64,000 bases of DNA from IMG/VR virus record IMGVR_UViG_3300021511_000003, positions 62,001 to 126,000 of that record. The stretch is one strand, 5' to 3'. Source of the stretch: a virus. The notes under the pieces are model-generated. The model did no database searches and was not told the DNA's origin. It was given only the letters and a program-made list of their open reading frames with translations. Below, one piece after another: positions 1 through 64,000 of the stretch; within the stretch, counting starts at the first letter, position 1, and each line of letters opens with the position of its first letter. The position numbers were made by a program, and so were the translations under genes.

Positions 1-522
1 ATTAAGATATTCGGAAATATTTGAATATTTCATCCCTTTCCCTCTGATAAATATAAAAATTGGTTTCTTATCATCAGTCAAAATGGGACTGCCGTTTTTA
101 TTACAATAAATACCTGCAACTAACAACTGTGATCGACATGCATTACAAAAATCAACCGTGGCTCTTTCCGCTGAGGTCATTGGGCATGTTCTTATTTCAC
201 CATTTGCCAATTTACTTGAGCCTTTCCATGGCGGAGTTCCTTCTTTGAAAGAAAAACATATAATTGTATCACGTCCACGTTCATTTTCAATTTTCGCCAA
301 AATCTCTTTGGTGTGCGTAATAATCATATTTACTTCACTCAAATTATATTCAACACCTCTTATCTGAAAGTGCTCAATCTTTTCTTCAATATTCAAATGG
401 TTTTTTCTTGTTTTACCGGAAATATAAACACTGTGAAAAAACTCATCCTCTGGAGCAATTTTTTCGCCACTACCACCTTGAAAACCAGTTCCCTGTAGAT
501 CTTGATATTCCTCAAAACTCAT
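1..522 (-). CDS. Cys-containing hypothetical protein (3' end outside window)
   Basis: An open frame starts at ATG 522, with a strong AAAGGAGG Shine-Dalgarno upstream, and runs off the left edge after about 174 codons. The protein begins MSFEEYQDLQGTG and holds a cluster of cysteines (TCPM, then FCNACRSQ, then GIYCNK) in the second half, spaced as in a small zinc ribbon. It ends the visible part with a GKGMKYSNISEYL segment. I do not recognise the family. It follows the 191-aa gene with a short gap, so it is probably the next gene of the same leftward operon. Confidence 0.75.
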   Translation of the reverse strand, partial: MSFEEYQDLQGTGFQGGSGEKIAPEDEFFHSVYISGKTRKNHLNIEEKIEHFQIRGVEYNLSEVNMIITHTKEILAKIENERGRDTIICFSFKEGTPPWKGSSKLANGEIRTCPMTSAERATVDFCNACRSQLLVAGIYCNKNGSPILTDDKKPIFIFIRGKGMKYSNISEYLN

Positions 523-543
523 AATGTACATCCTCCTTTAAAG

Positions 544-1119
544 TTACTTATTTGGTATCAAACACCAATTTTGGCCATTTCTGTCATCTGGTATTGTAAC
601 AAGAGAAAACTCGTTGTTAAACCAGCATCTTATATATTGATCTAATAAATCACTTGAAATAAAATCACATAATTTATCATATTCAGGTAACGCAACTAAA
701 TTTGAATCTTCAATTGTAATTGGGGTGATTTTTCTTACCTTTGAATCTGTTATATCACCTGTGATTAATTTAGGGTGTGGGCAATAAACTATTACTAATC
801 TTTTTCCCACCATTCTAAAGATTTCATTTTTATACAAGTACGTATTTGTATCTAAATCATATGCAACATTCCTGGCGGTTAATACTCGATCAATTGATGT
901 ATGTTGTCTGCATAAAATACCATCTTTAGCTTTCATTTTACAAACTTCACAATTTGAATGATCAACCGTATATTTAACTCTTAGTTCAAAATTATCGTTT
1001 GCAGCTTTAGAAAAATATGATATTATCCGCCGTTTATTTAATAAAAATTTTACAATAGTTATTGGGTATACATCTGCACCCATTTTTTCAATGAACTTTT
1101 CAACTGAAACTTGTTTCAT
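544..1119 (-). CDS. Hypothetical protein with C-x2-C / C-x2-H knuckle
   Basis: A 191-aa protein with an AAAGGAG ribosome site just before the ATG. Near residue 60 it has CEVCKMKAKDGILCRQH, a Cys-x2-Cys followed by Cys-x2-His, which could bind zinc. The rest is mixed alpha/beta with no motif I can name. It lies 21 bases upstream of the Cys-containing gene at the left edge, and both carry putative zinc ligands. Function unknown. Confidence 0.75.
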   Translation of the reverse strand: MKQVSVEKFIEKMGADVYPITIVKFLLNKRRIISYFSKAANDNFELRVKYTVDHSNCEVCKMKAKDGILCRQHTSIDRVLTARNVAYDLDTNTYLYKNEIFRMVGKRLVIVYCPHPKLITGDITDSKVRKITPITIEDSNLVALPEYDKLCDFISSDLLDQYIRCWFNNEFSLVTIPDDRNGQNWCLIPNK

Positions 1120-1183
1120 TTATTAACTCCTTTGCTTTTTTTCTTTAATTTTTTCAGAACAAAAAACCAGCTATTTTGGCATA

Positions 1184-1267
1184 TCTCCCACTTAGTAAAA
1201 TTTAATATAACTTTATTACCTAAATTAAAAGGATATAAAAGCTATATCAAACCACTAAGTGGAGAGA
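1184..1267. other. Candidate structured RNA, three-way junction
   Basis: This non-coding stretch has an outer inverted repeat (CTCCCACTTAGT at 1185-1196 against ACTAAGTGGAGAG from 1254, one bulge). Inside it are two smaller inverted repeats, an AT-rich one near 1200-1226 and GATATA-AAAGC-TATATC near 1232-1248. Together these could fold as a three-way junction on either strand. It sits between the 53-aa ORF and the 191-aa gene. No known RNA class recognised, and no promoter element seen directly beside it. Confidence 0.3.
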
Positions 1268-1316
1268 CGATGCTAGTATTCGCATTGAAAAGTTCATATA
1301 TATCAGTAGATAATGT

Positions 1317-1478
1317 TTAATTACTATTATCCTTAGATATATACCGATTTCTGATATTATCAGAAACATTTATTTTACATATATCTGCGACCTTGATTAA
1401 CATCTCAGGAGTCGTATTTCTTAAAAATTCCTCTATACGTCTTCGCAGTTTTCGAAGCTGGTTATCAATCTGTTTCAT
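1317..1478 (-). CDS. Small basic ORF, 53 aa
   Basis: Starts at ATG 1478 with AAGGGGAATAA just before it, directly after the stop of the 320-aa gene. The product begins MKQIDNQLRKLRRRIEEFL and is rich in Lys and Arg with a predicted amphipathic helix. It is too short to classify. The good ribosome site and tight spacing support translation. Function unknown. Confidence 0.55.
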   Translation of the reverse strand: MKQIDNQLRKLRRRIEEFLRNTTPEMLIKVADICKINVSDNIRNRYISKDNSN

Positions 1479-1487
1479 TTATTCCCC

Positions 1488-2450
1488 TTAAAGTACGAGT
1501 GACAAATATACAGGTTTATTTTTTTGGTAAATTATATCACCACCACCAGATGATGTTTGGATCAATGTTGTTTGAAGTGAGCCAATTTGATCTATAGTTT
1601 TACTGGATTTAATTTTAATATTTTCCATAAGAGGTAATATTTCCTCTCTAAGATGTTGAGAGAATTTTTCTAAAATATATTTAACATCAGATGGTGTTGC
1701 ATCGTTTGGAAATTCTGGCAATAATAATACTTTATTATTCAATTTACCCAATAGTTTTAACCTAACCATTTCTGCTCCATAACATCCACGGATTAAAAGT
1801 TTCCAGTATTCTTCCCAATGCTCACTTGATGGCATGATTTCGATACCAACTGGAACACCTGAAAACATAATGATGGCACCAATTTGATTTTCAACTGGTT
1901 CAAACTCTGCCGCAAAAATTTCGAGTTCTTCTTTAATAGTCGGATTATCATAAAAATATCTCAAATGCGCTGAACCAATATTAACACTTGGAATTCCCCT
2001 AAGCCATTCACTAATTTTTCCCCATAATTTTGAATAATTTTCATGAGATCTGATTGATTGTTTGAGTAATGTTTTTCTAAGGGTAATTGGTAAAATATCA
2101 CTATCTACAACATCATTTAAATAACCACCCTGACTTTCTTCAATACAACATGCATTCTTAAATGATCTTGATTGTTTTTTCATTACAATACCAGAACCAC
2201 TCATTGCATGATCCTGACCTTTAGTACTTCGGACCATTATATTTGTGGGGACAATGGCTTCTGCTGAAGTATCTTTATTTTCAAAGACCATTGTTCCATA
2301 TGAAGTTGTCCGTTTGAATGACAAATTTGTTGGTTTTGCTATATCACCCCTTTCATCCCCCAGTATCGGAATAATGGCCATCTCATCAACAGCCTGAATG
2401 TTACCAATCTCAATTTTATCAAAATTGAGTCTTTTAAAAATTGAAGACAT
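1488..2450 (-). CDS. Hypothetical protein, 320 aa
   Basis: A strong AGGAGGTC site precedes the ATG, 13 bases after the Ro60-like gene, so the two are probably co-transcribed. The protein is mixed alpha/beta with no recognisable domain. A region near residue 100 contains KNACCIEESQGGYLND. Because it shares an operon with the Ro60-like protein and Y-like RNAs it could be part of that system, but nothing in the sequence proves it. Confidence 0.75.
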   Translation of the reverse strand: MSSIFKRLNFDKIEIGNIQAVDEMAIIPILGDERGDIAKPTNLSFKRTTSYGTMVFENKDTSAEAIVPTNIMVRSTKGQDHAMSGSGIVMKKQSRSFKNACCIEESQGGYLNDVVDSDILPITLRKTLLKQSIRSHENYSKLWGKISEWLRGIPSVNIGSAHLRYFYDNPTIKEELEIFAAEFEPVENQIGAIIMFSGVPVGIEIMPSSEHWEEYWKLLIRGCYGAEMVRLKLLGKLNNKVLLLPEFPNDATPSDVKYILEKFSQHLREEILPLMENIKIKSSKTIDQIGSLQTTLIQTSSGGGDIIYQKNKPVYLSLVL

Positions 2451-2463
2451 TTATGACCTCCTA

Positions 2464-3990
2464 TTATTTCAATTGTTTATTAAATTTATTGATGAGTAAC
2501 TTCTTGACCATTTCACGATTATCAATCATACGATTAAAGATCATTTCGGTTTCCAAATACTTGTAATTCGATACAGGCAACGGGTTTGTATCTGCTGTTA
2601 ACCTTCGTGTTGTACCGATTTTTGCATCTGCAGAAAACACAGGATTTAAATGAATCAGGTTAAATTCATAACCTGACTTTTTAAAATGATTATAGGTATG
2701 TTCAAACATACCTTTTATTGTATTTTCATAACCGTCTGATATAACAATAATAGTCTGGGGTTTGGAGATTACTGCATCTATAAGAGCTTGCCATAGTTTT
2801 GTATCATTGTGTGGAACAATAACACTAATAGGATCTTTCGTTGGAGTTTCCATTCTTTTCCCACCAACATAGATAACATCCTTGACGTTATCCAATATTG
2901 ACAAGATTGATAATGATGTAAGAAATGGATGCATTTTTCTTTCGTTACTACCCATCATGGATCTTGAGGCATCAATAATAACAACACACTCTCCAATATC
3001 AATATGATTCAATTTTTGAGATTGATATTCAATTCCTTCCATGATTTTTTCAATATTGACTGAATCGCCATTGAATAATTTAAAATAAAATGCCTTCCAT
3101 AGATCGTAAATATCTTGATTTTTATAGTTGATAGTTTTTGATTTGGTTGCACCACTACGTTTAACAGCAGATTCCATTTGTAGTGCTTCTCTATCACCCA
3201 TCTTCGCTTGTTCGTAAATTTCAGATATTTTAATATTTACTTTATAAGTATTTCTGAAACCCATTACTGTTCGGTTCGGCATGCCTTTCATCAATTTCTT
3301 GAATCGTTTAACATTGCCATCTTGGGCAGCTGTACGAAGATCCCAATATCTTTCAATTTTTGGGTATCTAACCAAAAGAATATTTTTTGGTGGTGCATGA
3401 TCAAATATATGATAAACCACCGGCATGGATTTGATATTATATCGACCGATTCTTTTGTTAAACAATTCCTCATCACCATTCAGGATTTTAAATACTTCCT
3501 GCTTTCCAAGAGCATGTCTAACCAATTTTTTCAATTTTCTTTTATAGTTAATTGCCAACCCTTCAAGTTCTTGAGTTGAACGGTCGAATATAAACTCAAG
3601 AATAATCTTTCTAGTTCTGGAGTTGTTGACTTTTTTAAAACCTTCTTCACCGGTGAGCATCAAAAGATTCTTCAAAGCTCTTGGTATTTTTTCTTTGGAA
3701 AGATTATATTTGATAACTTTTTGTTCATAGTCGAATGGTAAACCACTCGGGATTAATTCTTTTCCTGTTACACTTTGAGGATTGGCAAGTAACATATGAC
3801 TCATTGCGCCTTTTGAAAATCCAGTTCCCTCAAGTATTGTTGTTAATCCAAATAATGTTCGGTCAAATAAAAACAACTCTTTCCACATTTTGTATACTCG
3901 TTGAAACTGTTGATTTGCTTCTTCATAAAACGCACCTTTCGGAGCAAACTGAAGCATTCCAGAATCAATAGTAAGTGATTTTTCTGTCAT
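2464..3990 (-). CDS. Ro60-like protein (TROVE-type repeats plus VWA domain)
   Basis: A 508-aa protein. ATG 3990 is chosen over the upstream TTG because AAAAGGAG lies just before it. The C-terminal third is a von Willebrand A domain with a MIDAS-type DASRS motif (VVIIDASRSMMGS) and a later VISDGYEN strand. The N-terminal two thirds is helical, with LLMLTGEEGFKKVNNSRTRK and LAINYKRKLKKLVRHALGK segments in the style of TROVE HEAT-like repeats. Length and order match Ro60/Rsr proteins (about 530 aa), which bind Y RNAs and misfolded RNA. Two Y-like RNAs lie immediately upstream on the same strand, as in bacterial rsr loci. The VWA call is firm; the TROVE call is by pattern and context. Confidence 0.72.
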   Translation of the reverse strand: MTEKSLTIDSGMLQFAPKGAFYEEANQQFQRVYKMWKELFLFDRTLFGLTTILEGTGFSKGAMSHMLLANPQSVTGKELIPSGLPFDYEQKVIKYNLSKEKIPRALKNLLMLTGEEGFKKVNNSRTRKIILEFIFDRSTQELEGLAINYKRKLKKLVRHALGKQEVFKILNGDEELFNKRIGRYNIKSMPVVYHIFDHAPPKNILLVRYPKIERYWDLRTAAQDGNVKRFKKLMKGMPNRTVMGFRNTYKVNIKISEIYEQAKMGDREALQMESAVKRSGATKSKTINYKNQDIYDLWKAFYFKLFNGDSVNIEKIMEGIEYQSQKLNHIDIGECVVIIDASRSMMGSNERKMHPFLTSLSILSILDNVKDVIYVGGKRMETPTKDPISVIVPHNDTKLWQALIDAVISKPQTIIVISDGYENTIKGMFEHTYNHFKKSGYEFNLIHLNPVFSADAKIGTTRRLTADTNPLPVSNYKYLETEMIFNRMIDNREMVKKLLINKFNKQLK

Positions 3991-4106
3991 TTCTATGAAT
4001 CTCCTTTTTTTTAGTTTCAACGTAAGATAATCATAACTAATTTTTTTGGTTGAAAAATAAAAAGCATCTTTGGCCTTTTTGTTTCAAATATGACTTATAT
4101 AATATT

Positions 4107-4129
4107 CGATTTGAAATTATATCAAATCG
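4107..4129. other. Perfect 8-bp hairpin between Y RNAs and Ro60-like gene
   Basis: CGATTTGA and TCAAATCG flank a 7-base loop. A second short A/T-flanked hairpin (AAAAAG...CTTTTT, 4059-4080) follows on the leftward strand. Either could end or process the Y RNA transcript before the Ro60-like gene, but neither has a clear GC-stem plus U-run. Confidence 0.35.
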
Positions 4130-4176
4130 TCTCGAAAAAATTCTATACCATTTAAACAGTATATTCAAAAAATAAT

Positions 4177-4300
4177 CCTGAAAGTAGAAAATGTAATAGG
4201 TACTTGATAAAGTAAGAATTGAACTTACCGTCTTTTGCGTATAAGGCAAATACCCCACCATTGGGATTTTTTATCTGAAATCACAAATAAGTCTTTCAGG
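4177..4300 (-). ncRNA. Y-like RNA B (tRNA-like core on terminal stem)
   Basis: On the minus strand the ends CCTGAAAG and CTTTCAGG pair perfectly over 8 bp. A symmetric internal loop of about 7 nt per side follows, then a second stem. The core has a D-like arm with GG in the loop (TCCC AATGGT GGGG), a perfect 5-bp anticodon-like arm (TTTGC CTTATAC GCAAA) and a perfect T arm (GTAAG TTCAATT CTTAC). GATAAA and TTTATC can pair as a short acceptor-like helix leading into the terminal stem. No CCA follows. Same layout as RNA A and just upstream of the Ro60-like gene, which fits bacterial YrlA RNAs known to mimic tRNA. A decayed tRNA-Ile(UAU) is the alternative. Confidence 0.62.
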
Positions 4301-4417
4301 AAACTGTAAATTGTATAATAAAAAGAAACTAGAAGTTGTATATGTAATATGATGTTTTGGCTTCTTCTCAAAAGAATAAAACTGAAATTACAAAAAGTCT
4401 TCTAGTGTTAAAATACA

Positions 4418-4548
4418 CCCGAAGTAGTAAGTGTATTAATTTGTCATACCACAGATGGCGTGGTAGAAGGGACTCGAACCCTATACGTTGCTTTATAAGA
4501 GCAGTGCTGAACCAATCAGCGATCAGAAAATACGTCTAAGTCTTCGGG
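4418..4548 (-). ncRNA. Y-like RNA A with circularly permuted tRNA-like domain
   Basis: On the minus strand the ends CCCGAAG and CTTCGGG pair over 7 bp, then an 8/8-nt internal loop, then GTATT/AATAC. The core reads D arm (GCTG ATTGGTT CAGC), anticodon-like arm (TGCT CTTATAA AGCA), T arm (AGGG TTCGAGT CCCT), then CTACCAC-G-CCA. Upstream sequence cannot pair with CTACCAC. Instead GTGGTAT lies just downstream and pairs over 6 bp, so the acceptor helix is capped by a loop and the tRNA fold opens at the 9/10 junction onto the terminal stem. This is the order I expect for YrlA-type Y RNAs. It starts about 85 bases into the transcript from the promoter element at 4620-4633. Confidence 0.68.
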
Positions 4549-4560
4549 AAAAATATAAAA

Positions 4561-4619
4561 TGGAGTTATAAATGTAATTGGTTGATTTAACAATAATTTG
4601 AAATTACATAAATTCTCCA
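4561..4619 (-). other. Long hairpin at the start of the Y RNA transcript
   Basis: CTCCA/TGGAG (5 bp) and AATTACAT/ATGTAATT (8 bp) are nested around a loop of about 22 nt. The hairpin begins at, or a few bases after, the start site predicted from the promoter element at 4620-4633, so it would be the 5' end of the RNA that carries the two Y-like RNAs. It may protect or process the 5' end. Confidence 0.45.
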
Positions 4620-4633
4620 AAATGTTCTTAAAC
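4620..4633 (-). promoter_or_regulatory. AACA-type phage promoter element (Y RNA / Ro60 operon)
   Basis: Minus strand GTTTAAGAACATTT, matching the repeated TWRGAACA element of this genome. It is the only such element upstream of the Y-like RNAs and Ro60-like gene. Confidence 0.5.
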
Positions 4634-4660
4634 ATAATAAATCATTATTCTTATTCAGAT

Positions 4661-4674
4661 ATTAATATATATAG
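4661..4674. repeat. 14-mer ATTAATATATATAG, copy 1 of 4
   Basis: Exact copy of a 14-base element found four times here, always in intergenic DNA. It is flanked by AATCATT (4640-4646) and AATGATT (4689-4695), an inverted repeat. Strand of action unknown. Confidence 0.5.
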
Positions 4675-4693
4675 TTATTATATTTTTAAATGA

Positions 4694-4954
4694 TTAAGTA
4701 ACATCTACCATAGCAGGTTTTCTTGTATTATCTAAATCAAAAATAATCTTTTTATTTGAAAAATGATTTGCGGTATTCTTGATGATTTGTTTCATACCTT
4801 GTGGCATAAAATTATCAGTATAATATAATTGAAGTCCATCTTTGAAGCTAAATGCAATACCATCATGTGTTTCATTAACTTCAACTAAATCACTTCTTTT
4901 GATTTCAAGATTCATAGTACCTTTTTTAATGACAATCATTGATTCCTCAGTCAT
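4694..4954 (-). CDS. Hypothetical protein, 86 aa
   Basis: ATG 4954 is preferred: AAGGAGAATAAC precedes it and the stop of the 204-aa gene is one base upstream. The first stretch (MTEESMIVIKKGTMNLEIKRSDLVEVNE) looks like small beta strands, and LQLYYTDNFMPQGMKQIIKN follows. No family recognised. Last gene of the RNA polymerase cluster. Confidence 0.7.
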   Translation of the reverse strand: MTEESMIVIKKGTMNLEIKRSDLVEVNETHDGIAFSFKDGLQLYYTDNFMPQGMKQIIKNTANHFSNKKIIFDLDNTRKPAMVDVT

Positions 4955-4955
4955 G

Positions 4956-5570
4956 TTATTCTCCTTCAATTAATTTCAAGTATATTTCATTATTAAGTTC
5001 TTTTGATTTCTTACAAAACCATTCTGTGATTTTATCTTTATTATATGTTCTTAAAAAATTAGTAATTAACCAAGAAAAGTCTTGAGAATTTAACTGTTCT
5101 TCAATTTCAAAAATAATTTCATTTTGATTTTGTTTACAAATCTTTTCAATATGAAATGAATCCAATTCTGGATCTAGATATGACCATATTTCTATAATAA
5201 AATTTTTATGGTCATATTCAACAAACTCCAAAAATTTTAAGATATTTATAATATCAGATTCGCTATTTGTATTAACGATTATAGATGGTTCATAATTATA
5301 CACTTGCTTAACTCTTTTTAATATTGATTCTGCCAGAACCTGTTTTTGTTCTATTGGGTATTTTATCATATCAGGATATACTGATAAATATTCTTCTTTA
5401 AAATCTGATTTACCAATATTACGAATAATTGTTATAAAGAAATATTCTTTCAATGCTTCTTCTTCAACGGGATACCCCAATTCACTTTCCACTTCTGCAT
5501 CATCATAATCTACTTCTGGCTCTTCAATAGAGTTACCAAGAAGTATTTTTAGATCTTCTGATTCAAACAT
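4956..5570 (-). CDS. Hypothetical acidic protein next to rpoB
   Basis: A 204-aa, acidic, largely helical protein. It begins two bases after the beta-subunit stop, so it is surely co-translated with it. The N-terminus is rich in Glu and Asp (EEPEVDYDDAEVESE). No domain recognised. Its position after rpoC and rpoB makes an accessory or promoter-specificity subunit worth testing, but there is no motif evidence. Confidence 0.75.
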   Translation of the reverse strand: MFESEDLKILLGNSIEEPEVDYDDAEVESELGYPVEEEALKEYFFITIIRNIGKSDFKEEYLSVYPDMIKYPIEQKQVLAESILKRVKQVYNYEPSIIVNTNSESDIINILKFLEFVEYDHKNFIIEIWSYLDPELDSFHIEKICKQNQNEIIFEIEEQLNSQDFSWLITNFLRTYNKDKITEWFCKKSKELNNEIYLKLIEGE

Positions 5571-5572
5571 TT

Positions 5573-8500
5573 TTACCTCGTTAACATTAATGATATAAAA
5601 TATGAATTTAATAAATCTTTTGCTGGAGATATTTTTGGTTCTTTATAACCAGCATTGCCATTTTGAATAATCTCTGCCATTATTTTATCTCTTGTTATAT
5701 AATCATCAGATAATGGACCCATAAATTCAGCTAAAACATGTGGACAATTATATGAAATAAAAGAATAAGTATCAAGTTCACCCAGTCTTTGACCTCCATC
5801 ACGTTTTTTTCCACTTGTAGGTTGTGATGTTTTACCTGTTGTTGGACCGGTACCACGTGCATATATTTTCGCTTCGCCAAGATGTTCGAGTTTTGACATA
5901 TACATATAACCAACAGCAACTTCAAAATGGGTTTTAGTATTATATTTAGGCAAGAAAAGTTTATATTTTGTTTTCAAGCCTAATACTTTCAATGATTTTT
6001 TAATCTCAGTATGACCGGGTGCTTTAAATGGTGGTATAATAATTGGATAAAAACCAGTCTTTTTAACCTGGTCAATCATTTTTACATATTGTGTTGTTGT
6101 CAAACTTGATAAATTTCTAACAAGATTTTCTGTTGCTTTTTTATTTGGTGACATATCAAGATTTACAAATACTTGTTTTATGAGTGCAATTGTTTTTGGT
6201 TTTGTCATTGTTGGTAATCGTTTACCTAATTCTCTTGCCATCAATCCACAATACATTTCATATAACTGACCCATATTCATTCTACTTAAAAGACCGAGAG
6301 GATTTAAAATTGTTTCAATGATATCACCGTTAGGAAGTCTTGGCATTAATTCATCGTTTTCAATTAGTGAGATGATTCCCTTATTGCCATACCTATTCGC
6401 TAATTTATCACCAAGTCCAACTCGTAATTCCTGTTCAATTCTAAATCTTACTAATACTCCTTTGATTGTTTCACCTTTGACCGTAAACGATTCTTTTGCT
6501 GGTTTCATTGATTTAAGATTTGTTTTTGTAATCAACTCTTTTAATTGTGGAAATAGTTCTTCATCAACATTAGAATAAACTTCAATATCAACAATTTTTC
6601 CACCAGGACTCTTTTTAATAAATTGTCCAGTAAACATATCAGTTGTTTCATCATCATCGAAACCAATAATATCTTCAATATCACCAAGAGTCTTTCTTAA
6701 TAATGGTTTTCCTTTTTCAATTTCATCACCAATTTCTGCAATATATAAAAGCCTATCATTAGGAGCAATTAATATTTCTTCTTCAATACCATGTAATGAA
6801 GTCAATTTATCCTGTTCTACAACTGATTTACTAATAACTGCACCATCTTCAAAATTATATCCATCATATGGCATAAGAGCGCATAATAACGGTCTTCCAA
6901 GTGAAATTGATCCATTAGACATACATGCACCTTCTGCAATAACATCACCCTGTTTGACGGTTTCACCCACCTTAATCAAAGGGTTAAATACACTTAATGT
7001 ATTTTTTCCAGAACCAGATTTTAAATGAACCGGTGTTATATCAATTATCTTTTTTGTTTTACCACATTGAATTGTTATTAAATCCTTATGAACAGAAGAA
7101 ATTTTACCATTACAAGGAGATTTTTTCACAAAGTTTTTTGATAAAACACCTGTTAATATTGATTCATATCCAGATTGAACAACAGGGGGTTGTGGATTTC
7201 TTAAAGGCAACATTTGTTTTGCCTGATTTGAAAGCATAATAACCCTTGCACCATCTGTATTTTCAAGGAATGGAATCATTGATGTAGTCGTTGAAAGCAT
7301 TCCACTTCCTTCATTATCTGATATATCTTTTGTTGTAAATAAACCTCGTGATGACGATATCAATGCGTCTATGGTTAACTGTTGAACAATTCCAATATTG
7401 TCACTCTCGGATGTATCAAGAGGATCAAGATTTCCAAAATATGAATTATGTAAATTACGAGCATCATTATGAATAGCTCTTTTATCAGGAATACCTCCAA
7501 CCTTTTTACCAGCAGGAGACACTCTTGTCATAGTTGACATTTCTTCAAGAGGATTTGCGTATTCCATATCAACAACTAATTCAGTCATTAAAAAATCACT
7601 TAATACTTTAGTTGGTACTATTGTTAATTTTGCTTCTGTATTGCCTGATAAAACTTGCTCTTTATATACTGTGTAAGCTGCAAGAATTTGTTTTTGTGCT
7701 AAATGGACAAGAACTTCTGAATTTCTAATTCGTTGATTACTAATATCATTTCTTGCAATATAAAACCCATCAACAACTTTTTCTGTCATATATTTCATAA
7801 TCATTTCAAGATCAGTTGGTAATTGTTTATTTAATAATACTTGCTTAGCAACAGGATCAACAATATTTTGAAGATTTGAACTAATAAGAAATGTTGAGTT
7901 TAATCTACCTGATAATTGAATTATTAAATCTTCAAAATATTTATGTGAAGCAAATTCGGCATCACTTTTATATTGTTGTACTTTACCATGAATGAATGAT
8001 TGGCATAGTTGTTTTTGTAAATCTGTTTGGACGTTTTGGAATATAATATATTTTTCGTTGTTAATTTTACATGAGAATTTTTCACTTGGTTTATTATCTG
8101 ACAATATATATTTAATATTATATTTTTTTAAGGTTTCATCAAAACCAAAACTAAACGCAAGCAAAAATATTAATGGCATTTTATAAGACATGAAAGCTTC
8201 AAGATATTTTTCACGTCTTAGCTGTTTAACATATATTCTAAAAACAGAATATGAGCTTTCAAATCTTGATTCACCTGGTGATGGAAATGTAATTGGATTT
8301 TGTACAATTTGATTGATCAAACATTTTTGTTTACCATTCAGTCGAAACACTCCAGTATCAGGATCAATTTTTGGCAACTCCATTTTTATTTCATGTTTGT
8401 TTCCAAATTCATCTGACATATTAATTGTAGCAATTGATAAATCAGATCTCATTACTTCACCCATTCTTTGAGGTTTATCAGCAAGTGTAATCCCTTCAAA

Positions 8501-9649
8501 TTTCATAGGAATCTCTTTTGATTCTAAAACTTTGAATGAGTTTGTTAAATCCTTTTTCAGATTTGTTTTGAAATCAACCTGGCGTTTTTCATATACATGT
8601 TCAGGAGATTTATTATCAACCATTATTTGTGGACTATATACCTGAACTCTTGGGTCAGTACTTAGATTTACAGTTTTAACAGGTTTTAACAGTTCACTTG
8701 AAAAGTTTTTATCTATTGCTTTTAATGCAACTTTCTTTCTTGATTTTGGTATCTGTCTTGCAATAGCGGTTGATTTAGATTTATCGCCACTGACTCCATA
8801 CAATATCGCTGAAGTTGCTATATCTCTCACATCATCGCCTGACGCATCACCAGAGGTTATTTTAATAATATCATCTGGATTTGTTTTTAAATATTTTTCA
8901 ACTGCGCCAGCAACATTTTTTATATTTTTTGGTTCAATATCAGTTGAAATAGCTTTGCTTATAATTCTTGCAGCCTTTTTTGTTTGGTTTTCAACCTCTT
9001 CTTCTGCTGGAATACTTTTAATAGTTCTTATATAGTGGGTCAATCTTGCGAATTTATATTCATTATCTTTCACGAGTAAACGATATTTTGATGAACTAGC
9101 ATCTAAATAATTTATTATCATATGATCAAATAAAAAGTTTCCATTTTTCATATCTCGTATAACAGGAAATATTTTTTTGTCAATAAATGGATTGATTTCT
9201 TTTGAAATATCAACAGAATAAAATAATATCTTTTGATAATTATCTGGAAAAGCATCTGACATTTGCTTCAAAATATTTGTAATAAAAAATCCAGCTCTTT
9301 GTCTATACGTAGTAGGCTTATAAACTGTATCAATAGCATTTGTATATTGTGATAAATCTACAATAACATTCTTCCCTTGCGGTATATTTTGTTGCATTGT
9401 ATAAGGAATTAATCCAAGAGCTTTATACATTTTTACAAATTGTGCTGTCATTCTTGTACGTGGAACCTGTGTAACTGGACTTGCAACAATACGAAAATCA
9501 ACTCTTTTTAAATTCAATTTTAGGTAATCTGTAATGAAATTAGAATTTTCAGAAAAATATATAATAAGATATGGTTCTTTTGGATTTTGCGGAAACCTCA
9601 CACCATCCGTTACATGCGTATATTGTTTCCATGATTTAAATTGAATCAC
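5573..9649 (-). CDS. rpoB: Phage DNA-directed RNA polymerase beta subunit homologue
   Basis: A 1358-aa protein with GTG start after AGAGGGG. Conserved beta blocks appear in order: GVFRLNGKQKCLINQIVQNP (near residue 430), DNIGIVQQL, the NTP-site block MPYDGYNFEDGAVIS with LTSLHGIEEE, the catalytic-core block GDKLANRYGNKGIIS...MPRLPNGD...LNPLGLLSRMNMGQ, and near the C-terminus VGYMYMSKLEHLGEAKIYARGTGP and GGQRLGELDTYS. Length is close to the 1342 aa of the E. coli protein and the gene is not split, unlike phiKZ-type phages. The first 370 residues look divergent. It lies downstream of rpoC, the reverse of the bacterial order. Confidence 0.95.
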   Translation of the reverse strand: MIQFKSWKQYTHVTDGVRFPQNPKEPYLIIYFSENSNFITDYLKLNLKRVDFRIVASPVTQVPRTRMTAQFVKMYKALGLIPYTMQQNIPQGKNVIVDLSQYTNAIDTVYKPTTYRQRAGFFITNILKQMSDAFPDNYQKILFYSVDISKEINPFIDKKIFPVIRDMKNGNFLFDHMIINYLDASSSKYRLLVKDNEYKFARLTHYIRTIKSIPAEEEVENQTKKAARIISKAISTDIEPKNIKNVAGAVEKYLKTNPDDIIKITSGDASGDDVRDIATSAILYGVSGDKSKSTAIARQIPKSRKKVALKAIDKNFSSELLKPVKTVNLSTDPRVQVYSPQIMVDNKSPEHVYEKRQVDFKTNLKKDLTNSFKVLESKEIPMKFEGITLADKPQRMGEVMRSDLSIATINMSDEFGNKHEIKMELPKIDPDTGVFRLNGKQKCLINQIVQNPITFPSPGESRFESSYSVFRIYVKQLRREKYLEAFMSYKMPLIFLLAFSFGFDETLKKYNIKYILSDNKPSEKFSCKINNEKYIIFQNVQTDLQKQLCQSFIHGKVQQYKSDAEFASHKYFEDLIIQLSGRLNSTFLISSNLQNIVDPVAKQVLLNKQLPTDLEMIMKYMTEKVVDGFYIARNDISNQRIRNSEVLVHLAQKQILAAYTVYKEQVLSGNTEAKLTIVPTKVLSDFLMTELVVDMEYANPLEEMSTMTRVSPAGKKVGGIPDKRAIHNDARNLHNSYFGNLDPLDTSESDNIGIVQQLTIDALISSSRGLFTTKDISDNEGSGMLSTTTSMIPFLENTDGARVIMLSNQAKQMLPLRNPQPPVVQSGYESILTGVLSKNFVKKSPCNGKISSVHKDLITIQCGKTKKIIDITPVHLKSGSGKNTLSVFNPLIKVGETVKQGDVIAEGACMSNGSISLGRPLLCALMPYDGYNFEDGAVISKSVVEQDKLTSLHGIEEEILIAPNDRLLYIAEIGDEIEKGKPLLRKTLGDIEDIIGFDDDETTDMFTGQFIKKSPGGKIVDIEVYSNVDEELFPQLKELITKTNLKSMKPAKESFTVKGETIKGVLVRFRIEQELRVGLGDKLANRYGNKGIISLIENDELMPRLPNGDIIETILNPLGLLSRMNMGQLYEMYCGLMARELGKRLPTMTKPKTIALIKQVFVNLDMSPNKKATENLVRNLSSLTTTQYVKMIDQVKKTGFYPIIIPPFKAPGHTEIKKSLKVLGLKTKYKLFLPKYNTKTHFEVAVGYMYMSKLEHLGEAKIYARGTGPTTGKTSQPTSGKKRDGGQRLGELDTYSFISYNCPHVLAEFMGPLSDDYITRDKIMAEIIQNGNAGYKEPKISPAKDLLNSYFISLMLTR

Positions 9650-9820
9650 TAGTTTCCCCTCTGCAAATTATATTTGTTAGTTTTCCTGTTGAACATTCAT
9701 TTTGATGACCTTTTTTAATATATTCGGGACAATTACTTGAATGTTTACTATAACACCATTTACCATTTTTAAATTGATAATTAGCTTCTTGACTACAACC
9801 ATAATTGCATAGTTGTATTA
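9636..9820 (-). pseudogene. Internally deleted HNH-family remnant between rpoC and rpoB
   Basis: An open frame that joins the N-terminal zinc finger of the local HNH family (LCNYGCSQEANYQFKNGKW) directly to its C-terminal tail (ECSTGKLTNIIC), with the whole nuclease domain missing. There is no ATG: the frame begins ATA ATA CAA at the rpoC stop. It ends inside the first codons of rpoB. I call it a remnant. Non-AUG initiation is possible but unsupported. Confidence 0.7.
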
Positions 9821-12800
9821 TTCCTTTTTTTCTTCCACAAGTGTACCAGTAAGGACTTTTTCAAGAACAGATGCTTCCCCAGTTTCATCAGTAATCAATC
9901 CAGTTTTTATAGCTTCGTTGATATTTTCGAAGGCCAGTCCCTGAATAAAACTTGTCTTGAATACAATCTGTTTAATATTAATCATAACAGGATCCCATTT
10001 ACGTCCAAGTCTTGCAGGAATACTCTGATTGGCTCTATCTCTTAATGATTGTGATAATAAAATTTCAATATGAACACTATCCATATCTCTAAGATCACCA
10101 TATATTTTAAATAATTTTAAATATAAATGATTAGCATCTTTATAAATTTCACGCCCTCCAATTAGTCTTTCAACATATTGGATTTGTTTTTTCATTGCTT
10201 CTGTTTCTGTTGGTACTTCTAATATTGTACTATGTTTCTTATAATATAATTTGATTGTTTCTTTATTTTCTTCGATTTCATATATTTGAAATTTAATTGG
10301 ATAATCAAGAATGATATTATAGATTGAATCTGAAAATTCAACTATAGCTACAGAAGCTCTTATAGACAAAATAGTTTTTGTATCATTAAATGTCAAATCT
10401 CCTGATACTGGGTAATCTCCTTTTGAAATTGTAACTGTACAATCATCGTTACATGCCAATACATTATCATTTTGTATTAAAGTCTTTCTTACAATCTTTT
10501 CATCTACAAGAGCATCATTCTGAATAATATCGTCAATGATATTTCTTGAAACAACACTTACTGCACCGCCTGTGTGGAACGTTTTCATAATAGTCTGTGT
10601 TCCAGCTTCACCAATAAGCTGTGCTGCCATTACACCTGCATATGGACTTCGATGACGTTCTAATAGTTTTCCATAACAAGTATGACATAGTTTTGAAGAT
10701 TCACAAAATACGGGTGTTCGTAAATGAATTTGATCTCCAATCTTATAATTTACAGGATTAAATAATTGAGGTTTACCATTTTCAAGAACATAACGACCAT
10801 TCAGTCTAGTTGATAGTTTTTTAGTTAACCTTAGATCAAGAGTCCTTTTTGTTTTACAATCTTGTAGATTTGGATCAATCTCAACACTGTTTAAAACATA
10901 TGCTAATTTTCTTGCCATGTATCCAGTATCTGCAGTATTTAAAACTCTATCAATAATACCACTTCTTGCACCAGACGCTGCTGAAAAATATTGACTATTT
11001 GTTAAACCATCCGAAAACGAACCATCTATTGGAGGTAATACTTTTCCTGTTGGATCAGATACTAAACCTTTAGCAACAAAAATTTGTGTTGGTTGTCCCC
11101 AACCTTTACCTCCACCTGATTCAATTAAATCATAAACACCACTTCCTTTCAAATGTTCTATTAACATTACTTGCATTTTTTTCAATAATACATCGGCTTC
11201 CTCTGTTGATGAATTTTTCAATTGTTTTTTAAGCTCTAAAATTTCAGGTGGTAATTGAATATCATCTAATGTAATACTTGGTGAAATGATTGTTGAAAAT
11301 TTAAATGAAATATCTTTTAATTTTGAAAAAGATTTAATTGCTTGTTCCTGACCATATTTTTTAAGAATTGGAGAAATCATTCCATTAACAACTTTCTTTG
11401 TCACTATATCATTATAAAATGGAGTATCCAATGGAAATACACTATTAAAAAGAGCTTTTCCCATTGTTGTAGTTTTCTTTCTATATACTACAGGAATATA
11501 TGGATCAACAGCATTATCTAAATCTTTTTGTGTTACTGCAATAGGAGGAGTTGTTCTTTTTATATCTTTTGTGATTGTAAAAAGTCCAACACACATTTCT
11601 TTTGAAAGTTCAAAATTTACAGATTTATCATTATCACCACTTTCAGATCTCATCATTTTAGTTTTTGCTTCAAGTTGTGCTTCATTCGTAATTGGATGAA
11701 AAATTGCCATAGTATCACCATCAAAATCAGCATTGAATCCACCAACTTGTAATGTACATAATTGCACTGTATTCCCTTTAATTAAAATTGGATTAAATGC
11801 TCTAATAGATTCAGCATGTAAACAAGGGTCACGTTTTGCCAATACAACACGATTCATCATAGCAACTTCTGTTGCTTCAAATACAATATCATATAGTTCT
11901 TTTGGTATTTTATCTCCACTTTTAATAGACTTGAAAACTTGTTTAACACCATCAACAGAAAGTTCAAATTTTGTAAACTTTTTAACTTCATCTGATAATT
12001 TCTTTTTATCAACCCGACTTGAAAATAAACGATGTAATATAAATGGTTCAAATAAACTAACAGCCATCCGTAATGGTATCCCAATTTCATTTACTTTTAA
12101 ATCTGGACCTGGTGTAATAACGGCACGACCAGAAAAATCTGTACGTTTACCAAGCATTTGTGATCGAATTAAACCACGTTTTTTCTGAATTAATTTTCTA
12201 ATAAAATTGTCATGATTAATAATTGCTTTTTGTAATTCAAAATTCAACAAATCAAATAATGGTCCACTTTTTGCAGCACTCCTTATCTGATGTGCTCGGC
12301 GTATAGTTGTGATATAATAATCATTTAAAGGATCAATAATCCACATTCCATTTTCATCTTGATATGCATCTCGTTGAATTGGTGGTATTACTGGTAAAAC
12401 ATCTAAAAATAACGTATTGTTTTCATATGATTCTTTTATCTTTTTAATGAATTTATCTCGAGTATCAGACCCCCCTCTAAATTTGATTTTTGGAAGTAAC
12501 TTCATAAATGATGAAATTCCAGTAACACCTCTTGAATCTTTTTGAAGAAGCCCTTTTGAATCAACTGAAAAGGTTTCTTGCGCAGATATAAATAATTCAA
12601 TTTGTCTATCAAGTTGAATAAGAAGTATATATGCAGATGGGTGAATAACATAAGCATTTAAATTAATATATGAAAATGTTTTCTTTCGTTCAGTAGATTC
12701 TTCGGATCCAAAAATTATTTCAGAAAAAAGACCATCAGGATGAAACTCCCCAGGTTTGGAAAATAATTCCGTTGTTGTTACAGGGGTCAATCCTTTTTTG

Positions 12801-12838
12801 AAATTATTTATATTCAGAAAATTAATCATTATACGCAT
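9818..12838 (-). CDS. rpoC: Phage DNA-directed RNA polymerase beta-prime subunit homologue
   Basis: A 1006-aa protein. Landmarks in order: KKRGLIRSQMLGKRTDFSGRAV with NEIGIPLRMAVSLFEPFI (residues 220-270), the catalytic Mg motif NADFDGD with three Asp, the bridge-helix block ASGARSGIIDRVLNTADTGY, a zinc site CESSKLCHTCYG, and the trigger-loop block GVMAAQLIGEAGTQTIMKTF. It is shorter than E. coli beta-prime (1407 aa), seeming to lack the N-terminal zinc domain and lineage insertions. It is intact, not split. The start may be residue 1 or 4 (MRIMINFL); the mini ORF upstream overlaps this start. Confidence 0.95.
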   Translation of the reverse strand: MRIMINFLNINNFKKGLTPVTTTELFSKPGEFHPDGLFSEIIFGSEESTERKKTFSYINLNAYVIHPSAYILLIQLDRQIELFISAQETFSVDSKGLLQKDSRGVTGISSFMKLLPKIKFRGGSDTRDKFIKKIKESYENNTLFLDVLPVIPPIQRDAYQDENGMWIIDPLNDYYITTIRRAHQIRSAAKSGPLFDLLNFELQKAIINHDNFIRKLIQKKRGLIRSQMLGKRTDFSGRAVITPGPDLKVNEIGIPLRMAVSLFEPFILHRLFSSRVDKKKLSDEVKKFTKFELSVDGVKQVFKSIKSGDKIPKELYDIVFEATEVAMMNRVVLAKRDPCLHAESIRAFNPILIKGNTVQLCTLQVGGFNADFDGDTMAIFHPITNEAQLEAKTKMMRSESGDNDKSVNFELSKEMCVGLFTITKDIKRTTPPIAVTQKDLDNAVDPYIPVVYRKKTTTMGKALFNSVFPLDTPFYNDIVTKKVVNGMISPILKKYGQEQAIKSFSKLKDISFKFSTIISPSITLDDIQLPPEILELKKQLKNSSTEEADVLLKKMQVMLIEHLKGSGVYDLIESGGGKGWGQPTQIFVAKGLVSDPTGKVLPPIDGSFSDGLTNSQYFSAASGARSGIIDRVLNTADTGYMARKLAYVLNSVEIDPNLQDCKTKRTLDLRLTKKLSTRLNGRYVLENGKPQLFNPVNYKIGDQIHLRTPVFCESSKLCHTCYGKLLERHRSPYAGVMAAQLIGEAGTQTIMKTFHTGGAVSVVSRNIIDDIIQNDALVDEKIVRKTLIQNDNVLACNDDCTVTISKGDYPVSGDLTFNDTKTILSIRASVAIVEFSDSIYNIILDYPIKFQIYEIEENKETIKLYYKKHSTILEVPTETEAMKKQIQYVERLIGGREIYKDANHLYLKLFKIYGDLRDMDSVHIEILLSQSLRDRANQSIPARLGRKWDPVMINIKQIVFKTSFIQGLAFENINEAIKTGLITDETGEASVLEKVLTGTLVEEKKE

Positions 12839-12981
12839 ATCCTTTGTGCCAAATTACCTGTAGAACATTCATCTTTATGACCATATTTATAGTGACATCT
12901 TTCACATACAGACCATGCTAAATCTGGATCTAACTTAAAAAAATGGGTTGCTTCTTTGCCACATCCATCACAAATAATCAT
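12829..12981 (-). CDS. 50-aa mini ORF derived from the HNH family
   Basis: It begins MIICDGCGKEATHFF (the family's N-terminal Cys-x2-Cys knuckle) and jumps to KLDPDLAWSVCERCHYKYGH, the family's last zinc knuckle and tail. About 250 residues in between, including the catalytic HH, are gone. The start overlaps the preceding stop as TAATG and the stop overlaps the rpoC start, so a ribosome could pass from gene to gene through it. Two CxxC pairs could still bind zinc. It may be a harmless remnant or a small coupled zinc protein. Confidence 0.65.
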   Translation of the reverse strand: MIICDGCGKEATHFFKLDPDLAWSVCERCHYKYGHKDECSTGNLAQRICV

Positions 12982-13448
12982 TATTTATCATCAATTGCAT
13001 TTGTTTTATTAATATCAAGATAAGATTTAATTTTTTTGAACATCCTCGTTACTTGTGCTTTTTTTGCAGCTGTGGATGCCGGTTTGATCACAGTTTTTGA
13101 AAGGACATTATGTCTATGATTTAATTGATTCAAAATACCTTGAAGTGTATTAGTATCAAATTTTCCTTTTGGATCATTCATTAATCTTTGAACAAGTTTT
13201 AATGCAACTGCAATTACTTTTTTATCCTCCATACCCATACGATTACAGATGGGTATAAGATATGGAGAAGTGTTTCTACCAATTGGTAACAACTTTAGAA
13301 AACATTTTGGCTTATCACCGTATAATCTATCTCTCAAATCCTTCTTTAGTAAATACGATAAACTATCTTCGGGATTAATTAAATCATTTGCCTTTCTAAT
13401 AAGTTCCGAAAGATGTTTTATTTCTTCATTTAATTGGTCGCTCATCAT
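12981..13448 (-). CDS. Hypothetical protein, 155 aa, first gene of RNA polymerase operon
   Basis: Helical protein with GGAGG before the ATGATG start. Contains PICNRMGMEDKKVIAVALKLVQRLM in the middle and a basic C-terminal part (STAAKKAQVTRMFKKIKSYL). No family recognised. A promoter element lies 38 bases upstream and a terminator hairpin beyond it, so this gene opens the rpoC-rpoB transcription unit. Confidence 0.75.
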   Translation of the reverse strand: MMSDQLNEEIKHLSELIRKANDLINPEDSLSYLLKKDLRDRLYGDKPKCFLKLLPIGRNTSPYLIPICNRMGMEDKKVIAVALKLVQRLMNDPKGKFDTNTLQGILNQLNHRHNVLSKTVIKPASTAAKKAQVTRMFKKIKSYLDINKTNAIDDK

Positions 13449-13485
13449 TTAACCTCCGATAACTGGATGTAATATCTTATTTTAT

Positions 13486-13498
13486 ATTTGTTCTTAAA
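13486..13498 (-). promoter_or_regulatory. AACA-type phage promoter element (RNA polymerase operon)
   Basis: Minus strand TTTAAGAACAAAT with AA seven and eight bases after AACA. It precedes the operon that encodes the RNA polymerase itself, so the enzyme may control its own genes. Confidence 0.55.
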
Positions 13499-13510
13499 AT
13501 ATAATGGCAA

Positions 13511-13545
13511 AAAATATGTGGGGATAAAATTTCCCCACATATTTT
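13511..13545. terminator. 13-bp perfect stem, bidirectional intrinsic terminator
   Basis: AAAATATGTGGGG (13511-13523) pairs perfectly with CCCCACATATTTT (13533-13545) across a 9-base A/T loop, with the stem ends giving a U-run on either strand. It separates the lipoprotein gene from the RNA polymerase operon. Confidence 0.8.
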
Positions 13546-13627
13546 ATAACTTTTTATCTTTGGGTGTCGAATTTACTGAATCTGTATTTTTAATGCTTCC
13601 GACCCGGAAACGTAATATTATTGGGTT

Positions 13628-13942
13628 TCACATACTTTTAAAGCGTATTACATAAATATTTGTTTCTGGAAATTTATGCCAGGTTTTTACATCCACCAGT
13701 AACATTTCAGAAATTTGTTTGTCTTTTTTATCAAGTAATTCCAAAATAATTTCGTCATTGGTATTAACTTTTTTTGTTTGATCATATTTTGTTATTTTAA
13801 TTCCATCGACAACAATACTATATTGTGTTTTATATAAAAATTCTTTTATAGATAAACTATTTTTATAATCTTCGTTTAATTCTATGCTACATGAAGGAAG
13901 AATAAAAATAAAAAACAGTAGTGAATAAAATATTTTTCTCAT
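13628..13942 (-). CDS. Small lipoprotein
   Basis: ATG 13942 has GGAG six bases before it; the earlier ATG overlaps the preceding stop. The product begins MRKIFYSLLFFIFILPSC, a type II signal peptide with lipobox LPSC, so the mature part of about 85 residues would be attached to a membrane by its Cys. The rest has no recognised domain. Phage lipoproteins can act in superinfection exclusion or lysis, but nothing here decides. It is followed by a strong terminator. Confidence 0.75.
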   Translation of the reverse strand: MRKIFYSLLFFIFILPSCSIELNEDYKNSLSIKEFLYKTQYSIVVDGIKITKYDQTKKVNTNDEIILELLDKKDKQISEMLLVDVKTWHKFPETNIYVIRFKSM

Positions 13943-13953
13943 TCGCATCTCCA

Positions 13954-15432
13954 TTAAAAATCAGCATTCATCAATTTTGTCATTTCATCAATTTCTTTTT
14001 TCATACCTCCTGAAAAGTATGCTGTAAAGAATTTGATCATACCATTTTCGATTTTTGAAAGAGGAATACCACCTAATCGTTTTCCTGTTAAAATATCACA
14101 AAAATCAACTCGAGAAACTCTACCGATAAAATGACATAATAATGTATGAGGTAATATCTTTGTAGTAAATCCAAAGAAATTTTGTGTTTCTTGTTGTGTT
14201 TTCAAATATTCATGCACAGCTTTAATTTTATATGTTGTACTCATTGATGGGCTTTTCATTGGGTAAAAGTTTAATAAAGTAAATAAGTCTTTATAGTCTG
14301 TACCGAATACTTGTCTAAATAAAACTTGGATATAAACTGCAATCACCGCTGTATGCTCAGGGGAAAGTGTTCTGAAATGATGGAACGGTATATGAGTCAT
14401 TTGTGATAATATTGGAAATACTAATGTTTCTGCCAATGGAGAAATAAAATTAATTTCTGATGCTCGTTCATGGAATGATATAATGAATTCGTCATCATCA
14501 ACTTTTTCAGTTGACATAGTTGATTGCCTTTGAAGTAATTCATATATTTTTTCATAAGCAATGCTTTTTAATCTTCCAAGAGTATCATTATAACTATAAG
14601 TCTTTAAGTTATCTGTATTAATACCTTGAATATCTTCTGTTGAAATACTATCATCATAAACAATAGAACCTTTATAAACTGATCGTAAAAACCATTTAAC
14701 TGATTCATCAATAACTCCAACAAAATAAGTAATTGGATTTTTATCTATTTCACAAAGAATCAGAATATTATTCATAATGAAATTGAAAATTTCAATAACA
14801 TGAACTCCAATATCTTTTCCTTGCACATTCTTGATATATTCCCACATAAATCTATCTGTTAGATTATATCTGAATGTTTTTGTTTTGATAACATCATAAA
14901 TCTTTCTAATAATATCTGTTTCAACAATATCTGAAGCAAATTGGTTATAAACTTCTCGATGTAGTTGTGCTCCCAATTTCAATTTTTCATTGTTTGAAAT
15001 CACTGAATAAATTTTAAGATAGCTTGATAGTCTAATAATTTGTTCAATTTCATCTGGTTTAAAAAGTATGGAGTTTTTCTTGACCTTTGTCATATCAACA
15101 AACTGACTATAATCAAAAGTTAAAGAATCCATATAACTATCAACATAATTTTTAATTTGAGGAATACTATCGACTACAGCTTTTGATCGCAGATTTTCAT
15201 CATGGCAATCAGTTAAAAAATTAATAAACCAGTTGCTGAATCCTTCTACGTTATGTTCAGCAACTCTCTCGATGAATTTGGTCACAATAAAATATTTATT
15301 AGTGACTGAAGAAGGTGAGAGAAAGAGTTTTATTGGTTCAACATCATCATCTACTACAACTGACCATACTTTTGGTCCATTCTGCTCAATTCGTAACAAA
15401 ATAAATTGACCTCCTTTGATGTTGTGAGACAT
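13954..15432 (-). CDS. Hypothetical protein, 492 aa
   Basis: A helical protein rich in Ile, Phe and Asp, with no signal peptide and no motif I recognise. It contains the block PLAETLVFPILSQMTHIPFHHFRTLSPEH near residue 350. The TAA stop overlaps the next start. The gene is preceded by an inverted repeat carrying the 14-mer element. Could be a virion or host-interaction protein; unknown. Confidence 0.75.
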   Translation of the reverse strand: MSHNIKGGQFILLRIEQNGPKVWSVVVDDDVEPIKLFLSPSSVTNKYFIVTKFIERVAEHNVEGFSNWFINFLTDCHDENLRSKAVVDSIPQIKNYVDSYMDSLTFDYSQFVDMTKVKKNSILFKPDEIEQIIRLSSYLKIYSVISNNEKLKLGAQLHREVYNQFASDIVETDIIRKIYDVIKTKTFRYNLTDRFMWEYIKNVQGKDIGVHVIEIFNFIMNNILILCEIDKNPITYFVGVIDESVKWFLRSVYKGSIVYDDSISTEDIQGINTDNLKTYSYNDTLGRLKSIAYEKIYELLQRQSTMSTEKVDDDEFIISFHERASEINFISPLAETLVFPILSQMTHIPFHHFRTLSPEHTAVIAVYIQVLFRQVFGTDYKDLFTLLNFYPMKSPSMSTTYKIKAVHEYLKTQQETQNFFGFTTKILPHTLLCHFIGRVSRVDFCDILTGKRLGGIPLSKIENGMIKFFTAYFSGGMKKEIDEMTKLMNADF

Positions 15433-15511
15433 TCATTGATAAAAAATACCAATGAATACCTCATGGACCTTTATGAGTTGTGGTTATAAAGATCCAATTC
15501 AAAAAATAACG

Positions 15512-15570
15512 AAACACTTATATCTTTCATTAGTTATTAATATATATAGACATGGAATATATAAGTGTTT
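15512..15570. repeat. 12-bp inverted repeat enclosing 14-mer copy 2
   Basis: AAACACTTATAT (15512-15523) and ATATAAGTGTTT (15559-15570) are perfect complements. Between them lies ATTAATATATATAG (15536-15549), identical to the other three copies. Located between the heptose kinase gene and the 492-aa gene. Confidence 0.65.
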
Positions 15571-15590
15571 AAGTTCTCATATTCAAAGAT

Positions 15591-16502
15591 TTATATTTTA
15601 CACACCAAATCTTTTAAGACTTGCTCAAATATTTCTTTTGGTACTGTTGTTGTGCCTGATTGTGTTACTACATAAGCAGCGCATTTATTTGCAAGAATGG
15701 CTGCTTCGTGTATAGAATAATTCATTGATAAACATAAACCCATAACAGCCACAACCGTATCACCGGCACCTGAAACATTGTAAACTTCAACGGGTTCTGA
15801 CATAATTGAATATTCTTTATTATTCAACTTATTATATAAAATCATTCCATGTTTGCCTTTTGTTTCAAGAATAAATTTTACATTTTTTAATGAATATTTA
15901 GATGATAGTTTCATGATTTTCCATTCTTTTTCATTGGGTGTAATCATGTAAGCATCATTATATAAAAAGCCATTAATTGGTTTTGGATCAACAATGATTT
16001 TTGTATTCAGAGTTTTAAGAAATTCCATTAGTTCTTTTGTAATCATTCCTTTTGCATAATCCGAAACTATAATAACATCATATACTTTTCTACAATCTTT
16101 AAGGAAAACTTCAATTGCTCTTTTTGAATCAATTTTCGAGATTGTTTCTCTATCAACTCTTAACATTTGAACTTTACGGTCATCAGCAATAATTCTTTCT
16201 TTTACAATTGTTTGTTTTGAACCGTATGAACATAAATTCTTTGCGCCTATATTATCCAATTCATTAATTATCAACCCCCCATTGATATCATTCGAAATTG
16301 AGGACATACAATCAACTTGTGCTCCGAGTTCTCTAAGATTTCTACAAACATGGCCACAACCTCCCAAAGTATAATATTCTTCTTTAACGTGAACAACAGG
16401 TACAGGAGCTTCTGGGCATATTCTTTCAACTTTACCTATAATATATTTGTCAAGCATTATATCGCCAACAACTAAAACTTTCACATGACCAGTTTCTTTC
16501 AT
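15591..16502 (-). CDS. hldA: D-glycero-beta-D-manno-heptose-7-phosphate kinase-like (PfkB family)
   Basis: A 303-aa kinase-only homologue of the HldE/RfaE N-terminal domain. The opening VLVVGDIMLDKYIIGKVERICPEAP and the sugar-site block LGGCGHVCRNLRELGA match that family. Near the C-terminus NVSGAGDTVVA is the PfkB signature 2 with the catalytic Asp. The cytidylyltransferase domain is absent. ATG 16502 has AAGGCGG before it. The leader carries a c-di-GMP riboswitch and a terminator. The enzyme would supply heptose precursors for LPS or glycan decoration. Other PfkB sugar kinases are a less likely reading. Confidence 0.85.
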   Translation of the reverse strand: MKETGHVKVLVVGDIMLDKYIIGKVERICPEAPVPVVHVKEEYYTLGGCGHVCRNLRELGAQVDCMSSISNDINGGLIINELDNIGAKNLCSYGSKQTIVKERIIADDRKVQMLRVDRETISKIDSKRAIEVFLKDCRKVYDVIIVSDYAKGMITKELMEFLKTLNTKIIVDPKPINGFLYNDAYMITPNEKEWKIMKLSSKYSLKNVKFILETKGKHGMILYNKLNNKEYSIMSEPVEVYNVSGAGDTVVAVMGLCLSMNYSIHEAAILANKCAAYVVTQSGTTTVPKEIFEQVLKDLVCKI

Positions 16503-16531
16503 ATACACCGCCTTTTTAAAATTTTCGTGGC

Positions 16532-16557
16532 AAAAAAGAGTATCGAACTCATTTTTT
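16532..16557 (-). terminator. Intrinsic terminator, riboswitch expression platform
   Basis: On the minus strand AAAAAA-T-GAGT pairs with ACTC-TTTTTT across a 5-base loop and ends in a run of six U. It lies between the aptamer and the kinase start, as expected for transcription control. Confidence 0.7.
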
Positions 16558-16562
16558 GTAAA

Positions 16563-16646
16563 GTGTGAGAGAGGTAATTCCGCTATCCCATAAGGACCGG
16601 TGATTTTGCGTCCTAACCTTGCGGTTAGTTTGCCTTTTTCTCTCTT
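16563..16646 (-). promoter_or_regulatory. Cyclic-di-GMP-I (GEMM-I) riboswitch aptamer
   Basis: The minus strand carries the class signature in order: GGCAAAC, a stem capped by a GCAA tetraloop (CTAACC/GGTTAG), GGACGCAAA, ACCGGTCCT, GGGATAGCGG and AATTACC, with a GAGAG/CTCTC closing stem. The base just before CAAAC is G, the residue that in Vc2 recognises c-di-GMP; cGAMP-selective variants have A, as I recall. The aptamer starts about 6 bases after the predicted start site of a phage-type promoter, and a terminator follows. It should gate the heptose kinase gene. Confidence 0.88.
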
Positions 16647-16653
16647 AATTTTA

Positions 16654-16669
16654 CATTATGTTCCAATTG
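16654..16669 (-). promoter_or_regulatory. AACA-type phage promoter element (riboswitch leader)
   Basis: Minus strand CAATTGGAACATAATG, then AA at the expected start site (about 16652). It drives the riboswitch RNA separately from the exported-protein genes upstream. Confidence 0.55.
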
Positions 16670-16683
16670 TAAATTGTATAATC

Positions 16684-17421
16684 TTACAGTTCATTCAACA
16701 TTTTCTGAATTTCGGCATTTACGAAAGCATTACCTTGCAACCAAGGACGATCTTCTGGACCAGCGGATCCACCGGATATTCCGGTACCACCAGTTGCAAT
16801 TGATGTATCAGAGGCCTTGGCATATGAAAAACCAATACCCCATCCGAATGCTTCAATTTTACGATGGGCACCTTCAGCTTTAAATACAAGCACATTGGCA
16901 CCGTTTTGCATGGCTTTCAGAGCCATTGCTCCAACTAATTGTACTGAGTTGGTTTTCCCGTTTTTGGCAGTACCGTTGATAAAAGCGACATGCGTTCCGG
17001 TGTTTTTAATTCCCTTAATACGATCAGGGTCGATTACAAGCAGGATACGACGATCATTTTTTTCACGTCCATTAACGCATTTTTCGGGGTTCACTTCAGC
17101 ATATGTAATACGGGTCTCCCCCCATTTAGCCATATTTTCAAGGGCACCTTCGGAAAAGACTTTTCCAAATTCGAGAATGTTTTTGATTGTAACGAAATCG
17201 CCATCCGGAGTCGGTGTAGTGAACCATCCGGGTTGACCAGGAATCGGAACGGAACCGGCATTCGGGAAGGCACGGTCAGTAGCTTCGTATGTATTTATAC
17301 TGTGATCATCAATGGATGCAGTAACATCATCGACATTTGCTTCGGATGTTGTATCCGCCATTGCGGGTATATAAAATGCAACAAAAACAAGGCTCATCAT
17401 AATTACAATAATCTTTTTCAT
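16684..17421 (-). CDS. Secreted protein, unknown, 245 aa
   Basis: Signal peptide MKKIIVIMMSLVFVAFYIPAMA with likely cleavage before DTTSE. The mature part contains GTHVAFINGTAKNGKTNSVQLV and a Gly-rich ATGGTGISGGSAGPEDRPW stretch near the end. The gene is clearly richer in G and C than its neighbours, suggesting recent transfer from a bacterium. Function unknown; periplasmic or outer-membrane location likely. Confidence 0.8.
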   Translation of the reverse strand: MKKIIVIMMSLVFVAFYIPAMADTTSEANVDDVTASIDDHSINTYEATDRAFPNAGSVPIPGQPGWFTTPTPDGDFVTIKNILEFGKVFSEGALENMAKWGETRITYAEVNPEKCVNGREKNDRRILLVIDPDRIKGIKNTGTHVAFINGTAKNGKTNSVQLVGAMALKAMQNGANVLVFKAEGAHRKIEAFGWGIGFSYAKASDTSIATGGTGISGGSAGPEDRPWLQGNAFVNAEIQKMLNEL

Positions 17422-17482
17422 AAGATTTAATCTCCTTTTTCATTTGTATGATATTCGTTTTACAATTAGTAAGAATAGAACC

Positions 17483-17505
17483 CTAAGATTAGAACTCTAT
17501 CTTAG
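17483..17505. other. Imperfect hairpin between two exported-protein genes
   Basis: CTAAGAT (17483-17489) and ATCTTAG (17499-17505) are complementary, with further short complementary blocks (ACTCT/AGAGT) nearby, so alternative folds exist. It may attenuate or stabilise the mRNA between the 338-aa and 245-aa genes. Confidence 0.35.
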
Positions 17506-17539
17506 AGTCCTATCTTTTAATAATTATCGTTAATGATTA

Positions 17540-18556
17540 TTAGTTCCCTCCTACAACGCCATTGGCAGTTGCATGTGAAGAACCGGAAACGGAAACGTGG
17601 CTTCTGTCATTATGAACACCGATGTCGGCATTCAGAGTGGCATTACCGGATCCGTGAGTTCCACCAACAAAACTGAAGTTAGAAGCTCCACCTGCATAAG
17701 TTCCACCACGAGCAATGACTCCACCAACTCCACCACTACCCTGAACTATGCTGTACTGCATACCATGAGAAGCAAAGGTATTGGCTTCGGTATATGTACG
17801 GGCACTGATACTACGATGTGAACCATAAAAGTCACCGGTTACCATTGTATGACCTTCGACATTGGCACCACCATTGATCCAGTTGATATCTCTTACATAC
17901 CCACGACCACTTTCATAATCATAGTCGGAAGCATAAAACTCTCCCATGGAACCATTTCCACCACCAACCCATGAACCACTTGGATAACCCTCTTCCATTG
18001 CGTTGTGATACTGACTTACCATACCACCAACATAGACGGTGCCTTGAACAACTTCACGATTACCACATTTACCAGAGGCTATACCCCAAGTGTCAGCTTC
18101 ACCATAAAAAGAGGCACCGGCACCGGCACGAGATGTTCTGCTGTAATGATCATTGGTGTATGACCATGCATCAGAATGACTTGTAGCATTCATTCCGCCT
18201 GATTGATCGGCAGGATTGTCAATAAGATCATAACGAGGGACTGGAATCCAGATTCCACAACAAATATGTACCCAACTGGTTCCAACATATTGCAGAGATT
18301 GACCAGCAGCGTTAGCATATGTGGAAACATCCCCACCTGCATAACCTCTGGCAGATGAGTGGGCATCGTCATTATAAGCTCCCGGGTAACCGGAATAGGA
18401 ATTGGAGTTATCATTAGATGGTGCTTCACCGTAGTAATAACCGGTAGCGGTCAAAGGGCCTTCACCTGGAGGGCAATTTCCGCCTGGGCATGCCATAACA
18501 CTACCAACTGCAATTAACGTAATCATAATAAATGCAATAAACAATTTTTTAAACAT
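17540..18556 (-). CDS. Secreted Gly/Ser/Tyr-rich surface protein
   Basis: Signal peptide MFKKLFIAFIMITLIAVGSVMA, then CPGGNCPPGEG. The mature protein of about 315 aa is rich in Gly, Ser, Ala, Tyr, Asn and His, with repeated SxxAxAxG-like strands typical of beta-solenoid or adhesin-like surface proteins. Base composition is well above the local GC, as in the 245-aa gene. An AAGGAG site precedes the ATG. Could be a matrix or adhesin component; unknown. Confidence 0.78.
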   Translation of the reverse strand: MFKKLFIAFIMITLIAVGSVMACPGGNCPPGEGPLTATGYYYGEAPSNDNSNSYSGYPGAYNDDAHSSARGYAGGDVSTYANAAGQSLQYVGTSWVHICCGIWIPVPRYDLIDNPADQSGGMNATSHSDAWSYTNDHYSRTSRAGAGASFYGEADTWGIASGKCGNREVVQGTVYVGGMVSQYHNAMEEGYPSGSWVGGGNGSMGEFYASDYDYESGRGYVRDINWINGGANVEGHTMVTGDFYGSHRSISARTYTEANTFASHGMQYSIVQGSGGVGGVIARGGTYAGGASNFSFVGGTHGSGNATLNADIGVHNDRSHVSVSGSSHATANGVVGGN

Positions 18557-18609
18557 AATTCAATTCTCCTTTTTCACATGTGATAAAATTAATTAAAATA
18601 GTACGGGTG

Positions 18610-18870
18610 TTATTTAGATATATCTTTTTCTTCTTCAACTTTCAACTTCTGTTGCTCGACGTTTTGCTCTTTTGACGCCAATGGAACAATAACAGCTTGT
18701 TGACCATCTCGAGAAGTGATAACTCTGCTATCTGCCTTTTGTTGTTCGACGGCAGCAAGTTTAAAGGTGTCATAATATCCAATATGTTTATAATTGGATT
18801 CAAGTGCAAAAGCAGGAGCAGTGACCATCAAACACATCAATAAAACAATTAGTATCGATATTATTTTCAT
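18610..18870 (-). CDS. Small secreted protein, 86 aa
   Basis: Signal peptide MKIISILIVLLMCLMVTAPAFA followed by about 64 residues, charged and probably helical, with a Lys/Glu-rich end (QQKLKVEEEKDISK). No family recognised. It sits between the 180-aa lipoprotein and the Gly-rich surface protein, so the four exported proteins probably form one functional set. Confidence 0.75.
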   Translation of the reverse strand: MKIISILIVLLMCLMVTAPAFALESNYKHIGYYDTFKLAAVEQQKADSRVITSRDGQQAVIVPLASKEQNVEQQKLKVEEEKDISK

Positions 18871-18907
18871 TTAAAGTTTCGCTCCTTTTAAAAATGTTTT
18901 AAGTAAT

Positions 18908-19450
18908 TTATTTCTTGTTGTTTATCCCCCTCCTTTCATACTGAAATGGACCAATTATGAAAACTTCAATTCCACCTGATTGAACTGAACCATAAAACAT
19001 GATATTTTCATTATCCTGTTTTATCGGTAAATCAATCGTATAATGCCTATATATTAAATCACTAATTGCCAATCCATTATTTATAAAATCTTCTTTATGG
19101 CTTTTCATTTTTGATTTAATACTATAGTTGATTGAATATTCAACCAAGTTTGGATTGTAGATTTCCATAGTTACCATCACTTTAACAATGTCTTTATTTA
19201 TTACTTGAAGTTTATCCATTGATAAAGTATGTGGGATAAAAATACTTGTCCCGTCTTTGTCAATAACAGTTGAAAAACCAGTGAACCAAAATGTAACCAT
19301 CATATTTGTTTCACCAGATACATCTTTAAGAACGTAGTTCGGATTTGCTATTGGTCTTCCACTATTTAAACGAATGTTATAAACAGGGGCAGCACATGAT
19401 ACCAAAAATATAAGTAACATGACTGGTAACATAAATTTAATTTTTTTCAT
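18908..19450 (-). CDS. Lipoprotein, 180 aa
   Basis: Begins MKKIKFMLPVMLLIFLVSC, a type II signal peptide with lipobox LVSC. The mature part is mostly beta-strand like, with TFWFTGFSTVIDKDGTSIFIPH and EIYNPNLVEYSINYS. No family recognised. First gene of the exported-protein cassette, preceded by the 14-mer element at 19532. Confidence 0.78.
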   Translation of the reverse strand: MKKIKFMLPVMLLIFLVSCAAPVYNIRLNSGRPIANPNYVLKDVSGETNMMVTFWFTGFSTVIDKDGTSIFIPHTLSMDKLQVINKDIVKVMVTMEIYNPNLVEYSINYSIKSKMKSHKEDFINNGLAISDLIYRHYTIDLPIKQDNENIMFYGSVQSGGIEVFIIGPFQYERRGINNKK

Positions 19451-19531
19451 AACTTTTCCCTTCTATAATAAAAAATATTTAATTTAATTTCTCAAAAATA
19501 AACGTACAATATACAATTATTTTTATTAGTT

Positions 19532-19545
19532 ATTAATATATATAG
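19532..19545. repeat. 14-mer ATTAATATATATAG, copy 3 of 4
   Basis: Exact copy with the extended context TTATTAGTTATTAATATAT shared with copy 2. Flanking AT-rich arms are imperfectly complementary. It lies 82 bases before the start of the lipoprotein gene, so a leader or promoter role for the exported cassette is possible. Confidence 0.5.
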
Positions 19546-19568
19546 GTATATGAGTTATAAATAAAAAA

Positions 19569-20465
19569 TTATATTTGGAATGATAGAAGTTCTTTTAAAG
19601 TTATTGATGATGATGAACCTTTAGAACGATTTTGATATGTAGGTATTACTTGTAGATTTTTATGATGGGCTATTAATTTAGGTGTTACTTTATTTATAAA
19701 ACCATTATATATTGAATATTTATGATCCAGTTCATATTGATTTTTTATTCCTCTTAATTCAATATGTTTGATTTTATATTTTTTTAAGGTTTTTCTAGTT
19801 TCTTTATATACTTTGAAAATATATTCTTTAAACATAGATGATTGTTCCGGATTAATTTGTCTACCAAAATATTTACATTTATTTTTACATTCATTTGAAC
19901 AATAGAAATATCCATTTGATTTTCCAGTTTTAAGAGATCTCAAACGTTCAGTCAATTGTATTCTATTAGGTATAAATTTTATATTACAATATTTACATCT
20001 TACAAATATAGTAGTACCAATAAATTCTGGGGTTTCGATTTCAAAAAATAAAGGATGCCTATATTTATATTCTTCTTTTGTTAATAAATGAGATTTTCTA
20101 ATTTTTTCTATGGTATTTTTTGAATATATTCCAGTTTCTCCTTTATTCCAAGGAACGGAACCTGTTTTAATTTTAGTAAAATGTTTACTTCTTACTTTTC
20201 TTAGTTCATTACCTTTTTTTTCACCATAGATTTCTTCATATGTTTTACCTTTTGTTGATTTGGTACATCTCATCTTTTTTAGTGTTTCATTAGAATATAT
20301 CCCGCTTTTTCCTTTATTCCAGGGTGTTCTATTATACATAGGATTATTCTTACCAGACCGTGTTTTTTTTATTTTTGGACACTTAGAAAAATGTTTTGAA
20401 CAACACCACTTACCATTTATAAATTGATGTTTAGCTTCTTGTCCACAACCAAAGTCGCATAACAT
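19569..20465 (-). CDS. HNH homing endonuclease, NUMOD3-type, divergent C-terminus
   Basis: 298 aa. N-terminal zinc knuckle CDFGCGQEAKHQF...WCCSK, two NUMOD3-like DNA-binding motifs (TPWNKGKSGIYSNETLKKM and VPWNKGETGIYSKNTIEKI), a middle Cys pair, and a C-terminal nuclease with LDHKYSIYNG, AHHKNLQVIP and NRSKGSS. The C-terminal nuclease differs from the CQYC...VHHERPQ type used by the other family members here, so the front half has been joined to another nuclease. It overlaps the amidase stop by one base. Free-standing homing enzyme. Confidence 0.8.
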   Translation of the reverse strand: MLCDFGCGQEAKHQFINGKWCCSKHFSKCPKIKKTRSGKNNPMYNRTPWNKGKSGIYSNETLKKMRCTKSTKGKTYEEIYGEKKGNELRKVRSKHFTKIKTGSVPWNKGETGIYSKNTIEKIRKSHLLTKEEYKYRHPLFFEIETPEFIGTTIFVRCKYCNIKFIPNRIQLTERLRSLKTGKSNGYFYCSNECKNKCKYFGRQINPEQSSMFKEYIFKVYKETRKTLKKYKIKHIELRGIKNQYELDHKYSIYNGFINKVTPKLIAHHKNLQVIPTYQNRSKGSSSSITLKELLSFQI

Positions 20466-20986
20466 TATTTGATAATATACCGTCTGATTTGTGATATTAA
20501 ACGATCCATATCTATGAAATCACCAGGACATGATAACTCCGTATTAGATGATACATCTCTATGGAATTTAACTTTGGTAGGAGAAATACCAAAATGATTT
20601 AACATAGGATTTATTAGCCTATATGCCAAAATTTGATACAGACGATTTGGTGGAATTTTGAAATCGTAATCGCCCAAAATTCCTATATGTATGGCTCTAT
20701 TATTAATGTTTGGATTAATATCTTCCCAATCACATAAATAAACAAACGGACGACATGTAATAACAGTATAATCACTTTTTATCATATCAATTACATAATG
20801 ATAATTTACATCACCCTGTTTTTTCTCAAGTACACCTTTAAATAATCCTGATACCTGATATTTCGGGTTATCAATTTTTGACTCAGGATTCTCATACATT
20901 TCTGCTGTATGGTGTAAAATTATCCATTTAACACTTTGTCTTCTTCGTTTTAACATTGAAGGTCTTAAAGGTATTCTTGTTGGCAT
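20465..20986 (-). CDS. N-acetylmuramoyl-L-alanine amidase (Amidase_2/PGRP fold)
   Basis: 173 aa. Zinc-site segments VKWIILHHTAEM, KFHRDVSSN and SCPGD give the His, His and Cys ligands of the type 2 amidase fold; NYHYVIDM and AIHIGILGDYD are the usual core strands. It would cut the bond between muramic acid and the stem peptide. There is no signal peptide. It sits next to the PAAR tip and spike genes, so it may be a virion enzyme for entry, though an endolysin role is also possible. Confidence 0.85.
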   Translation of the reverse strand: MPTRIPLRPSMLKRRRQSVKWIILHHTAEMYENPESKIDNPKYQVSGLFKGVLEKKQGDVNYHYVIDMIKSDYTVITCRPFVYLCDWEDINPNINNRAIHIGILGDYDFKIPPNRLYQILAYRLINPMLNHFGISPTKVKFHRDVSSNTELSCPGDFIDMDRLISQIRRYIIK

Positions 20987-20997
20987 ATTTATTTCCT

Positions 20998-21294
20998 CTA
21001 AAGAGTATTATGAATTGGATTCCCTGTTACAAGTTGTCCAATTGTGCATCCAGTAACACGTCTTGATATACTAGATTTTCCTCTACCATTCGTAAAATTT
21101 GTTAGGCTTGCTGTTATAATTTTACCAGGATGACCACAAGTACCAATAACAATATCAAATAATCTTGTAACTTGAAAAGAAGATGAAATATGGTTTGGGC
21201 TTCCGGTTACTACTGGACCACTCATTGGTACACAACCAGAATGACAACAACAAACTCCCATCCATATATCTCCAATACGCGATATATTCAACAT
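20998..21294 (-). CDS. PAAR-type spike tip protein
   Basis: 98 aa, begins MLNISRIGDIWMGVC with many Gly and Cys, then SGPVVTGSPNH, and ends GCTIGQLVTGNP, the pattern of PAAR proteins that form the sharp tip of contractile-tail spikes and bind metal. It overlaps the stop of the 325-aa gene by one base and is flanked by other baseplate genes. Confidence 0.8.
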   Translation of the reverse strand: MLNISRIGDIWMGVCCCHSGCVPMSGPVVTGSPNHISSSFQVTRLFDIVIGTCGHPGKIITASLTNFTNGRGKSSISRRVTGCTIGQLVTGNPIHNTL

Positions 21295-22271
21295 TATTCA
21301 TAATCCTCAAAAATATCTAAAGAGTTATTAATTTTTTCTTTATTTTCTATTAGTAATTTTTTTGCATCAACTAATGCATTACGACTTGGTAATAACCCAT
21401 ATGTTGCACCAGTTGTGTATTCTCTTGTTAGATAATCTATTGTAAATTCAAATTTTTCAATTAACCTAAGTATATATGGATCATTATCAAAATTTACATT
21501 TAGACTATAAACTATATGGTTAAACTCATCCTTAAAAACCCAATCAGTTATATTTGTGCTGATTATATTTACAGCATCATCAAATGTACCCACCAATCCA
21601 GAAATGTCTTGTCCATAATAATTCTTATTATTAATGTATATTTCTTTTACATGGATGAAAGATGTCGAACCTATTGAGGTTGAATCTAAACCAAATGATA
21701 TATAACCATCACCAGGATCTTCATCAATATTAGATGGATTATATCTCATGACCTGATCTTCGAGATCTGTTACTGAAACAACTGCTTCTGAAGTTGTATC
21801 CGTAGTTATTGTACCATGAACATTAGTTTTAATTATTGAAATATTAACAGTTTCATCTTTTACAAAATCATCAAAAGAGTCGCCTGATGAAGAATCGAAT
21901 TCTACACTTAACTTTTTATATTTTCTATCGGGTATATCTTCTTTGGTTGTATCAGATATCAAATATTGACTCCAAACTGTTGCATTCGTACCATCATATG
22001 TTATTTTTAAAGTTGTTCGTTTAGGTGGTCCATAATTCAAACCAAATGAAATATGGTCTGCTGAAAGAGATATTTTTAATACAGGGAGTTTTGTATTTAT
22101 TAAATATTCTGTCATCTCCCTTTCGACTACAGCACATATATCATTTGTTAAAGCATCAATTTGAGTATCAAGTTCTTTTATTTGATTTTCAATTACGTCG
22201 AGACTTGTATTTAAATTATCAACGTGTAATGGGATGTCTTCTCTCATATATCCCACAACATTTTTAGTCAT
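21294..22271 (-). CDS. Putative baseplate/tail protein, 325 aa
   Basis: A short coiled coil (residues 15-45, NTSLDVIENQIKELDTQIDAL) is followed by beta-rich repeats. No family recognised. Its position between the PAAR tip and the spike cluster, with overlapping reading frames, argues for a virion baseplate role. Confidence 0.7.
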   Translation of the reverse strand: MTKNVVGYMREDIPLHVDNLNTSLDVIENQIKELDTQIDALTNDICAVVEREMTEYLINTKLPVLKISLSADHISFGLNYGPPKRTTLKITYDGTNATVWSQYLISDTTKEDIPDRKYKKLSVEFDSSSGDSFDDFVKDETVNISIIKTNVHGTITTDTTSEAVVSVTDLEDQVMRYNPSNIDEDPGDGYISFGLDSTSIGSTSFIHVKEIYINNKNYYGQDISGLVGTFDDAVNIISTNITDWVFKDEFNHIVYSLNVNFDNDPYILRLIEKFEFTIDYLTREYTTGATYGLLPSRNALVDAKKLLIENKEKINNSLDIFEDYE

Positions 22272-22289
22272 TATAATCTCCTTTCAATA

Positions 22290-23057
22290 TTAAAAAAAAC
22301 CTGATTTTGTTAATTTTTTAACTTCTGCAACACTTTTAGTTATTGCATCTATAGCTCCTGTTTTTACATCAATAACTCCATTAAGTGCTGTTGTAAACTT
22401 TTGTTGATTCTCATAAGGCAGTGCAATATCATTAAACATCTGTTCGTAGTCAAATTTACCATAATTGATAGATAATGGATCACTAACTATTCCTGTTTGA
22501 TCATATAAGGAATTTGTTTGATCTGTATAATTAGAGGCTATAGAAATATATTCAGGATCCTTAGCAGCACAAATCAATGATACACATTCAATAAGTTCAT
22601 CTGCTTGGCTTAATGAACCACCCATATTATTTCCACCAGGGATTCCAATACCACCAAACATATCATTAAGTAAACTTCCCAATCTTGCAGCACCAAATTC
22701 AGGAATACCAATACTTTGAATTAAGTTATCTATTTTATCAAACACACCAGTAATACAACCAAGAATATTTGATATAGGAGATAATTGATTTAAATAACTA
22801 CAGTTATCTAGAATGTTTTTCATCGCTTTCATATCATCCACCGAATCTCCTGGATAAAGATTACCCGCTGATGTCTTCATTGAAGTAACTCCATTTTGTA
22901 CATCTTCAATATCAGGAGAAAATACCATATTCATTAAAGTATGCTTCAAGTTTCGTGCAGTTTCTTTTGCTTGACTTAAACCTAGATCTACTGGACCAAG
23001 AAGTGAATTAAAATCAGATGTCATTTTATTACACAAAGCTCGTTCTGTAGGTAACAT
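22290..23057 (-). CDS. Putative baseplate/tail protein, 255 aa
   Basis: Helical protein with a Gly-rich stretch in the middle (FGGIGIPGGNNMGGS) and several Asn/Asp turns. It shares a one-base overlap with the spike gene. No family recognised; tail assembly role inferred from neighbours. Confidence 0.68.
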   Translation of the reverse strand: MLPTERALCNKMTSDFNSLLGPVDLGLSQAKETARNLKHTLMNMVFSPDIEDVQNGVTSMKTSAGNLYPGDSVDDMKAMKNILDNCSYLNQLSPISNILGCITGVFDKIDNLIQSIGIPEFGAARLGSLLNDMFGGIGIPGGNNMGGSLSQADELIECVSLICAAKDPEYISIASNYTDQTNSLYDQTGIVSDPLSINYGKFDYEQMFNDIALPYENQQKFTTALNGVIDVKTGAIDAITKSVAEVKKLTKSGFF

Positions 23058-24004
23058 TATGTGTCCCTCTCACCTTTTGGGTCTGTTTTAATAGCTGAAG
23101 TTGCAGATAATGCTGGTCCTGCTGCCCCACTTTGCTCAACTATATTACTTGCATCATGATTCATATTCCCACCAGCACGACCATTTATTATATTTGATGC
23201 CTGATAATTTAAATTACTATTACTTAATATATTAGTATCTTCTCCTGACTCGTGATTCATTTTAGCATTTGCTTTAACATCTATATTACCAGCTTCTGCT
23301 GTTACTTTTATATCCCCAGTTGTAGAGACAATATCTATATCACCATTACATGTTAATTTAAAATTTTCATCAGTTTTTATCAAAATATCACTTTTAAAAT
23401 ATGCCTGTAATTTTTGTTCGTCAATATCAATATGTAAAAAATCACCCTTATAAGTTCTGATTAAAATCTTTTCTTTTCCTTCACGTTCATCAAAAAGTAT
23501 TGTTGTTTGATTACCATCAATAATATATACAGAACTTGTGTCTCCTGTAGGTGGAGAGTTAAGTTGCCTCTTTTTACCTGTTATTTCAGTTCTAGCATCA
23601 GATGCATCATCTGAAATAACAATGGCTCTACCTTCATGAGTTTTTAATAAAGTCCATTTATCTTGATAATTTGAACCCAATTGATTCTCTGGTAATACTT
23701 TAGTATTTTGTAAATCTAGAGCACCAAAGTAATATGGTGAATTTATATTACCGCCCTCAAAGAATACAAACAACCACGAACCTTTTTTAGGAATGAATGA
23801 TGATCCCATATAATGATGGTCACTATCACATTCCATATTTCGACCACCAACTGGGTTATTAGCAGGACGTGCCCACAATCCTTTTTTTTCTTCAACTTCA
23901 GGCATCAAGTCGGGAATCCACACTTTAACTCTTCCAAATTTTTTTTTATCTTTATTATTGACAACCTTAGCTCTCCAGTTGCCGTAGATTGCCCCTCTTT
24001 CCAT
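23057..24004 (-). CDS. Baseplate central spike protein (gp5/VgrG-like)
   Basis: 315 aa. The N-terminal OB-fold block reads FGRVKVWIPDL, then GLWARP and SWLFVFFEGGNINSPYYFG, typical of gp5/VgrG spikes. From about residue 170 it turns to regular short strands (DIDIVSTTGDIKVTAEAGNI), the triple-stranded beta-helix needle. It would puncture the envelope and carry the PAAR tip encoded downstream. No lysozyme domain is present; the amidase two genes away may replace it. Confidence 0.85.
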   Translation of the reverse strand: MERGAIYGNWRAKVVNNKDKKKFGRVKVWIPDLMPEVEEKKGLWARPANNPVGGRNMECDSDHHYMGSSFIPKKGSWLFVFFEGGNINSPYYFGALDLQNTKVLPENQLGSNYQDKWTLLKTHEGRAIVISDDASDARTEITGKKRQLNSPPTGDTSSVYIIDGNQTTILFDEREGKEKILIRTYKGDFLHIDIDEQKLQAYFKSDILIKTDENFKLTCNGDIDIVSTTGDIKVTAEAGNIDVKANAKMNHESGEDTNILSNSNLNYQASNIINGRAGGNMNHDASNIVEQSGAAGPALSATSAIKTDPKGERDT

Positions 24005-24018
24005 TTATTAGATATCCT

Positions 24019-25293
24019 TTATCCTTTTGGAGTTAATTTTTTAATCCAGAATTTTTTTGCAGTAGTTATTCTAAAGTTAGCTGGCTTCCATGTTTCTTGA
24101 TCTTTTAATATATTTTCAACCCTCTTTTTTACTGGCGGGTGTTCATCAAATACTTCATTTATTTTATTTACTAGTTTACATACTTTACCACAAGGTCTTT
24201 TTGACTGTTGTTTTTTGACCCATTTATCTATTTTTTGCAAAGCTGATATTAGCTCTTTACCATACCCATATTTCGATGCAGTAGTATCAGCATGTTTTTC
24301 TGCTCTTCTATCAAGAGTCATTGCAAATATAGTATCTGTAAGACCATAATTTTTCGCCATCATTAACAAGAAATACACCATAGGTATAACAATCGGCGCT
24401 GCTGGTGAGGTAGATACAATACCAATAATCATAAGCATAAATGCATTGTCAGCAAAAATGTGCTTCCATGCATCTCTATTTTGAATATGACCAACTTCAT
24501 GTAACATAATTGCCATAACTTCTTTTTCATTTAACTTTTGTATTAAGCCTGAATGAAGAAATATTTTCGGAGTTGCTAAACAAAATGCATTTGGTGTAGA
24601 ATCCCTAATTACATATACTCGCCATTGCCTTCCATCTTTTAAAACGTTATTTAAGTTTCGTTCTAATTTTTTATTTCGTTTACATAATACAATAAAAAAA
24701 GCTAACGATCCAAATAACATAGATATTGTTATAGCCAATGAAATAAGCATATGCTTAAATACAGGATTTGTATTTTCCTTAAACGCTTCTTCTAATTTTT
24801 TACTATTCTTAGTACGAAAATAAACATTAACAGGTATTTCACGAGTGGTTATTGATTTTTGTGTTGCCCAATATGGATCAGATCTTATCACTATAATTGC
24901 ATTATTATTGAATGGGCTAAGTTGTAGTTTTCTAATTATAACTGTAGCGGAATATGCTTCAAAGGTACAGGTTCCCTTACTAATAATTTTCATTGATTGA
25001 AATATTTTCTGAGCTTTCATACCATAAAATATTTTAGTATTAACCGAAGTATTAACTTTAGTCAATTTTTTAATATCAGAGGTTTTATCAAAAACTACCG
25101 CTATTGGCATACCAAAACGAAGAAGTGTGTTAAACTGTCCTCTATTTTGATCTATCTTTTTTTTATTATCAATAAAAAGTACATAATTCCCATTATTAAG
25201 ACCACCTATTATCTTACCAAATATAGCACTACCAGGTATTTTTTGACTCAATGTATTTATTTCTTGAATATAATTTAAATAATCATCTAACAT
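24019..25293 (-). CDS. M48-family zinc metallopeptidase, membrane-bound
   Basis: 424 aa. Catalytic motif MLHEVGHIQNRDAW (HExxH) near residue 255 and third ligand in DRRAEKHADTTA. One hydrophobic span near residues 180-205 and two near 270-310, like HtpX/Ste24 peptidases. The N-terminus MLDDYLNYIQEI resembles the leader seen on 40864-41466. Its site inside the tail module suggests a virion-associated or entry function. A second M48 gene lies at 39670. Confidence 0.85.
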   Translation of the reverse strand: MLDDYLNYIQEINTLSQKIPGSAIFGKIIGGLNNGNYVLFIDNKKKIDQNRGQFNTLLRFGMPIAVVFDKTSDIKKLTKVNTSVNTKIFYGMKAQKIFQSMKIISKGTCTFEAYSATVIIRKLQLSPFNNNAIIVIRSDPYWATQKSITTREIPVNVYFRTKNSKKLEEAFKENTNPVFKHMLISLAITISMLFGSLAFFIVLCKRNKKLERNLNNVLKDGRQWRVYVIRDSTPNAFCLATPKIFLHSGLIQKLNEKEVMAIMLHEVGHIQNRDAWKHIFADNAFMLMIIGIVSTSPAAPIVIPMVYFLLMMAKNYGLTDTIFAMTLDRRAEKHADTTASKYGYGKELISALQKIDKWVKKQQSKRPCGKVCKLVNKINEVFDEHPPVKKRVENILKDQETWKPANFRITTAKKFWIKKLTPKG

Positions 25294-25298
25294 AATAT

Positions 25299-26198
25299 TT
25301 ATCCTCTTTTGAAAATAGTCTTTGCTATTTCAAGAATCCTATTAAAATCTCTTTCATTATATTTGTAAAGATATGTAGATACTACATTACTTCCTTTAAT
25401 ATCCGATGTTGCTATAGTTGCTATAAATCTTGAACAATCTTCTAATGCTGGTAAAAAATTAAAACCAAATTGTCTTAGTATTCTTGCTGTAAATTGATGT
25501 TTATTTAGATTTGGCATAACTCCAATTTCAGATAAGGATGCTATAAAATCATTTATATTTTTAAAATCATATTTCTTTAACTTATCAACTACTGGTCTAT
25601 ATTCAAAAGCAGCAGCTGCGGCAGCTCGTTTATATGCTTTAACATTACTCATTCCAAAAAATGAAGATAATATATATAGATTAGTTAAAAATTTTAACTT
25701 ATTTATTTCAGATGAAAAACTTCCTAAAAGTCCATACTCTTTTCCAAACATTCTCAAAAGAATACTAACAAAATAATTTGAGATTGGTGATGAATATTTA
25801 TCTGTTATTTTAAACTTACCTGTAATTAATTCTGAAAAAACAATTGAATATACCATAAGTGCATATAAATTTTGTGGGCCAGGTTTTGTTGATAATACAT
25901 CATCAATACCAAATGGACTTAGATTTATTAATTGCTCATTAGTTGATTTATTAAATGAAACAGGTAAACTATATGTAGGATATACAATAATATTTAGTTG
26001 TTTTCTTTCTTTAATATTAGAAATAAAATTAAACACACCATCTTTTGTATAATGGTTTATTCTACTTTTCATCAATTCAAGAACAACGAATACTTTACGA
26101 GGACCGTTTTCAATTCTCATATTCTTTATTTTAGATGATGGAAGTTTTAATATATTATCCACCCCTTTTAGAAGATCAAACTTTTCTTTAACAATCAT
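25299..26198 (-). CDS. Hypothetical protein, 299 aa, tail module
   Basis: Alpha/beta protein with no recognised motif; it has an Ala-rich helix (KAYKRAAAAAAFEYRP) near residue 190. Five bases separate it from the M48 gene downstream. A structural or assembly role is inferred from position only. Confidence 0.7.
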   Translation of the reverse strand: MIVKEKFDLLKGVDNILKLPSSKIKNMRIENGPRKVFVVLELMKSRINHYTKDGVFNFISNIKERKQLNIIVYPTYSLPVSFNKSTNEQLINLSPFGIDDVLSTKPGPQNLYALMVYSIVFSELITGKFKITDKYSSPISNYFVSILLRMFGKEYGLLGSFSSEINKLKFLTNLYILSSFFGMSNVKAYKRAAAAAAFEYRPVVDKLKKYDFKNINDFIASLSEIGVMPNLNKHQFTARILRQFGFNFLPALEDCSRFIATIATSDIKGSNVVSTYLYKYNERDFNRILEIAKTIFKRG

Positions 26199-26210
26199 AT
26201 TTTTATCCTA

Positions 26211-26603
26211 TTACCAATTAACCTCTATTAGGTCATCTGTTTTTTGAATTGGGAATCTATCTTTTAACATTTCAACAACAGCAGAAAAAGATGGAACAAT
26301 AACTGTATGAAGGTCAAAATCTTCGAGGGATGGAACTGTATTTACATACATGATCATATGTGCTAATGATACTGTCCCATATTCATCAAAACTTAAATAA
26401 TCAGGTCTCATTAAATATTGACGTTCAAATAGGCGTTGTTCTGAGTGTTTAAGAAGAAAATACAAATTTTTATCAATAGTTTCGAGAGTAGGTGAAGGAA
26501 ATGTAAATAAGTGATTTGCAGTTTTATACCTATTACCGGCAAAATTAATATCAATTGATATACGAGATCGTTGTCTACTTTCTTGATCAATTGTAATAGC
26601 CAT
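26211..26603 (-). CDS. Putative baseplate wedge protein (gp53-like)
   Basis: 130 aa. The segment RPDYLSFDEYGTVSLAHMIMYVN resembles the block in T4 gp53-type wedge proteins (RPD.LS..LYG....W...LVN). It ends in a short domain that may be a degenerate LysM. Genes on both sides are of the tail module. Confidence 0.5.
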   Translation of the reverse strand: MAITIDQESRQRSRISIDINFAGNRYKTANHLFTFPSPTLETIDKNLYFLLKHSEQRLFERQYLMRPDYLSFDEYGTVSLAHMIMYVNTVPSLEDFDLHTVIVPSFSAVVEMLKDRFPIQKTDDLIEVNW

Positions 26604-26604
26604 A

Positions 26605-27204
26605 TTATTTGATCACCTTGAGATTTTCTTTTTTACTATCAATAAACAACTCAATAATTGATTTTGTTATATAAATAAAAATAGCAGCAGCTATAAACAT
26701 TATACCAGTGGCTGTTAAAATAGTCGATAAATAAAAAGTTGTAGTAAGGAAAAATTCTACAAGCCATGCAAGTCCTATAATATTTATTCCTTTACCAACC
26801 ATATCTTTTTTTGATAACTTTATCAATAGATCATCAATTTTTTGTAATGAACTTTGTGTTTTTTCTTTGATATCAGGATCTTTAGTATCATTGTTGATTT
26901 TTAATAAAGAGGCTCTTCCCAATACCAATGATTGTTTTATTTTTTCAGGACATTTTTTAATCTTTTGTTCAACTACTTTTTCACTGTCTTTATATTCTTT
27001 AGCAAACTTTCGTCTTGCAATAGGAAGTATTTCCGATATTGGTATATCTTTTAAAGAACCAAATACTCTATTAATAGCTAATATATTACCACTTTTTGAT
27101 TGTTTGACTATTTCGGAAGCCTTTGATTTAATTCCACCAAAATTTAATTCATGTAAAATATAGAAACTATTTAAATGCTCATTAATAATATCTAATCTTT
27201 TCAT
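26605..27204 (-). CDS. Membrane protein, 199 aa
   Basis: N-terminus MKRLDIINEHLNSFYILHE resembles the leader of 40517-40828 and 40864-41466. The middle is charged and helical, and the last 60 residues form two membrane spans (EFFLTTTFYLSTILTATGIMF and AAAIFIYITKSIIELF). It could be a virion protein inserted into the host membrane on entry; unproven. Confidence 0.68.
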   Translation of the reverse strand: MKRLDIINEHLNSFYILHELNFGGIKSKASEIVKQSKSGNILAINRVFGSLKDIPISEILPIARRKFAKEYKDSEKVVEQKIKKCPEKIKQSLVLGRASLLKINNDTKDPDIKEKTQSSLQKIDDLLIKLSKKDMVGKGINIIGLAWLVEFFLTTTFYLSTILTATGIMFIAAAIFIYITKSIIELFIDSKKENLKVIK

Positions 27205-27818
27205 TACTTATATACCTCCTCCGAAACATTTGGGTATTCATCTCGACTCCATGTACAATTTGATTCATTTGTTGCTAATCTTAAGTCAATTTTTTCAAGT
27301 TCATCTTCATCTAAATATTTTGAGTATTCATTTACAAAATACCTATAATCCCCTTTCACAAATCCGATTGGAATTGTAAGTTTGCCATTGTGGAATTTTT
27401 CATGCATACTCTTTATCAACGTAACATACCCAATCTTATTTTTAAAATGTAACTCAATAGCTTCTTGGCAAATTTCAAATGTACAAAACTCTTGGTTTTT
27501 ATCCATATGTTTATTTACCAAAGCTGATATTAATGAAAATAGTGATGGTAAATGATGATGAACTTCAATTGTTAAATCATGTATAGATTCATGAGTAATC
27601 ATACATTCATTAATCTGAAGAACATCAATGATATAATTCCTCCATAACTTATATTCAATACTTCGCCTTATCATCATCTCGCAGTTTTTAATGAATTTCT
27701 TATATGATGATTCGTTTTCAAAATTGTTAATTCTTAGAGAAAGTCTAAATGGATAATTATCACTATAAAGTTCTAAATTTTCTATATTCGAATCTACATT
27801 AACATTTTCTGTATCCAT
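27204..27818 (-). CDS. Hypothetical protein, 204 aa
   Basis: ATG 27818 is chosen: AAGGATT precedes it and it starts right after the upstream stop. The longer frame reading back to 27983 only overlaps the 328-aa gene. Product begins MDTENVNVDSNIENLELYSD. Contains HESIHDLTIEVHHHLP. No family recognised. Confidence 0.72.
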   Translation of the reverse strand: MDTENVNVDSNIENLELYSDNYPFRLSLRINNFENESSYKKFIKNCEMMIRRSIEYKLWRNYIIDVLQINECMITHESIHDLTIEVHHHLPSLFSLISALVNKHMDKNQEFCTFEICQEAIELHFKNKIGYVTLIKSMHEKFHNGKLTIPIGFVKGDYRYFVNEYSKYLDEDELEKIDLRLATNESNCTWSRDEYPNVSEEVYK

Positions 27819-27822
27819 AATT

Positions 27823-28809
27823 TTAATCCTTATTTTGAAATATTTTACGTATTGTGGTACTTTTCTTTCTGAAAAATGGACCAGTTGAACGTGCTGCATC
27901 TTCAAGATCTTTATATGCTTGATTATGCTCCTTTCCAAGTGATGAAAATATGAATGTGTAAGGAATTGTCGAACACACACCATTAAACTCTTTCATACAA
28001 AATGTTACCTGTTTATTTACATCATCTGTCATGATTATTGATGCCCAACCAAGTTTTTGTAGTTTTTGAACTGCTTGTGGTGATGTGAAAATATCATCTT
28101 GTTCAAGATCTAACTGGGAAAAACAAACAAAAGCATTTTTACCAAATTGACTCGATGCCCATAAAACATCTTGTTTAACATCTCCACTAACAGATTTCCC
28201 TTTTAATCCAGGTAATTTTTTAAGGACTCGATGAATAACTCTTATGATAGTTCTACTAGCTTTAGTTGAAAGATAATCCATTTTCTTTAATTCTCTATCA
28301 CTCATTAAAAGACCAACCATACCTGTAGTTGATTTTACTTTAAACGGAACAACTTTAACACCAATAAGTTTTGCACCAACATTTGTTTCGACTTGTACAT
28401 ACGTTGGTTCTAACGAAACAGTATCGATTCTTGGCATTTCAAACTTTTTTATACTAGCTTGTTTTGATGCTTTATCAATACTATCTGCAGCTCCTTGTAC
28501 TATTTGTTGTTTAGTAGTTGATTGGACTTTAGATCCAGTAAATTGTTCTAATTTTATTTTCTTTCCAACTTTTTTCATTCTGGTAACGACATTATCGTTT
28601 TTCATTGCATAAGCTACAGCAGCAGCAACACCACCAGTAACAGCACCAGTAACTCCAGCTCTAACAATATTTGATAATGTTGAATTGATGAAATTCAATA
28701 CTTCATCAGTATTATTAACAATTATATATTTTTCGATTGCTTTAATTATACCAGGTAATAATGTCGGATTAACACTTTCCGAAGTTAACATGGGGTATAC
28801 TATAATCAT
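27823..28809 (-). CDS. Hypothetical protein, 328 aa
   Basis: Begins MIIVYPMLTSESVNPTLLPG. A Gly/Ala/Val-rich hydrophobic stretch near residues 50-70 (AGVTGAVTGGVAAAVAYAM) could be a membrane-active helix. The rest is alpha/beta. No family recognised; it sits between the tail module and the Cas4-like nuclease. Confidence 0.7.
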   Translation of the reverse strand: MIIVYPMLTSESVNPTLLPGIIKAIEKYIIVNNTDEVLNFINSTLSNIVRAGVTGAVTGGVAAAVAYAMKNDNVVTRMKKVGKKIKLEQFTGSKVQSTTKQQIVQGAADSIDKASKQASIKKFEMPRIDTVSLEPTYVQVETNVGAKLIGVKVVPFKVKSTTGMVGLLMSDRELKKMDYLSTKASRTIIRVIHRVLKKLPGLKGKSVSGDVKQDVLWASSQFGKNAFVCFSQLDLEQDDIFTSPQAVQKLQKLGWASIIMTDDVNKQVTFCMKEFNGVCSTIPYTFIFSSLGKEHNQAYKDLEDAARSTGPFFRKKSTTIRKIFQNKD

Positions 28810-28821
28810 TTTAAGTATCTC

Positions 28822-29811
28822 CTATAATAAAAATTTAACATCAGGAATCTTTTTATTTATTTCCTGTTTATTCTTTTTAATGACTTCCTTTTTTGTTATT
28901 GATTTCTTCTTTCTTTTATATGGCGGAATAATTTTATTGAAACCATCGTCTTCACAAAACTTTTTATATGGGCACCATTGACATTGTTTCTTAGTTGCTC
29001 CAATTGTTTCTGGAACAACATTTTCTTCAATAGCTGATAGTAGAATTGGTCCTCTCATTAAAAATGACTCAGCTAATGCCATATCAATTTTAACATCAAA
29101 TGCTCGAATTGTTTTTAAATCTCGTAAAATATAGATAATAGTAATATTATCAATTTCATATCCATATTCTTTAATCAAAATATAAGCATATATTATACCT
29201 TGAAACAAATGTTCTTTTATATAAACACCCTTAAATTTTGTTGGATCGATGCTCTTAATTTCATATATCACTTTACCCTTAACAGCATCAAGTCGCCCTT
29301 TAACTTTATATTTTTCACTTACAACACTTTTTTCAACTTCATCAAAGTTATAAAGATCTTGAAATATCTCATGAATAACATGTCCAATTTTTTGAATTAA
29401 ATATAAATAAGCAAATCTAAATTGAGATTTAATATCTGATTGATATCGTTTCCTTACATAATAGTTCTGCCTCATACAAACATATAATTCGCTTACAGAT
29501 ATATAAGGTCTTTCATAACTTTGACGAGTTTTATATTCTTCAACAAGTTTACTTCTCATCATTGATTCGAACTTTATTACATCAAATGATTTTGATTGAT
29601 TACCTTTATTTATATGAACAGTTGGTAAATCTTTAAAATCATCAATTGTTGCTTCTTCAAGCAATTTCTTTGTGTTTTGTGATGCTAATTCTTTTTTTGT
29701 AACTGTTTTTGTTTTGGTCTTTTCAGAAATAGGTGCATTATCGGCAATTTTCTTTATTTCTTGCTTATCTAAATAACGTACAAGATTCTCATATTCATTC
29801 GCTAGTGCCAT
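28822..29811 (-). CDS. Cas4-like PD-(D/E)XK exonuclease
   Basis: 329 aa. The nuclease core is seen as GHVIHEIFQDL (His), KGRLDAVKGKVIYEIKSI (Asp, then Glu-x-Lys) and the helix after it. Four Cys that would hold an iron-sulfur cluster are in ELYVCMRQNYY and QCQWCPYKKFC. This is the Cas4/AddB-type arrangement. No CRISPR array is present, so it is more likely a recombination or DNA-processing nuclease of the phage. The C-terminal tail is strongly basic. Confidence 0.82.
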   Translation of the reverse strand: MALANEYENLVRYLDKQEIKKIADNAPISEKTKTKTVTKKELASQNTKKLLEEATIDDFKDLPTVHINKGNQSKSFDVIKFESMMRSKLVEEYKTRQSYERPYISVSELYVCMRQNYYVRKRYQSDIKSQFRFAYLYLIQKIGHVIHEIFQDLYNFDEVEKSVVSEKYKVKGRLDAVKGKVIYEIKSIDPTKFKGVYIKEHLFQGIIYAYILIKEYGYEIDNITIIYILRDLKTIRAFDVKIDMALAESFLMRGPILLSAIEENVVPETIGATKKQCQWCPYKKFCEDDGFNKIIPPYKRKKKSITKKEVIKKNKQEINKKIPDVKFLL

Positions 29812-29835
29812 ACACTCTCACTTTCAGTTTATTTC

Positions 29836-30798
29836 TTATTTAGATTTTGCCATTTTTTTGGCAGCACTGGCTTTATATTTAACAATTTTTGTTCTATATG
29901 TATCAATCAATTTATCAAATTTAGCAACACATTTCTCTGGGTTTCTTGCGGTTCTACATCTTGATTTACCAGATTGTAATGTGGCAATACCTTTTTGTAA
30001 TGCAGATACCCAACATAGATCAGTACATGCTCTACCAACTTTACTCATATTTAAAATACCTGTTTTAAGTCCAGAACTTTTATGGCATTTTGTTTTTCTA
30101 CACGCTTCATAAGTAGCTTGTAACTGTTGACTAACTGCATTTAAGAAGCCTGAAAATTCAGACAACTCAGTCATAAGTTGTTCTGTATGAAGTTCTTCTA
30201 ATTTTGATGTAGAATCTTCATCTTTATCTTCTTCATCAGGTTCATCAGCTTCTGTATAAATAAGTTCATAAGCAGATTCAATTAAATTATCACGAAGAAT
30301 TTTATATGAATCTTCAATGATATTACCTTCCCATTCATTTAGTTTATCGAAACTTTTAGATTCAGAAACAACACGAGCAAGAAGAAGACTATCAACAGCA
30401 AGACTAAAAGCTTTGGTTCTGATTTGATTTTCAATTACTTCTGAAATATCAATATCCTTTGTTTCTTTAATCTTTATTTTTAATGCTTCTTTTATATTAG
30501 CTTTTGACTTTGGAGTTGACACAATTCTCTGTGCATTTTCTCGGGCTATAGTTGCTGATTTTTTTGCATTCTGAATAAGAATAGTTGAATTACTTTGCTC
30601 TTCAATAGTATTCGGGGTGTGATCAACAAGCTTTAGCATTTCAATGAACACTGACATAAGTGCCCCTTTAATTGCCATATATTCCTCTTTAACGAGAGGA
30701 CAACAACTTTCCATTGCAGAAATATCTTTTCCAAAGAAAACATAATCTAATGCATAGAAATTTTCTAATACTCTAATTTTAGACTCTTTTGATAACAT
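29836..30798 (-). CDS. Hypothetical protein with Cys-rich C-terminal domain
   Basis: 320 aa, helical, with an acidic middle (EADEPDEEDKDEDS). The last 110 residues hold regularly spaced Cys (CRKTKCHKSS, ACTDLCWV, CRTARNPEKC) and a basic tail. The ending NPEKCVAKFDKLIDTYRTKI resembles NPNKCKKQVLDAIKLDLKL in the 222-aa gene at 61490, so the two may share a domain. Function unknown. Confidence 0.72.
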   Translation of the reverse strand: MLSKESKIRVLENFYALDYVFFGKDISAMESCCPLVKEEYMAIKGALMSVFIEMLKLVDHTPNTIEEQSNSTILIQNAKKSATIARENAQRIVSTPKSKANIKEALKIKIKETKDIDISEVIENQIRTKAFSLAVDSLLLARVVSESKSFDKLNEWEGNIIEDSYKILRDNLIESAYELIYTEADEPDEEDKDEDSTSKLEELHTEQLMTELSEFSGFLNAVSQQLQATYEACRKTKCHKSSGLKTGILNMSKVGRACTDLCWVSALQKGIATLQSGKSRCRTARNPEKCVAKFDKLIDTYRTKIVKYKASAAKKMAKSK

Positions 30799-30817
30799 TT
30801 TATAACATCCTCCTTAA

Positions 30818-31105
30818 TTAATATGAAAACTCTGAGTTTTCATCCTCTAATACTTCCAACATAACTCTTCTTGAGTCATTAGGATAGTTTGTATTCTTAA
30901 TTGCTAAGCATAAAACTTTAAGAGCATCAATAGTACGCCCTCGTTTCCCTATAACTTTTCCACAATCTGACTGATCAACTCTAAGTTGAATAATAATTGC
31001 TTTAGTTGAAATGGACACTGATACTTCAACTACTTCTGGTTTATCAACAACAGCTTTTGTAGTACTTTCAATATAATTTTTTAATAATTGTGACATATCA
31101 CCCAT
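30818..31105 (-). CDS. KH-domain RNA-binding protein (KhpA-like)
   Basis: 95 aa. The type II KH signature GKVIGKRGRTIDALKVL (GxxG = GKRG) lies in the middle with the usual beta strand IIIQLRVDQSDCG before it, matching bacterial KhpA/YlqC. ATG 31105 has AAGGAG eight bases upstream. KhpA is a global RNA chaperone in bacteria; a phage copy could act on phage or host RNAs. A promoter element lies upstream. Confidence 0.85.
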   Translation of the reverse strand: MGDMSQLLKNYIESTTKAVVDKPEVVEVSVSISTKAIIIQLRVDQSDCGKVIGKRGRTIDALKVLCLAIKNTNYPNDSRRVMLEVLEDENSEFSY

Positions 31106-31153
31106 TTTCAATTCTCCTTTTCAGATATCTAGTAACGTATCTATTAATTTATT

Positions 31154-31165
31154 TTTTGTTCTAAA
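31154..31165 (-). promoter_or_regulatory. AACA-type phage promoter element (KH protein gene)
   Basis: Minus strand TTTAGAACAAAA, then AA at the predicted start. It lies 49 bases before the KH gene. Confidence 0.55.
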
Positions 31166-31189
31166 TCTACACCTTAATTAGTTTAGACC

Positions 31190-31675
31190 TCAACATATTT
31201 TGTTTGCCAAATTTCTAGTTGAACATTCATCGCTATGAGCGTATTTATAATGACATTTTTTACATACAGACCAAGCTAAATCTGGGTCTAAAGAATAAAA
31301 TGGTTCTAATTTTTGTGGACGTTCATGATGAACATAGTCTGCTTTTTTACCACAGTATTGACATTTGTAGTTATCACGTTCAAGAACAAATTGCCTGAAA
31401 GTTTGATATTCGCTTTGAGTATAGGTTTTATTATTTTCTATTAGAGGATCTATACCACGAGATCTAAACAATGGACATATTAATTTACATTCTTCACAGC
31501 AGTAAAAATTTGACTCTCCAATACCACTTGGTTTTTCAATAGCTTCTGTTCGTTTTGATATTTGACCATGACTTGGAGTAAACCAACCGTTTTGTTCTTT
31601 TGAGTTTGGACAATTATGGTTTTTGCAATGAACTTGAATTTCTTTTTCTTCAGGTTTATCTGGATTATATCTCAT
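31190..31675 (-). pseudogene. HNH endonuclease, C-terminal half (frameshifted gene)
   Basis: Carries the conserved end of the local HNH family: KEIQVHCKNHNCPNSKEQ, YCCEECK, then the nuclease YKCQYCGKKADYVHHERPQK, WSVCKKCHYKYAHSDEC. In complete relatives this is continuous with the preceding half. Reading upstream in this frame gives YLVFSKIEEMRYN, so a single-base shift in an A8 run (31703-31710) separates the halves. It could be broken, or rejoined by polymerase slippage. The start MRYN overlaps the upstream stop as ATGA. Confidence 0.75.
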
Positions 31676-32004
31676 TTCTTCAATCTTTGAAAATACAAGA
31701 TATTTTTTTTAATTTTAGATATAGTTAATTTGTTTGAATTACTTATTTTTTCTTTTGTTATGTTGTTATGATTTTTCCCATATAAAGGATGATTTTTTCC
31801 TGTCATATATTTTGAATGTTCTGGTCTTTTTTTATTCTTCCAAAAACCATCTTTCCCATATAAAGGGTGTTTTTCACCTGATCTATTTATACTCATTTGT
31901 TTTTTTATAAAAGGACAAGAATTATGACTTTTACTGCAACACCATTTATTCACCGTTTTAAAATAAAATTTTCCTTCTTGCCCACAACCATAACTACATA
32001 ACAT
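31672..32004 (-). pseudogene. HNH endonuclease, N-terminal half (frameshifted gene)
   Basis: Begins MLCSYGCGQEGKFYFKTVNKWCCSK (zinc knuckle) and carries two GKNHPLYGK-type NUMOD motifs, then stops after LYFQRLKK because of the frame shift in the A8 run. Follows the UvsX gene by three bases. Confidence 0.75.
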
Positions 32005-32007
32005 TAA

Positions 32008-33201
32008 TTAAACCTTTGGGTTATATTTATCAATAATTTCAGTTTGTATTGCTTCCTTTACTGTATCATCAAATACTTTTTTAAATTCCTCATCCGTTTT
32101 GTACACTTCTGGAGCATCTTTGGTTCTGAATTTCTTATCAGGTAATGTTACAAGAAAGTTCCATGCACCAGAATTTAATCTCTTGGTTGATTTTAAGAAA
32201 TTGTAATTTGTCCAAAAATTCGAGAAACCTGTTGTAAATGAACCAACTATTTCAATTTCAACGTTCGGCGGAAACAATTTATTCTTAACACATTTCAATT
32301 TACAAATAACACCTTCGAATCCATACTTATTTGAGTCTTCTGCTTTTCCTTCTGCAATTGCTGATTTTACTTTCATTTCAACTAACTGAAACGCATTGAA
32401 TTTTAAGACGGTTCCTCCGGGCATATCTTTTGAGGCACTCATAAACTTCAAATCTTTAGCTGGTGCAAACTGACCAATATTAAGAACATCTCTTAATTGA
32501 TTTATTGCAAGAAAACAAATATTATTTTGAGCGCACTTGGCTACGTACTTAGGGATAAGGATCGATAACAATCTTGCTTTATAACCGATTACACTATTTG
32601 GATCATCAGTTTCTCTTTCTTTTTGACTTAAAGTGTTTGCAATACTATCCCAAATTACAACAGATGGAGTTTCAGTAATTTTCTTTTCTTTCTTAAAAAC
32701 TGACAACCCCTCCAGAAATTTAAATACCTTTTCAATTGTTATATCTGTATAAGGTTTGATTTTTGGATATTTTACTCCAAGATTTGATAATCTAAGACTA
32801 GTTGTTGCTTCTTCTGAGTCAAGAAAACTTCCAAGGAGTTGCCCATTGTATTGCTTTTGACCTTCACCAAGTGTTTTAATAGCCAACATTGTTTTACCAC
32901 TACCTGGTTGTCCAACAATAATATTCAATCCACCAACTGCGAAACCTCCACCCAAGATTGCATCTACAACATCAATACCTGTAGAAATAACTTGTTTTAC
33001 TCCAATGTCGGATACGATATCGGTTTTATGTTCAAGAAATGAACTAAACTCATCATACAACTCTTTAGTCTTTACCTCATCTTCAGATATTTTACCAGAC
33101 CCCTTATCTACAATAGTTGAAACATCTTCATCCTTGAGTTTTACACTATCAAGAATTTCATCTGTTGTTTCATCCATAGTGATTTCTGTAATTTCATCCA
33201 T
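32008..33201 (-). CDS. uvsX: UvsX/RecA-family recombinase
   Basis: 397 aa. Walker A GQPGSGKT (near residue 95) after the usual TGIDVVDAILGGGFAVGG lead-in, Walker B-like PSVVIWDSI, and ICFLAINQLRD for loop L1. The DMPGG segment fits the L2 region. It would form filaments on single-stranded DNA and drive strand exchange in recombination-dependent replication. The first 60 residues are acidic and not conserved. Confidence 0.9.
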   Translation of the reverse strand: MDEITEITMDETTDEILDSVKLKDEDVSTIVDKGSGKISEDEVKTKELYDEFSSFLEHKTDIVSDIGVKQVISTGIDVVDAILGGGFAVGGLNIIVGQPGSGKTMLAIKTLGEGQKQYNGQLLGSFLDSEEATTSLRLSNLGVKYPKIKPYTDITIEKVFKFLEGLSVFKKEKKITETPSVVIWDSIANTLSQKERETDDPNSVIGYKARLLSILIPKYVAKCAQNNICFLAINQLRDVLNIGQFAPAKDLKFMSASKDMPGGTVLKFNAFQLVEMKVKSAIAEGKAEDSNKYGFEGVICKLKCVKNKLFPPNVEIEIVGSFTTGFSNFWTNYNFLKSTKRLNSGAWNFLVTLPDKKFRTKDAPEVYKTDEEFKKVFDDTVKEAIQTEIIDKYNPKV

Positions 33202-33215
33202 ATAAATATTCTCCT

Positions 33216-33662
33216 TTACATTGCATTTATTTTCCGTACTTCTTCTGCAATTTCATCTGTAGCTTGTTGACCTTCTTTAACAGATTTTGCCTTCAATGCT
33301 CTTGTTTTTTTGGTAAAATCTTCAACCTTATCAGCCATTTTTCTAATATCAATAAAGTCTTCTATATCAAGATTTCGATCCTTAATATCAATTTTACGAC
33401 GCAATTCAATTTCATCTTTAAGACTCTTCTGAATTTCTTTTCTCATTTCTAGTAAAGCTCTAAAAAATTCAGTTGCTGTTTTTACTTTTTCTTCGAAAAA
33501 TCTTACATATCTAGTATCAAGATTGTTTGGAATAAGTCTGTCAATCTTATCTTTTAGTTTTTCAATATCAGTAACCATATCCATAACAGCATTTCTATGT
33601 TTTTTAAATTCACTGAGTAATTCGGTAATTATTTCTTCATTTGTTTGTGTTTCATCAGACAT
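33216..33662 (-). CDS. Hypothetical coiled-coil protein, 148 aa
   Basis: ATG 33662 has AGAGGTG before it; the GTG three codons earlier falls inside that site. The product begins MSDETQTNEEIITELLSEFKK and is nearly all helical heptads with Lys and Glu. No family recognised. A recombination mediator role next to UvsX is only a guess from position. Confidence 0.72.
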   Translation of the reverse strand: MSDETQTNEEIITELLSEFKKHRNAVMDMVTDIEKLKDKIDRLIPNNLDTRYVRFFEEKVKTATEFFRALLEMRKEIQKSLKDEIELRRKIDIKDRNLDIEDFIDIRKMADKVEDFTKKTRALKAKSVKEGQQATDEIAEEVRKINAM

Positions 33663-33680
33663 AATAAACACCTCTTTTAT

Positions 33681-33694
33681 ATTTTGTTCTAATT
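33681..33694 (-). promoter_or_regulatory. AACA-type phage promoter element (coiled-coil/UvsX operon)
   Basis: Minus strand AATTAGAACAAAAT, then AA at the predicted start, about 20-30 bases before the 148-aa gene. It overlaps the stop of the Cys-rich gene. Confidence 0.55.
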
Positions 33695-33893
33695 ATTCCA
33701 TTAATATCTTCATTTTTCCTGTCTGATCTTCTCGAAGTCTTGTACCATCTGTTATAATTTTACCATTTTTAACATAGGAGCAATTGAATCCCATTGGGCG
33801 GTCTTTTTTAGCACCCCAACATTCATGATTAGTATTGTGAGGACAATTATTACTATATGGGCAAACAACTCCAGCTTCTAAAATTAACGACAT
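33693..33893 (-). CDS. Small Cys-rich protein next to the reductase
   Basis: 66 aa from ATG 33893, after GAGGAG. Cys residues in VVCPYSNNCPHNTNHECWG and MGFNCSYV could bind zinc or an iron-sulfur cluster. It follows the ribonucleotide reductase gene with a short gap and might serve as its redox partner, but this is inference; no thioredoxin CxxC fold is visible. Confidence 0.6.
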   Translation of the reverse strand: MSLILEAGVVCPYSNNCPHNTNHECWGAKKDRPMGFNCSYVKNGKIITDGTRLREDQTGKMKILME

Positions 33894-33918
33894 GATATCT
33901 CCTCTTTTGATATAATAT

Positions 33919-35724
33919 TTATAAATCACACGATCCTGAAGCACATTTTACATCTCCAACATGTAGTGTATTTTCAACTTCTTTTTTATTTGTTAAATAT
34001 TTACGAACATCTTTCTCACTTATCTTATTTAAAATTTGACCGTCTCTTGAACCATCACGATATACAGTAACTCCTTTGAGATCATAAATATATTCAAGAA
34101 GTAACGTGCTCAATTCTTCTTCACTTGTTTCTTCTGGTAAATTAATAGTTTTACTTACTGATGCATCACAGTATTTTTGACAGGCAACTTGCATTTCAAA
34201 ATGATCTTTTGGTTCAAGATCAAATGAATCAACAAACCAATCAGGAATCTCTTCTCCATTTTCAATGATTTCTTGATATTTTGGATGAATATACATTCTT
34301 TTACTAACTCTATCACGCCTCAACATTGCCTTGGCAAACAGAGGTTCAATTGAGCTGGTTTTATCAGCCAACAATGAAATTGTACCTGTTGGTGCTAATG
34401 CCATTAATGTACAATTTCTAACCCCATATTTTTTAATATCCATTCTTAATTGAGCTGGAAGTTTTCTAATAAAAGAAGCTTTACCATAAGCAATGGGATC
34501 AAATTGTGGAAATGCACCCTTTTCAATTGCTAATTCAACTGATGCTTCATAGACTGTATTACGAATAAATTGCATTAACACTTCAGTCTCTCTCACAGCC
34601 TTTTCTGAACCATATCTAATTTTCTTTGCAAATAGATATTCAGCAAGACCAATAACACCAACACCAACACGTCTGGACTTATGAGCGTTAATATCAATTT
34701 CTTTTAGTACATATTTATTGACTTCAATAACATTATCAAGAAAACGAACAGCAAGTTTTGTTATTTCTTTCAATTTTTTCCAATTTGTATTAACATTACC
34801 CGTAATAAAATTTGGTAAAACTAATGAACCAAGATCGCATACACCATATGGTCCCAATGTAGTTTCACCACACGGATTAGTTCCAATAACTGGTTCAAAG
34901 TAATATGAATTATTTTTTGAAAAGGTAGACCAATTAATTAATCCTGGTTCAGCACATTTAACCATATTATGAACAATTTTATTCCAAATATCTCTAGATT
35001 TAACAGTACTATATGATTTTTGTTTGAATTTAAATGTCCAATTTTTATCAGCTTCAACACACTCTAAAAACTCATTATTAATCATAACTGAAATATTAAA
35101 ATGAGTAAGACTTCCTTTATCAACTGTATCTTTTACAATTTCTCGAATAGATTCTGGAGTATCATCTTTTAACCATTTACTAACATTTGGTTTTAATAAT
35201 TTTGCATCAATAAAGTCTAATAATTCAGGATGCGAAACATCAATATGACCAATCGCAGCGGCTCTTCTACTTCCACCACTTTCAATCATTCTTGATATAT
35301 AATCTGCACCTTTCATAAAACTAACTAAACCAGATGAATGACCACCTTTACCAAAAATTAGATCATTTTTTGGTCTTAGAGGTGAAAAATTTACCCCGAC
35401 TCCACCCCCTTCTGACCATAATGTTAAGGCATCTTTATATAACTGCCCGATTTCTTCAATTGAATCGCCCACAGGAAGATGATAACAATTAAAAAGTGAT
35501 CCTCTTGGTCTTGCACTATTTCTTAAAATTCTACCACCAGGAATGAAATCCATATTATAAATCATTTCACCAAAAGAATCTTCAATTCCTTTTCGTATAT
35601 TTGTTTCTGGTATTGCAATATTTTTGGCAACTCTTTCTGAACAAGTTTCCCAATTTTCACCTTCTAAAAAATATCTACTCTTAGCTATTTCTAAGGCGTT
35701 ATCTGATATTATCATTTTTTTCAT
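33919..35724 (-). CDS. nrdJ: Ribonucleotide reductase, class II (B12-dependent)
   Basis: 601 aa. Active-site blocks: SLFNCYHLP, the radical-site motif GTNPCGETTLGPYGVCDLGS, NCTLMALAPTGTISLLADKTSSIEP, and the C-terminal VTVYRDGSRDGQIL. A redox pair CASGSCDL ends the protein. Length and motifs fit the short single-chain class II enzyme that uses adenosylcobalamin; no class I beta or class III activase is nearby. It would convert ribonucleotides to deoxyribonucleotides and depends on host cobalamin. Confidence 0.88.
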   Translation of the reverse strand: MKKMIISDNALEIAKSRYFLEGENWETCSERVAKNIAIPETNIRKGIEDSFGEMIYNMDFIPGGRILRNSARPRGSLFNCYHLPVGDSIEEIGQLYKDALTLWSEGGGVGVNFSPLRPKNDLIFGKGGHSSGLVSFMKGADYISRMIESGGSRRAAAIGHIDVSHPELLDFIDAKLLKPNVSKWLKDDTPESIREIVKDTVDKGSLTHFNISVMINNEFLECVEADKNWTFKFKQKSYSTVKSRDIWNKIVHNMVKCAEPGLINWSTFSKNNSYYFEPVIGTNPCGETTLGPYGVCDLGSLVLPNFITGNVNTNWKKLKEITKLAVRFLDNVIEVNKYVLKEIDINAHKSRRVGVGVIGLAEYLFAKKIRYGSEKAVRETEVLMQFIRNTVYEASVELAIEKGAFPQFDPIAYGKASFIRKLPAQLRMDIKKYGVRNCTLMALAPTGTISLLADKTSSIEPLFAKAMLRRDRVSKRMYIHPKYQEIIENGEEIPDWFVDSFDLEPKDHFEMQVACQKYCDASVSKTINLPEETSEEELSTLLLEYIYDLKGVTVYRDGSRDGQILNKISEKDVRKYLTNKKEVENTLHVGDVKCASGSCDL

Positions 35725-36734
35725 AGAGGTAGTTCTCCTTTATTACATATTATATTTGCTAATTTGCCAGTTGAACATTCATCTTTATGACCGTATTTAT
35801 AATGGCACTTTTTACATACAGACCATGCTAAATCAGGATCTAATGTAAAGAAAGGTTCAAGTTTTTGTGGACGTTCATGATGAACATAGTCTGCTTTTTT
35901 ACCACAGTATTGACATTTATAGTCATCTCTTTTTAAAACAAATTCTCTGAAAGTTTGATATTCTTCTGAAGTATATGGCTTTTCAATTGATTTGTATGGA
36001 TCTGAACGCAATGCATATAATGGACAGTCATTTTTACATTTATCTGAACAATAAAAATAACATCCATCATTTTGAAGAATTTCAATCCCTCTATTTCTTT
36101 CATATAGTTGAGTTTTTGTTGGAGTAAACCATCCCCCTTGTTCTTTTGAATTTGGACATTTGTGGTTTTTACAATGAACCTGTATTTCTTTTTCTCCAGG
36201 TTTATCTGGGTTGTATCTCATCTCTTCTATTTTTGAAAATAACGGAGATTTTCTTTTTTTATCAGATATAGAATCTAATGATTTTATTCTTATCTTAAAT
36301 CTATGTTTATCAGAAAAAACTTTTCCTTTATTAGATATACTTATCTTTCTTTTATGTTCATCAGATAATTTTTTACCTTTATAATATCCGGGTGTTCCGA
36401 TTCTTTTCAGTTTTAATTTTTCTTTATGTTCGTCAGAAAAAACTCTTCCTTTGTTAGATATACTTATCTTTCTTTTATGTTCATTAGATAATTTTTTGCC
36501 TTTATGTGATATGCTTAATTTTTTTATATGATCTTTTGAAAATTTTTTTCCTGTGTTTGCTTCACTCAATTTCTTTTTTGTATCGAAAGAAATATATTTA
36601 CCCATATTTTTATCACTATTTATTTTTTTCATATTTGGGCATGATGAAGTATTATTTTTACAACACCATTTCCCATTTTTAAATTGATGTTTAGCTTCTT
36701 GCCCACATCCATATTCACAAAGTTGTATAAACAT
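35721..36734 (-). CDS. HNH homing endonuclease with NUMOD3 repeats
   Basis: 337 aa. N-terminal zinc knuckle LCEYGCGQEAKHQFKNGKWCC, then five tandem SDEHKRKISISNKGK-type repeats (NUMOD3-like), a middle Cys domain (NCP...), and the C-terminal nuclease YKCQYCGKKADYVHHERPQK, WSVCKKCHYKYGHKDEC. It overlaps the reductase start as ATGA. The repeats are near-identical, suggesting recent expansion. Confidence 0.88.
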   Translation of the reverse strand: MFIQLCEYGCGQEAKHQFKNGKWCCKNNTSSCPNMKKINSDKNMGKYISFDTKKKLSEANTGKKFSKDHIKKLSISHKGKKLSNEHKRKISISNKGRVFSDEHKEKLKLKRIGTPGYYKGKKLSDEHKRKISISNKGKVFSDKHRFKIRIKSLDSISDKKRKSPLFSKIEEMRYNPDKPGEKEIQVHCKNHKCPNSKEQGGWFTPTKTQLYERNRGIEILQNDGCYFYCSDKCKNDCPLYALRSDPYKSIEKPYTSEEYQTFREFVLKRDDYKCQYCGKKADYVHHERPQKLEPFFTLDPDLAWSVCKKCHYKYGHKDECSTGKLANIICNKGELPL

Positions 36735-36742
36735 CTAACTCC

Positions 36743-37594
36743 TTAATAATCAGTCGTTATTGTGAGATGAAATGGTTTTTCTATATCATCGCGTTTCATA
36801 AAAAGATATGTATCAACTTCAGATACATTCCATTTTGTCAACTCACACAATTTTTTAACAACTAAAATTGTTGCAGCACGAATCTCACATTCTGGTCTTG
36901 AATTTTTTACAATTATAATACTTTCGTGAATTGCATCATCCAATTCATCTTCGTAAACTATACAATCATAGTATTCTAACACTCTGGGAATTTGATAATC
37001 TGCGGGGACATGTAATGAATGAAGATCTGATTCATACCATCCAAAACGTCTGAATAATTGAAGGAAAAATAATGATGCTCTTTTAAGAAATATATCAGAA
37101 GCAAAACCTGGAAAAGATAAAACCATTTCCATTAAAGGTATATCAATCGAATTATGATCTAAATATATTGCCTTTGCAAAATTCTCTCCATTCTCAACAA
37201 GTTGATTTAAATGTCTAATACGTTCTTCAATCAAAGGAAATCTTTCTTTTGATAAATTAGCTCCAAACCTTTTAATTACCCTTTCAAACGACATTTCATC
37301 GTTTATATATTCTTGAAAAGAATCAGCAAGGATATTATACATTGAACTTGATGAAGAACCATTGGGTCTTATATCATGTTGTGAATACCAATAGCAATAA
37401 TTAACAGATGATGCAACTAATTCAAATACAATATCTTTATAAGTTATTTTATCATTTGATCTGTTGTATTGTGGTTTACCATTTTCAATCATTCTTTTTG
37501 CCATGTTTTCAATTCCTGCTTCAATCAAGAAAACATGCTTGGAATCTTTCATAAAACGTTCTGATAATTCATATACATTTTTAACTAAATTCAT
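36743..37594 (-). CDS. Queuosine salvage protein-like (QNG1/DUF2419)
   Basis: 283 aa. Blocks FPLIEERIRHLNQLVENG, FPGFASDIFLKRASLFFLQL, VPADYQIPRVLEYYDCIVYEDEL and CEIRAATILVVKKL match, by eye, the queuosine-5'-phosphate N-glycosylase/hydrolase family (FPLFKER, KRAQILVADLW, FADYRVPQ, EVEIRAATI). Family members free queuine from queuosine nucleotides. In a phage it might feed tRNA or DNA 7-deazaguanine pathways or counter the host's modification. Two promoter elements lie upstream. Confidence 0.72.
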   Translation of the reverse strand: MNLVKNVYELSERFMKDSKHVFLIEAGIENMAKRMIENGKPQYNRSNDKITYKDIVFELVASSVNYCYWYSQHDIRPNGSSSSSMYNILADSFQEYINDEMSFERVIKRFGANLSKERFPLIEERIRHLNQLVENGENFAKAIYLDHNSIDIPLMEMVLSFPGFASDIFLKRASLFFLQLFRRFGWYESDLHSLHVPADYQIPRVLEYYDCIVYEDELDDAIHESIIIVKNSRPECEIRAATILVVKKLCELTKWNVSEVDTYLFMKRDDIEKPFHLTITTDY

Positions 37595-37618
37595 ACATTC
37601 TCCTTCATATTTGTATTA

Positions 37619-37632
37619 TTATGTTCTAAATT
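37619..37632 (-). promoter_or_regulatory. AACA-type phage promoter element (salvage gene, proximal)
   Basis: Minus strand AATTTAGAACATAA, then TA at the predicted start, 25 bases before the queuosine-salvage-like gene. Confidence 0.55.
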
Positions 37633-37655
37633 CTATATTAGATGTCTATAGTTAG

Positions 37656-37666
37656 CTGTTCTTAAC
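37656..37666 (-). promoter_or_regulatory. AACA-type phage promoter element (salvage gene, distal)
   Basis: Minus strand GTTAAGAACAG, then TA at the predicted start. It sits in tandem with the proximal copy, so this gene may have two start sites. Confidence 0.45.
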
Positions 37667-37869
37667 TATACTACAAGAATACAAAGTGAATTAATTCAGT
37701 AGTAATCTATATTTCAAAATTTCAACGGATAGTAGGAAATATTTCAATTGAATTTAATTGAAATATTTCCTCCTGAAAATCGACAAACTATATTTTATTG
37801 CCAATTTAAATTTATTACAAAAATAAAAATGTTCATACATTTTTTTCATTATTCGCCTTCTTGTTTTAT

Positions 37870-38301
37870 TTATCCATTATTTTTTGGTGAATCAAGTCCT
37901 GTAAGATCCACAACTTCTTCTTCACCTTTTTCTTTATTTGGTTCATGTTCAGAATCTAAATTTTCAAGTAAATATTCAAACTCTCCAATGTGTGCTTTTT
38001 CTTCATTTGCAATTTCGAGTAAAACTTTTTTAATATTGGTGTTATTTGTTTCACTTGCCATTTTTTCGTAAAGATTCACTGCATCATATTCAGCGATACA
38101 AGCAAGGTGTAATATAGCCATATCTTTTCTTGGACTATTTGTCATATTACTAATTTCATCCATTTGAATAAACAACTCATTTAATAAATCTTTTGGTTCA
38201 GGAATATCCACTTCCATTAAAATTGTTTCAGTATTTTCCTTAACCTTAATTTTATTAGGTCTCATGTTAAGATTTTTGAGTCTATTTAAATAGTCTGACA
38301 T
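37870..38301 (-). CDS. Ferritin-like protein (encapsulated-ferritin/rubrerythrin type)
   Basis: 143 aa. Two helices carry AEYDAVNLYEKMASET and LLEIANEEKAHIGEFEYLLENL, giving Glu, Glu-x2-Tyr-Glu and Glu-x2-His-x3-Glu metal ligands of a di-iron ferritin-like centre. The ending DLTGLDSP after an acidic linker could be a docking peptide, as encapsulin cargo proteins have. Phage capsids share the HK97 fold with encapsulins, so packaging in the head is possible; iron storage or oxidative protection is the conservative reading. Confidence 0.72.
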   Translation of the reverse strand: MSDYLNRLKNLNMRPNKIKVKENTETILMEVDIPEPKDLLNELFIQMDEISNMTNSPRKDMAILHLACIAEYDAVNLYEKMASETNNTNIKKVLLEIANEEKAHIGEFEYLLENLDSEHEPNKEKGEEEVVDLTGLDSPKNNG

Positions 38302-38302
38302 C

Positions 38303-38806
38303 TTAATATACTCCCAATTCCTTTAAATATTTATGCATACCCATCGATTTCATTTTAATTCTGAAAAACTCTGATATTGTTGGTGCATAAGGTGTTTTTA
38401 CTAAAAACATATGCGCTTCAGAGGGGGTTCTGTCATTTTTTTTATTATTACATGGTTTACATGCAGATACACAATTTTCAAACGAACTTTTTCCACCTTT
38501 AGATACAGGTATAACGTGGTCAATTGTTAATTCATTATTACTTCCACAATATTGACATTTGAATCTATCTCGGATAAAAATGTTTTTCTTTGTGAAGGGA
38601 ACTCTATTTTTATATAACATTCTGATAACTTTAATAAGTTTCATTACTAGTGGTATTTTTATAAACGAACCATCTACACATTTTATTTCTCTATCATCAT
38701 ATTTAAGAACTTCAGTCTTGCCTTTAATTACAAGGCATAATGCTCTTTTCCAATTTACTGTGTTTAAGAATGTGTAGTCTCCGTTTAATATTATACATCT
38801 TTCCAT
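38303..38806 (-). CDS. HNH endonuclease, McrA-type
   Basis: 167 aa. Classical HNH core: FKCQYCGSNNELTIDHVIPVSKGG, NCVSACKPCNNKKNDRTPSEA. The N-terminal 70 residues resemble the DNA-binding part found in bacterial free-standing HNH proteins. It lacks the family's GCGQEA knuckle and is of a different lineage from the large HNH set here. Could cut host or phage DNA. Confidence 0.85.
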   Translation of the reverse strand: MERCIILNGDYTFLNTVNWKRALCLVIKGKTEVLKYDDREIKCVDGSFIKIPLVMKLIKVIRMLYKNRVPFTKKNIFIRDRFKCQYCGSNNELTIDHVIPVSKGGKSSFENCVSACKPCNNKKNDRTPSEAHMFLVKTPYAPTISEFFRIKMKSMGMHKYLKELGVY

Positions 38807-38847
38807 TTTTTACATAACTCCTTATATATAATTTACCATGTCTATTT

Positions 38848-39057
38848 TTATGGATTCAACTTTAATATTTTCCATTTGTTATATGATTCTTTTACATACA
38901 AAGTTTTAAATTTATTTACATCAGACATATCTATAAAAATTTTACTACCGTTAATATGTGGTGATACACCAACAACATAACCATCTCGTATCATAATTTT
39001 AGTACCTTTCACACCAAAATCTACATCATCTTTTGTTAATGTAATTTCTAATAACAT
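38848..39057 (-). CDS. Hypothetical protein, 69 aa
   Basis: Small beta-rich protein (MLLEITLTKDDVDFGVKGTKIM). It overlaps the phosphoesterase stop by one base. No family recognised. Confidence 0.6.
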   Translation of the reverse strand: MLLEITLTKDDVDFGVKGTKIMIRDGYVVGVSPHINGSKIFIDMSDVNKFKTLYVKESYNKWKILKLNP

Positions 39058-39560
39058 TATTTACTCCTTTTATCCCAAGGTAATTTTGTCGTACTTTCTA
39101 ATTCTTCATCATCTTCAACCGGAGATGGGCTTTTCTGTGTATTTACTTCATTTAATATTTTGCCTTTGAACAACATATATTGTTGTTTTTTATATTCTTT
39201 TTTCTTGCCTACTACTGCTATATTAATTAAATGATAAAGTCCTTTTACTTTATGACCCTTAAATTCTATAGCGATATGTGCCGTTCCGAATTTATGAATT
39301 ATACATTGACCATCATCCCATTTTTTTAACTTACCTTCACCATAACCTTTTTTTATAGTACCCAAAAATAAGGCTTCCTCTTTTGTATGATTATGTGTTC
39401 TAATTGCTAGAACTTTTTTCCCTGGCTTTAAAGGAATACCTTTTCTTACAGCGAATGACATCCAAATATTTTTCTTATTGGGCATTTCAAACCTTAAATC
39501 CCAATGTAGTCTTGCCTTTTTAGCATCATGCTCAACTACAATAAATTTTGATTTTATCAT
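39057..39560 (-). CDS. Stand-alone LigD-type 3'-phosphoesterase domain protein
   Basis: 167 aa. KFIVVEHDAKKARLHWDLRFE, SFAVRKGIPLKPGKKVLAIRTHNH and GYGEGKLKKWDDGQCI follow the order of the phosphoesterase domain of bacterial LigD, with the metal-binding His and Asp present. The family trims 3' phosphate and ribonucleotide ends before ligation in end joining. No Ku, ligase or polymerase domain is attached, and none was seen in the window. The basic C-terminus is not conserved. Confidence 0.8.
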   Translation of the reverse strand: MIKSKFIVVEHDAKKARLHWDLRFEMPNKKNIWMSFAVRKGIPLKPGKKVLAIRTHNHTKEEALFLGTIKKGYGEGKLKKWDDGQCIIHKFGTAHIAIEFKGHKVKGLYHLINIAVVGKKKEYKKQQYMLFKGKILNEVNTQKSPSPVEDDEELESTTKLPWDKRSK

Positions 39561-39673
39561 TGTAAATCATCTCCAACTCCACCTGTTTTAAATTCATTAC
39601 CAGGAATTGTGCCTGTTGGTTCATATATATCTGTATATAATGATTGTAGGAAGCTTTCTAATAACTGATTCAT
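39557..39673 (-). CDS. 38-aa ORF coupled on both sides
   Basis: Start overlaps the M48 gene stop as ATGA, and its stop overlaps the phosphoesterase start as ATGA. The product MNQLLESFLQSLYTDIYEP... resembles the leader peptides of the neighbouring genes. It may simply link translation of the two genes. Confidence 0.55.
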   Translation of the reverse strand: MNQLLESFLQSLYTDIYEPTGTIPGNEFKTGGVGDDLQ

Positions 39674-40500
39674 TCCTTTTTACCAACCTTTAATTTTTTT
39701 ATAAATATCTTTATAGCTCCATTCTTATTATTTGATTTAATTGCTTTTTCAAATTCCTTATCATCTAAACAATATTTTATTCTTTCTTCAAGTTCTGGAT
39801 GTTTGTTCAGTATTGTCATTAAAAACAAAAATGGTTTTATAATATTTGGGGGTTTATAATTATTTAAAGCTTTATTTAGCTTCTTTAATGCTGATGCTAA
39901 ATATTTTCCGTAACCATGATTAATTACAAAGAAATCAGCCTGTTTTTCTTTTCTATATGAAGTAGGTCTTTGAACTGCTACTACTAATGAATAATCTAGT
40001 AAGAACAAAATAGGAGCCATCCACCAAGATAAAGAAGCACGTAATATTTGTCGAGCCAATACATTATTACCTTTATCACAAATTAATTTAATTGTTTTTG
40101 TTATAATCTTCTTTTGAAGATATTGACTTAATGCCCTTGCCCCATAAGTTTGAGCCACATTTATTGGAATATGTAAATATCTACTATGAGCTATCTCATG
40201 TAGCATAACAGCAGCAGTTTCATTTAAAGTTAATTTATCTCTACAACCCTTAGTTATATAAACTCTTATCTCACCACTAGATAAAGCATTTGGAAGTTTT
40301 GTATTTAATATTCTAACTTCCCATTTTATTTTTGTATCATTTAAAATTTTTCTAACTTTATCTGTTGCTTCTTTATCTAAAGTGCTGTTTTTAAATAAAA
40401 AATAACTCCATAAAATAGAGGGAATAATTGCTGTAGCAGCAGATATTAAAAATGAAAACATAGTTATTTCTTGTAAAATAATTTCGGTACGTTTACTCAT
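39670..40500 (-). CDS. Second M48-family zinc metallopeptidase
   Basis: 276 aa from ATG 40500, which has GGAGAAATAAA before it. Motif AVMLHEIAHSRYLH (HExxH) and third-ligand region RKEKQADFFV. A strong membrane segment near residues 14-35 and another near 165-185. Half the size of the copy at 24019 but the same family. The N-terminus MSKRTEIILQEI has an LQE like the leaders nearby. Confidence 0.8.
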   Translation of the reverse strand: MSKRTEIILQEITMFSFLISAATAIIPSILWSYFLFKNSTLDKEATDKVRKILNDTKIKWEVRILNTKLPNALSSGEIRVYITKGCRDKLTLNETAAVMLHEIAHSRYLHIPINVAQTYGARALSQYLQKKIITKTIKLICDKGNNVLARQILRASLSWWMAPILFLLDYSLVVAVQRPTSYRKEKQADFFVINHGYGKYLASALKKLNKALNNYKPPNIIKPFLFLMTILNKHPELEERIKYCLDDKEFEKAIKSNNKNGAIKIFIKKLKVGKKE

Positions 40501-40516
40501 TTTATTTCTCCATAAC

Positions 40517-40828
40517 TTATATTTTATGTCTTTTAACATCTTTTTTAACTTCAGCAGGTTTCTTACCTTTACCTCTCCAGAATGTGGAACCATGAGCTTC
40601 ATCTTTCAATGCAGCACAGAACCCTTCTGGATTGTCAACTTTACCTTGCATCTTCTTTACACATTTATCAAAGAAGTCTTTTGACTTGGCAGTTCCCTTC
40701 ATTTTACTAGTGAATGTTTTAGTGTATTTTTTAATACTTTTATCAGTCCATCCTTCTGGTTTACCTTCAAAACCAGCTTCAGAAATTCCTTTTTGTAAAT
40801 GATTTAAATAATTATTAATTATTTCCAT
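40517..40828 (-). CDS. Small basic protein with shared leader, 103 aa
   Basis: The first 15 residues MEIINNYLNHLQKGI are nearly the same as those of the P-loop gene next door, from a 56-bp direct repeat. The rest is basic with two Cys (KCVKK, GFCAALKDEAHGSTFWRGK). No family recognised. The leader may be a cleaved head-targeting peptide. Confidence 0.7.
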   Translation of the reverse strand: MEIINNYLNHLQKGISEAGFEGKPEGWTDKSIKKYTKTFTSKMKGTAKSKDFFDKCVKKMQGKVDNPEGFCAALKDEAHGSTFWRGKGKKPAEVKKDVKRHKI

Positions 40829-40848
40829 TTTTATACCTCGTAAAAATA
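40793..40848. repeat. 56-bp direct repeat, copy 1
   Basis: Identical to 41431-41486. It covers the ribosome site, start and first codons of the 103-aa gene. Confidence 0.9.
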
Positions 40849-40863
40849 GTTCATTTTGTTTTA

Positions 40864-41466
40864 TTAAATTTGAAATACCTGAACATTGGAACCTTTAACT
40901 TTTATTCTTTCTTTCTTAAATTTTTTCATTAATTCATCTAAAGAAAACACATTTACAAAACCGTAGTATATCATAGATATTATAGGACTGATTTCTTTAT
41001 CTTTCATTTTTTTAGCTCTATTATATGCTCTTATTGTAGATTTAAGAGCAGATGTGCCCAACACTATAGTTGGATATTTTAATATTGTTGCTTTTTCTTC
41101 AGCAGTTCCATTAAATAATTCTAAAAATCCAATACCTTCTAATATCATTCTTTGAGTAGATTTTAGTTTGGTATTTAAACAGTTATAATATATATCATTC
41201 ATTTTATCTATTTCTTTATCATCTATCGGTGGTTCCGGAAATTTCTTTTTAGCAGGCAACCAACATGAATCACCTTCAAAGAATTTAGTTTTATATTTTT
41301 TAGCTAACTTTCTTCCCAATGTACTTTTACCAGATCCTGCTGGACCTACTATTATTAACTTGTTAGATTCGCCACTGATAAATTTATCTATATCAATACC
41401 TATGGTTTTATTTGTAATAATTATTCCTTCTTGTAAATGATTTAAATAATTATTAATTATTTCCAT
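40864..41466 (-). CDS. P-loop nucleotide kinase-like protein with shared leader
   Basis: 200 aa. After MEIINNYLNHLQEGI comes KLIIVGPAGSGKSTLGRKLAKKY (Walker A) of adenylate/shikimate-kinase style, and RMILEGIGFLELF as a later strand. The leader with LQE before Gly fits the cleavage style of phage prohead proteases. It may modify nucleotides or a small molecule; substrate unknown. Confidence 0.75.
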   Translation of the reverse strand: MEIINNYLNHLQEGIIITNKTIGIDIDKFISGESNKLIIVGPAGSGKSTLGRKLAKKYKTKFFEGDSCWLPAKKKFPEPPIDDKEIDKMNDIYYNCLNTKLKSTQRMILEGIGFLELFNGTAEEKATILKYPTIVLGTSALKSTIRAYNRAKKMKDKEISPIISMIYYGFVNVFSLDELMKKFKKERIKVKGSNVQVFQI

Positions 41467-41486
41467 TTTTATACCTCGTAAAAATA
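41431..41486. repeat. 56-bp direct repeat, copy 2
   Basis: Same sequence as 40793-40848, over the start of the P-loop gene. Suggests the leader was moved between genes by recombination. Confidence 0.9.
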
Positions 41487-41490
41487 AAAG

Positions 41491-41751
41491 TTATCCATAT
41501 ATCCAAACTTGTGGGTCTGGTATACCTGTTATAGATGCTTCTCCTTTTTTTCTCCATATTAAAGTATGTCCTGTAGAAGAAGTAGATGTAAACCATCCTT
41601 CAATAATAATAAACCCTATGTGTACTTGTCTATGACAATTTGGGCATATTTTACATCTATTCCATTTGATGTTCTTTCCGCCATAAACCTTAGATTGAAT
41701 ATGATGAATATCTAGATTTATTTTCTTATTACAAATATCACACTTGGCCAT
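41491..41751 (-). CDS. Small HNH endonuclease
   Basis: 86 aa. KCDICNKKINLDIHHIQSKVYGG then CKICPNCHRQVHIG is a compact HNH motif with two Cys pairs and HH. The tail GWFTSTSSTGHTLIWRKKG recurs in small phage HNH proteins, as I recall. It overlaps the RuvC stop by 14 bases. Confidence 0.8.
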   Translation of the reverse strand: MAKCDICNKKINLDIHHIQSKVYGGKNIKWNRCKICPNCHRQVHIGFIIIEGWFTSTSSTGHTLIWRKKGEASITGIPDPQVWIYG

Positions 41752-42310
41752 CTTTTTCTTTAAATTCTATTTTATATTCTTCTAATACCATACGTGCTAA
41801 TCCATATGCATCACATAGATTATTATCATCAAATTCAACCCCCCATTTTTTATATGTTTTGAGGAGCATTAACTCTTTCTTCGCATTCCCCTTATCTGCT
41901 ACAAATTTCTTTAATGTTCCTGGTGTTATAATTTCATAATTTACACCACGCTTTAAAAAATTGAGTCGAAGTAAAAAATGTAATGCTCCCATTTGAAGGA
42001 CAGCCTGTCCTGCACTTTGATATGATGGTCCTTCCATATATACTTTATACAAATTCATAATGGTAGGAATAAATCTTGTGGCTTTTTCAATATCGAGAAG
42101 ACGTTCTTCAACTTCACCTGGTTTTGCTTTATAAAGTATTTGCTTAAGAATATTAGCTTTTTTATCTATTATAACTATACCCATACCATTAAAAGATGGG
42201 TCAATCCCAACAAAAATCGGGTCTCGAATTTTTCTTTTATCAGGTTTCTTTTGTAGTATATTTTTCTTTTCACCAACAATAACACCTGTTTTCTTCACAT
42301 CATCTTTCAT
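41738..42310 (-). CDS. RuvC-like Holliday junction resolvase
   Basis: 190 aa. Acidic catalytic set: Asp in FVGIDPSFNGMGI, Glu in VYMEGPSYQSAGQA, and Asp in NNLCDAYGLARM, the RNase H-like RuvC fold, with TPGTLKKFVADKGNAKKELM between. It would resolve recombination junctions before packaging, the part T4 plays with endonuclease VII. The first 25 residues are basic and disordered. Confidence 0.85.
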   Translation of the reverse strand: MKDDVKKTGVIVGEKKNILQKKPDKRKIRDPIFVGIDPSFNGMGIVIIDKKANILKQILYKAKPGEVEERLLDIEKATRFIPTIMNLYKVYMEGPSYQSAGQAVLQMGALHFLLRLNFLKRGVNYEIITPGTLKKFVADKGNAKKELMLLKTYKKWGVEFDDNNLCDAYGLARMVLEEYKIEFKEKDGQV

Positions 42311-42458
42311 ATAATATTCCTTTATTCCAAGGTACTTTATTATTTTTTACATTTGGACATGATTGCCAATTTTTACTACAACACCAATTACCATTTTGAA
42401 ATTTAATGATTGCCTCTTTACCACAACCATAATCACACAAGTGTTTATTTTTATCCAT
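42300..42458 (-). CDS. 52-aa mini ORF, truncated HNH family member
   Basis: Product MDKNKHLCDYGCGKEAIIKF...NWCCSKN...VPWNKG: zinc knuckle and the first NUMOD3 motif only; everything after is lost. The start lies inside the end of the 240-aa gene and the stop inside the start of ruvC, so translation would be coupled on both sides. Third such remnant in the window. Confidence 0.65.
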   Translation of the reverse strand: MDKNKHLCDYGCGKEAIIKFQNGNWCCSKNWQSCPNVKNNKVPWNKGILYER

Positions 42459-43173
42459 GATCAATACGAATATTGGGAATAAACAATCTTTCTAACTTTT
42501 CAATCGTTTCAGCCTTCAATGTTTTTCCTTCATCGAATATTTCGGACTCCAATGGAATTTCCCCAAATGGAGTTCTAAGATTTCCCCCGCCGTATCTTTT
42601 TCTAATACGACCAAGAGAAACCATAATATCTGCCAATGCTAGATTTAAAAAATGTATATGAAGATCGTTCGGAATTTCACTAAAATCTTCTGACGACATT
42701 CTTTCATATTCAACTGTACACTTTTGTAATTCATTAAATGGGTACGGAGAAATACGAATTATATTTGGATGTTGAAATTCAAACGTATGATCCCATGACG
42801 AAAACATTTTTGTGCTAATTGATTCGTGAACTCTTAAAGCCATTTCACCAAGTTCATGATACGAGAACACTCCCATGGGTGGGTGTCCAAGTGCATACAA
42901 TTCACCTTGATCGAAATAAATATCGATTACATTAAGTATTTCCCTTCCATCCGGTTCATTTAAATAAAATTCATTTGTTCTGCCAGGAACTCTATTTGCT
43001 TCAAGTTGAACATTAAGTGACATTTTTTTTACATCTGGTACATAATATGACCACTCTCGTATTGTTTCTTCTTTTACATATTCAAGTATATCTTCATCAG
43101 ACCACTCTAAATGCATAAACGGAAACCCAAGATTTTTTTTAATATAATTTAATACTCGAGAATCATTTAACAT
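42451..43173 (-). CDS. Putative neck / head-tail connector protein
   Basis: 240 aa. The start LGFPFMHLEWSDEDILEYVKEETIREWSYYVPD resembles connector or neck proteins of large phages (DDEI.E.IK.....FS.YVP), then beta-rich blocks and a helical end. Not certain; no head or portal gene is in the window to support it. Confidence 0.5.
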   Translation of the reverse strand: MLNDSRVLNYIKKNLGFPFMHLEWSDEDILEYVKEETIREWSYYVPDVKKMSLNVQLEANRVPGRTNEFYLNEPDGREILNVIDIYFDQGELYALGHPPMGVFSYHELGEMALRVHESISTKMFSSWDHTFEFQHPNIIRISPYPFNELQKCTVEYERMSSEDFSEIPNDLHIHFLNLALADIMVSLGRIRKRYGGGNLRTPFGEIPLESEIFDEGKTLKAETIEKLERLFIPNIRIDHG

Positions 43174-43192
43174 AATATTTTACCTCATATAA

Positions 43193-44080
43193 TTAACAAA
43201 CTTTATGGGCTAATTTTCCAGTAGAACATTCATCTCTATGACCGTACTTATAATGACACTTTTTACATACAGACCATGCTAAATCAGGATCAAGTGCAAA
43301 AAATGGTTCAAGTTTTTGTGGTCTTTCATGATGAACATGTTCTGCTTTTTTACCACAATATTGACATTTATAATTATCTCTTTTTAAAACAAATTCTCTG
43401 AAAGTTTGATATTCTGCTTGTGTATATAGTTTGTTGTCTATTTTAAATGGATCGCTATATAAATTAAATAAAGGGCACTCATTTTTACACTTATCAGAAC
43501 AATAAAAATAACTACCACCAGACCCAAATTCATTTTCTAATGCCCTAACTCGTTCATATAATTGGGTGTATGAAGGAGTAAACCAACCACCTTGTTCTTT
43601 TGAATTTGGGCAATTATGGTTTTTACATCTAACTTTGAACTCGTTGTTTTTTATTTTAATATCTTCTACCGTACAAAAAAAATTATGATTTTTTATCCAA
43701 TCAATCTTTATTTGAATTGATTTTTTATAGTTATCAACACCATATTTTTTAATACAAGTATTTTTAAAATTATTCTTAAATTTTTCAACTTTACTTACAT
43801 TATCGACACCATATCTTTCAATACATGTTTTTTTTATTTTTTCTTTATTTTCTTTTGTTTTATTTGGGTGATCAACACCATATTTTTTAATACATGTTTG
43901 TTTCGTTTTTTCTTTTATTTTTGATACTTTATTGGGATTATCAACACCATATTTTTTAATACAAGTGTTTTTAAAATTATTTTTAACAGCTTCACATTGA
44001 AAGTGATTCTTACTACAACACCATTTACCATTTTTAAATTGATGATTTGCTTCTTGACCACAACCATATTCACATATCAT
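43193..44080 (-). CDS. HNH homing endonuclease with CIKKYGVDN repeats
   Basis: 295 aa. Zinc knuckle CEYGCGQEANHQFKNGKWCC, then five repeats around TCIKKYGVDNPNK (a phage DNA-binding repeat), a middle Cys domain and the family nuclease YKCQYCGKKAEHVHHERPQK. The repeat type is different from the NUMOD3 repeats in the 337-aa member while both ends match, so the DNA-recognition middle has been swapped. Confidence 0.87.
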   Translation of the reverse strand: MICEYGCGQEANHQFKNGKWCCSKNHFQCEAVKNNFKNTCIKKYGVDNPNKVSKIKEKTKQTCIKKYGVDHPNKTKENKEKIKKTCIERYGVDNVSKVEKFKNNFKNTCIKKYGVDNYKKSIQIKIDWIKNHNFFCTVEDIKIKNNEFKVRCKNHNCPNSKEQGGWFTPSYTQLYERVRALENEFGSGGSYFYCSDKCKNECPLFNLYSDPFKIDNKLYTQAEYQTFREFVLKRDNYKCQYCGKKAEHVHHERPQKLEPFFALDPDLAWSVCKKCHYKYGHRDECSTGKLAHKVC

Positions 44081-44103
44081 AAAGCATCCTCATCATATTT
44101 ATT

Positions 44104-44116
44104 TTTTGTTCTAAAA
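44104..44116 (-). promoter_or_regulatory. AACA-type phage promoter element (HNH/connector operon)
   Basis: Minus strand TTTTAGAACAAAA, then AA at the predicted start. It is 24 bases before the HNH gene, so that gene probably inserted between promoter and the connector gene. Confidence 0.55.
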
Positions 44117-44134
44117 TAAAATCATATTCTTACT

Positions 44135-45265
44135 TTATATATATAAAAAGTCGATTGAACTTCCCTCCAAAAATACATTATTTTTTTCAAGAGCTTTTTT
44201 CATAGATTCTAAAGGAAATATTTCACGATCACTTGTAAAATATTTTTCAACTATTTCTCGTTTATCAATCATTTCTGTTTTAACTGGATTTTCGAGTGCT
44301 CTTGATATCAATTCAAATGATACTAATCGTAAATTATTAGATATTGTCTTGTGAGTTACTTCCGCATCAACTATGTTTTTTAGTTTTTTATTTACTATAC
44401 TTGTTGGTACAGGATCTATTAATGGTCTGTTGTTTTCTATTTTTTCATAAATTTCATCCATATTACCAGTCATTGCAATTAACTGATCGAATACTTTAAT
44501 GAAAGTAACAGGTCCAATTCCATTCACACCACTGACATCATCGCCTGGATCGCCAATTACAGCCATTGATAACGGCAAAAAATTATCTGGTATATTAACT
44601 GGTTTCTTTAAAAATGTTTCCATTACTTTTCCAGATTTTAAAATTTTCTTATGTTTACCAGCTTTGGAATATATAAAAACATTATCTTTTAGACATTGCC
44701 ATAAATCATGATCATTCGAATATACTATATTTCCGACTCCATCACCACTCTTTACAAAATTTCGTGTAGTTATATAATAAGGAACAAAATCAGCTTCAAG
44801 GTTTGGAATCCTTACAACTTTAACGCTTGGCATTTTATTACATGCTTTTTCAACTAATTGGTAATTTGCATGTAAGACGCTAAAAAATAAATCACGATCT
44901 ACTTTATCTAAACCGTAAAGATCATCAATACGTCTTGACATCTTGTATCTTTTATCAATATTTTTATGATATAACGATTGTCCTGTTTCAAAAAAGACTA
45001 TAAAATTGATATTAATTCCTCTCTTAACACCATATATTTTGTGAAAAGAAAGGAATGATATCAATGACGAAAACACGGACGTATCCAAGAATTTAGATTG
45101 TTTAGACGCCTCGACTATATTTACAATAGCATGTTCCATATATAAAGATTGCATTACATTCTTTAAATCCATAAATATATTAAGAGTCTTATAATTTCCA
45201 TATGATGCAATTTCGTCAAGAATTGCATAGGTTGGATAATAACTAAGTAAAGAACTTGGGTGCAT
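44135..45265 (-). CDS. FEN-type 5'-3' exonuclease (T4 RNase H-like)
   Basis: 376 aa. The helix-hairpin-helix block GDPGDDVSGVNGIGPVTFIKVFDQL and YSNDHDLWQCL with its acidic residue mark the 5'-nuclease family. It removes RNA primers and flaps. Nearest relatives by layout are T4 rnh and T5 D15. Last gene of the replication operon. Confidence 0.82.
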   Translation of the reverse strand: MHPSSLLSYYPTYAILDEIASYGNYKTLNIFMDLKNVMQSLYMEHAIVNIVEASKQSKFLDTSVFSSLISFLSFHKIYGVKRGININFIVFFETGQSLYHKNIDKRYKMSRRIDDLYGLDKVDRDLFFSVLHANYQLVEKACNKMPSVKVVRIPNLEADFVPYYITTRNFVKSGDGVGNIVYSNDHDLWQCLKDNVFIYSKAGKHKKILKSGKVMETFLKKPVNIPDNFLPLSMAVIGDPGDDVSGVNGIGPVTFIKVFDQLIAMTGNMDEIYEKIENNRPLIDPVPTSIVNKKLKNIVDAEVTHKTISNNLRLVSFELISRALENPVKTEMIDKREIVEKYFTSDREIFPLESMKKALEKNNVFLEGSSIDFLYI

Positions 45266-45376
45266 TTGGATATATCCTTTTATTTATTACTATTATATCA
45301 TGAACTTTTTTAAGCTGACATCATAAAATCTTCTGAACGAATTCTATTTGTAGCTGTAAACTAATATTATTATATA

Positions 45377-46132
45377 TTATTCATCTTTTACTAACGAAGA
45401 TCTTGTAAAAATTATCAATTCACAGTCACCAAGATTCGTTGTAAATGTATTCAATGAAACATCTTGATTTGAATCTTTATACATTTTGAAATTAATATTA
45501 TCATCATGTTCAATTTGAAATGGTATTACACCAAGATTTGCTGAACATTTTTCAAAAACAACATTAGTTGAAATACCTTCTGCAACTTTTGCAAATTGAT
45601 CCTTTGCCTGTGTTCCAGCTTTAATATTAGCCTCTTCACCATCAAGTTCAACCTGAATAGCTTTAATGTTAAAACTTTGTGTAATGATTTTAACTCTATC
45701 AGTAATCATAGTTTCTAATTCATGTTCAAGAATTAAACTATCATCATCTAAATTAAAAACGGCAACCAATTCATCTTCACTCATAAATTTATTATCAATA
45801 AACTGATAAGCTGGACTCATGAATTTTAATTCAGTGAACTGATCTGAAAAGATAAAATATTGGGTACCTTCTGTATTTATTTCAAGATTTACATCTTGAC
45901 CAATAAACATTTTAAATAGATCAAGTTTCTTTTTAATATCTGAAATTGACATTGTTACAGCATCCGTTAAAATGGGAGTTAAATCAATCTGAAAAATAGA
46001 TGTTTTATCATTGCTCCTTTGCCGAATTATACCATTTTTAATATCAATGTCATTACATTCTTCTTTAAGATTAGTAATACATCTCAAAAAGTCACTGAAC
46101 TCTTCTGCATTTAAACTGAAATTTTCACTCAT
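45377..46132 (-). CDS. DNA sliding clamp (gp45/PCNA-like)
   Basis: 251 aa, two similar beta-rich halves joined by a linker (near EDELVAVFNLDDDS), and acidic overall. Size and position with the clamp loader fit a T4 gp45-like processivity clamp. No sharp motif exists for this family; context carries much of the weight. Confidence 0.72.
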   Translation of the reverse strand: MSENFSLNAEEFSDFLRCITNLKEECNDIDIKNGIIRQRSNDKTSIFQIDLTPILTDAVTMSISDIKKKLDLFKMFIGQDVNLEINTEGTQYFIFSDQFTELKFMSPAYQFIDNKFMSEDELVAVFNLDDDSLILEHELETMITDRVKIITQSFNIKAIQVELDGEEANIKAGTQAKDQFAKVAEGISTNVVFEKCSANLGVIPFQIEHDDNINFKMYKDSNQDVSLNTFTTNLGDCELIIFTRSSLVKDE

Positions 46133-46135
46133 TTA

Positions 46136-46321
46136 TTATTCTCCTTTTGTTTTATTCAAACTAATCAAACCTTTTTTATACATACATTTAATTGCTTTAT
46201 AAATACGTTTTTTATCCATATCTTTCGTTTTTTCACCATAAACTTTATGAATCAAAAAAAGTAAATAGACATCAGGTTTTTCAGATAGTTTTTTAAGTTT
46301 TTTTATTACTTTACCATTCAT
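46136..46321 (-). CDS. Hypothetical protein, 61 aa, possible winged helix
   Basis: Basic protein MNGKVIKKLKKLSEKP... with KRIYKAIKCMYKKGLISLNKTKGE, resembling the end of a winged-helix. Three bases before the clamp gene. Unknown. Confidence 0.6.
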   Translation of the reverse strand: MNGKVIKKLKKLSEKPDVYLLFLIHKVYGEKTKDMDKKRIYKAIKCMYKKGLISLNKTKGE

Positions 46322-46336
46322 ATAATATATCTCTTT

Positions 46337-46711
46337 CTATTTGATTTTTTTTATTGCTGTTACATATACAAATTTATCTTCCTTTACTTCTTCGGATTTA
46401 ACATGATCCAATGTAACAAAGCATCTCTCAATTCCACCAATAACTTCCATCACTCGTTCAGCAACATTTTTTGCACCTGACTCTTTTGAATTAATTGGTA
46501 TAGAAAAAATCATCATTACAGCATCTTCATCAGCGTAACTACAATTAAACATACATAAATTATTTCCCATGAGTTTATATAACTGATCTTTTGATGCAGC
46601 TTTACAAAATAATGTATAATAATCAGGATTTTCAACAGTCCCTTCGTATTTAATTCCAATCTCTAACGTGTTTTCAAAAATTTCTTTCAAACGTTCTTTT
46701 ACATGACTCAT
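46337..46711 (-). CDS. Hypothetical protein, 124 aa
   Basis: Alpha/beta protein, MSHVKERLKEIFENTLEIGIKYEG. No motif. In the replication operon between primase and clamp. Confidence 0.68.
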   Translation of the reverse strand: MSHVKERLKEIFENTLEIGIKYEGTVENPDYYTLFCKAASKDQLYKLMGNNLCMFNCSYADEDAVMMIFSIPINSKESGAKNVAERVMEVIGGIERCFVTLDHVKSEEVKEDKFVYVTAIKKIK

Positions 46712-46725
46712 ATCAGGTATCTCCC

Positions 46726-47706
46726 TTACATAACAAATTTTATAGGTATAACAGGAGTATCGTTGAAATCCTTTCCTGTTTTATTATAATAAACTGTTAA
46801 TTTATTAATAATATGTTTATTAAAATGTTTCATAGTTTTATAATATTTTCTTTTAATTCCTCTATCTGATAGTATAATTACTTCAGGTTGAAATATTTGC
46901 TCATGAAAAATTATACTTTGAATTAAAGAAAGATATTTTGATGATAATGCAGAAGCATATAAATATACATCGTTTTTAATGTTTAATGAATCATATATGT
47001 GTTCTGAAAAAATATCAAATATTCCTTCTGCTAGAACTATTTTATTTGATTGTGGAGAATTACCTGGTAATTTATAATAATCAAGAAAGTTTGTTTGCTG
47101 TATCTTTAATTTAAAAAATGACATATTATGTGTGTGATCGACATTTCTAAATATTACAGTTGAATTATTTTCTGTTAAAAAACCAACAAAATTATTTTGT
47201 AAATAATCTTTTAATTTAAATATTGTTTCAGTAATAGGAATTCTATTTATTTCAAGGAACTGTTCAACATCATATATCAACCCTTTAATATTAGTTGATG
47301 GTATACTTGAAAATTTCATTCTTTTTTTTATATATAATTCTTTTCCAACCCATCGTTTTTTATCTAATTTTGGTAGTACAATATTAATAGTTTCATTTTC
47401 TTTATCAATAAATATTTCTTTTTTCTTTTTTATTTCATCAAATTGTTTTCTACTAACAAATGTTTCAGAAATATCATGCCCCTCTAATCGTTTTAAAAAT
47501 TTTCTAAGAGTACCATGTTCTTCACAATTAGCATGAAAACAATGGAATATAGGGGCTTCTAAAGAAATATACATATGATAATGATTTTTTGTCTTTTGAT
47601 ATTCACACCAAGGGCACTTTGTAATTATATTCTTTGCTGATACTTTTGTATAACCTAATCTATCTTTGAGATACTCAACAAAATTGTCTTGATATATACC
47701 AATCAT
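46726..47706 (-). CDS. DNA primase (DnaG/gp61-like)
   Basis: 326 aa. Zinc site CPWCEYQ...HCFHANCEEHG near residue 30-60, then Toprim elements IVLAEGIFDIF (Glu) and VIILSDRG (Asp). It would make RNA primers for lagging-strand synthesis. Overlaps the next gene upstream by ATGA. Confidence 0.82.
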   Translation of the reverse strand: MIGIYQDNFVEYLKDRLGYTKVSAKNIITKCPWCEYQKTKNHYHMYISLEAPIFHCFHANCEEHGTLRKFLKRLEGHDISETFVSRKQFDEIKKKKEIFIDKENETINIVLPKLDKKRWVGKELYIKKRMKFSSIPSTNIKGLIYDVEQFLEINRIPITETIFKLKDYLQNNFVGFLTENNSTVIFRNVDHTHNMSFFKLKIQQTNFLDYYKLPGNSPQSNKIVLAEGIFDIFSEHIYDSLNIKNDVYLYASALSSKYLSLIQSIIFHEQIFQPEVIILSDRGIKRKYYKTMKHFNKHIINKLTVYYNKTGKDFNDTPVIPIKFVM

Positions 47707-48032
47707 AAAATATACTTTGCTTTTGATAAATCACCACCTCTTAGATGTGTGATCCAATCAACAAGTCCTTTTTGATTACAAAGTGAACAACCAAATCCAT
47801 TACAACTACGGCATACAAATTCTCCATTAATTTTTTTAAAACCTGTGTAACCAATACCACCACAGTATACACAATAATTAAGAGAATGTTTATTTGAGAT
47901 ACCAGTTCCTCCGCAGTGACCACATTTTTTAATATTACATTTTTTAAATTCTTCAGGAAATAAATTTTCAAAATCTTTTACTATTTTAAATATTCTATTG
48001 ACTCTTGATAGTTGTTTATAAGTTTCTGTCAT
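47703..48032 (-). CDS. DnaJ-like zinc-finger protein
   Basis: 109 aa. Four Cys pairs (CGHCGGTG, CVYCGGIG, CRSCNGFG, CSLC) in the CxxCxGxG style of the DnaJ zinc region, with no J domain. ATGA overlaps with the clamp loader and the primase show tight coupling. It might help primase or helicase loading; unproven. Confidence 0.75.
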   Translation of the reverse strand: MTETYKQLSRVNRIFKIVKDFENLFPEEFKKCNIKKCGHCGGTGISNKHSLNYCVYCGGIGYTGFKKINGEFVCRSCNGFGCSLCNQKGLVDWITHLRGGDLSKAKYIL

Positions 48033-49018
48033 TTTGATGTCATAGCTTTCTTATATGCTTGTAATGATTTAAAAATATCAAAAACCATCGCCATAAAATG
48101 CATATGGGGTATTAAACACCCTTGATGACTATTTGAATATTTATTAATAATTATCTTTGCGGGTGCAGGAATTTTATTCATAAAAAATAATTCTGTATAA
48201 ACATTTCTATATTCAAGATCTTGTGCAGATAATACATCAATTACTTTATTAATAATTGGACCTATTTTATTATCTTCACCCTTTGTAATACAACTAATAA
48301 TCTCAACAATATATGAAATTAAAACTCTCTCATTTGTTATAACTGAATCTTTATCAACAATTAATTTACCATTCCAAGAACTACGTTGAAGAATATTAAT
48401 AATTCTTCTCACATCAGGATATAATTGATTAATAATAAAGGTAATATCTTTTTTATCATATTCAACTTTTTCAGTTTTTAAAACTATTTCACAATAATCA
48501 TGAACAAAATCTTTAGGAATTTGTTGAAATATATAAGGAGTAAATCTACTTTGTACTGGATCTGGGATTTTTGAAACATAATTACAAGTCCAAATAAATC
48601 TTCCATATGCTTTATGATATTTTTCAATAATACCTCTCCAAGAATCATAAGCATCACCTGTAATATTATCAGCCTCATCCATAAATACTATTTTATATCG
48701 ATCACCGCCAGCTGGGGGATGTTTTAAAAATGGTTCCACAACTTGATCAACAAAGTTAATACTTCTTTCCTTTTTTGAAGAACCATTTGCCATTAATAAA
48801 TTATCACTTTTATTTTGAAGTACTCCATTTTTCGAACAAAGAATTAATGCAAGAGTTGTTTTTCCACCACCAGGAGGACCTGAAAATAATAAATTCGGTA
48901 ACATATTTTTTGTAATAATTCTTTCAAAATCTTGAGAATATCTTTCGGGAAGACTAACATCTTTTAAAGTTGCCGGTCTATATTTTTCTACCCACATACT
49001 CGATAGTATATCACTCAT
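48029..49018 (-). CDS. Clamp loader ATPase (gp44/RFC small-subunit-like)
   Basis: 329 aa, AAA+ ATPase. WVEKYRPATLKDVSLPE box, Walker A SGPPGGGKTT, Walker B IVFMDEADN, and arginine finger in PVQSRFTPY. Loads the sliding clamp. The small partner (gp62 in T4) is not recognised; the 131-aa or 124-aa protein could be it. Confidence 0.9.
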   Translation of the reverse strand: MSDILSSMWVEKYRPATLKDVSLPERYSQDFERIITKNMLPNLLFSGPPGGGKTTLALILCSKNGVLQNKSDNLLMANGSSKKERSINFVDQVVEPFLKHPPAGGDRYKIVFMDEADNITGDAYDSWRGIIEKYHKAYGRFIWTCNYVSKIPDPVQSRFTPYIFQQIPKDFVHDYCEIVLKTEKVEYDKKDITFIINQLYPDVRRIINILQRSSWNGKLIVDKDSVITNERVLISYIVEIISCITKGEDNKIGPIINKVIDVLSAQDLEYRNVYTELFFMNKIPAPAKIIINKYSNSHQGCLIPHMHFMAMVFDIFKSLQAYKKAMTSK

Positions 49019-49029
49019 TTATATCTCCT

Positions 49030-49425
49030 TTAACATTTATATGCGTTATCACTATTCAATAACATCTGAGTATAAAATTGATTTTGTATTAATTCATTAG
49101 ATATTTTTTCAATTTTAGTTTTCTCTATAAGTTTAAATGCTTTATCTCCTAATATACATTCATTATTTGCATTAAAAATAAATGATTCCATTACATCTAC
49201 ATCCCTGTTAATTTCACTAAGTATTAATGCTAGATTAGCTGCTTTATCTGGTTTAATAGTAGCCTGAAATGAAACAGCTAAGTTTTCTTCTTTCGTACTT
49301 GCAAATAAGATCATTTCTTCAACATAAAAAATATGTTCATTACATCTTTCTTTTGATGGGTAATCAGTAAAAATTTTCAAGCCATATTCATTCATTTTAT
49401 ATTTAATCTTTTCAACAAATGTCAT
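49030..49425 (-). CDS. Hypothetical protein, 131 aa
   Basis: ATG 49425 is chosen because GAGGAG precedes it and a promoter element lies upstream; the in-frame GTG or earlier start at 49485 would lie over that promoter. Product begins MTFVEKIKYKMNEYGLK. Candidate clamp-loader partner by position only. Confidence 0.7.
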   Translation of the reverse strand: MTFVEKIKYKMNEYGLKIFTDYPSKERCNEHIFYVEEMILFASTKEENLAVSFQATIKPDKAANLALILSEINRDVDVMESFIFNANNECILGDKAFKLIEKTKIEKISNELIQNQFYTQMLLNSDNAYKC

Positions 49426-49453
49426 ATAATACTCCTCTAAAATGTTATTTAAT

Positions 49454-49468
49454 ATTATGTTCCTAATA
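49454..49468 (-). promoter_or_regulatory. AACA-type phage promoter element (clamp loader operon)
   Basis: Minus strand TATTAGGAACATAAT, then TA at the predicted start, 29 bases before the 131-aa gene. Confidence 0.55.
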
Positions 49469-49494
49469 GTGAATAATTCATCCAATAAAAAATA

Positions 49495-49698
49495 TCATTT
49501 TTTTGGAATATGAGTAGCTCTGGAACAAGGATAACCTAAATCCTTGAACCAGAACCATTCACAACTCGGATATATTGAAAAACTACAACAAAGTTTATTA
49601 TCGTATATTCGCTTGAAAATATATTCACACCCTTTGCATTCTTTAACAATTTCTTCAAAGTCGTTACAAGTGAATTTACACACAATATTTATCCTCAC
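49495..49698 (-). CDS. Small Cys-rich protein, 67 aa
   Basis: Seven Cys in CKFTCN, ECKGCEY, LCCSFS, PSCEW and YPCSRA. GTG start, either at 49698 or five codons later; no ATG near. Could bind zinc or an iron-sulfur cluster. Downstream of the helicase gene. Confidence 0.55.
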   Translation of the reverse strand: MRINIVCKFTCNDFEEIVKECKGCEYIFKRIYDNKLCCSFSIYPSCEWFWFKDLGYPCSRATHIPKK

Positions 49699-49710
49699 TT
49701 GGGTTCCTGT

Positions 49711-50967
49711 CTACCCATAATAGTTATATATAATAAATAATTTTTTACTTGATCTTGTTATTGCAGTATAAAGCCATCGAGCATAATATTCGTCATCCCA
49801 ATAATTAGATCTTTGTTCAAATACAATTACTTTTTCCCATTCAGATCCTTGTGATTTATGCACACTCATGGTGTAACCATAATCGAAAAAGTCAACTCGG
49901 GAAGCTCCTTTTGCTGCTGCATATTTTTGCTGTTGTTTTAAATGTTTGGTACCATCATACATGGTATATGTTACCTCACCAAAACATTTAGGAGACACCA
50001 TACATTCAATAGGATCAGGGTCTCCTAAATCAATTGTCATTCGATATAAACCATAATTTTCAGGCATTAACCATTGAATTGTACCTATCTGCCCATTCAT
50101 AATTTTTATATCATGATTATTTACAAGGCATACAATTCGCTCACCCGGATATGGAATTTTATTTTTTGAATATTTAAGTTTCCTTCGTATCTTATTGTTT
50201 AGATTACATCTTGTTGTATTAAACCCACATAAAGTAATCAAATTATCATCAAATATAACTTTATTTTCCCAAATTTCTTTACAGTGTTTATTATTCCAGT
50301 TCAGTCTGAATACATCTTTGGAGAAAAACTTGTTGTTTTGTGGTATATACCCTTCTTCTCTAACTATTTTAGATAATGCGATTATAGGTGAATTCATTGC
50401 CTGTCTATGAATTTCAGTTAATTGAAAATCTGTATGTGTCAATAAATTGAATTGATCGCCAACAGGCGGTAATTGCCCATGATCACCAACTCCTATGATT
50501 GGTTTGTTAAATTTATTCAGATCGTCCCATATTTGTTTTGAAACCATTGATGCTTCATCAATTATAATAATATCAATATAAACTTCATCTTTATTTTTTA
50601 ATTCCCATCCTATTATAACATGTGTTTTTAAGTCGGGATCATATCTAGTTTTTGCTTTATATATCAACCCATGAATAGTTCCTATATAATCTTTTGGATA
50701 TATAACATTAGCATTTTCTAATTTTCTCTGTAAAACAGATGATGCTTTACCAGTAAAGGTTACAAAAGAAACATTAACACATGGAAAATATTTATTTATT
50801 TCTTTTCTTAATTCACATAATAAAGTTGTTTTACCAGTACCTGCAAATCCACCAACTGTTAAAACAAATGGATTACAGAAAAATGAAGTCTTACGACTCA
50901 TCCCATTGGATTCCAATTGACTTATTATAGCATCAACTATCTTTTGTTGTTCCAGTGTTAATTCCAA
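49711..50967 (-). CDS. dda: Dda-like SF1 DNA helicase
   Basis: 418 aa, TTG start after AAGGAGAT. Walker A GGFAGTGKTTLL, motif II IIIDEASM, motif III GVGDHGQLPPVGD, motif V/VI SVHKSQGSEWEKV and YTAITRSSKKL. Matches RecD-type superfamily 1B helicases such as T4 Dda, used in origin melting and recombination. The next ATG would remove the start of the helicase domain. Confidence 0.85.
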   Translation of the reverse strand: MELTLEQQKIVDAIISQLESNGMSRKTSFFCNPFVLTVGGFAGTGKTTLLCELRKEINKYFPCVNVSFVTFTGKASSVLQRKLENANVIYPKDYIGTIHGLIYKAKTRYDPDLKTHVIIGWELKNKDEVYIDIIIIDEASMVSKQIWDDLNKFNKPIIGVGDHGQLPPVGDQFNLLTHTDFQLTEIHRQAMNSPIIALSKIVREEGYIPQNNKFFSKDVFRLNWNNKHCKEIWENKVIFDDNLITLCGFNTTRCNLNNKIRRKLKYSKNKIPYPGERIVCLVNNHDIKIMNGQIGTIQWLMPENYGLYRMTIDLGDPDPIECMVSPKCFGEVTYTMYDGTKHLKQQQKYAAAKGASRVDFFDYGYTMSVHKSQGSEWEKVIVFEQRSNYWDDEYYARWLYTAITRSSKKLFIIYNYYG

Positions 50968-50987
50968 TTTTGTTTTTTATCTCCTTT

Positions 50988-51116
50988 TTAAGAAATTATT
51001 TTGCACCATCCGATTAACCATGGTATAATAAGCAATAAAATAATTATTGTAATTATAACATAAAAATAAATTCTATATTTATATCTTTCCCATAATATAG
51101 ATAATATTTTAATCAC
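50988..51116 (-). CDS. Small single-span membrane protein, 42 aa
   Basis: Frame from GTG 51116 gives MIKILSILWERYKYRIYF then a long Ile/Leu membrane span and LIGWCKIIS. The GTG lies within a GGAGGTGATT site, so a start a few codons later at a non-AUG codon is also possible. No ATG in frame. Confidence 0.4.
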   Translation of the reverse strand: MIKILSILWERYKYRIYFYVIITIIILLLIIPWLIGWCKIIS

Positions 51117-51166
51117 CTCCAATTCATTAAATTGTGTTATATTTCAATATTATGCAAAATTTTATA

Positions 51167-51179
51167 GTTTGTTCCAAAA
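51167..51179 (-). promoter_or_regulatory. AACA-type phage promoter element (helicase operon)
   Basis: Minus strand TTTTGGAACAAAC, then AA at the predicted start. Left arm of a divergent pair with 51237-51251. Confidence 0.55.
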
Positions 51180-51192
51180 ACTTTATTCAATT

Positions 51193-51206
51193 ATTAATAT
51201 ATATAG
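51193..51206. repeat. 14-mer ATTAATATATATAG, copy 4 of 4
   Basis: Exact copy at the centre of the divergent promoter region. The flanks 51167-51192 and 51216-51251 are imperfect inverted repeats (GTTTGTTCC against GGAACAAAC at the ends). Confidence 0.55.
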
Positions 51207-51216
51207 ATGGAACATA
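51201..51216 (+). promoter_or_regulatory. Possible additional AACA-type element
   Basis: Plus strand ATATAGATGGAACATA, then TA eight bases after AACA. Weaker context than the element at 51237. Confidence 0.3.
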
Positions 51217-51236
51217 TTAATAAGAATAAAATTTTA

Positions 51237-51251
51237 ACTTTAGGAACAAAC
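51237..51251 (+). promoter_or_regulatory. AACA-type phage promoter element (rightward operon)
   Basis: Plus strand ACTTTAGGAACAAAC, 38 bases before the first rightward gene. Same element as on the minus strand, now pointing right, which supports a directional promoter. Confidence 0.55.
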
Positions 51252-51289
51252 AACAGAATTCAAACATTACATGAAAAAGGAGATTTTTA

Positions 51290-51748
51290 ATGAGTGATAA
51301 CGAAAAAGATATTCAGGCTTTAATTAAACGGTATAGTGAGCAACAAAGTGCATTTCAACCAAACCCTCAATTTACAGGAAATACAAACCAAGGAATTAAT
51401 TCTCATCAAGGTATAGATAACCAGGGTGTTATTAGTAAAAATACACCATTACCACCAGATATAATGATCCCTCCCAAACCAATTGAACCGGTGCCTGTTG
51501 GTAATATATGCCCGCAATGTAATATGATGCATCCTCCACTTAGACCAGGTGAAAAATGTCCTAATGCAATTACAAAGGCTATAAATGAAGAAAGTAGTGA
51601 CCCCACAATCAATATTAATAAATATCTGGTTTCTCTACAAAATATTCTCATAAGTCAAATTGAAATAAAAAAAATTAAGGATATTAAGAAACTTTATGAG
51701 AACATAACCTTAGAAATAACAAAATATTTGGAGGGATATAGCGAATAA
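51290..51748 (+). CDS. Pro-rich protein with Cys-x2-Cys, 152 aa
   Basis: Begins MSDNEKDIQALIKRYSEQQ, then a Gln/Asn/Pro-rich part and ICPQCNMMHPPLRPGEKCPNA, a possible zinc site. The C-terminal 50 residues are helical. First rightward gene after the divergent promoters. Unknown. Confidence 0.72.
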   Translation: MSDNEKDIQALIKRYSEQQSAFQPNPQFTGNTNQGINSHQGIDNQGVISKNTPLPPDIMIPPKPIEPVPVGNICPQCNMMHPPLRPGEKCPNAITKAINEESSDPTININKYLVSLQNILISQIEIKKIKDIKKLYENITLEITKYLEGYSE

Positions 51749-51756
51749 AGAAGGTA

Positions 51757-51828
51757 ATGAAAGCTTGTGGTCACTATATATTAATTAAAGATTTTGAACA
51801 GGTGAAGGATAATTTATATAATGGTTAA
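51757..51828 (+). CDS. Tiny ORF, 23 aa
   Basis: MKACGHYILIKDFEQ... with AAGG before the ATG; its stop overlaps the next start (ATGGTTAA). Could be a coupling ORF or the broken start of a longer gene. Weak evidence. Confidence 0.3.
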   Translation: MKACGHYILIKDFEQVKDNLYNG

Positions 51829-52024
51829 TAGTAGAACTTTATGTTTTGATGATGTTGTATTTTTTAATTATAATGGTTCGATACCAATATATAAGTTACT
51901 TGCTTTAAAGTATCATGAAACAATTTACAAAGAAGATTATGTAGTAGATCATGAAAAACAAGAAAGAGATCTTATGAATAATTTAATATCAGAGGATTTT
52001 GGAGGTGTTTTTTACCATGAATAA
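51821..52024 (+). CDS. Hypothetical protein, 67 aa
   Basis: MVNSRTLCFDDVVFFNYNG..., acidic, overlapping the next gene by 8 bases. No family recognised. Confidence 0.5.
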   Translation: MVNSRTLCFDDVVFFNYNGSIPIYKLLALKYHETIYKEDYVVDHEKQERDLMNNLISEDFGGVFYHE

Positions 52025-52727
52025 AGTAGAAAATTATATCAATGCTTGTACGTTGAATAATATTCGTAAAAATTCTAATGTTCTTGGTATTATAACTAAT
52101 ACAGAAATAGAAGAAAAGGGAAGAGGTATCGGAACTGTAGTATTATTTGTGAATCTTAAGAAAAAATCATATTTTAAATATGGAGATATTATCACATATA
52201 ATAAAAGTAAATTAAAATGGAGTTCAAAACCAGATAAAGATGGATGTAGATTATATTTGATAAATCCATATTGGTGTTCAGCATATAATCATGATATAAA
52301 AATTCCATGTGATGTTGATGTTTTAAAAAGTTATGAAGAAGGCGGAAATAGAAAATATCACATAGAAACTGAAAAAGTATATATGTCTAAAAAACAATAT
52401 ATCAAAAGATATAATATTGAATTATTTGGAGGTGTAAAATATAGAGTTATTTTAGCATGCCAAAATATGTGGGAACGTATTAATATACACAAAGATTATT
52501 ACAGAGCTTTGAATGAAACATCTAAACATTATATGATTGAACATGAACAATTAAAAAGTTATTATGGTAAATATAAAAATGCTGCTGGTGTTGCTGTAAG
52601 GAAATGGGAAAAATTCAAAGTTGAATATTATACACAAAATCAAAATGAGCAAGCTTTACAATTTAAATTGGATGAGTTAAAAAGTAAAAGTGAATCAAAT
52701 ATTATTAATTTTAAAGCTAATATGTGA
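52017..52727 (+). CDS. Hypothetical protein, 236 aa
   Basis: ATG 52017 follows GGAGGTG. The middle (YFKYGDIITYNKSKLKW) is beta-rich and the last 80 residues are helical and charged. No family recognised. Ends the first rightward operon before a repeat-containing gap. Confidence 0.68.
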   Translation: MNKVENYINACTLNNIRKNSNVLGIITNTEIEEKGRGIGTVVLFVNLKKKSYFKYGDIITYNKSKLKWSSKPDKDGCRLYLINPYWCSAYNHDIKIPCDVDVLKSYEEGGNRKYHIETEKVYMSKKQYIKRYNIELFGGVKYRVILACQNMWERINIHKDYYRALNETSKHYMIEHEQLKSYYGKYKNAAGVAVRKWEKFKVEYYTQNQNEQALQFKLDELKSKSESNIINFKANM

Positions 52728-52834
52728 TGATTTCAGTTGGAATCCAAGGTAGTTGGGACGAGCCAGCTTATAATATATGTAATATATATTATAGCTAATG
52801 ATCTAAGTATATAATAGATGAAATAATATAAAGA

Positions 52835-53023
52835 GTAATAAAAGGAATTAGATTAAAAAATAATTTCAAAAAAAGTATAAGTACAAAAACAACTATTAAA
52901 CTAAAGATATAAATTCAAAAATACAAATAGTAATAAAAGGAATTAGATTAAAAAATAATTTCAAAAAAAGTATAAGTACAAAAACAACTATTAAACTAAA
53001 GATATAAATTCAAAAATACAAAT
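52835..53023 (+). repeat. Tandem duplication, two copies of about 94 bp
   Basis: Copies 52835-52928 and 52929-53023 are identical except for one base in an A run (A5 versus A6). Strongly purine-rich on this strand. No ORF or promoter in it. From 52728 to 52834 I see only AT-rich DNA with a short GGGACGAGCC patch. Confidence 0.9.
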
Positions 53024-53024
53024 A

Positions 53025-53095
53025 GAACCTGACGGTTCAAGTACTTCTCATAAGGCCCTACTCGGGCAGAGCAACCCTTCGGGTTGATCAAGGGC
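53025..53095 (+). other. GC-rich hairpin cluster before the 643-aa gene
   Basis: Three hairpins: GAACC-TGAC-GGTTC (53025-53038), GCCC-TACTC-GGGC (53055-53067) and AACCC-TTCG-GGTT (53073-53085, UUCG tetraloop). GCCCT can also pair with AGGGC at 53091-53095, so two folds compete. It lies just before a promoter element. No known RNA family or U-run recognised. Confidence 0.55.
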
Positions 53096-53096
53096 G

Positions 53097-53110
53097 CTAA
53101 TGGAACAAAT
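53097..53110 (+). promoter_or_regulatory. AACA-type phage promoter element (643-aa gene)
   Basis: Plus strand CTAATGGAACAAAT, then TA at the predicted start, 34 bases before the start codon. Confidence 0.5.
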
Positions 53111-53144
53111 GAATATTAAAGAAATAAATTCAAAGGAGATTTAG

Positions 53145-55076
53145 ATGTACGAAAATAAAGAAAATATAGAATGGTTTAGTCAGACCTTAATGACTTACAA
53201 GGATAAGGTATATGGAACCGATGGTTATTTAAGAATTTCATTGTCTACAAATACTGAAGATTATAAGTTCTTTAATCCACCTTTATTCAACCTTTCAATT
53301 AGCAATAACTATCAAAAAAGCTATAACCTCAACTATCATAATGCAAGTGATCTATTACAAACTTTACGTTTAGTCAAAACTCAAACGAATGGTAATAACT
53401 CTGAAATTCAGAGAAAATATCAAAAGAATATGATGTTATATATCAAATTCTTTGTAGAGAGTAATAATAAAAATTCAGTTGTAGATATAAGATTATTATC
53501 AAACGAAACAGATTTTACGAAGATTATAATTCCAGTTGAAATATTTGCAACTTTAGGAAAATGTTTAAGATATTATGTAGATAATTTTTTTGAACTATGT
53601 ACTAAATTATTAGGTCAATCAATACAATCAAAATCAAATCAGATAATACATCAATTACCATCATTAATAAAAGGGATATCATCTCAGATTGTAGGGCAAG
53701 AAATATCTCCAGATTCCCCCAGGTCGGCGCCTGAGGTTGTAGAACATGCCGTAAAAACTAAAGCAACAATTGCTGATTTAGATAAGTTTTTGGGTGATGA
53801 TATGGAAAATATTACGGTAGCTGAATTAGAAGAAAAAAAGAAACCTCTTGTTGAAGTTGATAGTATATTTGTAAAACGTGTATTAAAAAATGATTTATCA
53901 AATTTTGAAAGTATGTTAAATAATCACTCGATCAATCCAGATCCAATTTTAACGTTATCAAACGAAATTCAAAATACCATTGAACCATATATAAAGGGTG
54001 AATTTTCAATGTTACCAGGGATTAGTGATGATGATATGAAATCATTATTATATATGTCTAAAGTGTTCTATAATACGTCATATTTAAATCATTTGATAAA
54101 TAATAAGGCATTACCATTAAGTATACCTGTATTTAAATATAATAATAAAATTCGAACTCCTGAAAATCAAGAAATCGCATATGATTTATTTCTTTTTAGT
54201 TTATATATTCGTTGTATTAGAAGTCGTCTTGAAGGTAAAACAAGCGATATTATTACAAATAAGGCGTTGTTTCATATTCAATTACGATGTTTTACAGATG
54301 TTTTTGTATTTAGTTTTATAGGTAAAGATGATATTGAAAATTTAAATTCTATAATTTCAAATCGTTATAAATATTTTGATAGTATTGGTGTATTTGATAA
54401 ATATAAACAAATGCTTATAGATAATAAATGCCCTGAAATTAAAGATTTTAATATTTCATCTGCTGTAGATGAAGTAATTGATAAGGTCATTGGTAAATGT
54501 CTTAATATTATGAATTTACATGATAAAGTACATGATAATTTCAGATTACCATCTAAGAATACCTTTAATTTAGAACAAATTATAAATGAGATTATTCCAC
54601 TTGAAGTCGCTGAAAAAATAGGAAAGGATATAACAAATAAAGAAGTATTTGACGAAATTGATAAAAATACCCCAATTTCAAATGAGATTTCAAATTTTTT
54701 CTTTAAAAATAAAACTAAAGTTGGAATAAAAAAAGAAAATATATTTAGTAGTAATCTTGAAAGAATAGTTAATTTTTATTCAGATGAAATACCTGAACAG
54801 TATAAAGATAACTTTATTGAATGGATAAAAAGTCATTCTGAAATTAAAATTGATTTATCAAAAGATGAATTTCCATTTGATGAATTTGGAGATAATATTG
54901 TTAGAGCATTATATTTATGGGACCCACAAGGTGATCCTAAAACTACAAAAAGTTATAAATATTTTCAGATGAAAATACAAGAAGAATTAATGGAAAAGAA
55001 ATTAATCTTGGCAAAAATAAACGTCGAAGATAATAAAGAAAGTAATTCTGGTGATTGGAATTTTTTATCTGAATAA
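53145..55076 (+). CDS. Hypothetical protein, 643 aa
   Basis: Begins MYENKENIEWFSQTLMTYKDK after GGAG. The first 150 residues are beta-rich, then a Pro-containing linker (DSPRSAPEVVEH) and a long helical part with an acidic patch (LGDDMENITVAELEEKKK). The C-terminal tail VEDNKESNSGDWNFLSE is acidic with hydrophobic end, a style seen in single-strand DNA-binding proteins. No domain recognised. Confidence 0.75.
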   Translation: MYENKENIEWFSQTLMTYKDKVYGTDGYLRISLSTNTEDYKFFNPPLFNLSISNNYQKSYNLNYHNASDLLQTLRLVKTQTNGNNSEIQRKYQKNMMLYIKFFVESNNKNSVVDIRLLSNETDFTKIIIPVEIFATLGKCLRYYVDNFFELCTKLLGQSIQSKSNQIIHQLPSLIKGISSQIVGQEISPDSPRSAPEVVEHAVKTKATIADLDKFLGDDMENITVAELEEKKKPLVEVDSIFVKRVLKNDLSNFESMLNNHSINPDPILTLSNEIQNTIEPYIKGEFSMLPGISDDDMKSLLYMSKVFYNTSYLNHLINNKALPLSIPVFKYNNKIRTPENQEIAYDLFLFSLYIRCIRSRLEGKTSDIITNKALFHIQLRCFTDVFVFSFIGKDDIENLNSIISNRYKYFDSIGVFDKYKQMLIDNKCPEIKDFNISSAVDEVIDKVIGKCLNIMNLHDKVHDNFRLPSKNTFNLEQIINEIIPLEVAEKIGKDITNKEVFDEIDKNTPISNEISNFFFKNKTKVGIKKENIFSSNLERIVNFYSDEIPEQYKDNFIEWIKSHSEIKIDLSKDEFPFDEFGDNIVRALYLWDPQGDPKTTKSYKYFQMKIQEELMEKKLILAKINVEDNKESNSGDWNFLSE

Positions 55077-55090
55077 GGAGTTAATTGCGA

Positions 55091-55708
55091 ATGAGTTTGA
55101 ATCTTGGAAAATCATTTAATAGAAGTTATAATTTACGAATACCATTTCTTGATGGTTTTTACAATATTGGAATTTTTCTTAATAAAAAATCAACATTTCT
55201 TTTATTTAGTGTTGATCAAGCAATTAGATGTGGAGGTAGTGAAGGTATTAAAATAAATATGTACAAAAATCTTGAGTCATCAAAATTTTGTGAAACATTT
55301 CTTGAACTTCACAATTTTAGAAAGAGTACATTAGATATTTTAAATCAATTCAAAAATATTAAAGCAGAATATTATCATGAAATTTCATTTGTAATGAATG
55401 AGAGTATTAATTTTTCGAAGATTGAGATAGATGATAAAACTTTGTTTGATTGTTTAAATATTTATGGATTTACTTTAAATTCATACCAAAATGAATTTTT
55501 ATTTATAATAACTGAACGTCAGAATATTGTTAAAAAACTTAATAGAAAAATTGTAAGAACCAGTGGAGTACAAATTGCTACATCTCAAGCATTGCATATG
55601 TTGAATGACTATCATGAAGAAAGTAAAAATTCTGGAAAAGCGGGATTTGAACAAATAGTACCTACGGATATTTTGCATAAAAAGATTATTAAGTTGGATG
55701 AAGAATAA
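55091..55708 (+). CDS. Hypothetical protein, about 205 aa
   Basis: Start is ATG 55091 or TTG 55085 (AAGGAG lies 10 or 4 bases before). Begins MSLNLGKSFNRSYNLRIPF; beta-rich, with NLESSKFCETFLELHNF. Its N-terminal half resembles the opening of the 643-aa protein in style (SLSTN.../NLGKSFNRSY), so the two may be related. Unknown. Confidence 0.7.
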   Translation: MSLNLGKSFNRSYNLRIPFLDGFYNIGIFLNKKSTFLLFSVDQAIRCGGSEGIKINMYKNLESSKFCETFLELHNFRKSTLDILNQFKNIKAEYYHEISFVMNESINFSKIEIDDKTLFDCLNIYGFTLNSYQNEFLFIITERQNIVKKLNRKIVRTSGVQIATSQALHMLNDYHEESKNSGKAGFEQIVPTDILHKKIIKLDEE

Positions 55709-55711
55709 ATA

Positions 55712-56719
55712 ATGTTTTGTGAGTACGGTTGTGGTCAGGAAGCAAAATTTGAAATGAAGAATGGTAAGTGGTGTTGTTCACATCATTGGAATGCTTGTCC
55801 GGAAGTAAAAAAGAATAGACTTGGTAAAAAAAGAAGTGAAGAATCAAAGAAAAAAATGAGTGAGTCACATAAAGGGAAACAACCATGGAATAAAGGTTTA
55901 AAAGATATATACTCAGAAGAAAGTAAAAGAAAAATGGGTAAACCAAGATTTGCTTCTGATAATCCTTTTTTTGGGAAGAAACATACCAGAGAAAGTAAAG
56001 AAAAAATGTCTTTAAAAAGAAAAGGTAAGACATATGAACAAATATACAATAAGGAAACTGCTACAAAAATAATAAACATAAGAAAAGATAAATCATACGA
56101 TCAAATTTATGGACATGAACGTTCATTAATAATAAGAAGTAAACAAAGTAAATCAATGAAATGTAGTGATAGAATTTATAAGAAAATTACAATATCGTAC
56201 TTAAATAAAAGATATTCATTTTTTTCAAAAATAGAAGAAATGAGATATAATCCATATAATAAAAAGGAAATTCAAGTTCATTGTAAAAATTATAATTGTA
56301 AAAACTCTAAAGAACAAAATGGTTGGTTTACTCCTACATATATTCAACTTTATGAAAGAATAAGACAAATAGAAAAAGATTATGGTAATGGTGGTTGTTA
56401 TTTTTATTGTTGTGAAGAATGTAAAGGAGAATGTCCATTATATAGATTAAGAAGTGATCCATTTCAAGAAACTACAAAATCATATACACAATCTGAATAT
56501 CAACAATTTAGAAAATTTGTATTGGAAAGAGATAACTACATTTGTCAATACTGTGGTGAAAAAGCAGACTATGTTCATCATGAAAGACCTCAAAAATTAG
56601 AACCATTTTTTGCACTTGATCCAGATTTAGCATGGTCTGTATGTAAAAAGTGTCATTATAAATGTGGACATAAAAATGAATGTAATACAGGAAACTTATC
56701 AAATATAGTTTGTAAATAA
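55712..56719 (+). CDS. HNH homing endonuclease with NUMOD3 repeats
   Basis: 335 aa. Zinc knuckle CEYGCGQEAKFEMKNGKWCC, repeats ESKKKMSESHKGKQPWNKGLKD and ESKEKMSLKRKGKTYEQIY, middle Cys domain, then YICQYCGEKADYVHHERPQK and WSVCKKCHYKCGH. Four bases after the preceding stop. Confidence 0.88.
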   Translation: MFCEYGCGQEAKFEMKNGKWCCSHHWNACPEVKKNRLGKKRSEESKKKMSESHKGKQPWNKGLKDIYSEESKRKMGKPRFASDNPFFGKKHTRESKEKMSLKRKGKTYEQIYNKETATKIINIRKDKSYDQIYGHERSLIIRSKQSKSMKCSDRIYKKITISYLNKRYSFFSKIEEMRYNPYNKKEIQVHCKNYNCKNSKEQNGWFTPTYIQLYERIRQIEKDYGNGGCYFYCCEECKGECPLYRLRSDPFQETTKSYTQSEYQQFRKFVLERDNYICQYCGEKADYVHHERPQKLEPFFALDPDLAWSVCKKCHYKCGHKNECNTGNLSNIVCK

Positions 56720-56730
56720 GAGGAAAAAAT

Positions 56731-57966
56731 ATGGGAGCAGATCCACAGGGGTTATCTTCACCTCAACGAGAGATGTATTTTTTTATACATAATGTCTATG
56801 CGAATTTTTTTAAAGATAGTCTTGATTATTTTTCTTTACATTTATATCCTAGATTTGAACATAGAGTTGTGGCTACATATGATAAGGCAGTTGAGTATAT
56901 AACAAAGACATGTCAATATAATAGAGAAATGGATCGTCCAACCCTGCCCGCATTAGTTTTAAATCCATCTGGTGAGTTCGATGTAGCTGATGCTAATGCT
57001 GGTGGACGTCAACTTTGGAGGTTCCCTAATTTAGCTCCTGGTATGATCAAAAGAATATTTGATCCTGTATATCAAGATGAAAATAATAAAGTAACAGTTG
57101 GTTTCATTAGAATGCAGGGTGATATTGAATTGATAATGTTACTTAATAGTTTTTATGAATATTGTGATATGAGAATGTTGACACTTCAAATATTTGGTGG
57201 TTATGAAAGATGGATATATCCACAATATTTTACAACTTTTGTTATTCTCCCAGAAGAATTTGTCAACTACGAATATTATAATCCATATACAGGATTAAAA
57301 TATAAATTAGATTGGACAAGTTCTGGAGCTTATGATAAGATAGTTAAATCTACAGCAAAAAATGAACTGGTCATACCGTGTAATATTAAACCAATATACA
57401 AATTAACGAGTGTTAGTGATGCAAGTTCAAGATATGGTGGAACTGATAATCTTGCTGATTGGAGATTGACTGCTACAATTAGATATGAAATCGAAATACC
57501 ATCATATTTAATATTAGAATCAGATTGGTTAGTAAAAGAAATGTCAATTAATCTTAAAGCCGGATCTACATATTCACATTATTCAAATTATGATGTTCCT
57601 GATTTTCAAATTAAAGGAAATGTTAAAAGAGATTGGGGATTAGATGAAACATCAAATTCTACATTAATATTGGATGGGACTTGTGAAGAAACTATGACAC
57701 ATGATGAACATTCATATGTATTTAATACAAGATATTTTCATACTATTAATCAAACACAAATTGATTCAACTGGAGATTTATTAATATCTTTACCTGAACC
57801 TGTTGACGATTTAGCAGGATTTATTGTAAATAGTAAATATGGTCCGATGGATTATGGCGATCATTATTTAATTTCTGATGATGGTGAAGTATTAACTATA
57901 AAAAAAGATACAGTTGAATTAAAAGATGGAATGGTTATTGAATTATATTTTTATAAGAGGGTATAA
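56731..57966 (+). CDS. Putative virion structural protein, 411 aa
   Basis: Begins MGADPQGLSSPQREMYFFIHNVY. Beta-rich, with aromatic-rich stretches and a C-terminal Ig-like end (DDGEVLTIKKDTVELKDG). No catalytic motif. Large phages often have such proteins near tail genes; I infer a structural role. Confidence 0.65.
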   Translation: MGADPQGLSSPQREMYFFIHNVYANFFKDSLDYFSLHLYPRFEHRVVATYDKAVEYITKTCQYNREMDRPTLPALVLNPSGEFDVADANAGGRQLWRFPNLAPGMIKRIFDPVYQDENNKVTVGFIRMQGDIELIMLLNSFYEYCDMRMLTLQIFGGYERWIYPQYFTTFVILPEEFVNYEYYNPYTGLKYKLDWTSSGAYDKIVKSTAKNELVIPCNIKPIYKLTSVSDASSRYGGTDNLADWRLTATIRYEIEIPSYLILESDWLVKEMSINLKAGSTYSHYSNYDVPDFQIKGNVKRDWGLDETSNSTLILDGTCEETMTHDEHSYVFNTRYFHTINQTQIDSTGDLLISLPEPVDDLAGFIVNSKYGPMDYGDHYLISDDGEVLTIKKDTVELKDGMVIELYFYKRV

Positions 57967-57967
57967 A

Positions 57968-59023
57968 ATGATTCAATTATGTGAATATGGTTGTGAAAGA
58001 ATAGCATTATTTCCACCAAGAAAAGGACAAAGAAAATGGTGTTGTTCTGAGAAATTCACACAATGTCCAGCAATGATAACAAAAATGAATATAAAGAAAC
58101 GTGGTCGAAGCTGGGATGAAACGTTAGGCATTGCTGAAGCAAATAAAAAACGAGAAAAGTTAAGAAAAAATATGTTAGAAAATAATCCAATGAATATTAT
58201 GGATCCATGGAATAAAGGAAAAAAAGATATTTATAGTGAAGAAACTTTAAGAAAAATGAAAAATAATCGTTGTAGTAATAAGGGAATTTCATGGAATGAA
58301 TTATATGGTGGTGAAAAAGCTGAGATTTTAAAAAAAGAACAATCTAAAAGAATGACTAAATGGAATAAAGGTCGAAAACCATGGAATGTAAATAAACCAG
58401 GTTGTTTTAATAAAAGAACGTTGAATTTAATGTCTGAAAAAGCAAAAGGTAGAATGAAAGATAGAAAATTAAGAAATAAAATTTCAACTACTCTTAAAAA
58501 AGGAATTGATTATTATTTAGAAACATATCCTTTTTTCTCTAACATAGAAAAAATAAAAGAAGGAAAAAATAAAGAAATATTAGTAAAGTGTAAAAATTGT
58601 GGAAAATATTTTGAACCAAATGGAACTCAGTTATATGAAAGAATTAGACAACTTGAAAAAATTGATGGGAATGATGGGTGTTATTTTTATTGTTCTGAAG
58701 AATGTAAACAACAATGCCCTTTATATAACTTAAAGCAGAATCCTTTAAAAATAACTAAAAAATATTATACAGATGAGGAATATCAAACATTTAGGAAATT
58801 TGTATTGGAAAGAGATAATTATAAATGTCAGTATTGTGGTGAAAAAGCAGAACATGTACATCATGAAAAACCACAAAAACTTGAACCATTTTTTGCACTT
58901 GATCCTGATTTTGCCTGGTCTGTATGTAAAAAGTGCCATTATAAATACGGTCATAAAGATGAATGTTCTACTGGCAAACTATCTAATATAATCTGTGGAG
59001 ATAAAAATAATGAAAAAATATAA
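57968..59023 (+). CDS. HNH homing endonuclease with NUMOD3 repeats
   Basis: 351 aa from ATG 57968, two bases after the preceding stop. Modified zinc knuckle (CEYGCERIALFPPRKGQRKWCCS), PWNKGKKDIYSEETLRKM repeats, GTQLYERIRQLEK, and nuclease YKCQYCGEKAEHVHHEKPQK. Overlaps the Nudix gene by 14 bases. Confidence 0.87.
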   Translation: MIQLCEYGCERIALFPPRKGQRKWCCSEKFTQCPAMITKMNIKKRGRSWDETLGIAEANKKREKLRKNMLENNPMNIMDPWNKGKKDIYSEETLRKMKNNRCSNKGISWNELYGGEKAEILKKEQSKRMTKWNKGRKPWNVNKPGCFNKRTLNLMSEKAKGRMKDRKLRNKISTTLKKGIDYYLETYPFFSNIEKIKEGKNKEILVKCKNCGKYFEPNGTQLYERIRQLEKIDGNDGCYFYCSEECKQQCPLYNLKQNPLKITKKYYTDEEYQTFRKFVLERDNYKCQYCGEKAEHVHHEKPQKLEPFFALDPDFAWSVCKKCHYKYGHKDECSTGKLSNIICGDKNNEKI

Positions 59024-59582
59024 AAACGCATTAATCGAATCTATAATTGGTCATGATGATAAAGTTGAAGTTGTTATGAATGTTGCTGCTGGTGTTATCA
59101 TGAGAATAGATGAGAATAACACCAAACAAATTTTATTGATACAAAGAGCAGAAGATGATCATTGGCCAGGACATTGGGAATTCCCTCGGGGCAAATGCGA
59201 TAAACCAATGGGTGAGAATTTGATAAAATGTTGTAAACGAGAAATTAAAGAAGAGACTGGACTTGATATTGAAGTTTTAACTTTAATTGATAAATTTGAA
59301 TATTTAGCAGATCATGGTAAGAGAAGAAGTATCTGTCATAATTATTTATGTAGAATAAAAGATCCTGAACAAAAGATTAAACTTTCATTTGAGCATCAAG
59401 ATTATCATTGGATAAGTGAAGTTGGTGAAGCTCAATTGATGGTAATGCCAGATCAAAAAAGAACTATTGAAAAAGTATTGAATTCTGATCGTACTATTAC
59501 TAACAACCCTAAAAATGATTTTACAGATAATAACACACAACTTGAAGGATATTTAAAATGGCTTACTATAAAAAACCAATGA
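59010..59582 (+). CDS. Nudix hydrolase
   Basis: 190 aa from ATG 59010 after GGAGATAAAAATA. The Nudix box reads GKCDKPMGENLIKCCKREIK then EETGL, preceded by GHWEFPR. It hydrolyses a nucleoside diphosphate linked to another group; substrate not predictable. The N-terminus MKKYKNALIESIIG could be a leader. Confidence 0.85.
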   Translation: MKKYKNALIESIIGHDDKVEVVMNVAAGVIMRIDENNTKQILLIQRAEDDHWPGHWEFPRGKCDKPMGENLIKCCKREIKEETGLDIEVLTLIDKFEYLADHGKRRSICHNYLCRIKDPEQKIKLSFEHQDYHWISEVGEAQLMVMPDQKRTIEKVLNSDRTITNNPKNDFTDNNTQLEGYLKWLTIKNQ

Positions 59583-59839
59583 CTAAAATTGAGATTCTAG
59601 TTAGAGATAATGATGATCAGTTGGTTAAAATGATTGAATATATTCGAATACTTTCAGCTCCTGGTCATTCATTTGAAGTAATAGTAGATCCTGACAGAAC
59701 AAAGGAAGAAGGAAAAGCAATATTTTTTATGGATGGTGATGGCTCTTTTTTTATTAAAGATATTAAAAAAAATGGTAAAAAAGTGAAAACTAACAAACAT
59801 GGTAAACTCATTGATGAATATTTAAAGATAATAAAATGA
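59558..59839 (+). CDS. Hypothetical protein, 93 aa
   Basis: MAYYKKPMTKIEILVRDNDD... ; small alpha/beta with SFEVIVDPDR. Overlaps the Nudix gene end and the next start (ATGA). Start may also be ATG 59579. Unknown. Confidence 0.65.
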   Translation: MAYYKKPMTKIEILVRDNDDQLVKMIEYIRILSAPGHSFEVIVDPDRTKEEGKAIFFMDGDGSFFIKDIKKNGKKVKTNKHGKLIDEYLKIIK

Positions 59840-60432
59840 TAATTTTAAAGATTAGTGAGAAAGGACATTATATAGAATTTCCAGGAATGTCTCCATTTAG
59901 AACTCCTGCTGAAGTTAATATTTCACATATTAGTATAAATCTCGTCGTATCCAATCTACAATCACAAGGTATTAAAAAATTTAAAATTATTTCTGATACC
60001 AAGGGTAAAGAGACAGTTTTGACTAATAATGATTTTACTGTCGATAATAGAAGCCCTAAAAAACGAAAAATAGATACATATGAAAAAAGAATCGATCAAT
60101 TAGAAACATTAATTGGTAAACTTATTAGACATCAGACGGTTGAACCAGATTCAAATACAGAACAAATTAATAATAAACTAAATAATATTGAAAAGTTATT
60201 AGAAAAACAATCAACAAAAGTAGTTCAATTTACGAAGAAAAAACAAACAAAAAAAATAAAGAAACAGAAGGGACCTGTAATTGAAGAATTGGGTGAAACT
60301 TTTATTCCATCTATTAATGTTGATGCTTTTGAAATGAAGGGTAATGGAACAAAAATAAAAATTGAACAAGATAATTCAAATCTTGATGAAAGTGCTGATT
60401 TATTATCAAGAATTATGCAGGTAGATGATTAA
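59836..60432 (+). CDS. Hypothetical protein with coiled coil, 198 aa
   Basis: N-terminal 45 residues (KGHYIEFPGMSPFRTPAEVNISHI) form a compact beta part; then a coiled coil (KRIDQLETLIGKLIRHQ) and a very basic segment (FTKKKQTKKIKKQKG). Unknown; could be a structural or DNA-binding protein. Confidence 0.68.
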   Translation: MIILKISEKGHYIEFPGMSPFRTPAEVNISHISINLVVSNLQSQGIKKFKIISDTKGKETVLTNNDFTVDNRSPKKRKIDTYEKRIDQLETLIGKLIRHQTVEPDSNTEQINNKLNNIEKLLEKQSTKVVQFTKKKQTKKIKKQKGPVIEELGETFIPSINVDAFEMKGNGTKIKIEQDNSNLDESADLLSRIMQVDD

Positions 60433-60446
60433 GGAGGTAGTATTTA

Positions 60447-61490
60447 ATGACAGATGAAGCGAACAGCGAAGATAAACAAAAAGGCGAGACTATTTCAATT
60501 GGCCTTGATTGTGGTACAATGCATATTGTTTGCGCCAGATCAGATTCTAATGAAGTTAATATGACAAGAAATGTTTTTCTTCCACTTGATGGAGATGATA
60601 TTCAAATATCAGAATTGAGTGATATCAATTATGTGCGAAGCGATGATGATGAATTATTTATTATTGGATCTGATGCTTTTAAATATGCAAATATTTTTGG
60701 TCAAACTATCTCACGCCCAATGGAAAAAGGATTGATTTCACCGAAAGAAATTTCTGCAATTGATGTATTAACATTGATGATTAGAGAATTAATTGGAGAT
60801 GTTCAAACTAAAGATGCATATTGCTCATATTCAGTTCCTGCTGAGGCTATTGATGAAGGTCGATCTATAACATATCATGAAAATGTATTTGCTCGTATTT
60901 TAAAAACACTTGGAGTAAATTATACATCAGTTAATGAAGCAATGGCAATTATTTATTCAGAATGTGCCCAAGAAAAATTTAGTGGTATTGGTGTGAGTTT
61001 TGGTGCAGGAATGGCAAATATTGCTATAGCATATAAAGGTATTCAAGCATTAACATTTTCAACTGCAAGAGCAGGAGACTGGATTGATAATGAAGCAGCA
61101 GCTTCACTTGGTATGGTTGCAAATAGAGTTACAAGTATCAAAGAAAAATATATGCAGTTATCAGGAGAAGTACATATTAAAAATAAAAAAACAAAAAGAG
61201 TATTAGAAGCTCTTTATTACTATCATAAGGCATTGATTGAGTATACTGTAAAGAAGATCATTGAAGAGTTTAATGATAAGGTTGATATCGAAGTTGATGA
61301 ACCAATACCAATTGTTATTTCAGGTGGTACAAGTATGCCTAAAGGATTTGTTGAATTGTTTAAAGATGTTATATCAGGTTATAATTTACCATTTGAACTT
61401 TCAGAAATTAGACGAGCAAAAAATCCTTTAACAGCGGTAGCAAATGGTCTTCTTGTAAGAACAATGTCAGATGTTAAGGGGATGAAATAA
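60447..61490 (+). CDS. Actin-like ATPase
   Basis: 347 aa. Actin-fold nucleotide motifs: phosphate 1 ISIGLDCGTMHIVCAR, phosphate 2 GIGVSFGAGMANIAIAY, and adenosine motif PIVISGGTSMPKGF. Closer to MreB/DnaK-type folds than to ParM. It could form filaments for DNA or virion positioning, or be a non-filament ATPase. Good AAGGAGG site. Overlaps the next gene as TAATG. Confidence 0.8.
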   Translation: MTDEANSEDKQKGETISIGLDCGTMHIVCARSDSNEVNMTRNVFLPLDGDDIQISELSDINYVRSDDDELFIIGSDAFKYANIFGQTISRPMEKGLISPKEISAIDVLTLMIRELIGDVQTKDAYCSYSVPAEAIDEGRSITYHENVFARILKTLGVNYTSVNEAMAIIYSECAQEKFSGIGVSFGAGMANIAIAYKGIQALTFSTARAGDWIDNEAAASLGMVANRVTSIKEKYMQLSGEVHIKNKKTKRVLEALYYYHKALIEYTVKKIIEEFNDKVDIEVDEPIPIVISGGTSMPKGFVELFKDVISGYNLPFELSEIRRAKNPLTAVANGLLVRTMSDVKGMK

Positions 61491-62158
61491 TGTATAATAA
61501 AAATAAAACAGATTGTCCAAGGGGTTTTTATTTTAACAAAGATAAACAGGAATGTGTTCCTATTCAAACTGGTGTTGAGGATAAACTTATATTAAAAGCA
61601 GAAAGATATTTTTTCAAGGAAAACAAAGATTGCCCAGATGGTTTTCATTGGTGCGATCAAACAAATCAATGTATTGAGGATGACTCAGAAAAAAGACAGG
61701 GAAAAGGAAAAGGATTTGGGAAAGGAAATGGGCCAGTTGGTGTTCCTAAAAATGAAGATGTAAATGGTGTTTTTGAAAAGATTAAAGAATCAGAAATAAT
61801 AATTGACAAAATTCTTAATAGGCTTGAAGAAAGTAATTATCTTAATGATGTTACTTTAAGTACGATCATTATGAAGTATGGAATTAGAGCTTCTAAGATG
61901 TATAATAGATGTATGGATAAAGCAAAAACACATCCTATATTAAGTAAAAATAGAGCTTTTGCCAAAGCCACTTGTAAATATAATGATGCGATGTATAACG
62001 TGAAACAGTTAAAAGCTCATATAGGAATGTGTGCACAAGCAAAGAATCCAAATAAATGTAAAAAACAAGTATTGGATGCAATAAAATTGGATTTAAAGTT
62101 GGCAGCTGTTTATGCCAAAAGAATAAAAAAATTGAAACCAAAACTGAAAAAAAATTGA
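61490..62158 (+). CDS. Cys-rich repeat protein, 222 aa
   Basis: Two N-terminal repeats DCPRGFYFNKDKQECVP and DCPDGFHWCDQTNQCIED, of the kind seen in secreted Cys knots, then a Gly/Lys linker and a helical basic domain with CMDKAKTH, ATCKYND, GMCAQAKNPNKC. The end resembles the 320-aa protein at 29836. No signal peptide. Unknown. Confidence 0.72.
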   Translation: MYNKNKTDCPRGFYFNKDKQECVPIQTGVEDKLILKAERYFFKENKDCPDGFHWCDQTNQCIEDDSEKRQGKGKGFGKGNGPVGVPKNEDVNGVFEKIKESEIIIDKILNRLEESNYLNDVTLSTIIMKYGIRASKMYNRCMDKAKTHPILSKNRAFAKATCKYNDAMYNVKQLKAHIGMCAQAKNPNKCKKQVLDAIKLDLKLAAVYAKRIKKLKPKLKKN

Positions 62159-62196
62159 TAGATTTTATATAAAAAATAAAAACGAAAGGAATTAAA

Positions 62197-63483
62197 ATGT
62201 TAGTTGAGTCGAAACGTGGAATTTGGAGAGAAGACACAATTCAAAGAGATATATTACCAATACCCTCACAAATTATGCGACAATTTGGTATCTCTGCCGA
62301 AAATGCAAAACATGTATTGAAATTAGAAGATTTAAGAAAAACACCACCTAATATTATTATTGCTGAAGCAAAAAAGACTTTTGGTTTTATGCAAAATTAT
62401 TTCAGTAGACAACAATTAAAAAAGAAACAAAAATATGTAATGGGACTTGGTGTTTTCCAACAACTTTTTAAAGATAGAAAAAATAAAAAAATTAAGTTGT
62501 TGAAAGCTACAGTACCAAAATTTAAAAATGTTTATAAGCCATATATTGGTCAGGATATAACTGACAAAACTATTCTTGTATTCCGAACTGGAGGAATAGG
62601 TGATCTTCTATTTATTCAACCCAATCTAATATATTTAAAAAACAAATATCCCACATGCAAAATCAAATTTGCCTGTGGTCCGCAATATCAACCTATGGTA
62701 AATAATTGGCCTTGTGTTGATGAAGTTTTAGAGTTACCATTCTTATTTAAACATATGATAAAGTCAGATTATCATATGTTATTTGAAGGTGTTATTGAAA
62801 GGTGTGAAGAAGCAAGAACGGTAAATTCTTACCATCTTTTTACACGATGGCTTGGGTTAAATTTACCAGATAATTTACTTATCCCAAGACAAGATCCGAA
62901 AACAGAACTTATTGATAAATGTTTTAATATATTAACAGAATGGGGGATTGTGAATAAATCATTTGTATTGATGCAGTTACGTGCAAGTTCTCCCATTAGA
63001 ACTCCAACACATGAATTTTGGGTTAAAATTATAGACGAACTGAATGAGAGAGGTCACTATGTTGTTTTAACTGATAGCCCAAGACAATCAGAAAAAATTG
63101 ATGAATTTATTAAAATGTTGAAAAAACCAGAAATGATATTTAACTTTTGTAAACATTCAAAATCTATTGCTTATACAATTGCTCTTACTAAATTAAGTAA
63201 ATGTGTTTACGCTACAGATTCAGCATTGATGCATATTGCTGCATCTATGGATATAAAATGTTTTGGCGTATTCGGGCCATTCCCTGGTTATATTAGATTG
63301 AGTACATATCCTTATGCCTCTTGGGTTGATGCAAAAAGAAAGTGCTCACCATGCTGGATTCATTCACATAAACCTTGTCCACAATCGAAAGATGGTTATA
63401 GTCCCTGTTATGATGAACTTGTAAATACTGATGATAAATTGAAAAAAGTCATTGATAAATTTGAGGATTTATTAAACAGATGA
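62197..63483 (+). CDS. GT9 (ADP-heptose-transferase-like) glycosyltransferase
   Basis: 428 aa. TILVFRTGGIGDLLFIQPNL (acceptor-side N-terminus), VLMQLRASSPIRTPTHEFW, and donor-site CVYATDSALMHIAASMDIKCFGVFGP are family 9 blocks. It adds a Cys-rich C-terminal segment (CSPCWIHSHKPCPQ). The first 110 residues are extra. With the HldA-like kinase it suggests heptose handling by the phage, possibly to alter host LPS or a phage glycan. Confidence 0.8.
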   Translation: MLVESKRGIWREDTIQRDILPIPSQIMRQFGISAENAKHVLKLEDLRKTPPNIIIAEAKKTFGFMQNYFSRQQLKKKQKYVMGLGVFQQLFKDRKNKKIKLLKATVPKFKNVYKPYIGQDITDKTILVFRTGGIGDLLFIQPNLIYLKNKYPTCKIKFACGPQYQPMVNNWPCVDEVLELPFLFKHMIKSDYHMLFEGVIERCEEARTVNSYHLFTRWLGLNLPDNLLIPRQDPKTELIDKCFNILTEWGIVNKSFVLMQLRASSPIRTPTHEFWVKIIDELNERGHYVVLTDSPRQSEKIDEFIKMLKKPEMIFNFCKHSKSIAYTIALTKLSKCVYATDSALMHIAASMDIKCFGVFGPFPGYIRLSTYPYASWVDAKRKCSPCWIHSHKPCPQSKDGYSPCYDELVNTDDKLKKVIDKFEDLLNR

Positions 63484-64000
63484 TTTTATGCGATTATGGG
63501 TGTGGTCGAGAAGCTAAATATCAATTTAAAAATGGTAAATGGTGTTGTAGTAAAAGTAAAAATAGTTGCCCAAAAATGAAGGAATATATGTTTAGAAATA
63601 GAACAGGAAAAAATCATCCTTTATATAATAAAGAACCTTGGAATAAAGGAAAAATAAATATCTATTCTAATATAACACTTCAAAAAATGAAGGAAAATAA
63701 TACTGGTAAAAAATTATCAATTAGTACAAAAGAAAAAATATCTAAATCTTTAAAAAATAGAACCCCTTGGAATAAAGGTAAGACGTATGATGAATTATTT
63801 GGAAGAAAAAAATCTGAAAAATTAAGATTAAAACATAGTATATTTATAAAAAAATTAATCAAAAAAAATAAATATACAACAAATACAATAAGTAAAATTA
63901 AAAATAAATATCCATTATTTTATAAAATTGAAGTAATGAGATATAATCCAAATAAGTCTGTAGAAAAAGAGATTCAAGTACACTGTAAAAATCATAATTG
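63480..64000 (+). CDS. HNH homing endonuclease (truncated by window end)
   Basis: ATGATT start overlaps the glycosyltransferase stop (ATGA). Visible part: zinc knuckle CDYGCGREAKYQFKNGKWCC, EPWNKGKINIYSNITLQKM and TPWNKGKTYDELFG repeats, then KEIQVHCKNHN. The nuclease domain lies beyond the window. Confidence 0.85.
   Translation, partial: MILCDYGCGREAKYQFKNGKWCCSKSKNSCPKMKEYMFRNRTGKNHPLYNKEPWNKGKINIYSNITLQKMKENNTGKKLSISTKEKISKSLKNRTPWNKGKTYDELFGRKKSEKLRLKHSIFIKKLIKKNKYTTNTISKIKNKYPLFYKIEVMRYNPNKSVEKEIQVHCKNHN

Follow-up and report, generated by a model that had tools for sequence, protein, structure and literature searches.

Promoters and RNA polymerases of related phages

The late promoters of phage phiKZ carry TATG at the start. 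In the Bacillus phage AR9 (PBS1 group), the mapped late promoters were found to read AACA-(6N)-TA/G, where the A or G is the transcription start (PMC5312081; reviewed in PMC7598289). The non-virion enzymes of AR9 and phiKZ contain gp226 and gp68, respectively, as a subunit (PMC9209446; PMC7618050). V206 of AR9 gp226 blocks the methyl group of thymine at position −10, and a V206G exchange leads to acceptance of T (PMC9209446). In the transcriptome of the Yersinia phage phiR1-37 no new conserved sequence was found (PMC4848604). Phage β and β′ of a multi-subunit RNA polymerase were also described for Caudovirales with an unsplit enzyme (Weinheimer and Aylward, 2020; PMC7481178), which were compared here by description; no mention of phiKZ, promoters or a second pair was found in that text.

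AR9 served as positive control. In its intergenic DNA, AACA-N6-TR was identified 94 times in sense and 15 times in antisense orientation, and the N6-T spacing forms a sharp peak. At that spacing, AACA is the top tetramer in AR9, phiR1-37 and the Listeria phage LPJP1, and the fourth in MarsHill. AACA-N6-TR is enriched before the genes of both phiR1-37 (77 versus 17 expected from the antisense strand) and LPJP1 (56 versus 16), which also encode gp226 homologues. From these counts, the late promoters of phiR1-37 are predicted to read AACA-N6-TAG.

Distribution of the TWRGAACA motif

The analyzed window comprises 64,000 nucleotides, bases 62,001-126,000 of a 223,015-base virus record (G000), the remaining 159 kb of which were fetched as well. 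In the record 299 genes were called and every motif occurrence was classed by its context. Positions refer to the window unless the record is named. Many genes of this uncultured giant phage are preceded by the signal RGAACA with a purine 8 bases on.

Counted over the whole window irrespective of context, the 21 exact TWRGAACA matches are near expectation and not significant (shuffle mean 16.4; 21 reached in 14 of 100 whole-window shuffles), and this way of counting was rejected. In the intergenic DNA of the record, 35 matches point toward the next gene (1.79/kb) and 3 the opposite way (0.18/kb), compared to 28 sense (0.14/kb) and 17 antisense (0.08/kb) matches within genes. The motif is not equally common inside genes, and it points with the genes, as the preliminary description had stated.

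In the sense intergenic DNA of the window 11 matches were found, whereas dinucleotide shuffling gave a mean of 0.65 and a maximum of 3 (300 shuffles). For the rest of the genome the corresponding values are 24 matches, a mean of 2.08 and a maximum of 8, and for the whole genome 35 matches and a mean of 2.6. The extended form RGAACA-WA-N4-WRA occurs at 30 sites (0.51 expected). A matrix trained on the 11 window sites and applied to the DNA outside the training set (score of 12 or more) matched 24 intergenic-sense, 10 genic-sense, 1 genic-antisense and no intergenic-antisense sites. Since the context counts, the shuffles and the matrix, which also works in the 159 kb outside the window, agree, the earlier observation is regarded as confirmed. 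Counting against a promoter function, about 10 genic sites fit the extended pattern as well as the intergenic sites do.

Of the 35 intergenic-sense sites, some two thirds have a start codon 20-91 bases downstream. Among the sites with longer distances, the one at 165148 of the record stands directly before a tRNA. One element lies 11 bases before tRNA-Ile and another 15 bases before a riboswitch. The match at 172290 of the record falls within a tRNA and was discarded as a false positive.

The record also encodes a tmRNA (tag ADDYYTDFAKAA) and about 24 tRNAs, one of them with a CTA anticodon (L018 10688-19758 and L019 143-10028). A general suppressor recoding by the latter is unlikely; TAG ends 27 of the 299 called genes.

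Shape of the element and predicted transcription start

The bases following AACA were analyzed in 50 sites from the record and two relatives, with genic or antisense occurrences of the same TWRGAACA core as controls. The consensus was W-A-A-W-A-W-W-R-A, resulting in the full element TWRGAACA-WAAWAW-W-R(+1)-A. In 98% of the sites a purine occupies the eighth position after AACA (54% in the controls; p=3e-7), and in 88% the ninth position is an A (44% in the controls). The information content sits in RGAACA, and the 3′ half is AT-rich, sometimes reading TATAAAT. Neither a conserved position upstream of −16 nor a conserved −35 region was found with the matrix and the 50 sites.

Measured by the mapped AR9 spacing, the predicted start coincides with that of AR9, so that TWRGAACA most likely spans −15 to −8 and the purine 8 bases after AACA is the start. 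With the AACA core, the purine start 8 bases downstream and the lack of a conserved −35 region, the element shares the geometry of the AR9 late promoters, which supports the promoter class suggested earlier. It differs from AR9 in the TWRG extension, which is not enriched there and is also absent from phiR1-37 and LPJP1, and in the −1 position. Here A (72%) prevails over T (26%) and the downstream half is A-rich, in contrast to the strict T at −1 in AR9. Judged from their sequence, the elements are probably promoters of the AR9 kind of phage polymerase in a variant form.

AACA sites in the window

The 11 exact intergenic matches of the window lie between 4623 and 51241. Near 53110, where the range given in the preliminary description ends, there is just a weak match (TAATGGAACA).

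On the minus strand, a TAAGAACA element with a weak downstream half (4623-4630, predicted +1 at 4615) precedes small tRNA-like (Y-type) RNAs, for which Rfam matches were obtained at 4205-4275 and 4466-4524. Adjoining these two RNAs, a protein with a vWA-like motif is encoded at 2464-4020, which matched nothing in Pfam or NCBIfam and nothing usable in the PDB; the arrangement is suggestive of a Ro/Y RNA pair. A further TAAGAACA at 5046-5053 (minus strand) lies within the gene 4956-5570. It fits the extended consensus and is a possible internal promoter for 4694-4954.

The predicted TAAGAACA promoter at 13489-13496 (minus strand, +1 at 13481) precedes an operon of the genes 12981-13448, rpoC and rpoB, and is kept before the orthologue in the relative G001. 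At 16659-16666 (minus strand), a predicted TTGGAACA promoter, kept in the relatives G001 and G003, is located before a c-di-GMP-I-GGC riboswitch aptamer (16569-16643, minus strand). The predicted +1 (16651) lies 8 bases before the aptamer. This riboswitch in a phage directly follows an AACA promoter and lies upstream of a PfkB-family kinase gene (15591-16508).

Predicted TTAGAACA promoters on the minus strand were identified at 31157-31164 before gene 30818-31105 (full consensus), at 33685-33692 before the genes 33216-33662 and 32008-33201, the latter UvsX-like by its match to AR9 UvsX, at 37622-37629 before gene 36743-37594, and at 44107-44114 before gene 43193-44080 (full consensus). The first three are kept in G003. 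A second element before gene 36743-37594, TAAGAACA at 37657-37664 (minus strand), has a weaker downstream match. A predicted TAGGAACA promoter is located at 49458-49465 (minus strand) before gene 49030-49425, and a predicted TTGGAACA promoter at 51170-51177 (minus strand) precedes the helicase gene 49711-50967. On the plus strand, an exact intergenic TAGGAACA match (51241-51248) is the predicted promoter of the rightward operon starting at 51290, and GGAACA with a full downstream half (51209-51214) is a near match. Repeated homing-endonuclease-like coding remnants (C..GCG.EA..K..NG.WCC) were also observed at 55712-56719 and 63484-64000 and in a number of stretches between genes.

Early-type element

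A second element, CTATATATATTAAT-N3-TGAA, resembles the early promoters of AR9, of which the annotated ones, aligned here, read AAATATATATTATAATAnTGA. In both phages this AT-rich early class is similar in sequence and has TGA at the start. The genome contains about 15 copies, most of which point leftward and precede genes. Of the intergenic copies, four fall within the window, all on the minus strand: CTATATATATTAAT-ATC-TGAAT at 4661-4674, upstream of the AACA site 4623; a CTATATATATTAAT element at 15536-15549 before the gene of the gp226-like protein described below; one at 19532-19545 before gene 18908-19450; and one at 51193-51206 before the helicase gene. The first and the last are in tandem with AACA sites. 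An annotated early promoter is also found before the gp226 gene of AR9. The copy before the gp226-like gene is flanked by an inverted repeat AACACTT...AAGTGTT (15490-15575), which is likewise present in G001 (L026 around 18150).

Two unsplit RNA polymerase pairs

The window encodes an unsplit RpoB-like protein of 1358 aa with an N-terminal extension of about 480 aa (5573-9649, minus strand) and an unsplit RpoC-like protein of 1003 aa (9818-12829, minus strand), referred to as set A. A second unsplit RpoB/RpoC pair of 1000 and 903 aa (set B) is located outside the window at 31,964-38,348 of the record (minus strand). In each of the five clade genomes that provide enough sequence, two complete unsplit β/β′ pairs were found. 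Two multisubunit polymerases are also known from phiKZ, but there, as in AR9, phiR1-37 and LPJP1, the subunits are split, and the sequence relation to phiKZ is very distant.

In the tree of the β′ N-terminal half, set A groups with the virion and set B with the non-virion enzymes (support 97/97), and the same grouping was obtained for β (82/84). The RpoB of set A matches the long, N-terminally extended virion-type β of LPJP1, phiR1-37 and phiKZ; the β of set B matches the halves of the AR9 non-virion β. Since the trees of the β′ C-terminal half and of rooted full-length β′ leave the A/B grouping unsettled, the assignment of set A as virion-type and set B as non-virion-type is only probable. 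In the AU test, a grouping of set B with the virion RpoB was not rejected (p=0.105). No conserved match to the promoter-contact residues of AR9 β-N was found in set B, and directly before the set B genes no recognisable promoter was found.

A gp226-like protein, the likely specificity subunit

Upstream of set A, a protein of 481 aa is encoded at 13954-15399 (minus strand; a longer ORF to 15432 is possible). It matches AR9 gp226 over the σ2-like region in a BLASTP comparison. A gp226-family profile of seven homologues, searched against the 299 proteins, detected it with an E-value of 7.3e-9 (next protein 0.0048) and a score of 29 bits, compared to 12 bits for the best of 2000 shuffled sequences. 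With the same profile, the orthologue ranks first in nine of nine clade genomes, although the E-value in two of them is only 0.009-0.019. Together, these searches relate the protein to the gp226 family over the σ2-like and finger region. The reverse search with a clade profile was not significant for AR9 gp226 (E-value 0.32). Since BLAST against phage records gave nothing useful and phmmer against the PDB gave no match, profiles or structures are needed to recognise the relation.

An AlphaFold model calculated with 28 homologues reached a pLDDT of 82, with a low-confidence linker at residues 242-262; a model from 3 sequences (pLDDT 47) was not used for structure search. The only significant PDB matches in Foldseek were AR9 gp226 chains (E-values 3.8e-5 and 4.6e-4). 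In VIA-align, the model matched 7s01_A with a Z-score of 20.7 over 409 residues and 7um0_A with 20.0, followed by phiKZ gp68 (8.8), similar to the model's C-terminal domain, and bacterial σA (6.8). The two-domain fold with a σ2-like N-terminal domain and a linker is present in the model, and the large overall rmsd probably reflects a different angle between the two domains. By profile and predicted structure, the protein is a distant homologue of AR9's promoter-specificity subunit, gp226.

The proposed reader of the AACA sites

It is almost certain that one of the two RNA polymerases encoded by the phage reads the signal, via the gp226-like subunit. The TWRGAACA elements are accordingly proposed as promoters of a phage-encoded multisubunit RNA polymerase, and set B together with the gp226-like subunit is probably their reader. 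The preliminary description had named the RpoB/RpoC-like enzyme of the window or a relative. The window pair groups with the virion polymerases, which speaks against the first half of that statement, whereas the second half holds better, with set B as the likelier relative.

Computation showed the elements, with their geometry and their conservation, as well as both polymerase pairs and the gp226 homology; the pairing of subunit and enzyme, the order of events, reading on the template strand and the use of thymine-type DNA are what we infer. On entry, the virion-type polymerase (set A) would transcribe the early genes from the CTATATATATTAAT elements. As an early-type promoter precedes the gp226-like gene, the specificity subunit would be among these early products. 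The non-virion enzyme, composed of set B and the gp226-like subunit, would then transcribe the genes with AACA elements and thus supply further virion polymerase, whose operon lies behind an AACA promoter. Some units have both early-type and AACA elements; continuously expressed genes of AR9 likewise carry both promoter types.

Alternatively, set A might read the sites, using the gp226-like subunit encoded nearby, and the second pair would have another role. In four genomes (G000, G001, G004 and G008), the gp226-like gene precedes set A at a distance of no more than about 3 kb; the set A operon itself lies behind an AACA promoter, and a swapped RpoB orthology was not rejected by the AU test. 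In G006 and G007, however, the two are no longer adjacent, and an AACA promoter stands between the gp226-like gene and set A. Moreover, set A groups with the virion enzymes, whereas gp226 and gp68 belong to non-virion ones (PMC9209446; PMC7618050). We consider this assignment unlikely.

Were the host RNA polymerase directed to the sites by a sigma factor of host or phage origin, the AT-rich 3′ half, where this reads TATAAAT, would be its −10-like element. Such a reading is rather improbable, given that the information resides in RGAACA with no conserved −35 region, that the geometry is that of a known phage polymerase whose specificity subunit is carried by the phage, and that the element is constant over clade genomes of 28-36% GC. 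Slighter still is the probability that the element acts in the RNA, as a processing or translation signal in leaders. Its usual position 20-91 bases before start codons would fit such a role, but it also stands immediately before a tRNA, the aptamer and non-coding RNAs, and a fixed purine 8 bases downstream suits a start site. Chance or base composition, compatible with the whole-window count, is refuted by the held-out and shuffle tests, the context-specific counts and the conservation, and can be dismissed.

Thymine or uracil in the template

AR9-type recognition takes place in the template strand, with uracil at −10 and −11. In the V206 column, a valine is present in seven of seven AR9-like homologues, including those of phiR1-37 and LPJP1, whereas the 28 clade sequences have Y (20), F (7) or A (1). 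Other AR9 contact residues are retained (Y210, Y246 and Y263, corresponding to Y188, Y225 and Y242). Two gene products set the phage further apart from AR9: a protein of the thymidylate-synthase family, and a family B DNA polymerase carrying a family-4-like uracil-DNA glycosylase (UDG) domain at its N terminus (180653-183877 of the record; L019 14653-17877). Based on the F/Y at V206, the thymidylate-synthase-family protein and the UDG-fused polymerase, the template is likely to contain thymine or another C5-substituted base, not uracil. A residue bulkier than valine alone leaves the fitting of T unexplained. For this reason, and with the β-N pocket residues not recognisable in set B, the recognition pocket must differ from that of AR9. 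A queuine tRNA-ribosyltransferase-like protein (187035-188441 of the record; L020 1035-2441), possibly a DNA deazaguanine modification enzyme, was also noted.

Occurrence in related genomes

Contig G001 (101,627 bases), which runs collinear to the left part of the record up to about 79 kb, contains both motifs, as does G003 (81,767 bases). The elements are kept before five of six orthologous units in G001 and five of seven in G003, with diverged flanking DNA.

A search with the second RpoC yielded 174 viral contigs, 80 of which were kept (39-78% identity). Around set B, the loci of these 80 contigs showed few promoters and a weak enrichment, so that whole genomes are needed for motif counts. 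In six further clade genomes, unbiased 7-mer counts placed words containing GAACA in the leading group upstream of genes (GGGAACA leading in G005), and 81-100% of their sites again have the purine at +8. In G006 (L233-L242), the upstream word GTGAACC was observed 23 times (0.7 expected). The gp226-like protein is encoded in 17 of 22 large contigs. The same signal and subunit recur in a large group of giant phages that is apparently undescribed.

A broader reading, which we offer tentatively, concerns the uncultured jumbo phages behind the 174 contigs. Both of their polymerases would be unsplit, probably the ancestral state, and would combine AR9-type recognition with thymine-type DNA. An aromatic residue would replace the uracil-gating valine, and the extension of AACA to TWRGAACA may regain the specificity lost with uracil.

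The promoter class, its likely specificity subunit and the two unsplit polymerases form one tractable set, with which the action of gp226-type enzymes on ordinary DNA becomes a directly testable question. According to a 2026 review, it is unknown whether a duplication or two acquisitions gave rise to the virion and the non-virion polymerase (PMC13282480). Genomes in which both polymerases are unsplit are the material needed for this question.

Follow-up and report, generated by a model that had tools for sequence, protein, structure and literature searches.

A predicted class I c-di-GMP riboswitch between a phage-type promoter and a heptose-kinase gene in a jumbo phage

In the DNA of a jumbo phage, a complete class I c-di-GMP (GEMM-I) aptamer occupies the leader of a gene for a heptose-7-phosphate kinase-like protein, behind a candidate phage promoter (Table 1). 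Taken as a whole, the explanation that we consider probable sees in this leader a canonical class I c-di-GMP riboswitch that controls the phage heptose-7-phosphate kinase, is transcribed from a phage-polymerase promoter and serves ADP-heptose remodelling. The aptamer and its contact bases, the promoter motif, the gene family, the partner genes and the lack of a GEMM-I in the retrieved relatives were computed from the analysed window, a stretch of 64,000 nucleotides (bases 62001–126000 of a 223,015-base (223 kb) virus record), from the whole record and from related contigs. The record encodes a Gp23-like major capsid protein, a T4-like portal, a prohead protease, DnaB and baseplate proteins; it comes from a tailed jumbo phage and is no piece of host DNA. 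RNA polymerase β and β′ genes are present in two sets, one adjoining the kinase gene and the other elsewhere in the record. Two tRNA-like Rfam matches in the window (4205–4275 and 4466–4524), one of them strong (47.5 bits), are without an ARAGORN call, and comparable matches are also seen in the related contigs L028 and L030.

Table 1. Features of the kinase leader and of related genes, in window coordinates
Feature	Position	Strand	Basis
Putative phage late-type promoter	16651..16666	minus	matrix score, AR9 spacing, presence before kinase orthologues
Class I c-di-GMP (GEMM-I) aptamer	16569..16643	minus	RF03167, RF01051, contact bases
Aptamer P1	16644-16639 with 16572-16567	minus	
Aptamer P2	16628-16613	minus	
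Aptamer P3	16600-16580	minus	
Weak hairpin with U6, possible attenuator	16532..16557	minus	sequence, folding
Shine-Dalgarno region AAGGCGGUG	16506..16514	minus	sequence; partly paired in predicted fold
HldE N-domain-like heptose-7-phosphate kinase	15591..16502	minus	TIGR02198, PF00294, PDB 4e84, relatives' alignment
GT9 (heptosyltransferase-family) protein	62197..63483	plus	PF01075 40.1 bits, over cut-off, record bases 124902-125282

The leader contains a complete GEMM-I aptamer

In a cmscan search, the whole RF03167 model (c-di-GMP-I-GGC) matched the minus strand from 16643 to 16569 (65.2 bits, E = 3.7e-13; gathering cut-off 59 bits). RF01051 (c-di-GMP-I), the family named in the original prediction, matched over model positions 1–87 of 87 (61.7 bits, E = 9.8e-13; gathering cut-off 35 bits), and an RF01051 search of the 223,015-base record returned this copy only. 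All the landmarks of the GEMM-I signature that had been read by eye from the letters are indeed present on the minus strand, namely GGCAAAC (16634–16628), the P2 hairpin CCGCAAGG, GGACGCAAA, CCGGTCCT, GATAGCGG and TTACC (16577–16573), and both the GNRA tetraloop and its receptor are intact. In the Vc2 aptamer, the ligand is contacted by G20, A47 and C92, and the contacting G and A, 27 nt apart in Vc2, have an equal spacing in Vc1 (G12, A39) and Bc1 (G11, A38) (PMC4744006, PMC11218506). Mapping by this shared spacing places the G20 equivalent at 16634 and the A47 equivalent at 16607, again 27 nt apart, with the C92 equivalent within TTACC. So mapped, the contact bases are canonical for a class I c-di-GMP aptamer and, because they are, the predicted ligand is c-di-GMP rather than cGAMP.

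The aptamer was most likely gained in this phage, between a promoter and a gene that relatives share

Related contigs were collected by scans with the RNA polymerase β subunit and a kinase profile; in the viral collection, the kinase alone retrieved no relative and a three-member profile retrieved 22 loci. The kinase lies at the same place in L028/L151 and L030/L152, with 61% and 57% identity, respectively, and an AACA promoter precedes the kinase orthologues of five related lineages (L151, L152, L153, L154/L172 and L170). In L153, L154/L172 and L170 this promoter is followed by short leaders, and in L028/L151 and L030/L152 a strong hairpin with a U-tract runs from the predicted first transcribed base in place of the aptamer (−30.9 kcal/mol in L028; −18.3 kcal/mol in L030, including a second short stem). 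The distant kinase loci L155, L157 and L158 are without a good match to the AACA motif. No GEMM-I was found in any related contig examined or in the RF01051 control genomes, and the same search recovered the window's own copy; the aptamer-bearing leader has thus far been seen in a single phage. Across the relatives, promoter and kinase gene are conserved and the intervening DNA is variable. Since the relatives have the promoter and the gene without GEMM-I, the aptamer was most likely gained in this phage between the two. The leader ending ACTCTTTTTT(T)G is common to the phage and L030, so the weak hairpin now following the aptamer may be a remnant of an older leader hairpin. It is puzzling that in L028 (1614–1685) and L030 (3794–3840) the predicted late start coincides with the first base of a terminator-like hairpin and U-tract before the kinase.

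With regard to its source, nothing in the annotated phage collection matched the aptamer DNA well. An exact pattern of the aptamer core has 51 matches among bacterial genomes, almost all in records titled as Proteobacteria and mainly Beta- and Gammaproteobacteria; because an exact pattern is selective, these matches may give only a hint of donor or host. The closest bacterial aptamer found, from Aromatoleum, is ~61% identical. Among viral contigs, a variable-gap GEMM pattern gave at least 119 matches, mostly chance occurrences in coding sequence, and only about 17 contigs carry a plausible real GEMM-I, mostly from the fixed-length pattern and confirmed with Rfam.

Elsewhere in the viral collection, further GEMM-I aptamers lie close to lysis or envelope genes. 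In one phage contig (L016, 10088–11700), the aptamer is directly 5′ of a likely lysis cassette comprising a holin with three transmembrane segments (PF11351) and a peptidase M15, and in two others (L012, 653–740; L017, 5998–6085) it stands ahead of a gene for a secreted RlpA-like lytic transglycosylase (DPBB). In four temperate-phage-like contigs (L004, L006, L008 and L015), the aptamer faces the 3′ side of an opposite-strand Cro/C1-type repressor gene, an arrangement that possibly ties c-di-GMP to the lysogeny region. A further contig, L081, has a GEMM-I-like aptamer (6390–6516; found by pattern alone, without Rfam) ahead of the gene for a secreted LPXTG-like surface protein, after which comes an amidase gene. 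The surface-protein gene is open only if TAG encodes an amino acid (seven TAG codons, read as Q), and L081 is a code-altered phage in which a c-di-GMP riboswitch is probable.

An AACA-type promoter precedes the aptamer

A TTAGAACAWAAT-type motif recurs upstream of the phage's genes. Trained without the kinase site, the motif reads TTAGAACAWAAW.. followed by AA, and the held-out kinase site scores 14.5 with this matrix, the best site in the phage scoring 25.2. Sites scoring at least 14 are enriched between genes (33 of 62, against an intergenic share of 15% of the genome), and the reversed sequence yields 7 such sites, compared with 62 in the real phage DNA. At the kinase, AACA (16662–16659) is followed on the minus strand by a 6-nt spacer and AA (16652–16651). 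Late promoters of phage AR9, which a non-virion polymerase of the phage reads, have the form AACA-6N-TA/G with the start at the last base (PMC5312081); applied to the AACA site, this spacing predicts a transcription start at 16651, 7 nt ahead of P1. The held-out score, the intergenic enrichment and the presence before kinase orthologues thus uphold the AACA-type promoter that had been proposed ahead of the aptamer, and it is probably the multisubunit polymerase of the phage that transcribes the leader from this late-type promoter. Most AACA leaders are short (26 of 36 are at most 70 nt), and tRNA genes lie in several that are longer. The kinase leader measures ~149 nt from the predicted start to the ATG and is strongly structured.

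The resemblance to AR9 comprises AACA, the 6-nt spacer and a predicted purine start; both phages also have AT-rich promoters of an early type, and each has two polymerase sets. A second enriched motif in the present phage, CTATATATATTA, resembles AR9 early promoters, and two promoter classes together with two polymerase sets fit a two-polymerase strategy. The phages differ in that the consensus here has mostly A, not T, before the start, the kinase site itself having AA in place of T-purine, and in that the RNA polymerase subunits adjoining the kinase are unsplit. Downstream of the kinase gene (15503–15565), an early-type promoter (CTATATATATTAAT at 15549, minus strand) lies inside a terminator-like hairpin with arms AACACTTATAT ... 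ATATAAGTGTT and a T-run, and L028 (3430–3490) is arranged alike; here, transcripts arriving from upstream would stop, and those begun inside the hairpin would escape.

The leader downstream of the aptamer suggests two candidate sites of control

The hairpin that follows the aptamer begins 9 nt past P1, without overlapping it, and has the sequence A6-UGAGU-UCGAU-ACUC-U6 from 16557 to 16532 (AAAAAAUGAGU-UCGAU-ACUC-UUUUUU). The original prediction had called a U-run terminator before the kinase start: the U-run is there, as U6, but the hairpin is weak (−4.5 to −6.8 kcal/mol by folding). Nor does folding lend support to ligand-dependent termination, since constrained folding predicts the hairpin alike in ligand-like, free and P1-less ensembles, with no P1-dependent change, and mutually exclusive bound and unbound structures were not clearly seen in the folded leader. 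Two candidate switching pairings were rejected by constrained folding, namely the P1 3′ strand as a strong antiterminator, which left the terminator unchanged, and a GGCAAA:UUUGCC pairing with the U-tract, which was ~10 kcal/mol worse than the bound fold. For the Shine-Dalgarno region, mean exposure in a 155-nt transcript was 0.29 with P1 versus 0.60 without it, a difference that is gone when more coding sequence is included. In general terms, we favour attenuation at the hairpin and/or the Shine-Dalgarno site. The class I aptamer Vc1 regulates without a recognisable platform (PMC4744006).

The gene behind the aptamer encodes an HldE-like heptose-7-phosphate kinase

TIGR02198 (RfaE domain I) is by far the best family for the kinase and matches at full length (250 bits, E = 2.9e-74); as this score is below the equivalog cut-off of 345, the protein is classified as HldE-like only. 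It also matches PF00294 (PfkB fold; E = 1.8e-24) and the heptose-7-phosphate kinase of PDB entry 4e84 (E = 8.5e-39), and the catalytic GAGD motif is present as NVSGAGDT in the kinase and its relatives. Best family, structural match and motif together support the heptose-kinase identity given in the original prediction. The ATG at 16502 is the likely start, because the GTG listed at 16508 shares bases with the Shine-Dalgarno region and the relatives start at the ATG.

Partner genes are found elsewhere in the phage, including the adenylyltransferase half of HldE (RfaE domain II; 180.7 bits, E = 1.8e-54) and genes for a KdsA-like synthase and a KdsB-like cytidylyltransferase; the GT9 protein is a possible user of the product of the kinase pathway. 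The large sugar-modification region at ~126000–165000 of the record (L023, L024) holds glycosyltransferases, two sulfotransferase-family proteins and a UDP-sulfoquinovose synthase-like enzyme together with the KdsA-like, KdsB-like and RfaE-II genes. No GmhA-like gene was found in the phage, so the pathway would rely on heptose-7-phosphate from the host. Likewise, no GGDEF or EAL gene, which would indicate a phage-encoded c-di-GMP enzyme, was found in the phage record. From the phage sugar genes and the absence of GmhA-like, GGDEF and EAL genes, we infer that the host is Gram-negative and that its heptose-7-phosphate and its c-di-GMP would be used. Heptose synthesis is relevant to phages, as mutation of hldE altered LPS in Erwinia amylovora and made it resistant to several phages (PMC13101476).

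Proposed mechanism and alternatives

In the mechanism that we propose, the phage multisubunit RNA polymerase would start the leader at 16651 from the AACA-type late promoter, and host c-di-GMP would bind the aptamer and alter the amount of kinase. The most likely routes for this are the hairpin with its U-tract close to the promoter, the Shine-Dalgarno site with its partial pairing, or both. Together with the phage HldE adenylyltransferase half, the kinase would make ADP-heptose, which, according to the state of the host, would go into remodelling of the host LPS inner core under phage direction or into some other heptosylation. As the phage record is without its own GGDEF or EAL gene, it is a fair inference that the phage senses the sessile or motile state of the host. 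More tentatively, such a riboswitch, carried in RNA made by the jumbo phage's own polymerase, may tie late-infection remodelling of the LPS inner core through ADP-heptose to a sessile or motile host, the aptamer having been inserted between a pre-existing promoter and a leader hairpin; this fuller reading is possible, if somewhat doubtful.

Three other explanations were weighed. The aptamer may bind c-di-GMP with little regulatory effect, as a piece of captured bacterial DNA flanked by a functional promoter and by a hairpin that is always read through, and both the lack of visible P1–hairpin coupling in folding and the existence of relatives that do without the aptamer are in keeping with this. 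We nevertheless regard it as unlikely, given that core, contact bases and tetraloop/receptor are intact in spite of the divergence from the nearest bacterial aptamer found, and that the aptamer is placed precisely between promoter and kinase gene. Less likely still is that host RNA polymerase or read-through from upstream makes the leader and that the AACA motif is not a working promoter here: an upstream gene (16684–17421) does lie on the same strand close to the leader, and the kinase site is a moderate match to the motif, yet in five other lineages AACA still precedes the kinase, with DNA from motif to gene that varies.

A ligand other than c-di-GMP, such as 3′,3′-cGAMP or a different dinucleotide (compare GEMM-Ib and the GGC variant), seems very improbable, although RF03167 scores slightly above RF01051. 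Aptamers of the cGAMP-selective GEMM-Ib type have A at position 20 (PMC6456294), and the G at 16634 led us to reject this assignment. The RF03167 consensus has G at the A47 position (GGACGCGAA), to which the name "GGC" presumably refers, whereas the phage sequence has A there (GGACGCAAA), and the GGC variant was rejected at this base despite its higher score.

Comparison with known systems

If the c-di-GMP riboswitch acts as proposed, a large phage would tune an auxiliary LPS gene by reading the biofilm/motile second messenger of its host with no need of a sensor protein. The element would, moreover, be used with a phage-encoded multisubunit polymerase, a test of whether such polymerases respond to hairpin-controlled attenuation, and the aptamer-free related phages offer a natural before/after comparison. 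In the open literature we found no jumbo phage described as carrying a c-di-GMP riboswitch, most subscription papers lying beyond the search. Riboswitches have been called rare in phages, and methylophage Melnitz carries a glutamine riboswitch on ssrA (PMC9004378), which likewise acts on the phage's own gene and differs in ligand and target. Compared with Vc2 of Vibrio cholerae (RF01051), the present element shares the whole aptamer, the contact bases, the GNRA tetraloop/receptor and the 5′ leader position; it differs in residing in a jumbo phage behind a phage-type promoter, in preceding a heptose-kinase gene and in having no recognisable platform. Another phage-borne class I c-di-GMP riboswitch belongs to the lysis module of phiCD119, a C. 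difficile phage, and of prophages related to it (PMC3649979); that phage is temperate, whereas the present one is large, has its own multisubunit polymerases and carries the aptamer ahead of an LPS-sugar gene. GEMM-I on phages was thus already known, and what is new is its setting in a jumbo phage, with a phage-polymerase-type promoter and an LPS-core target gene.
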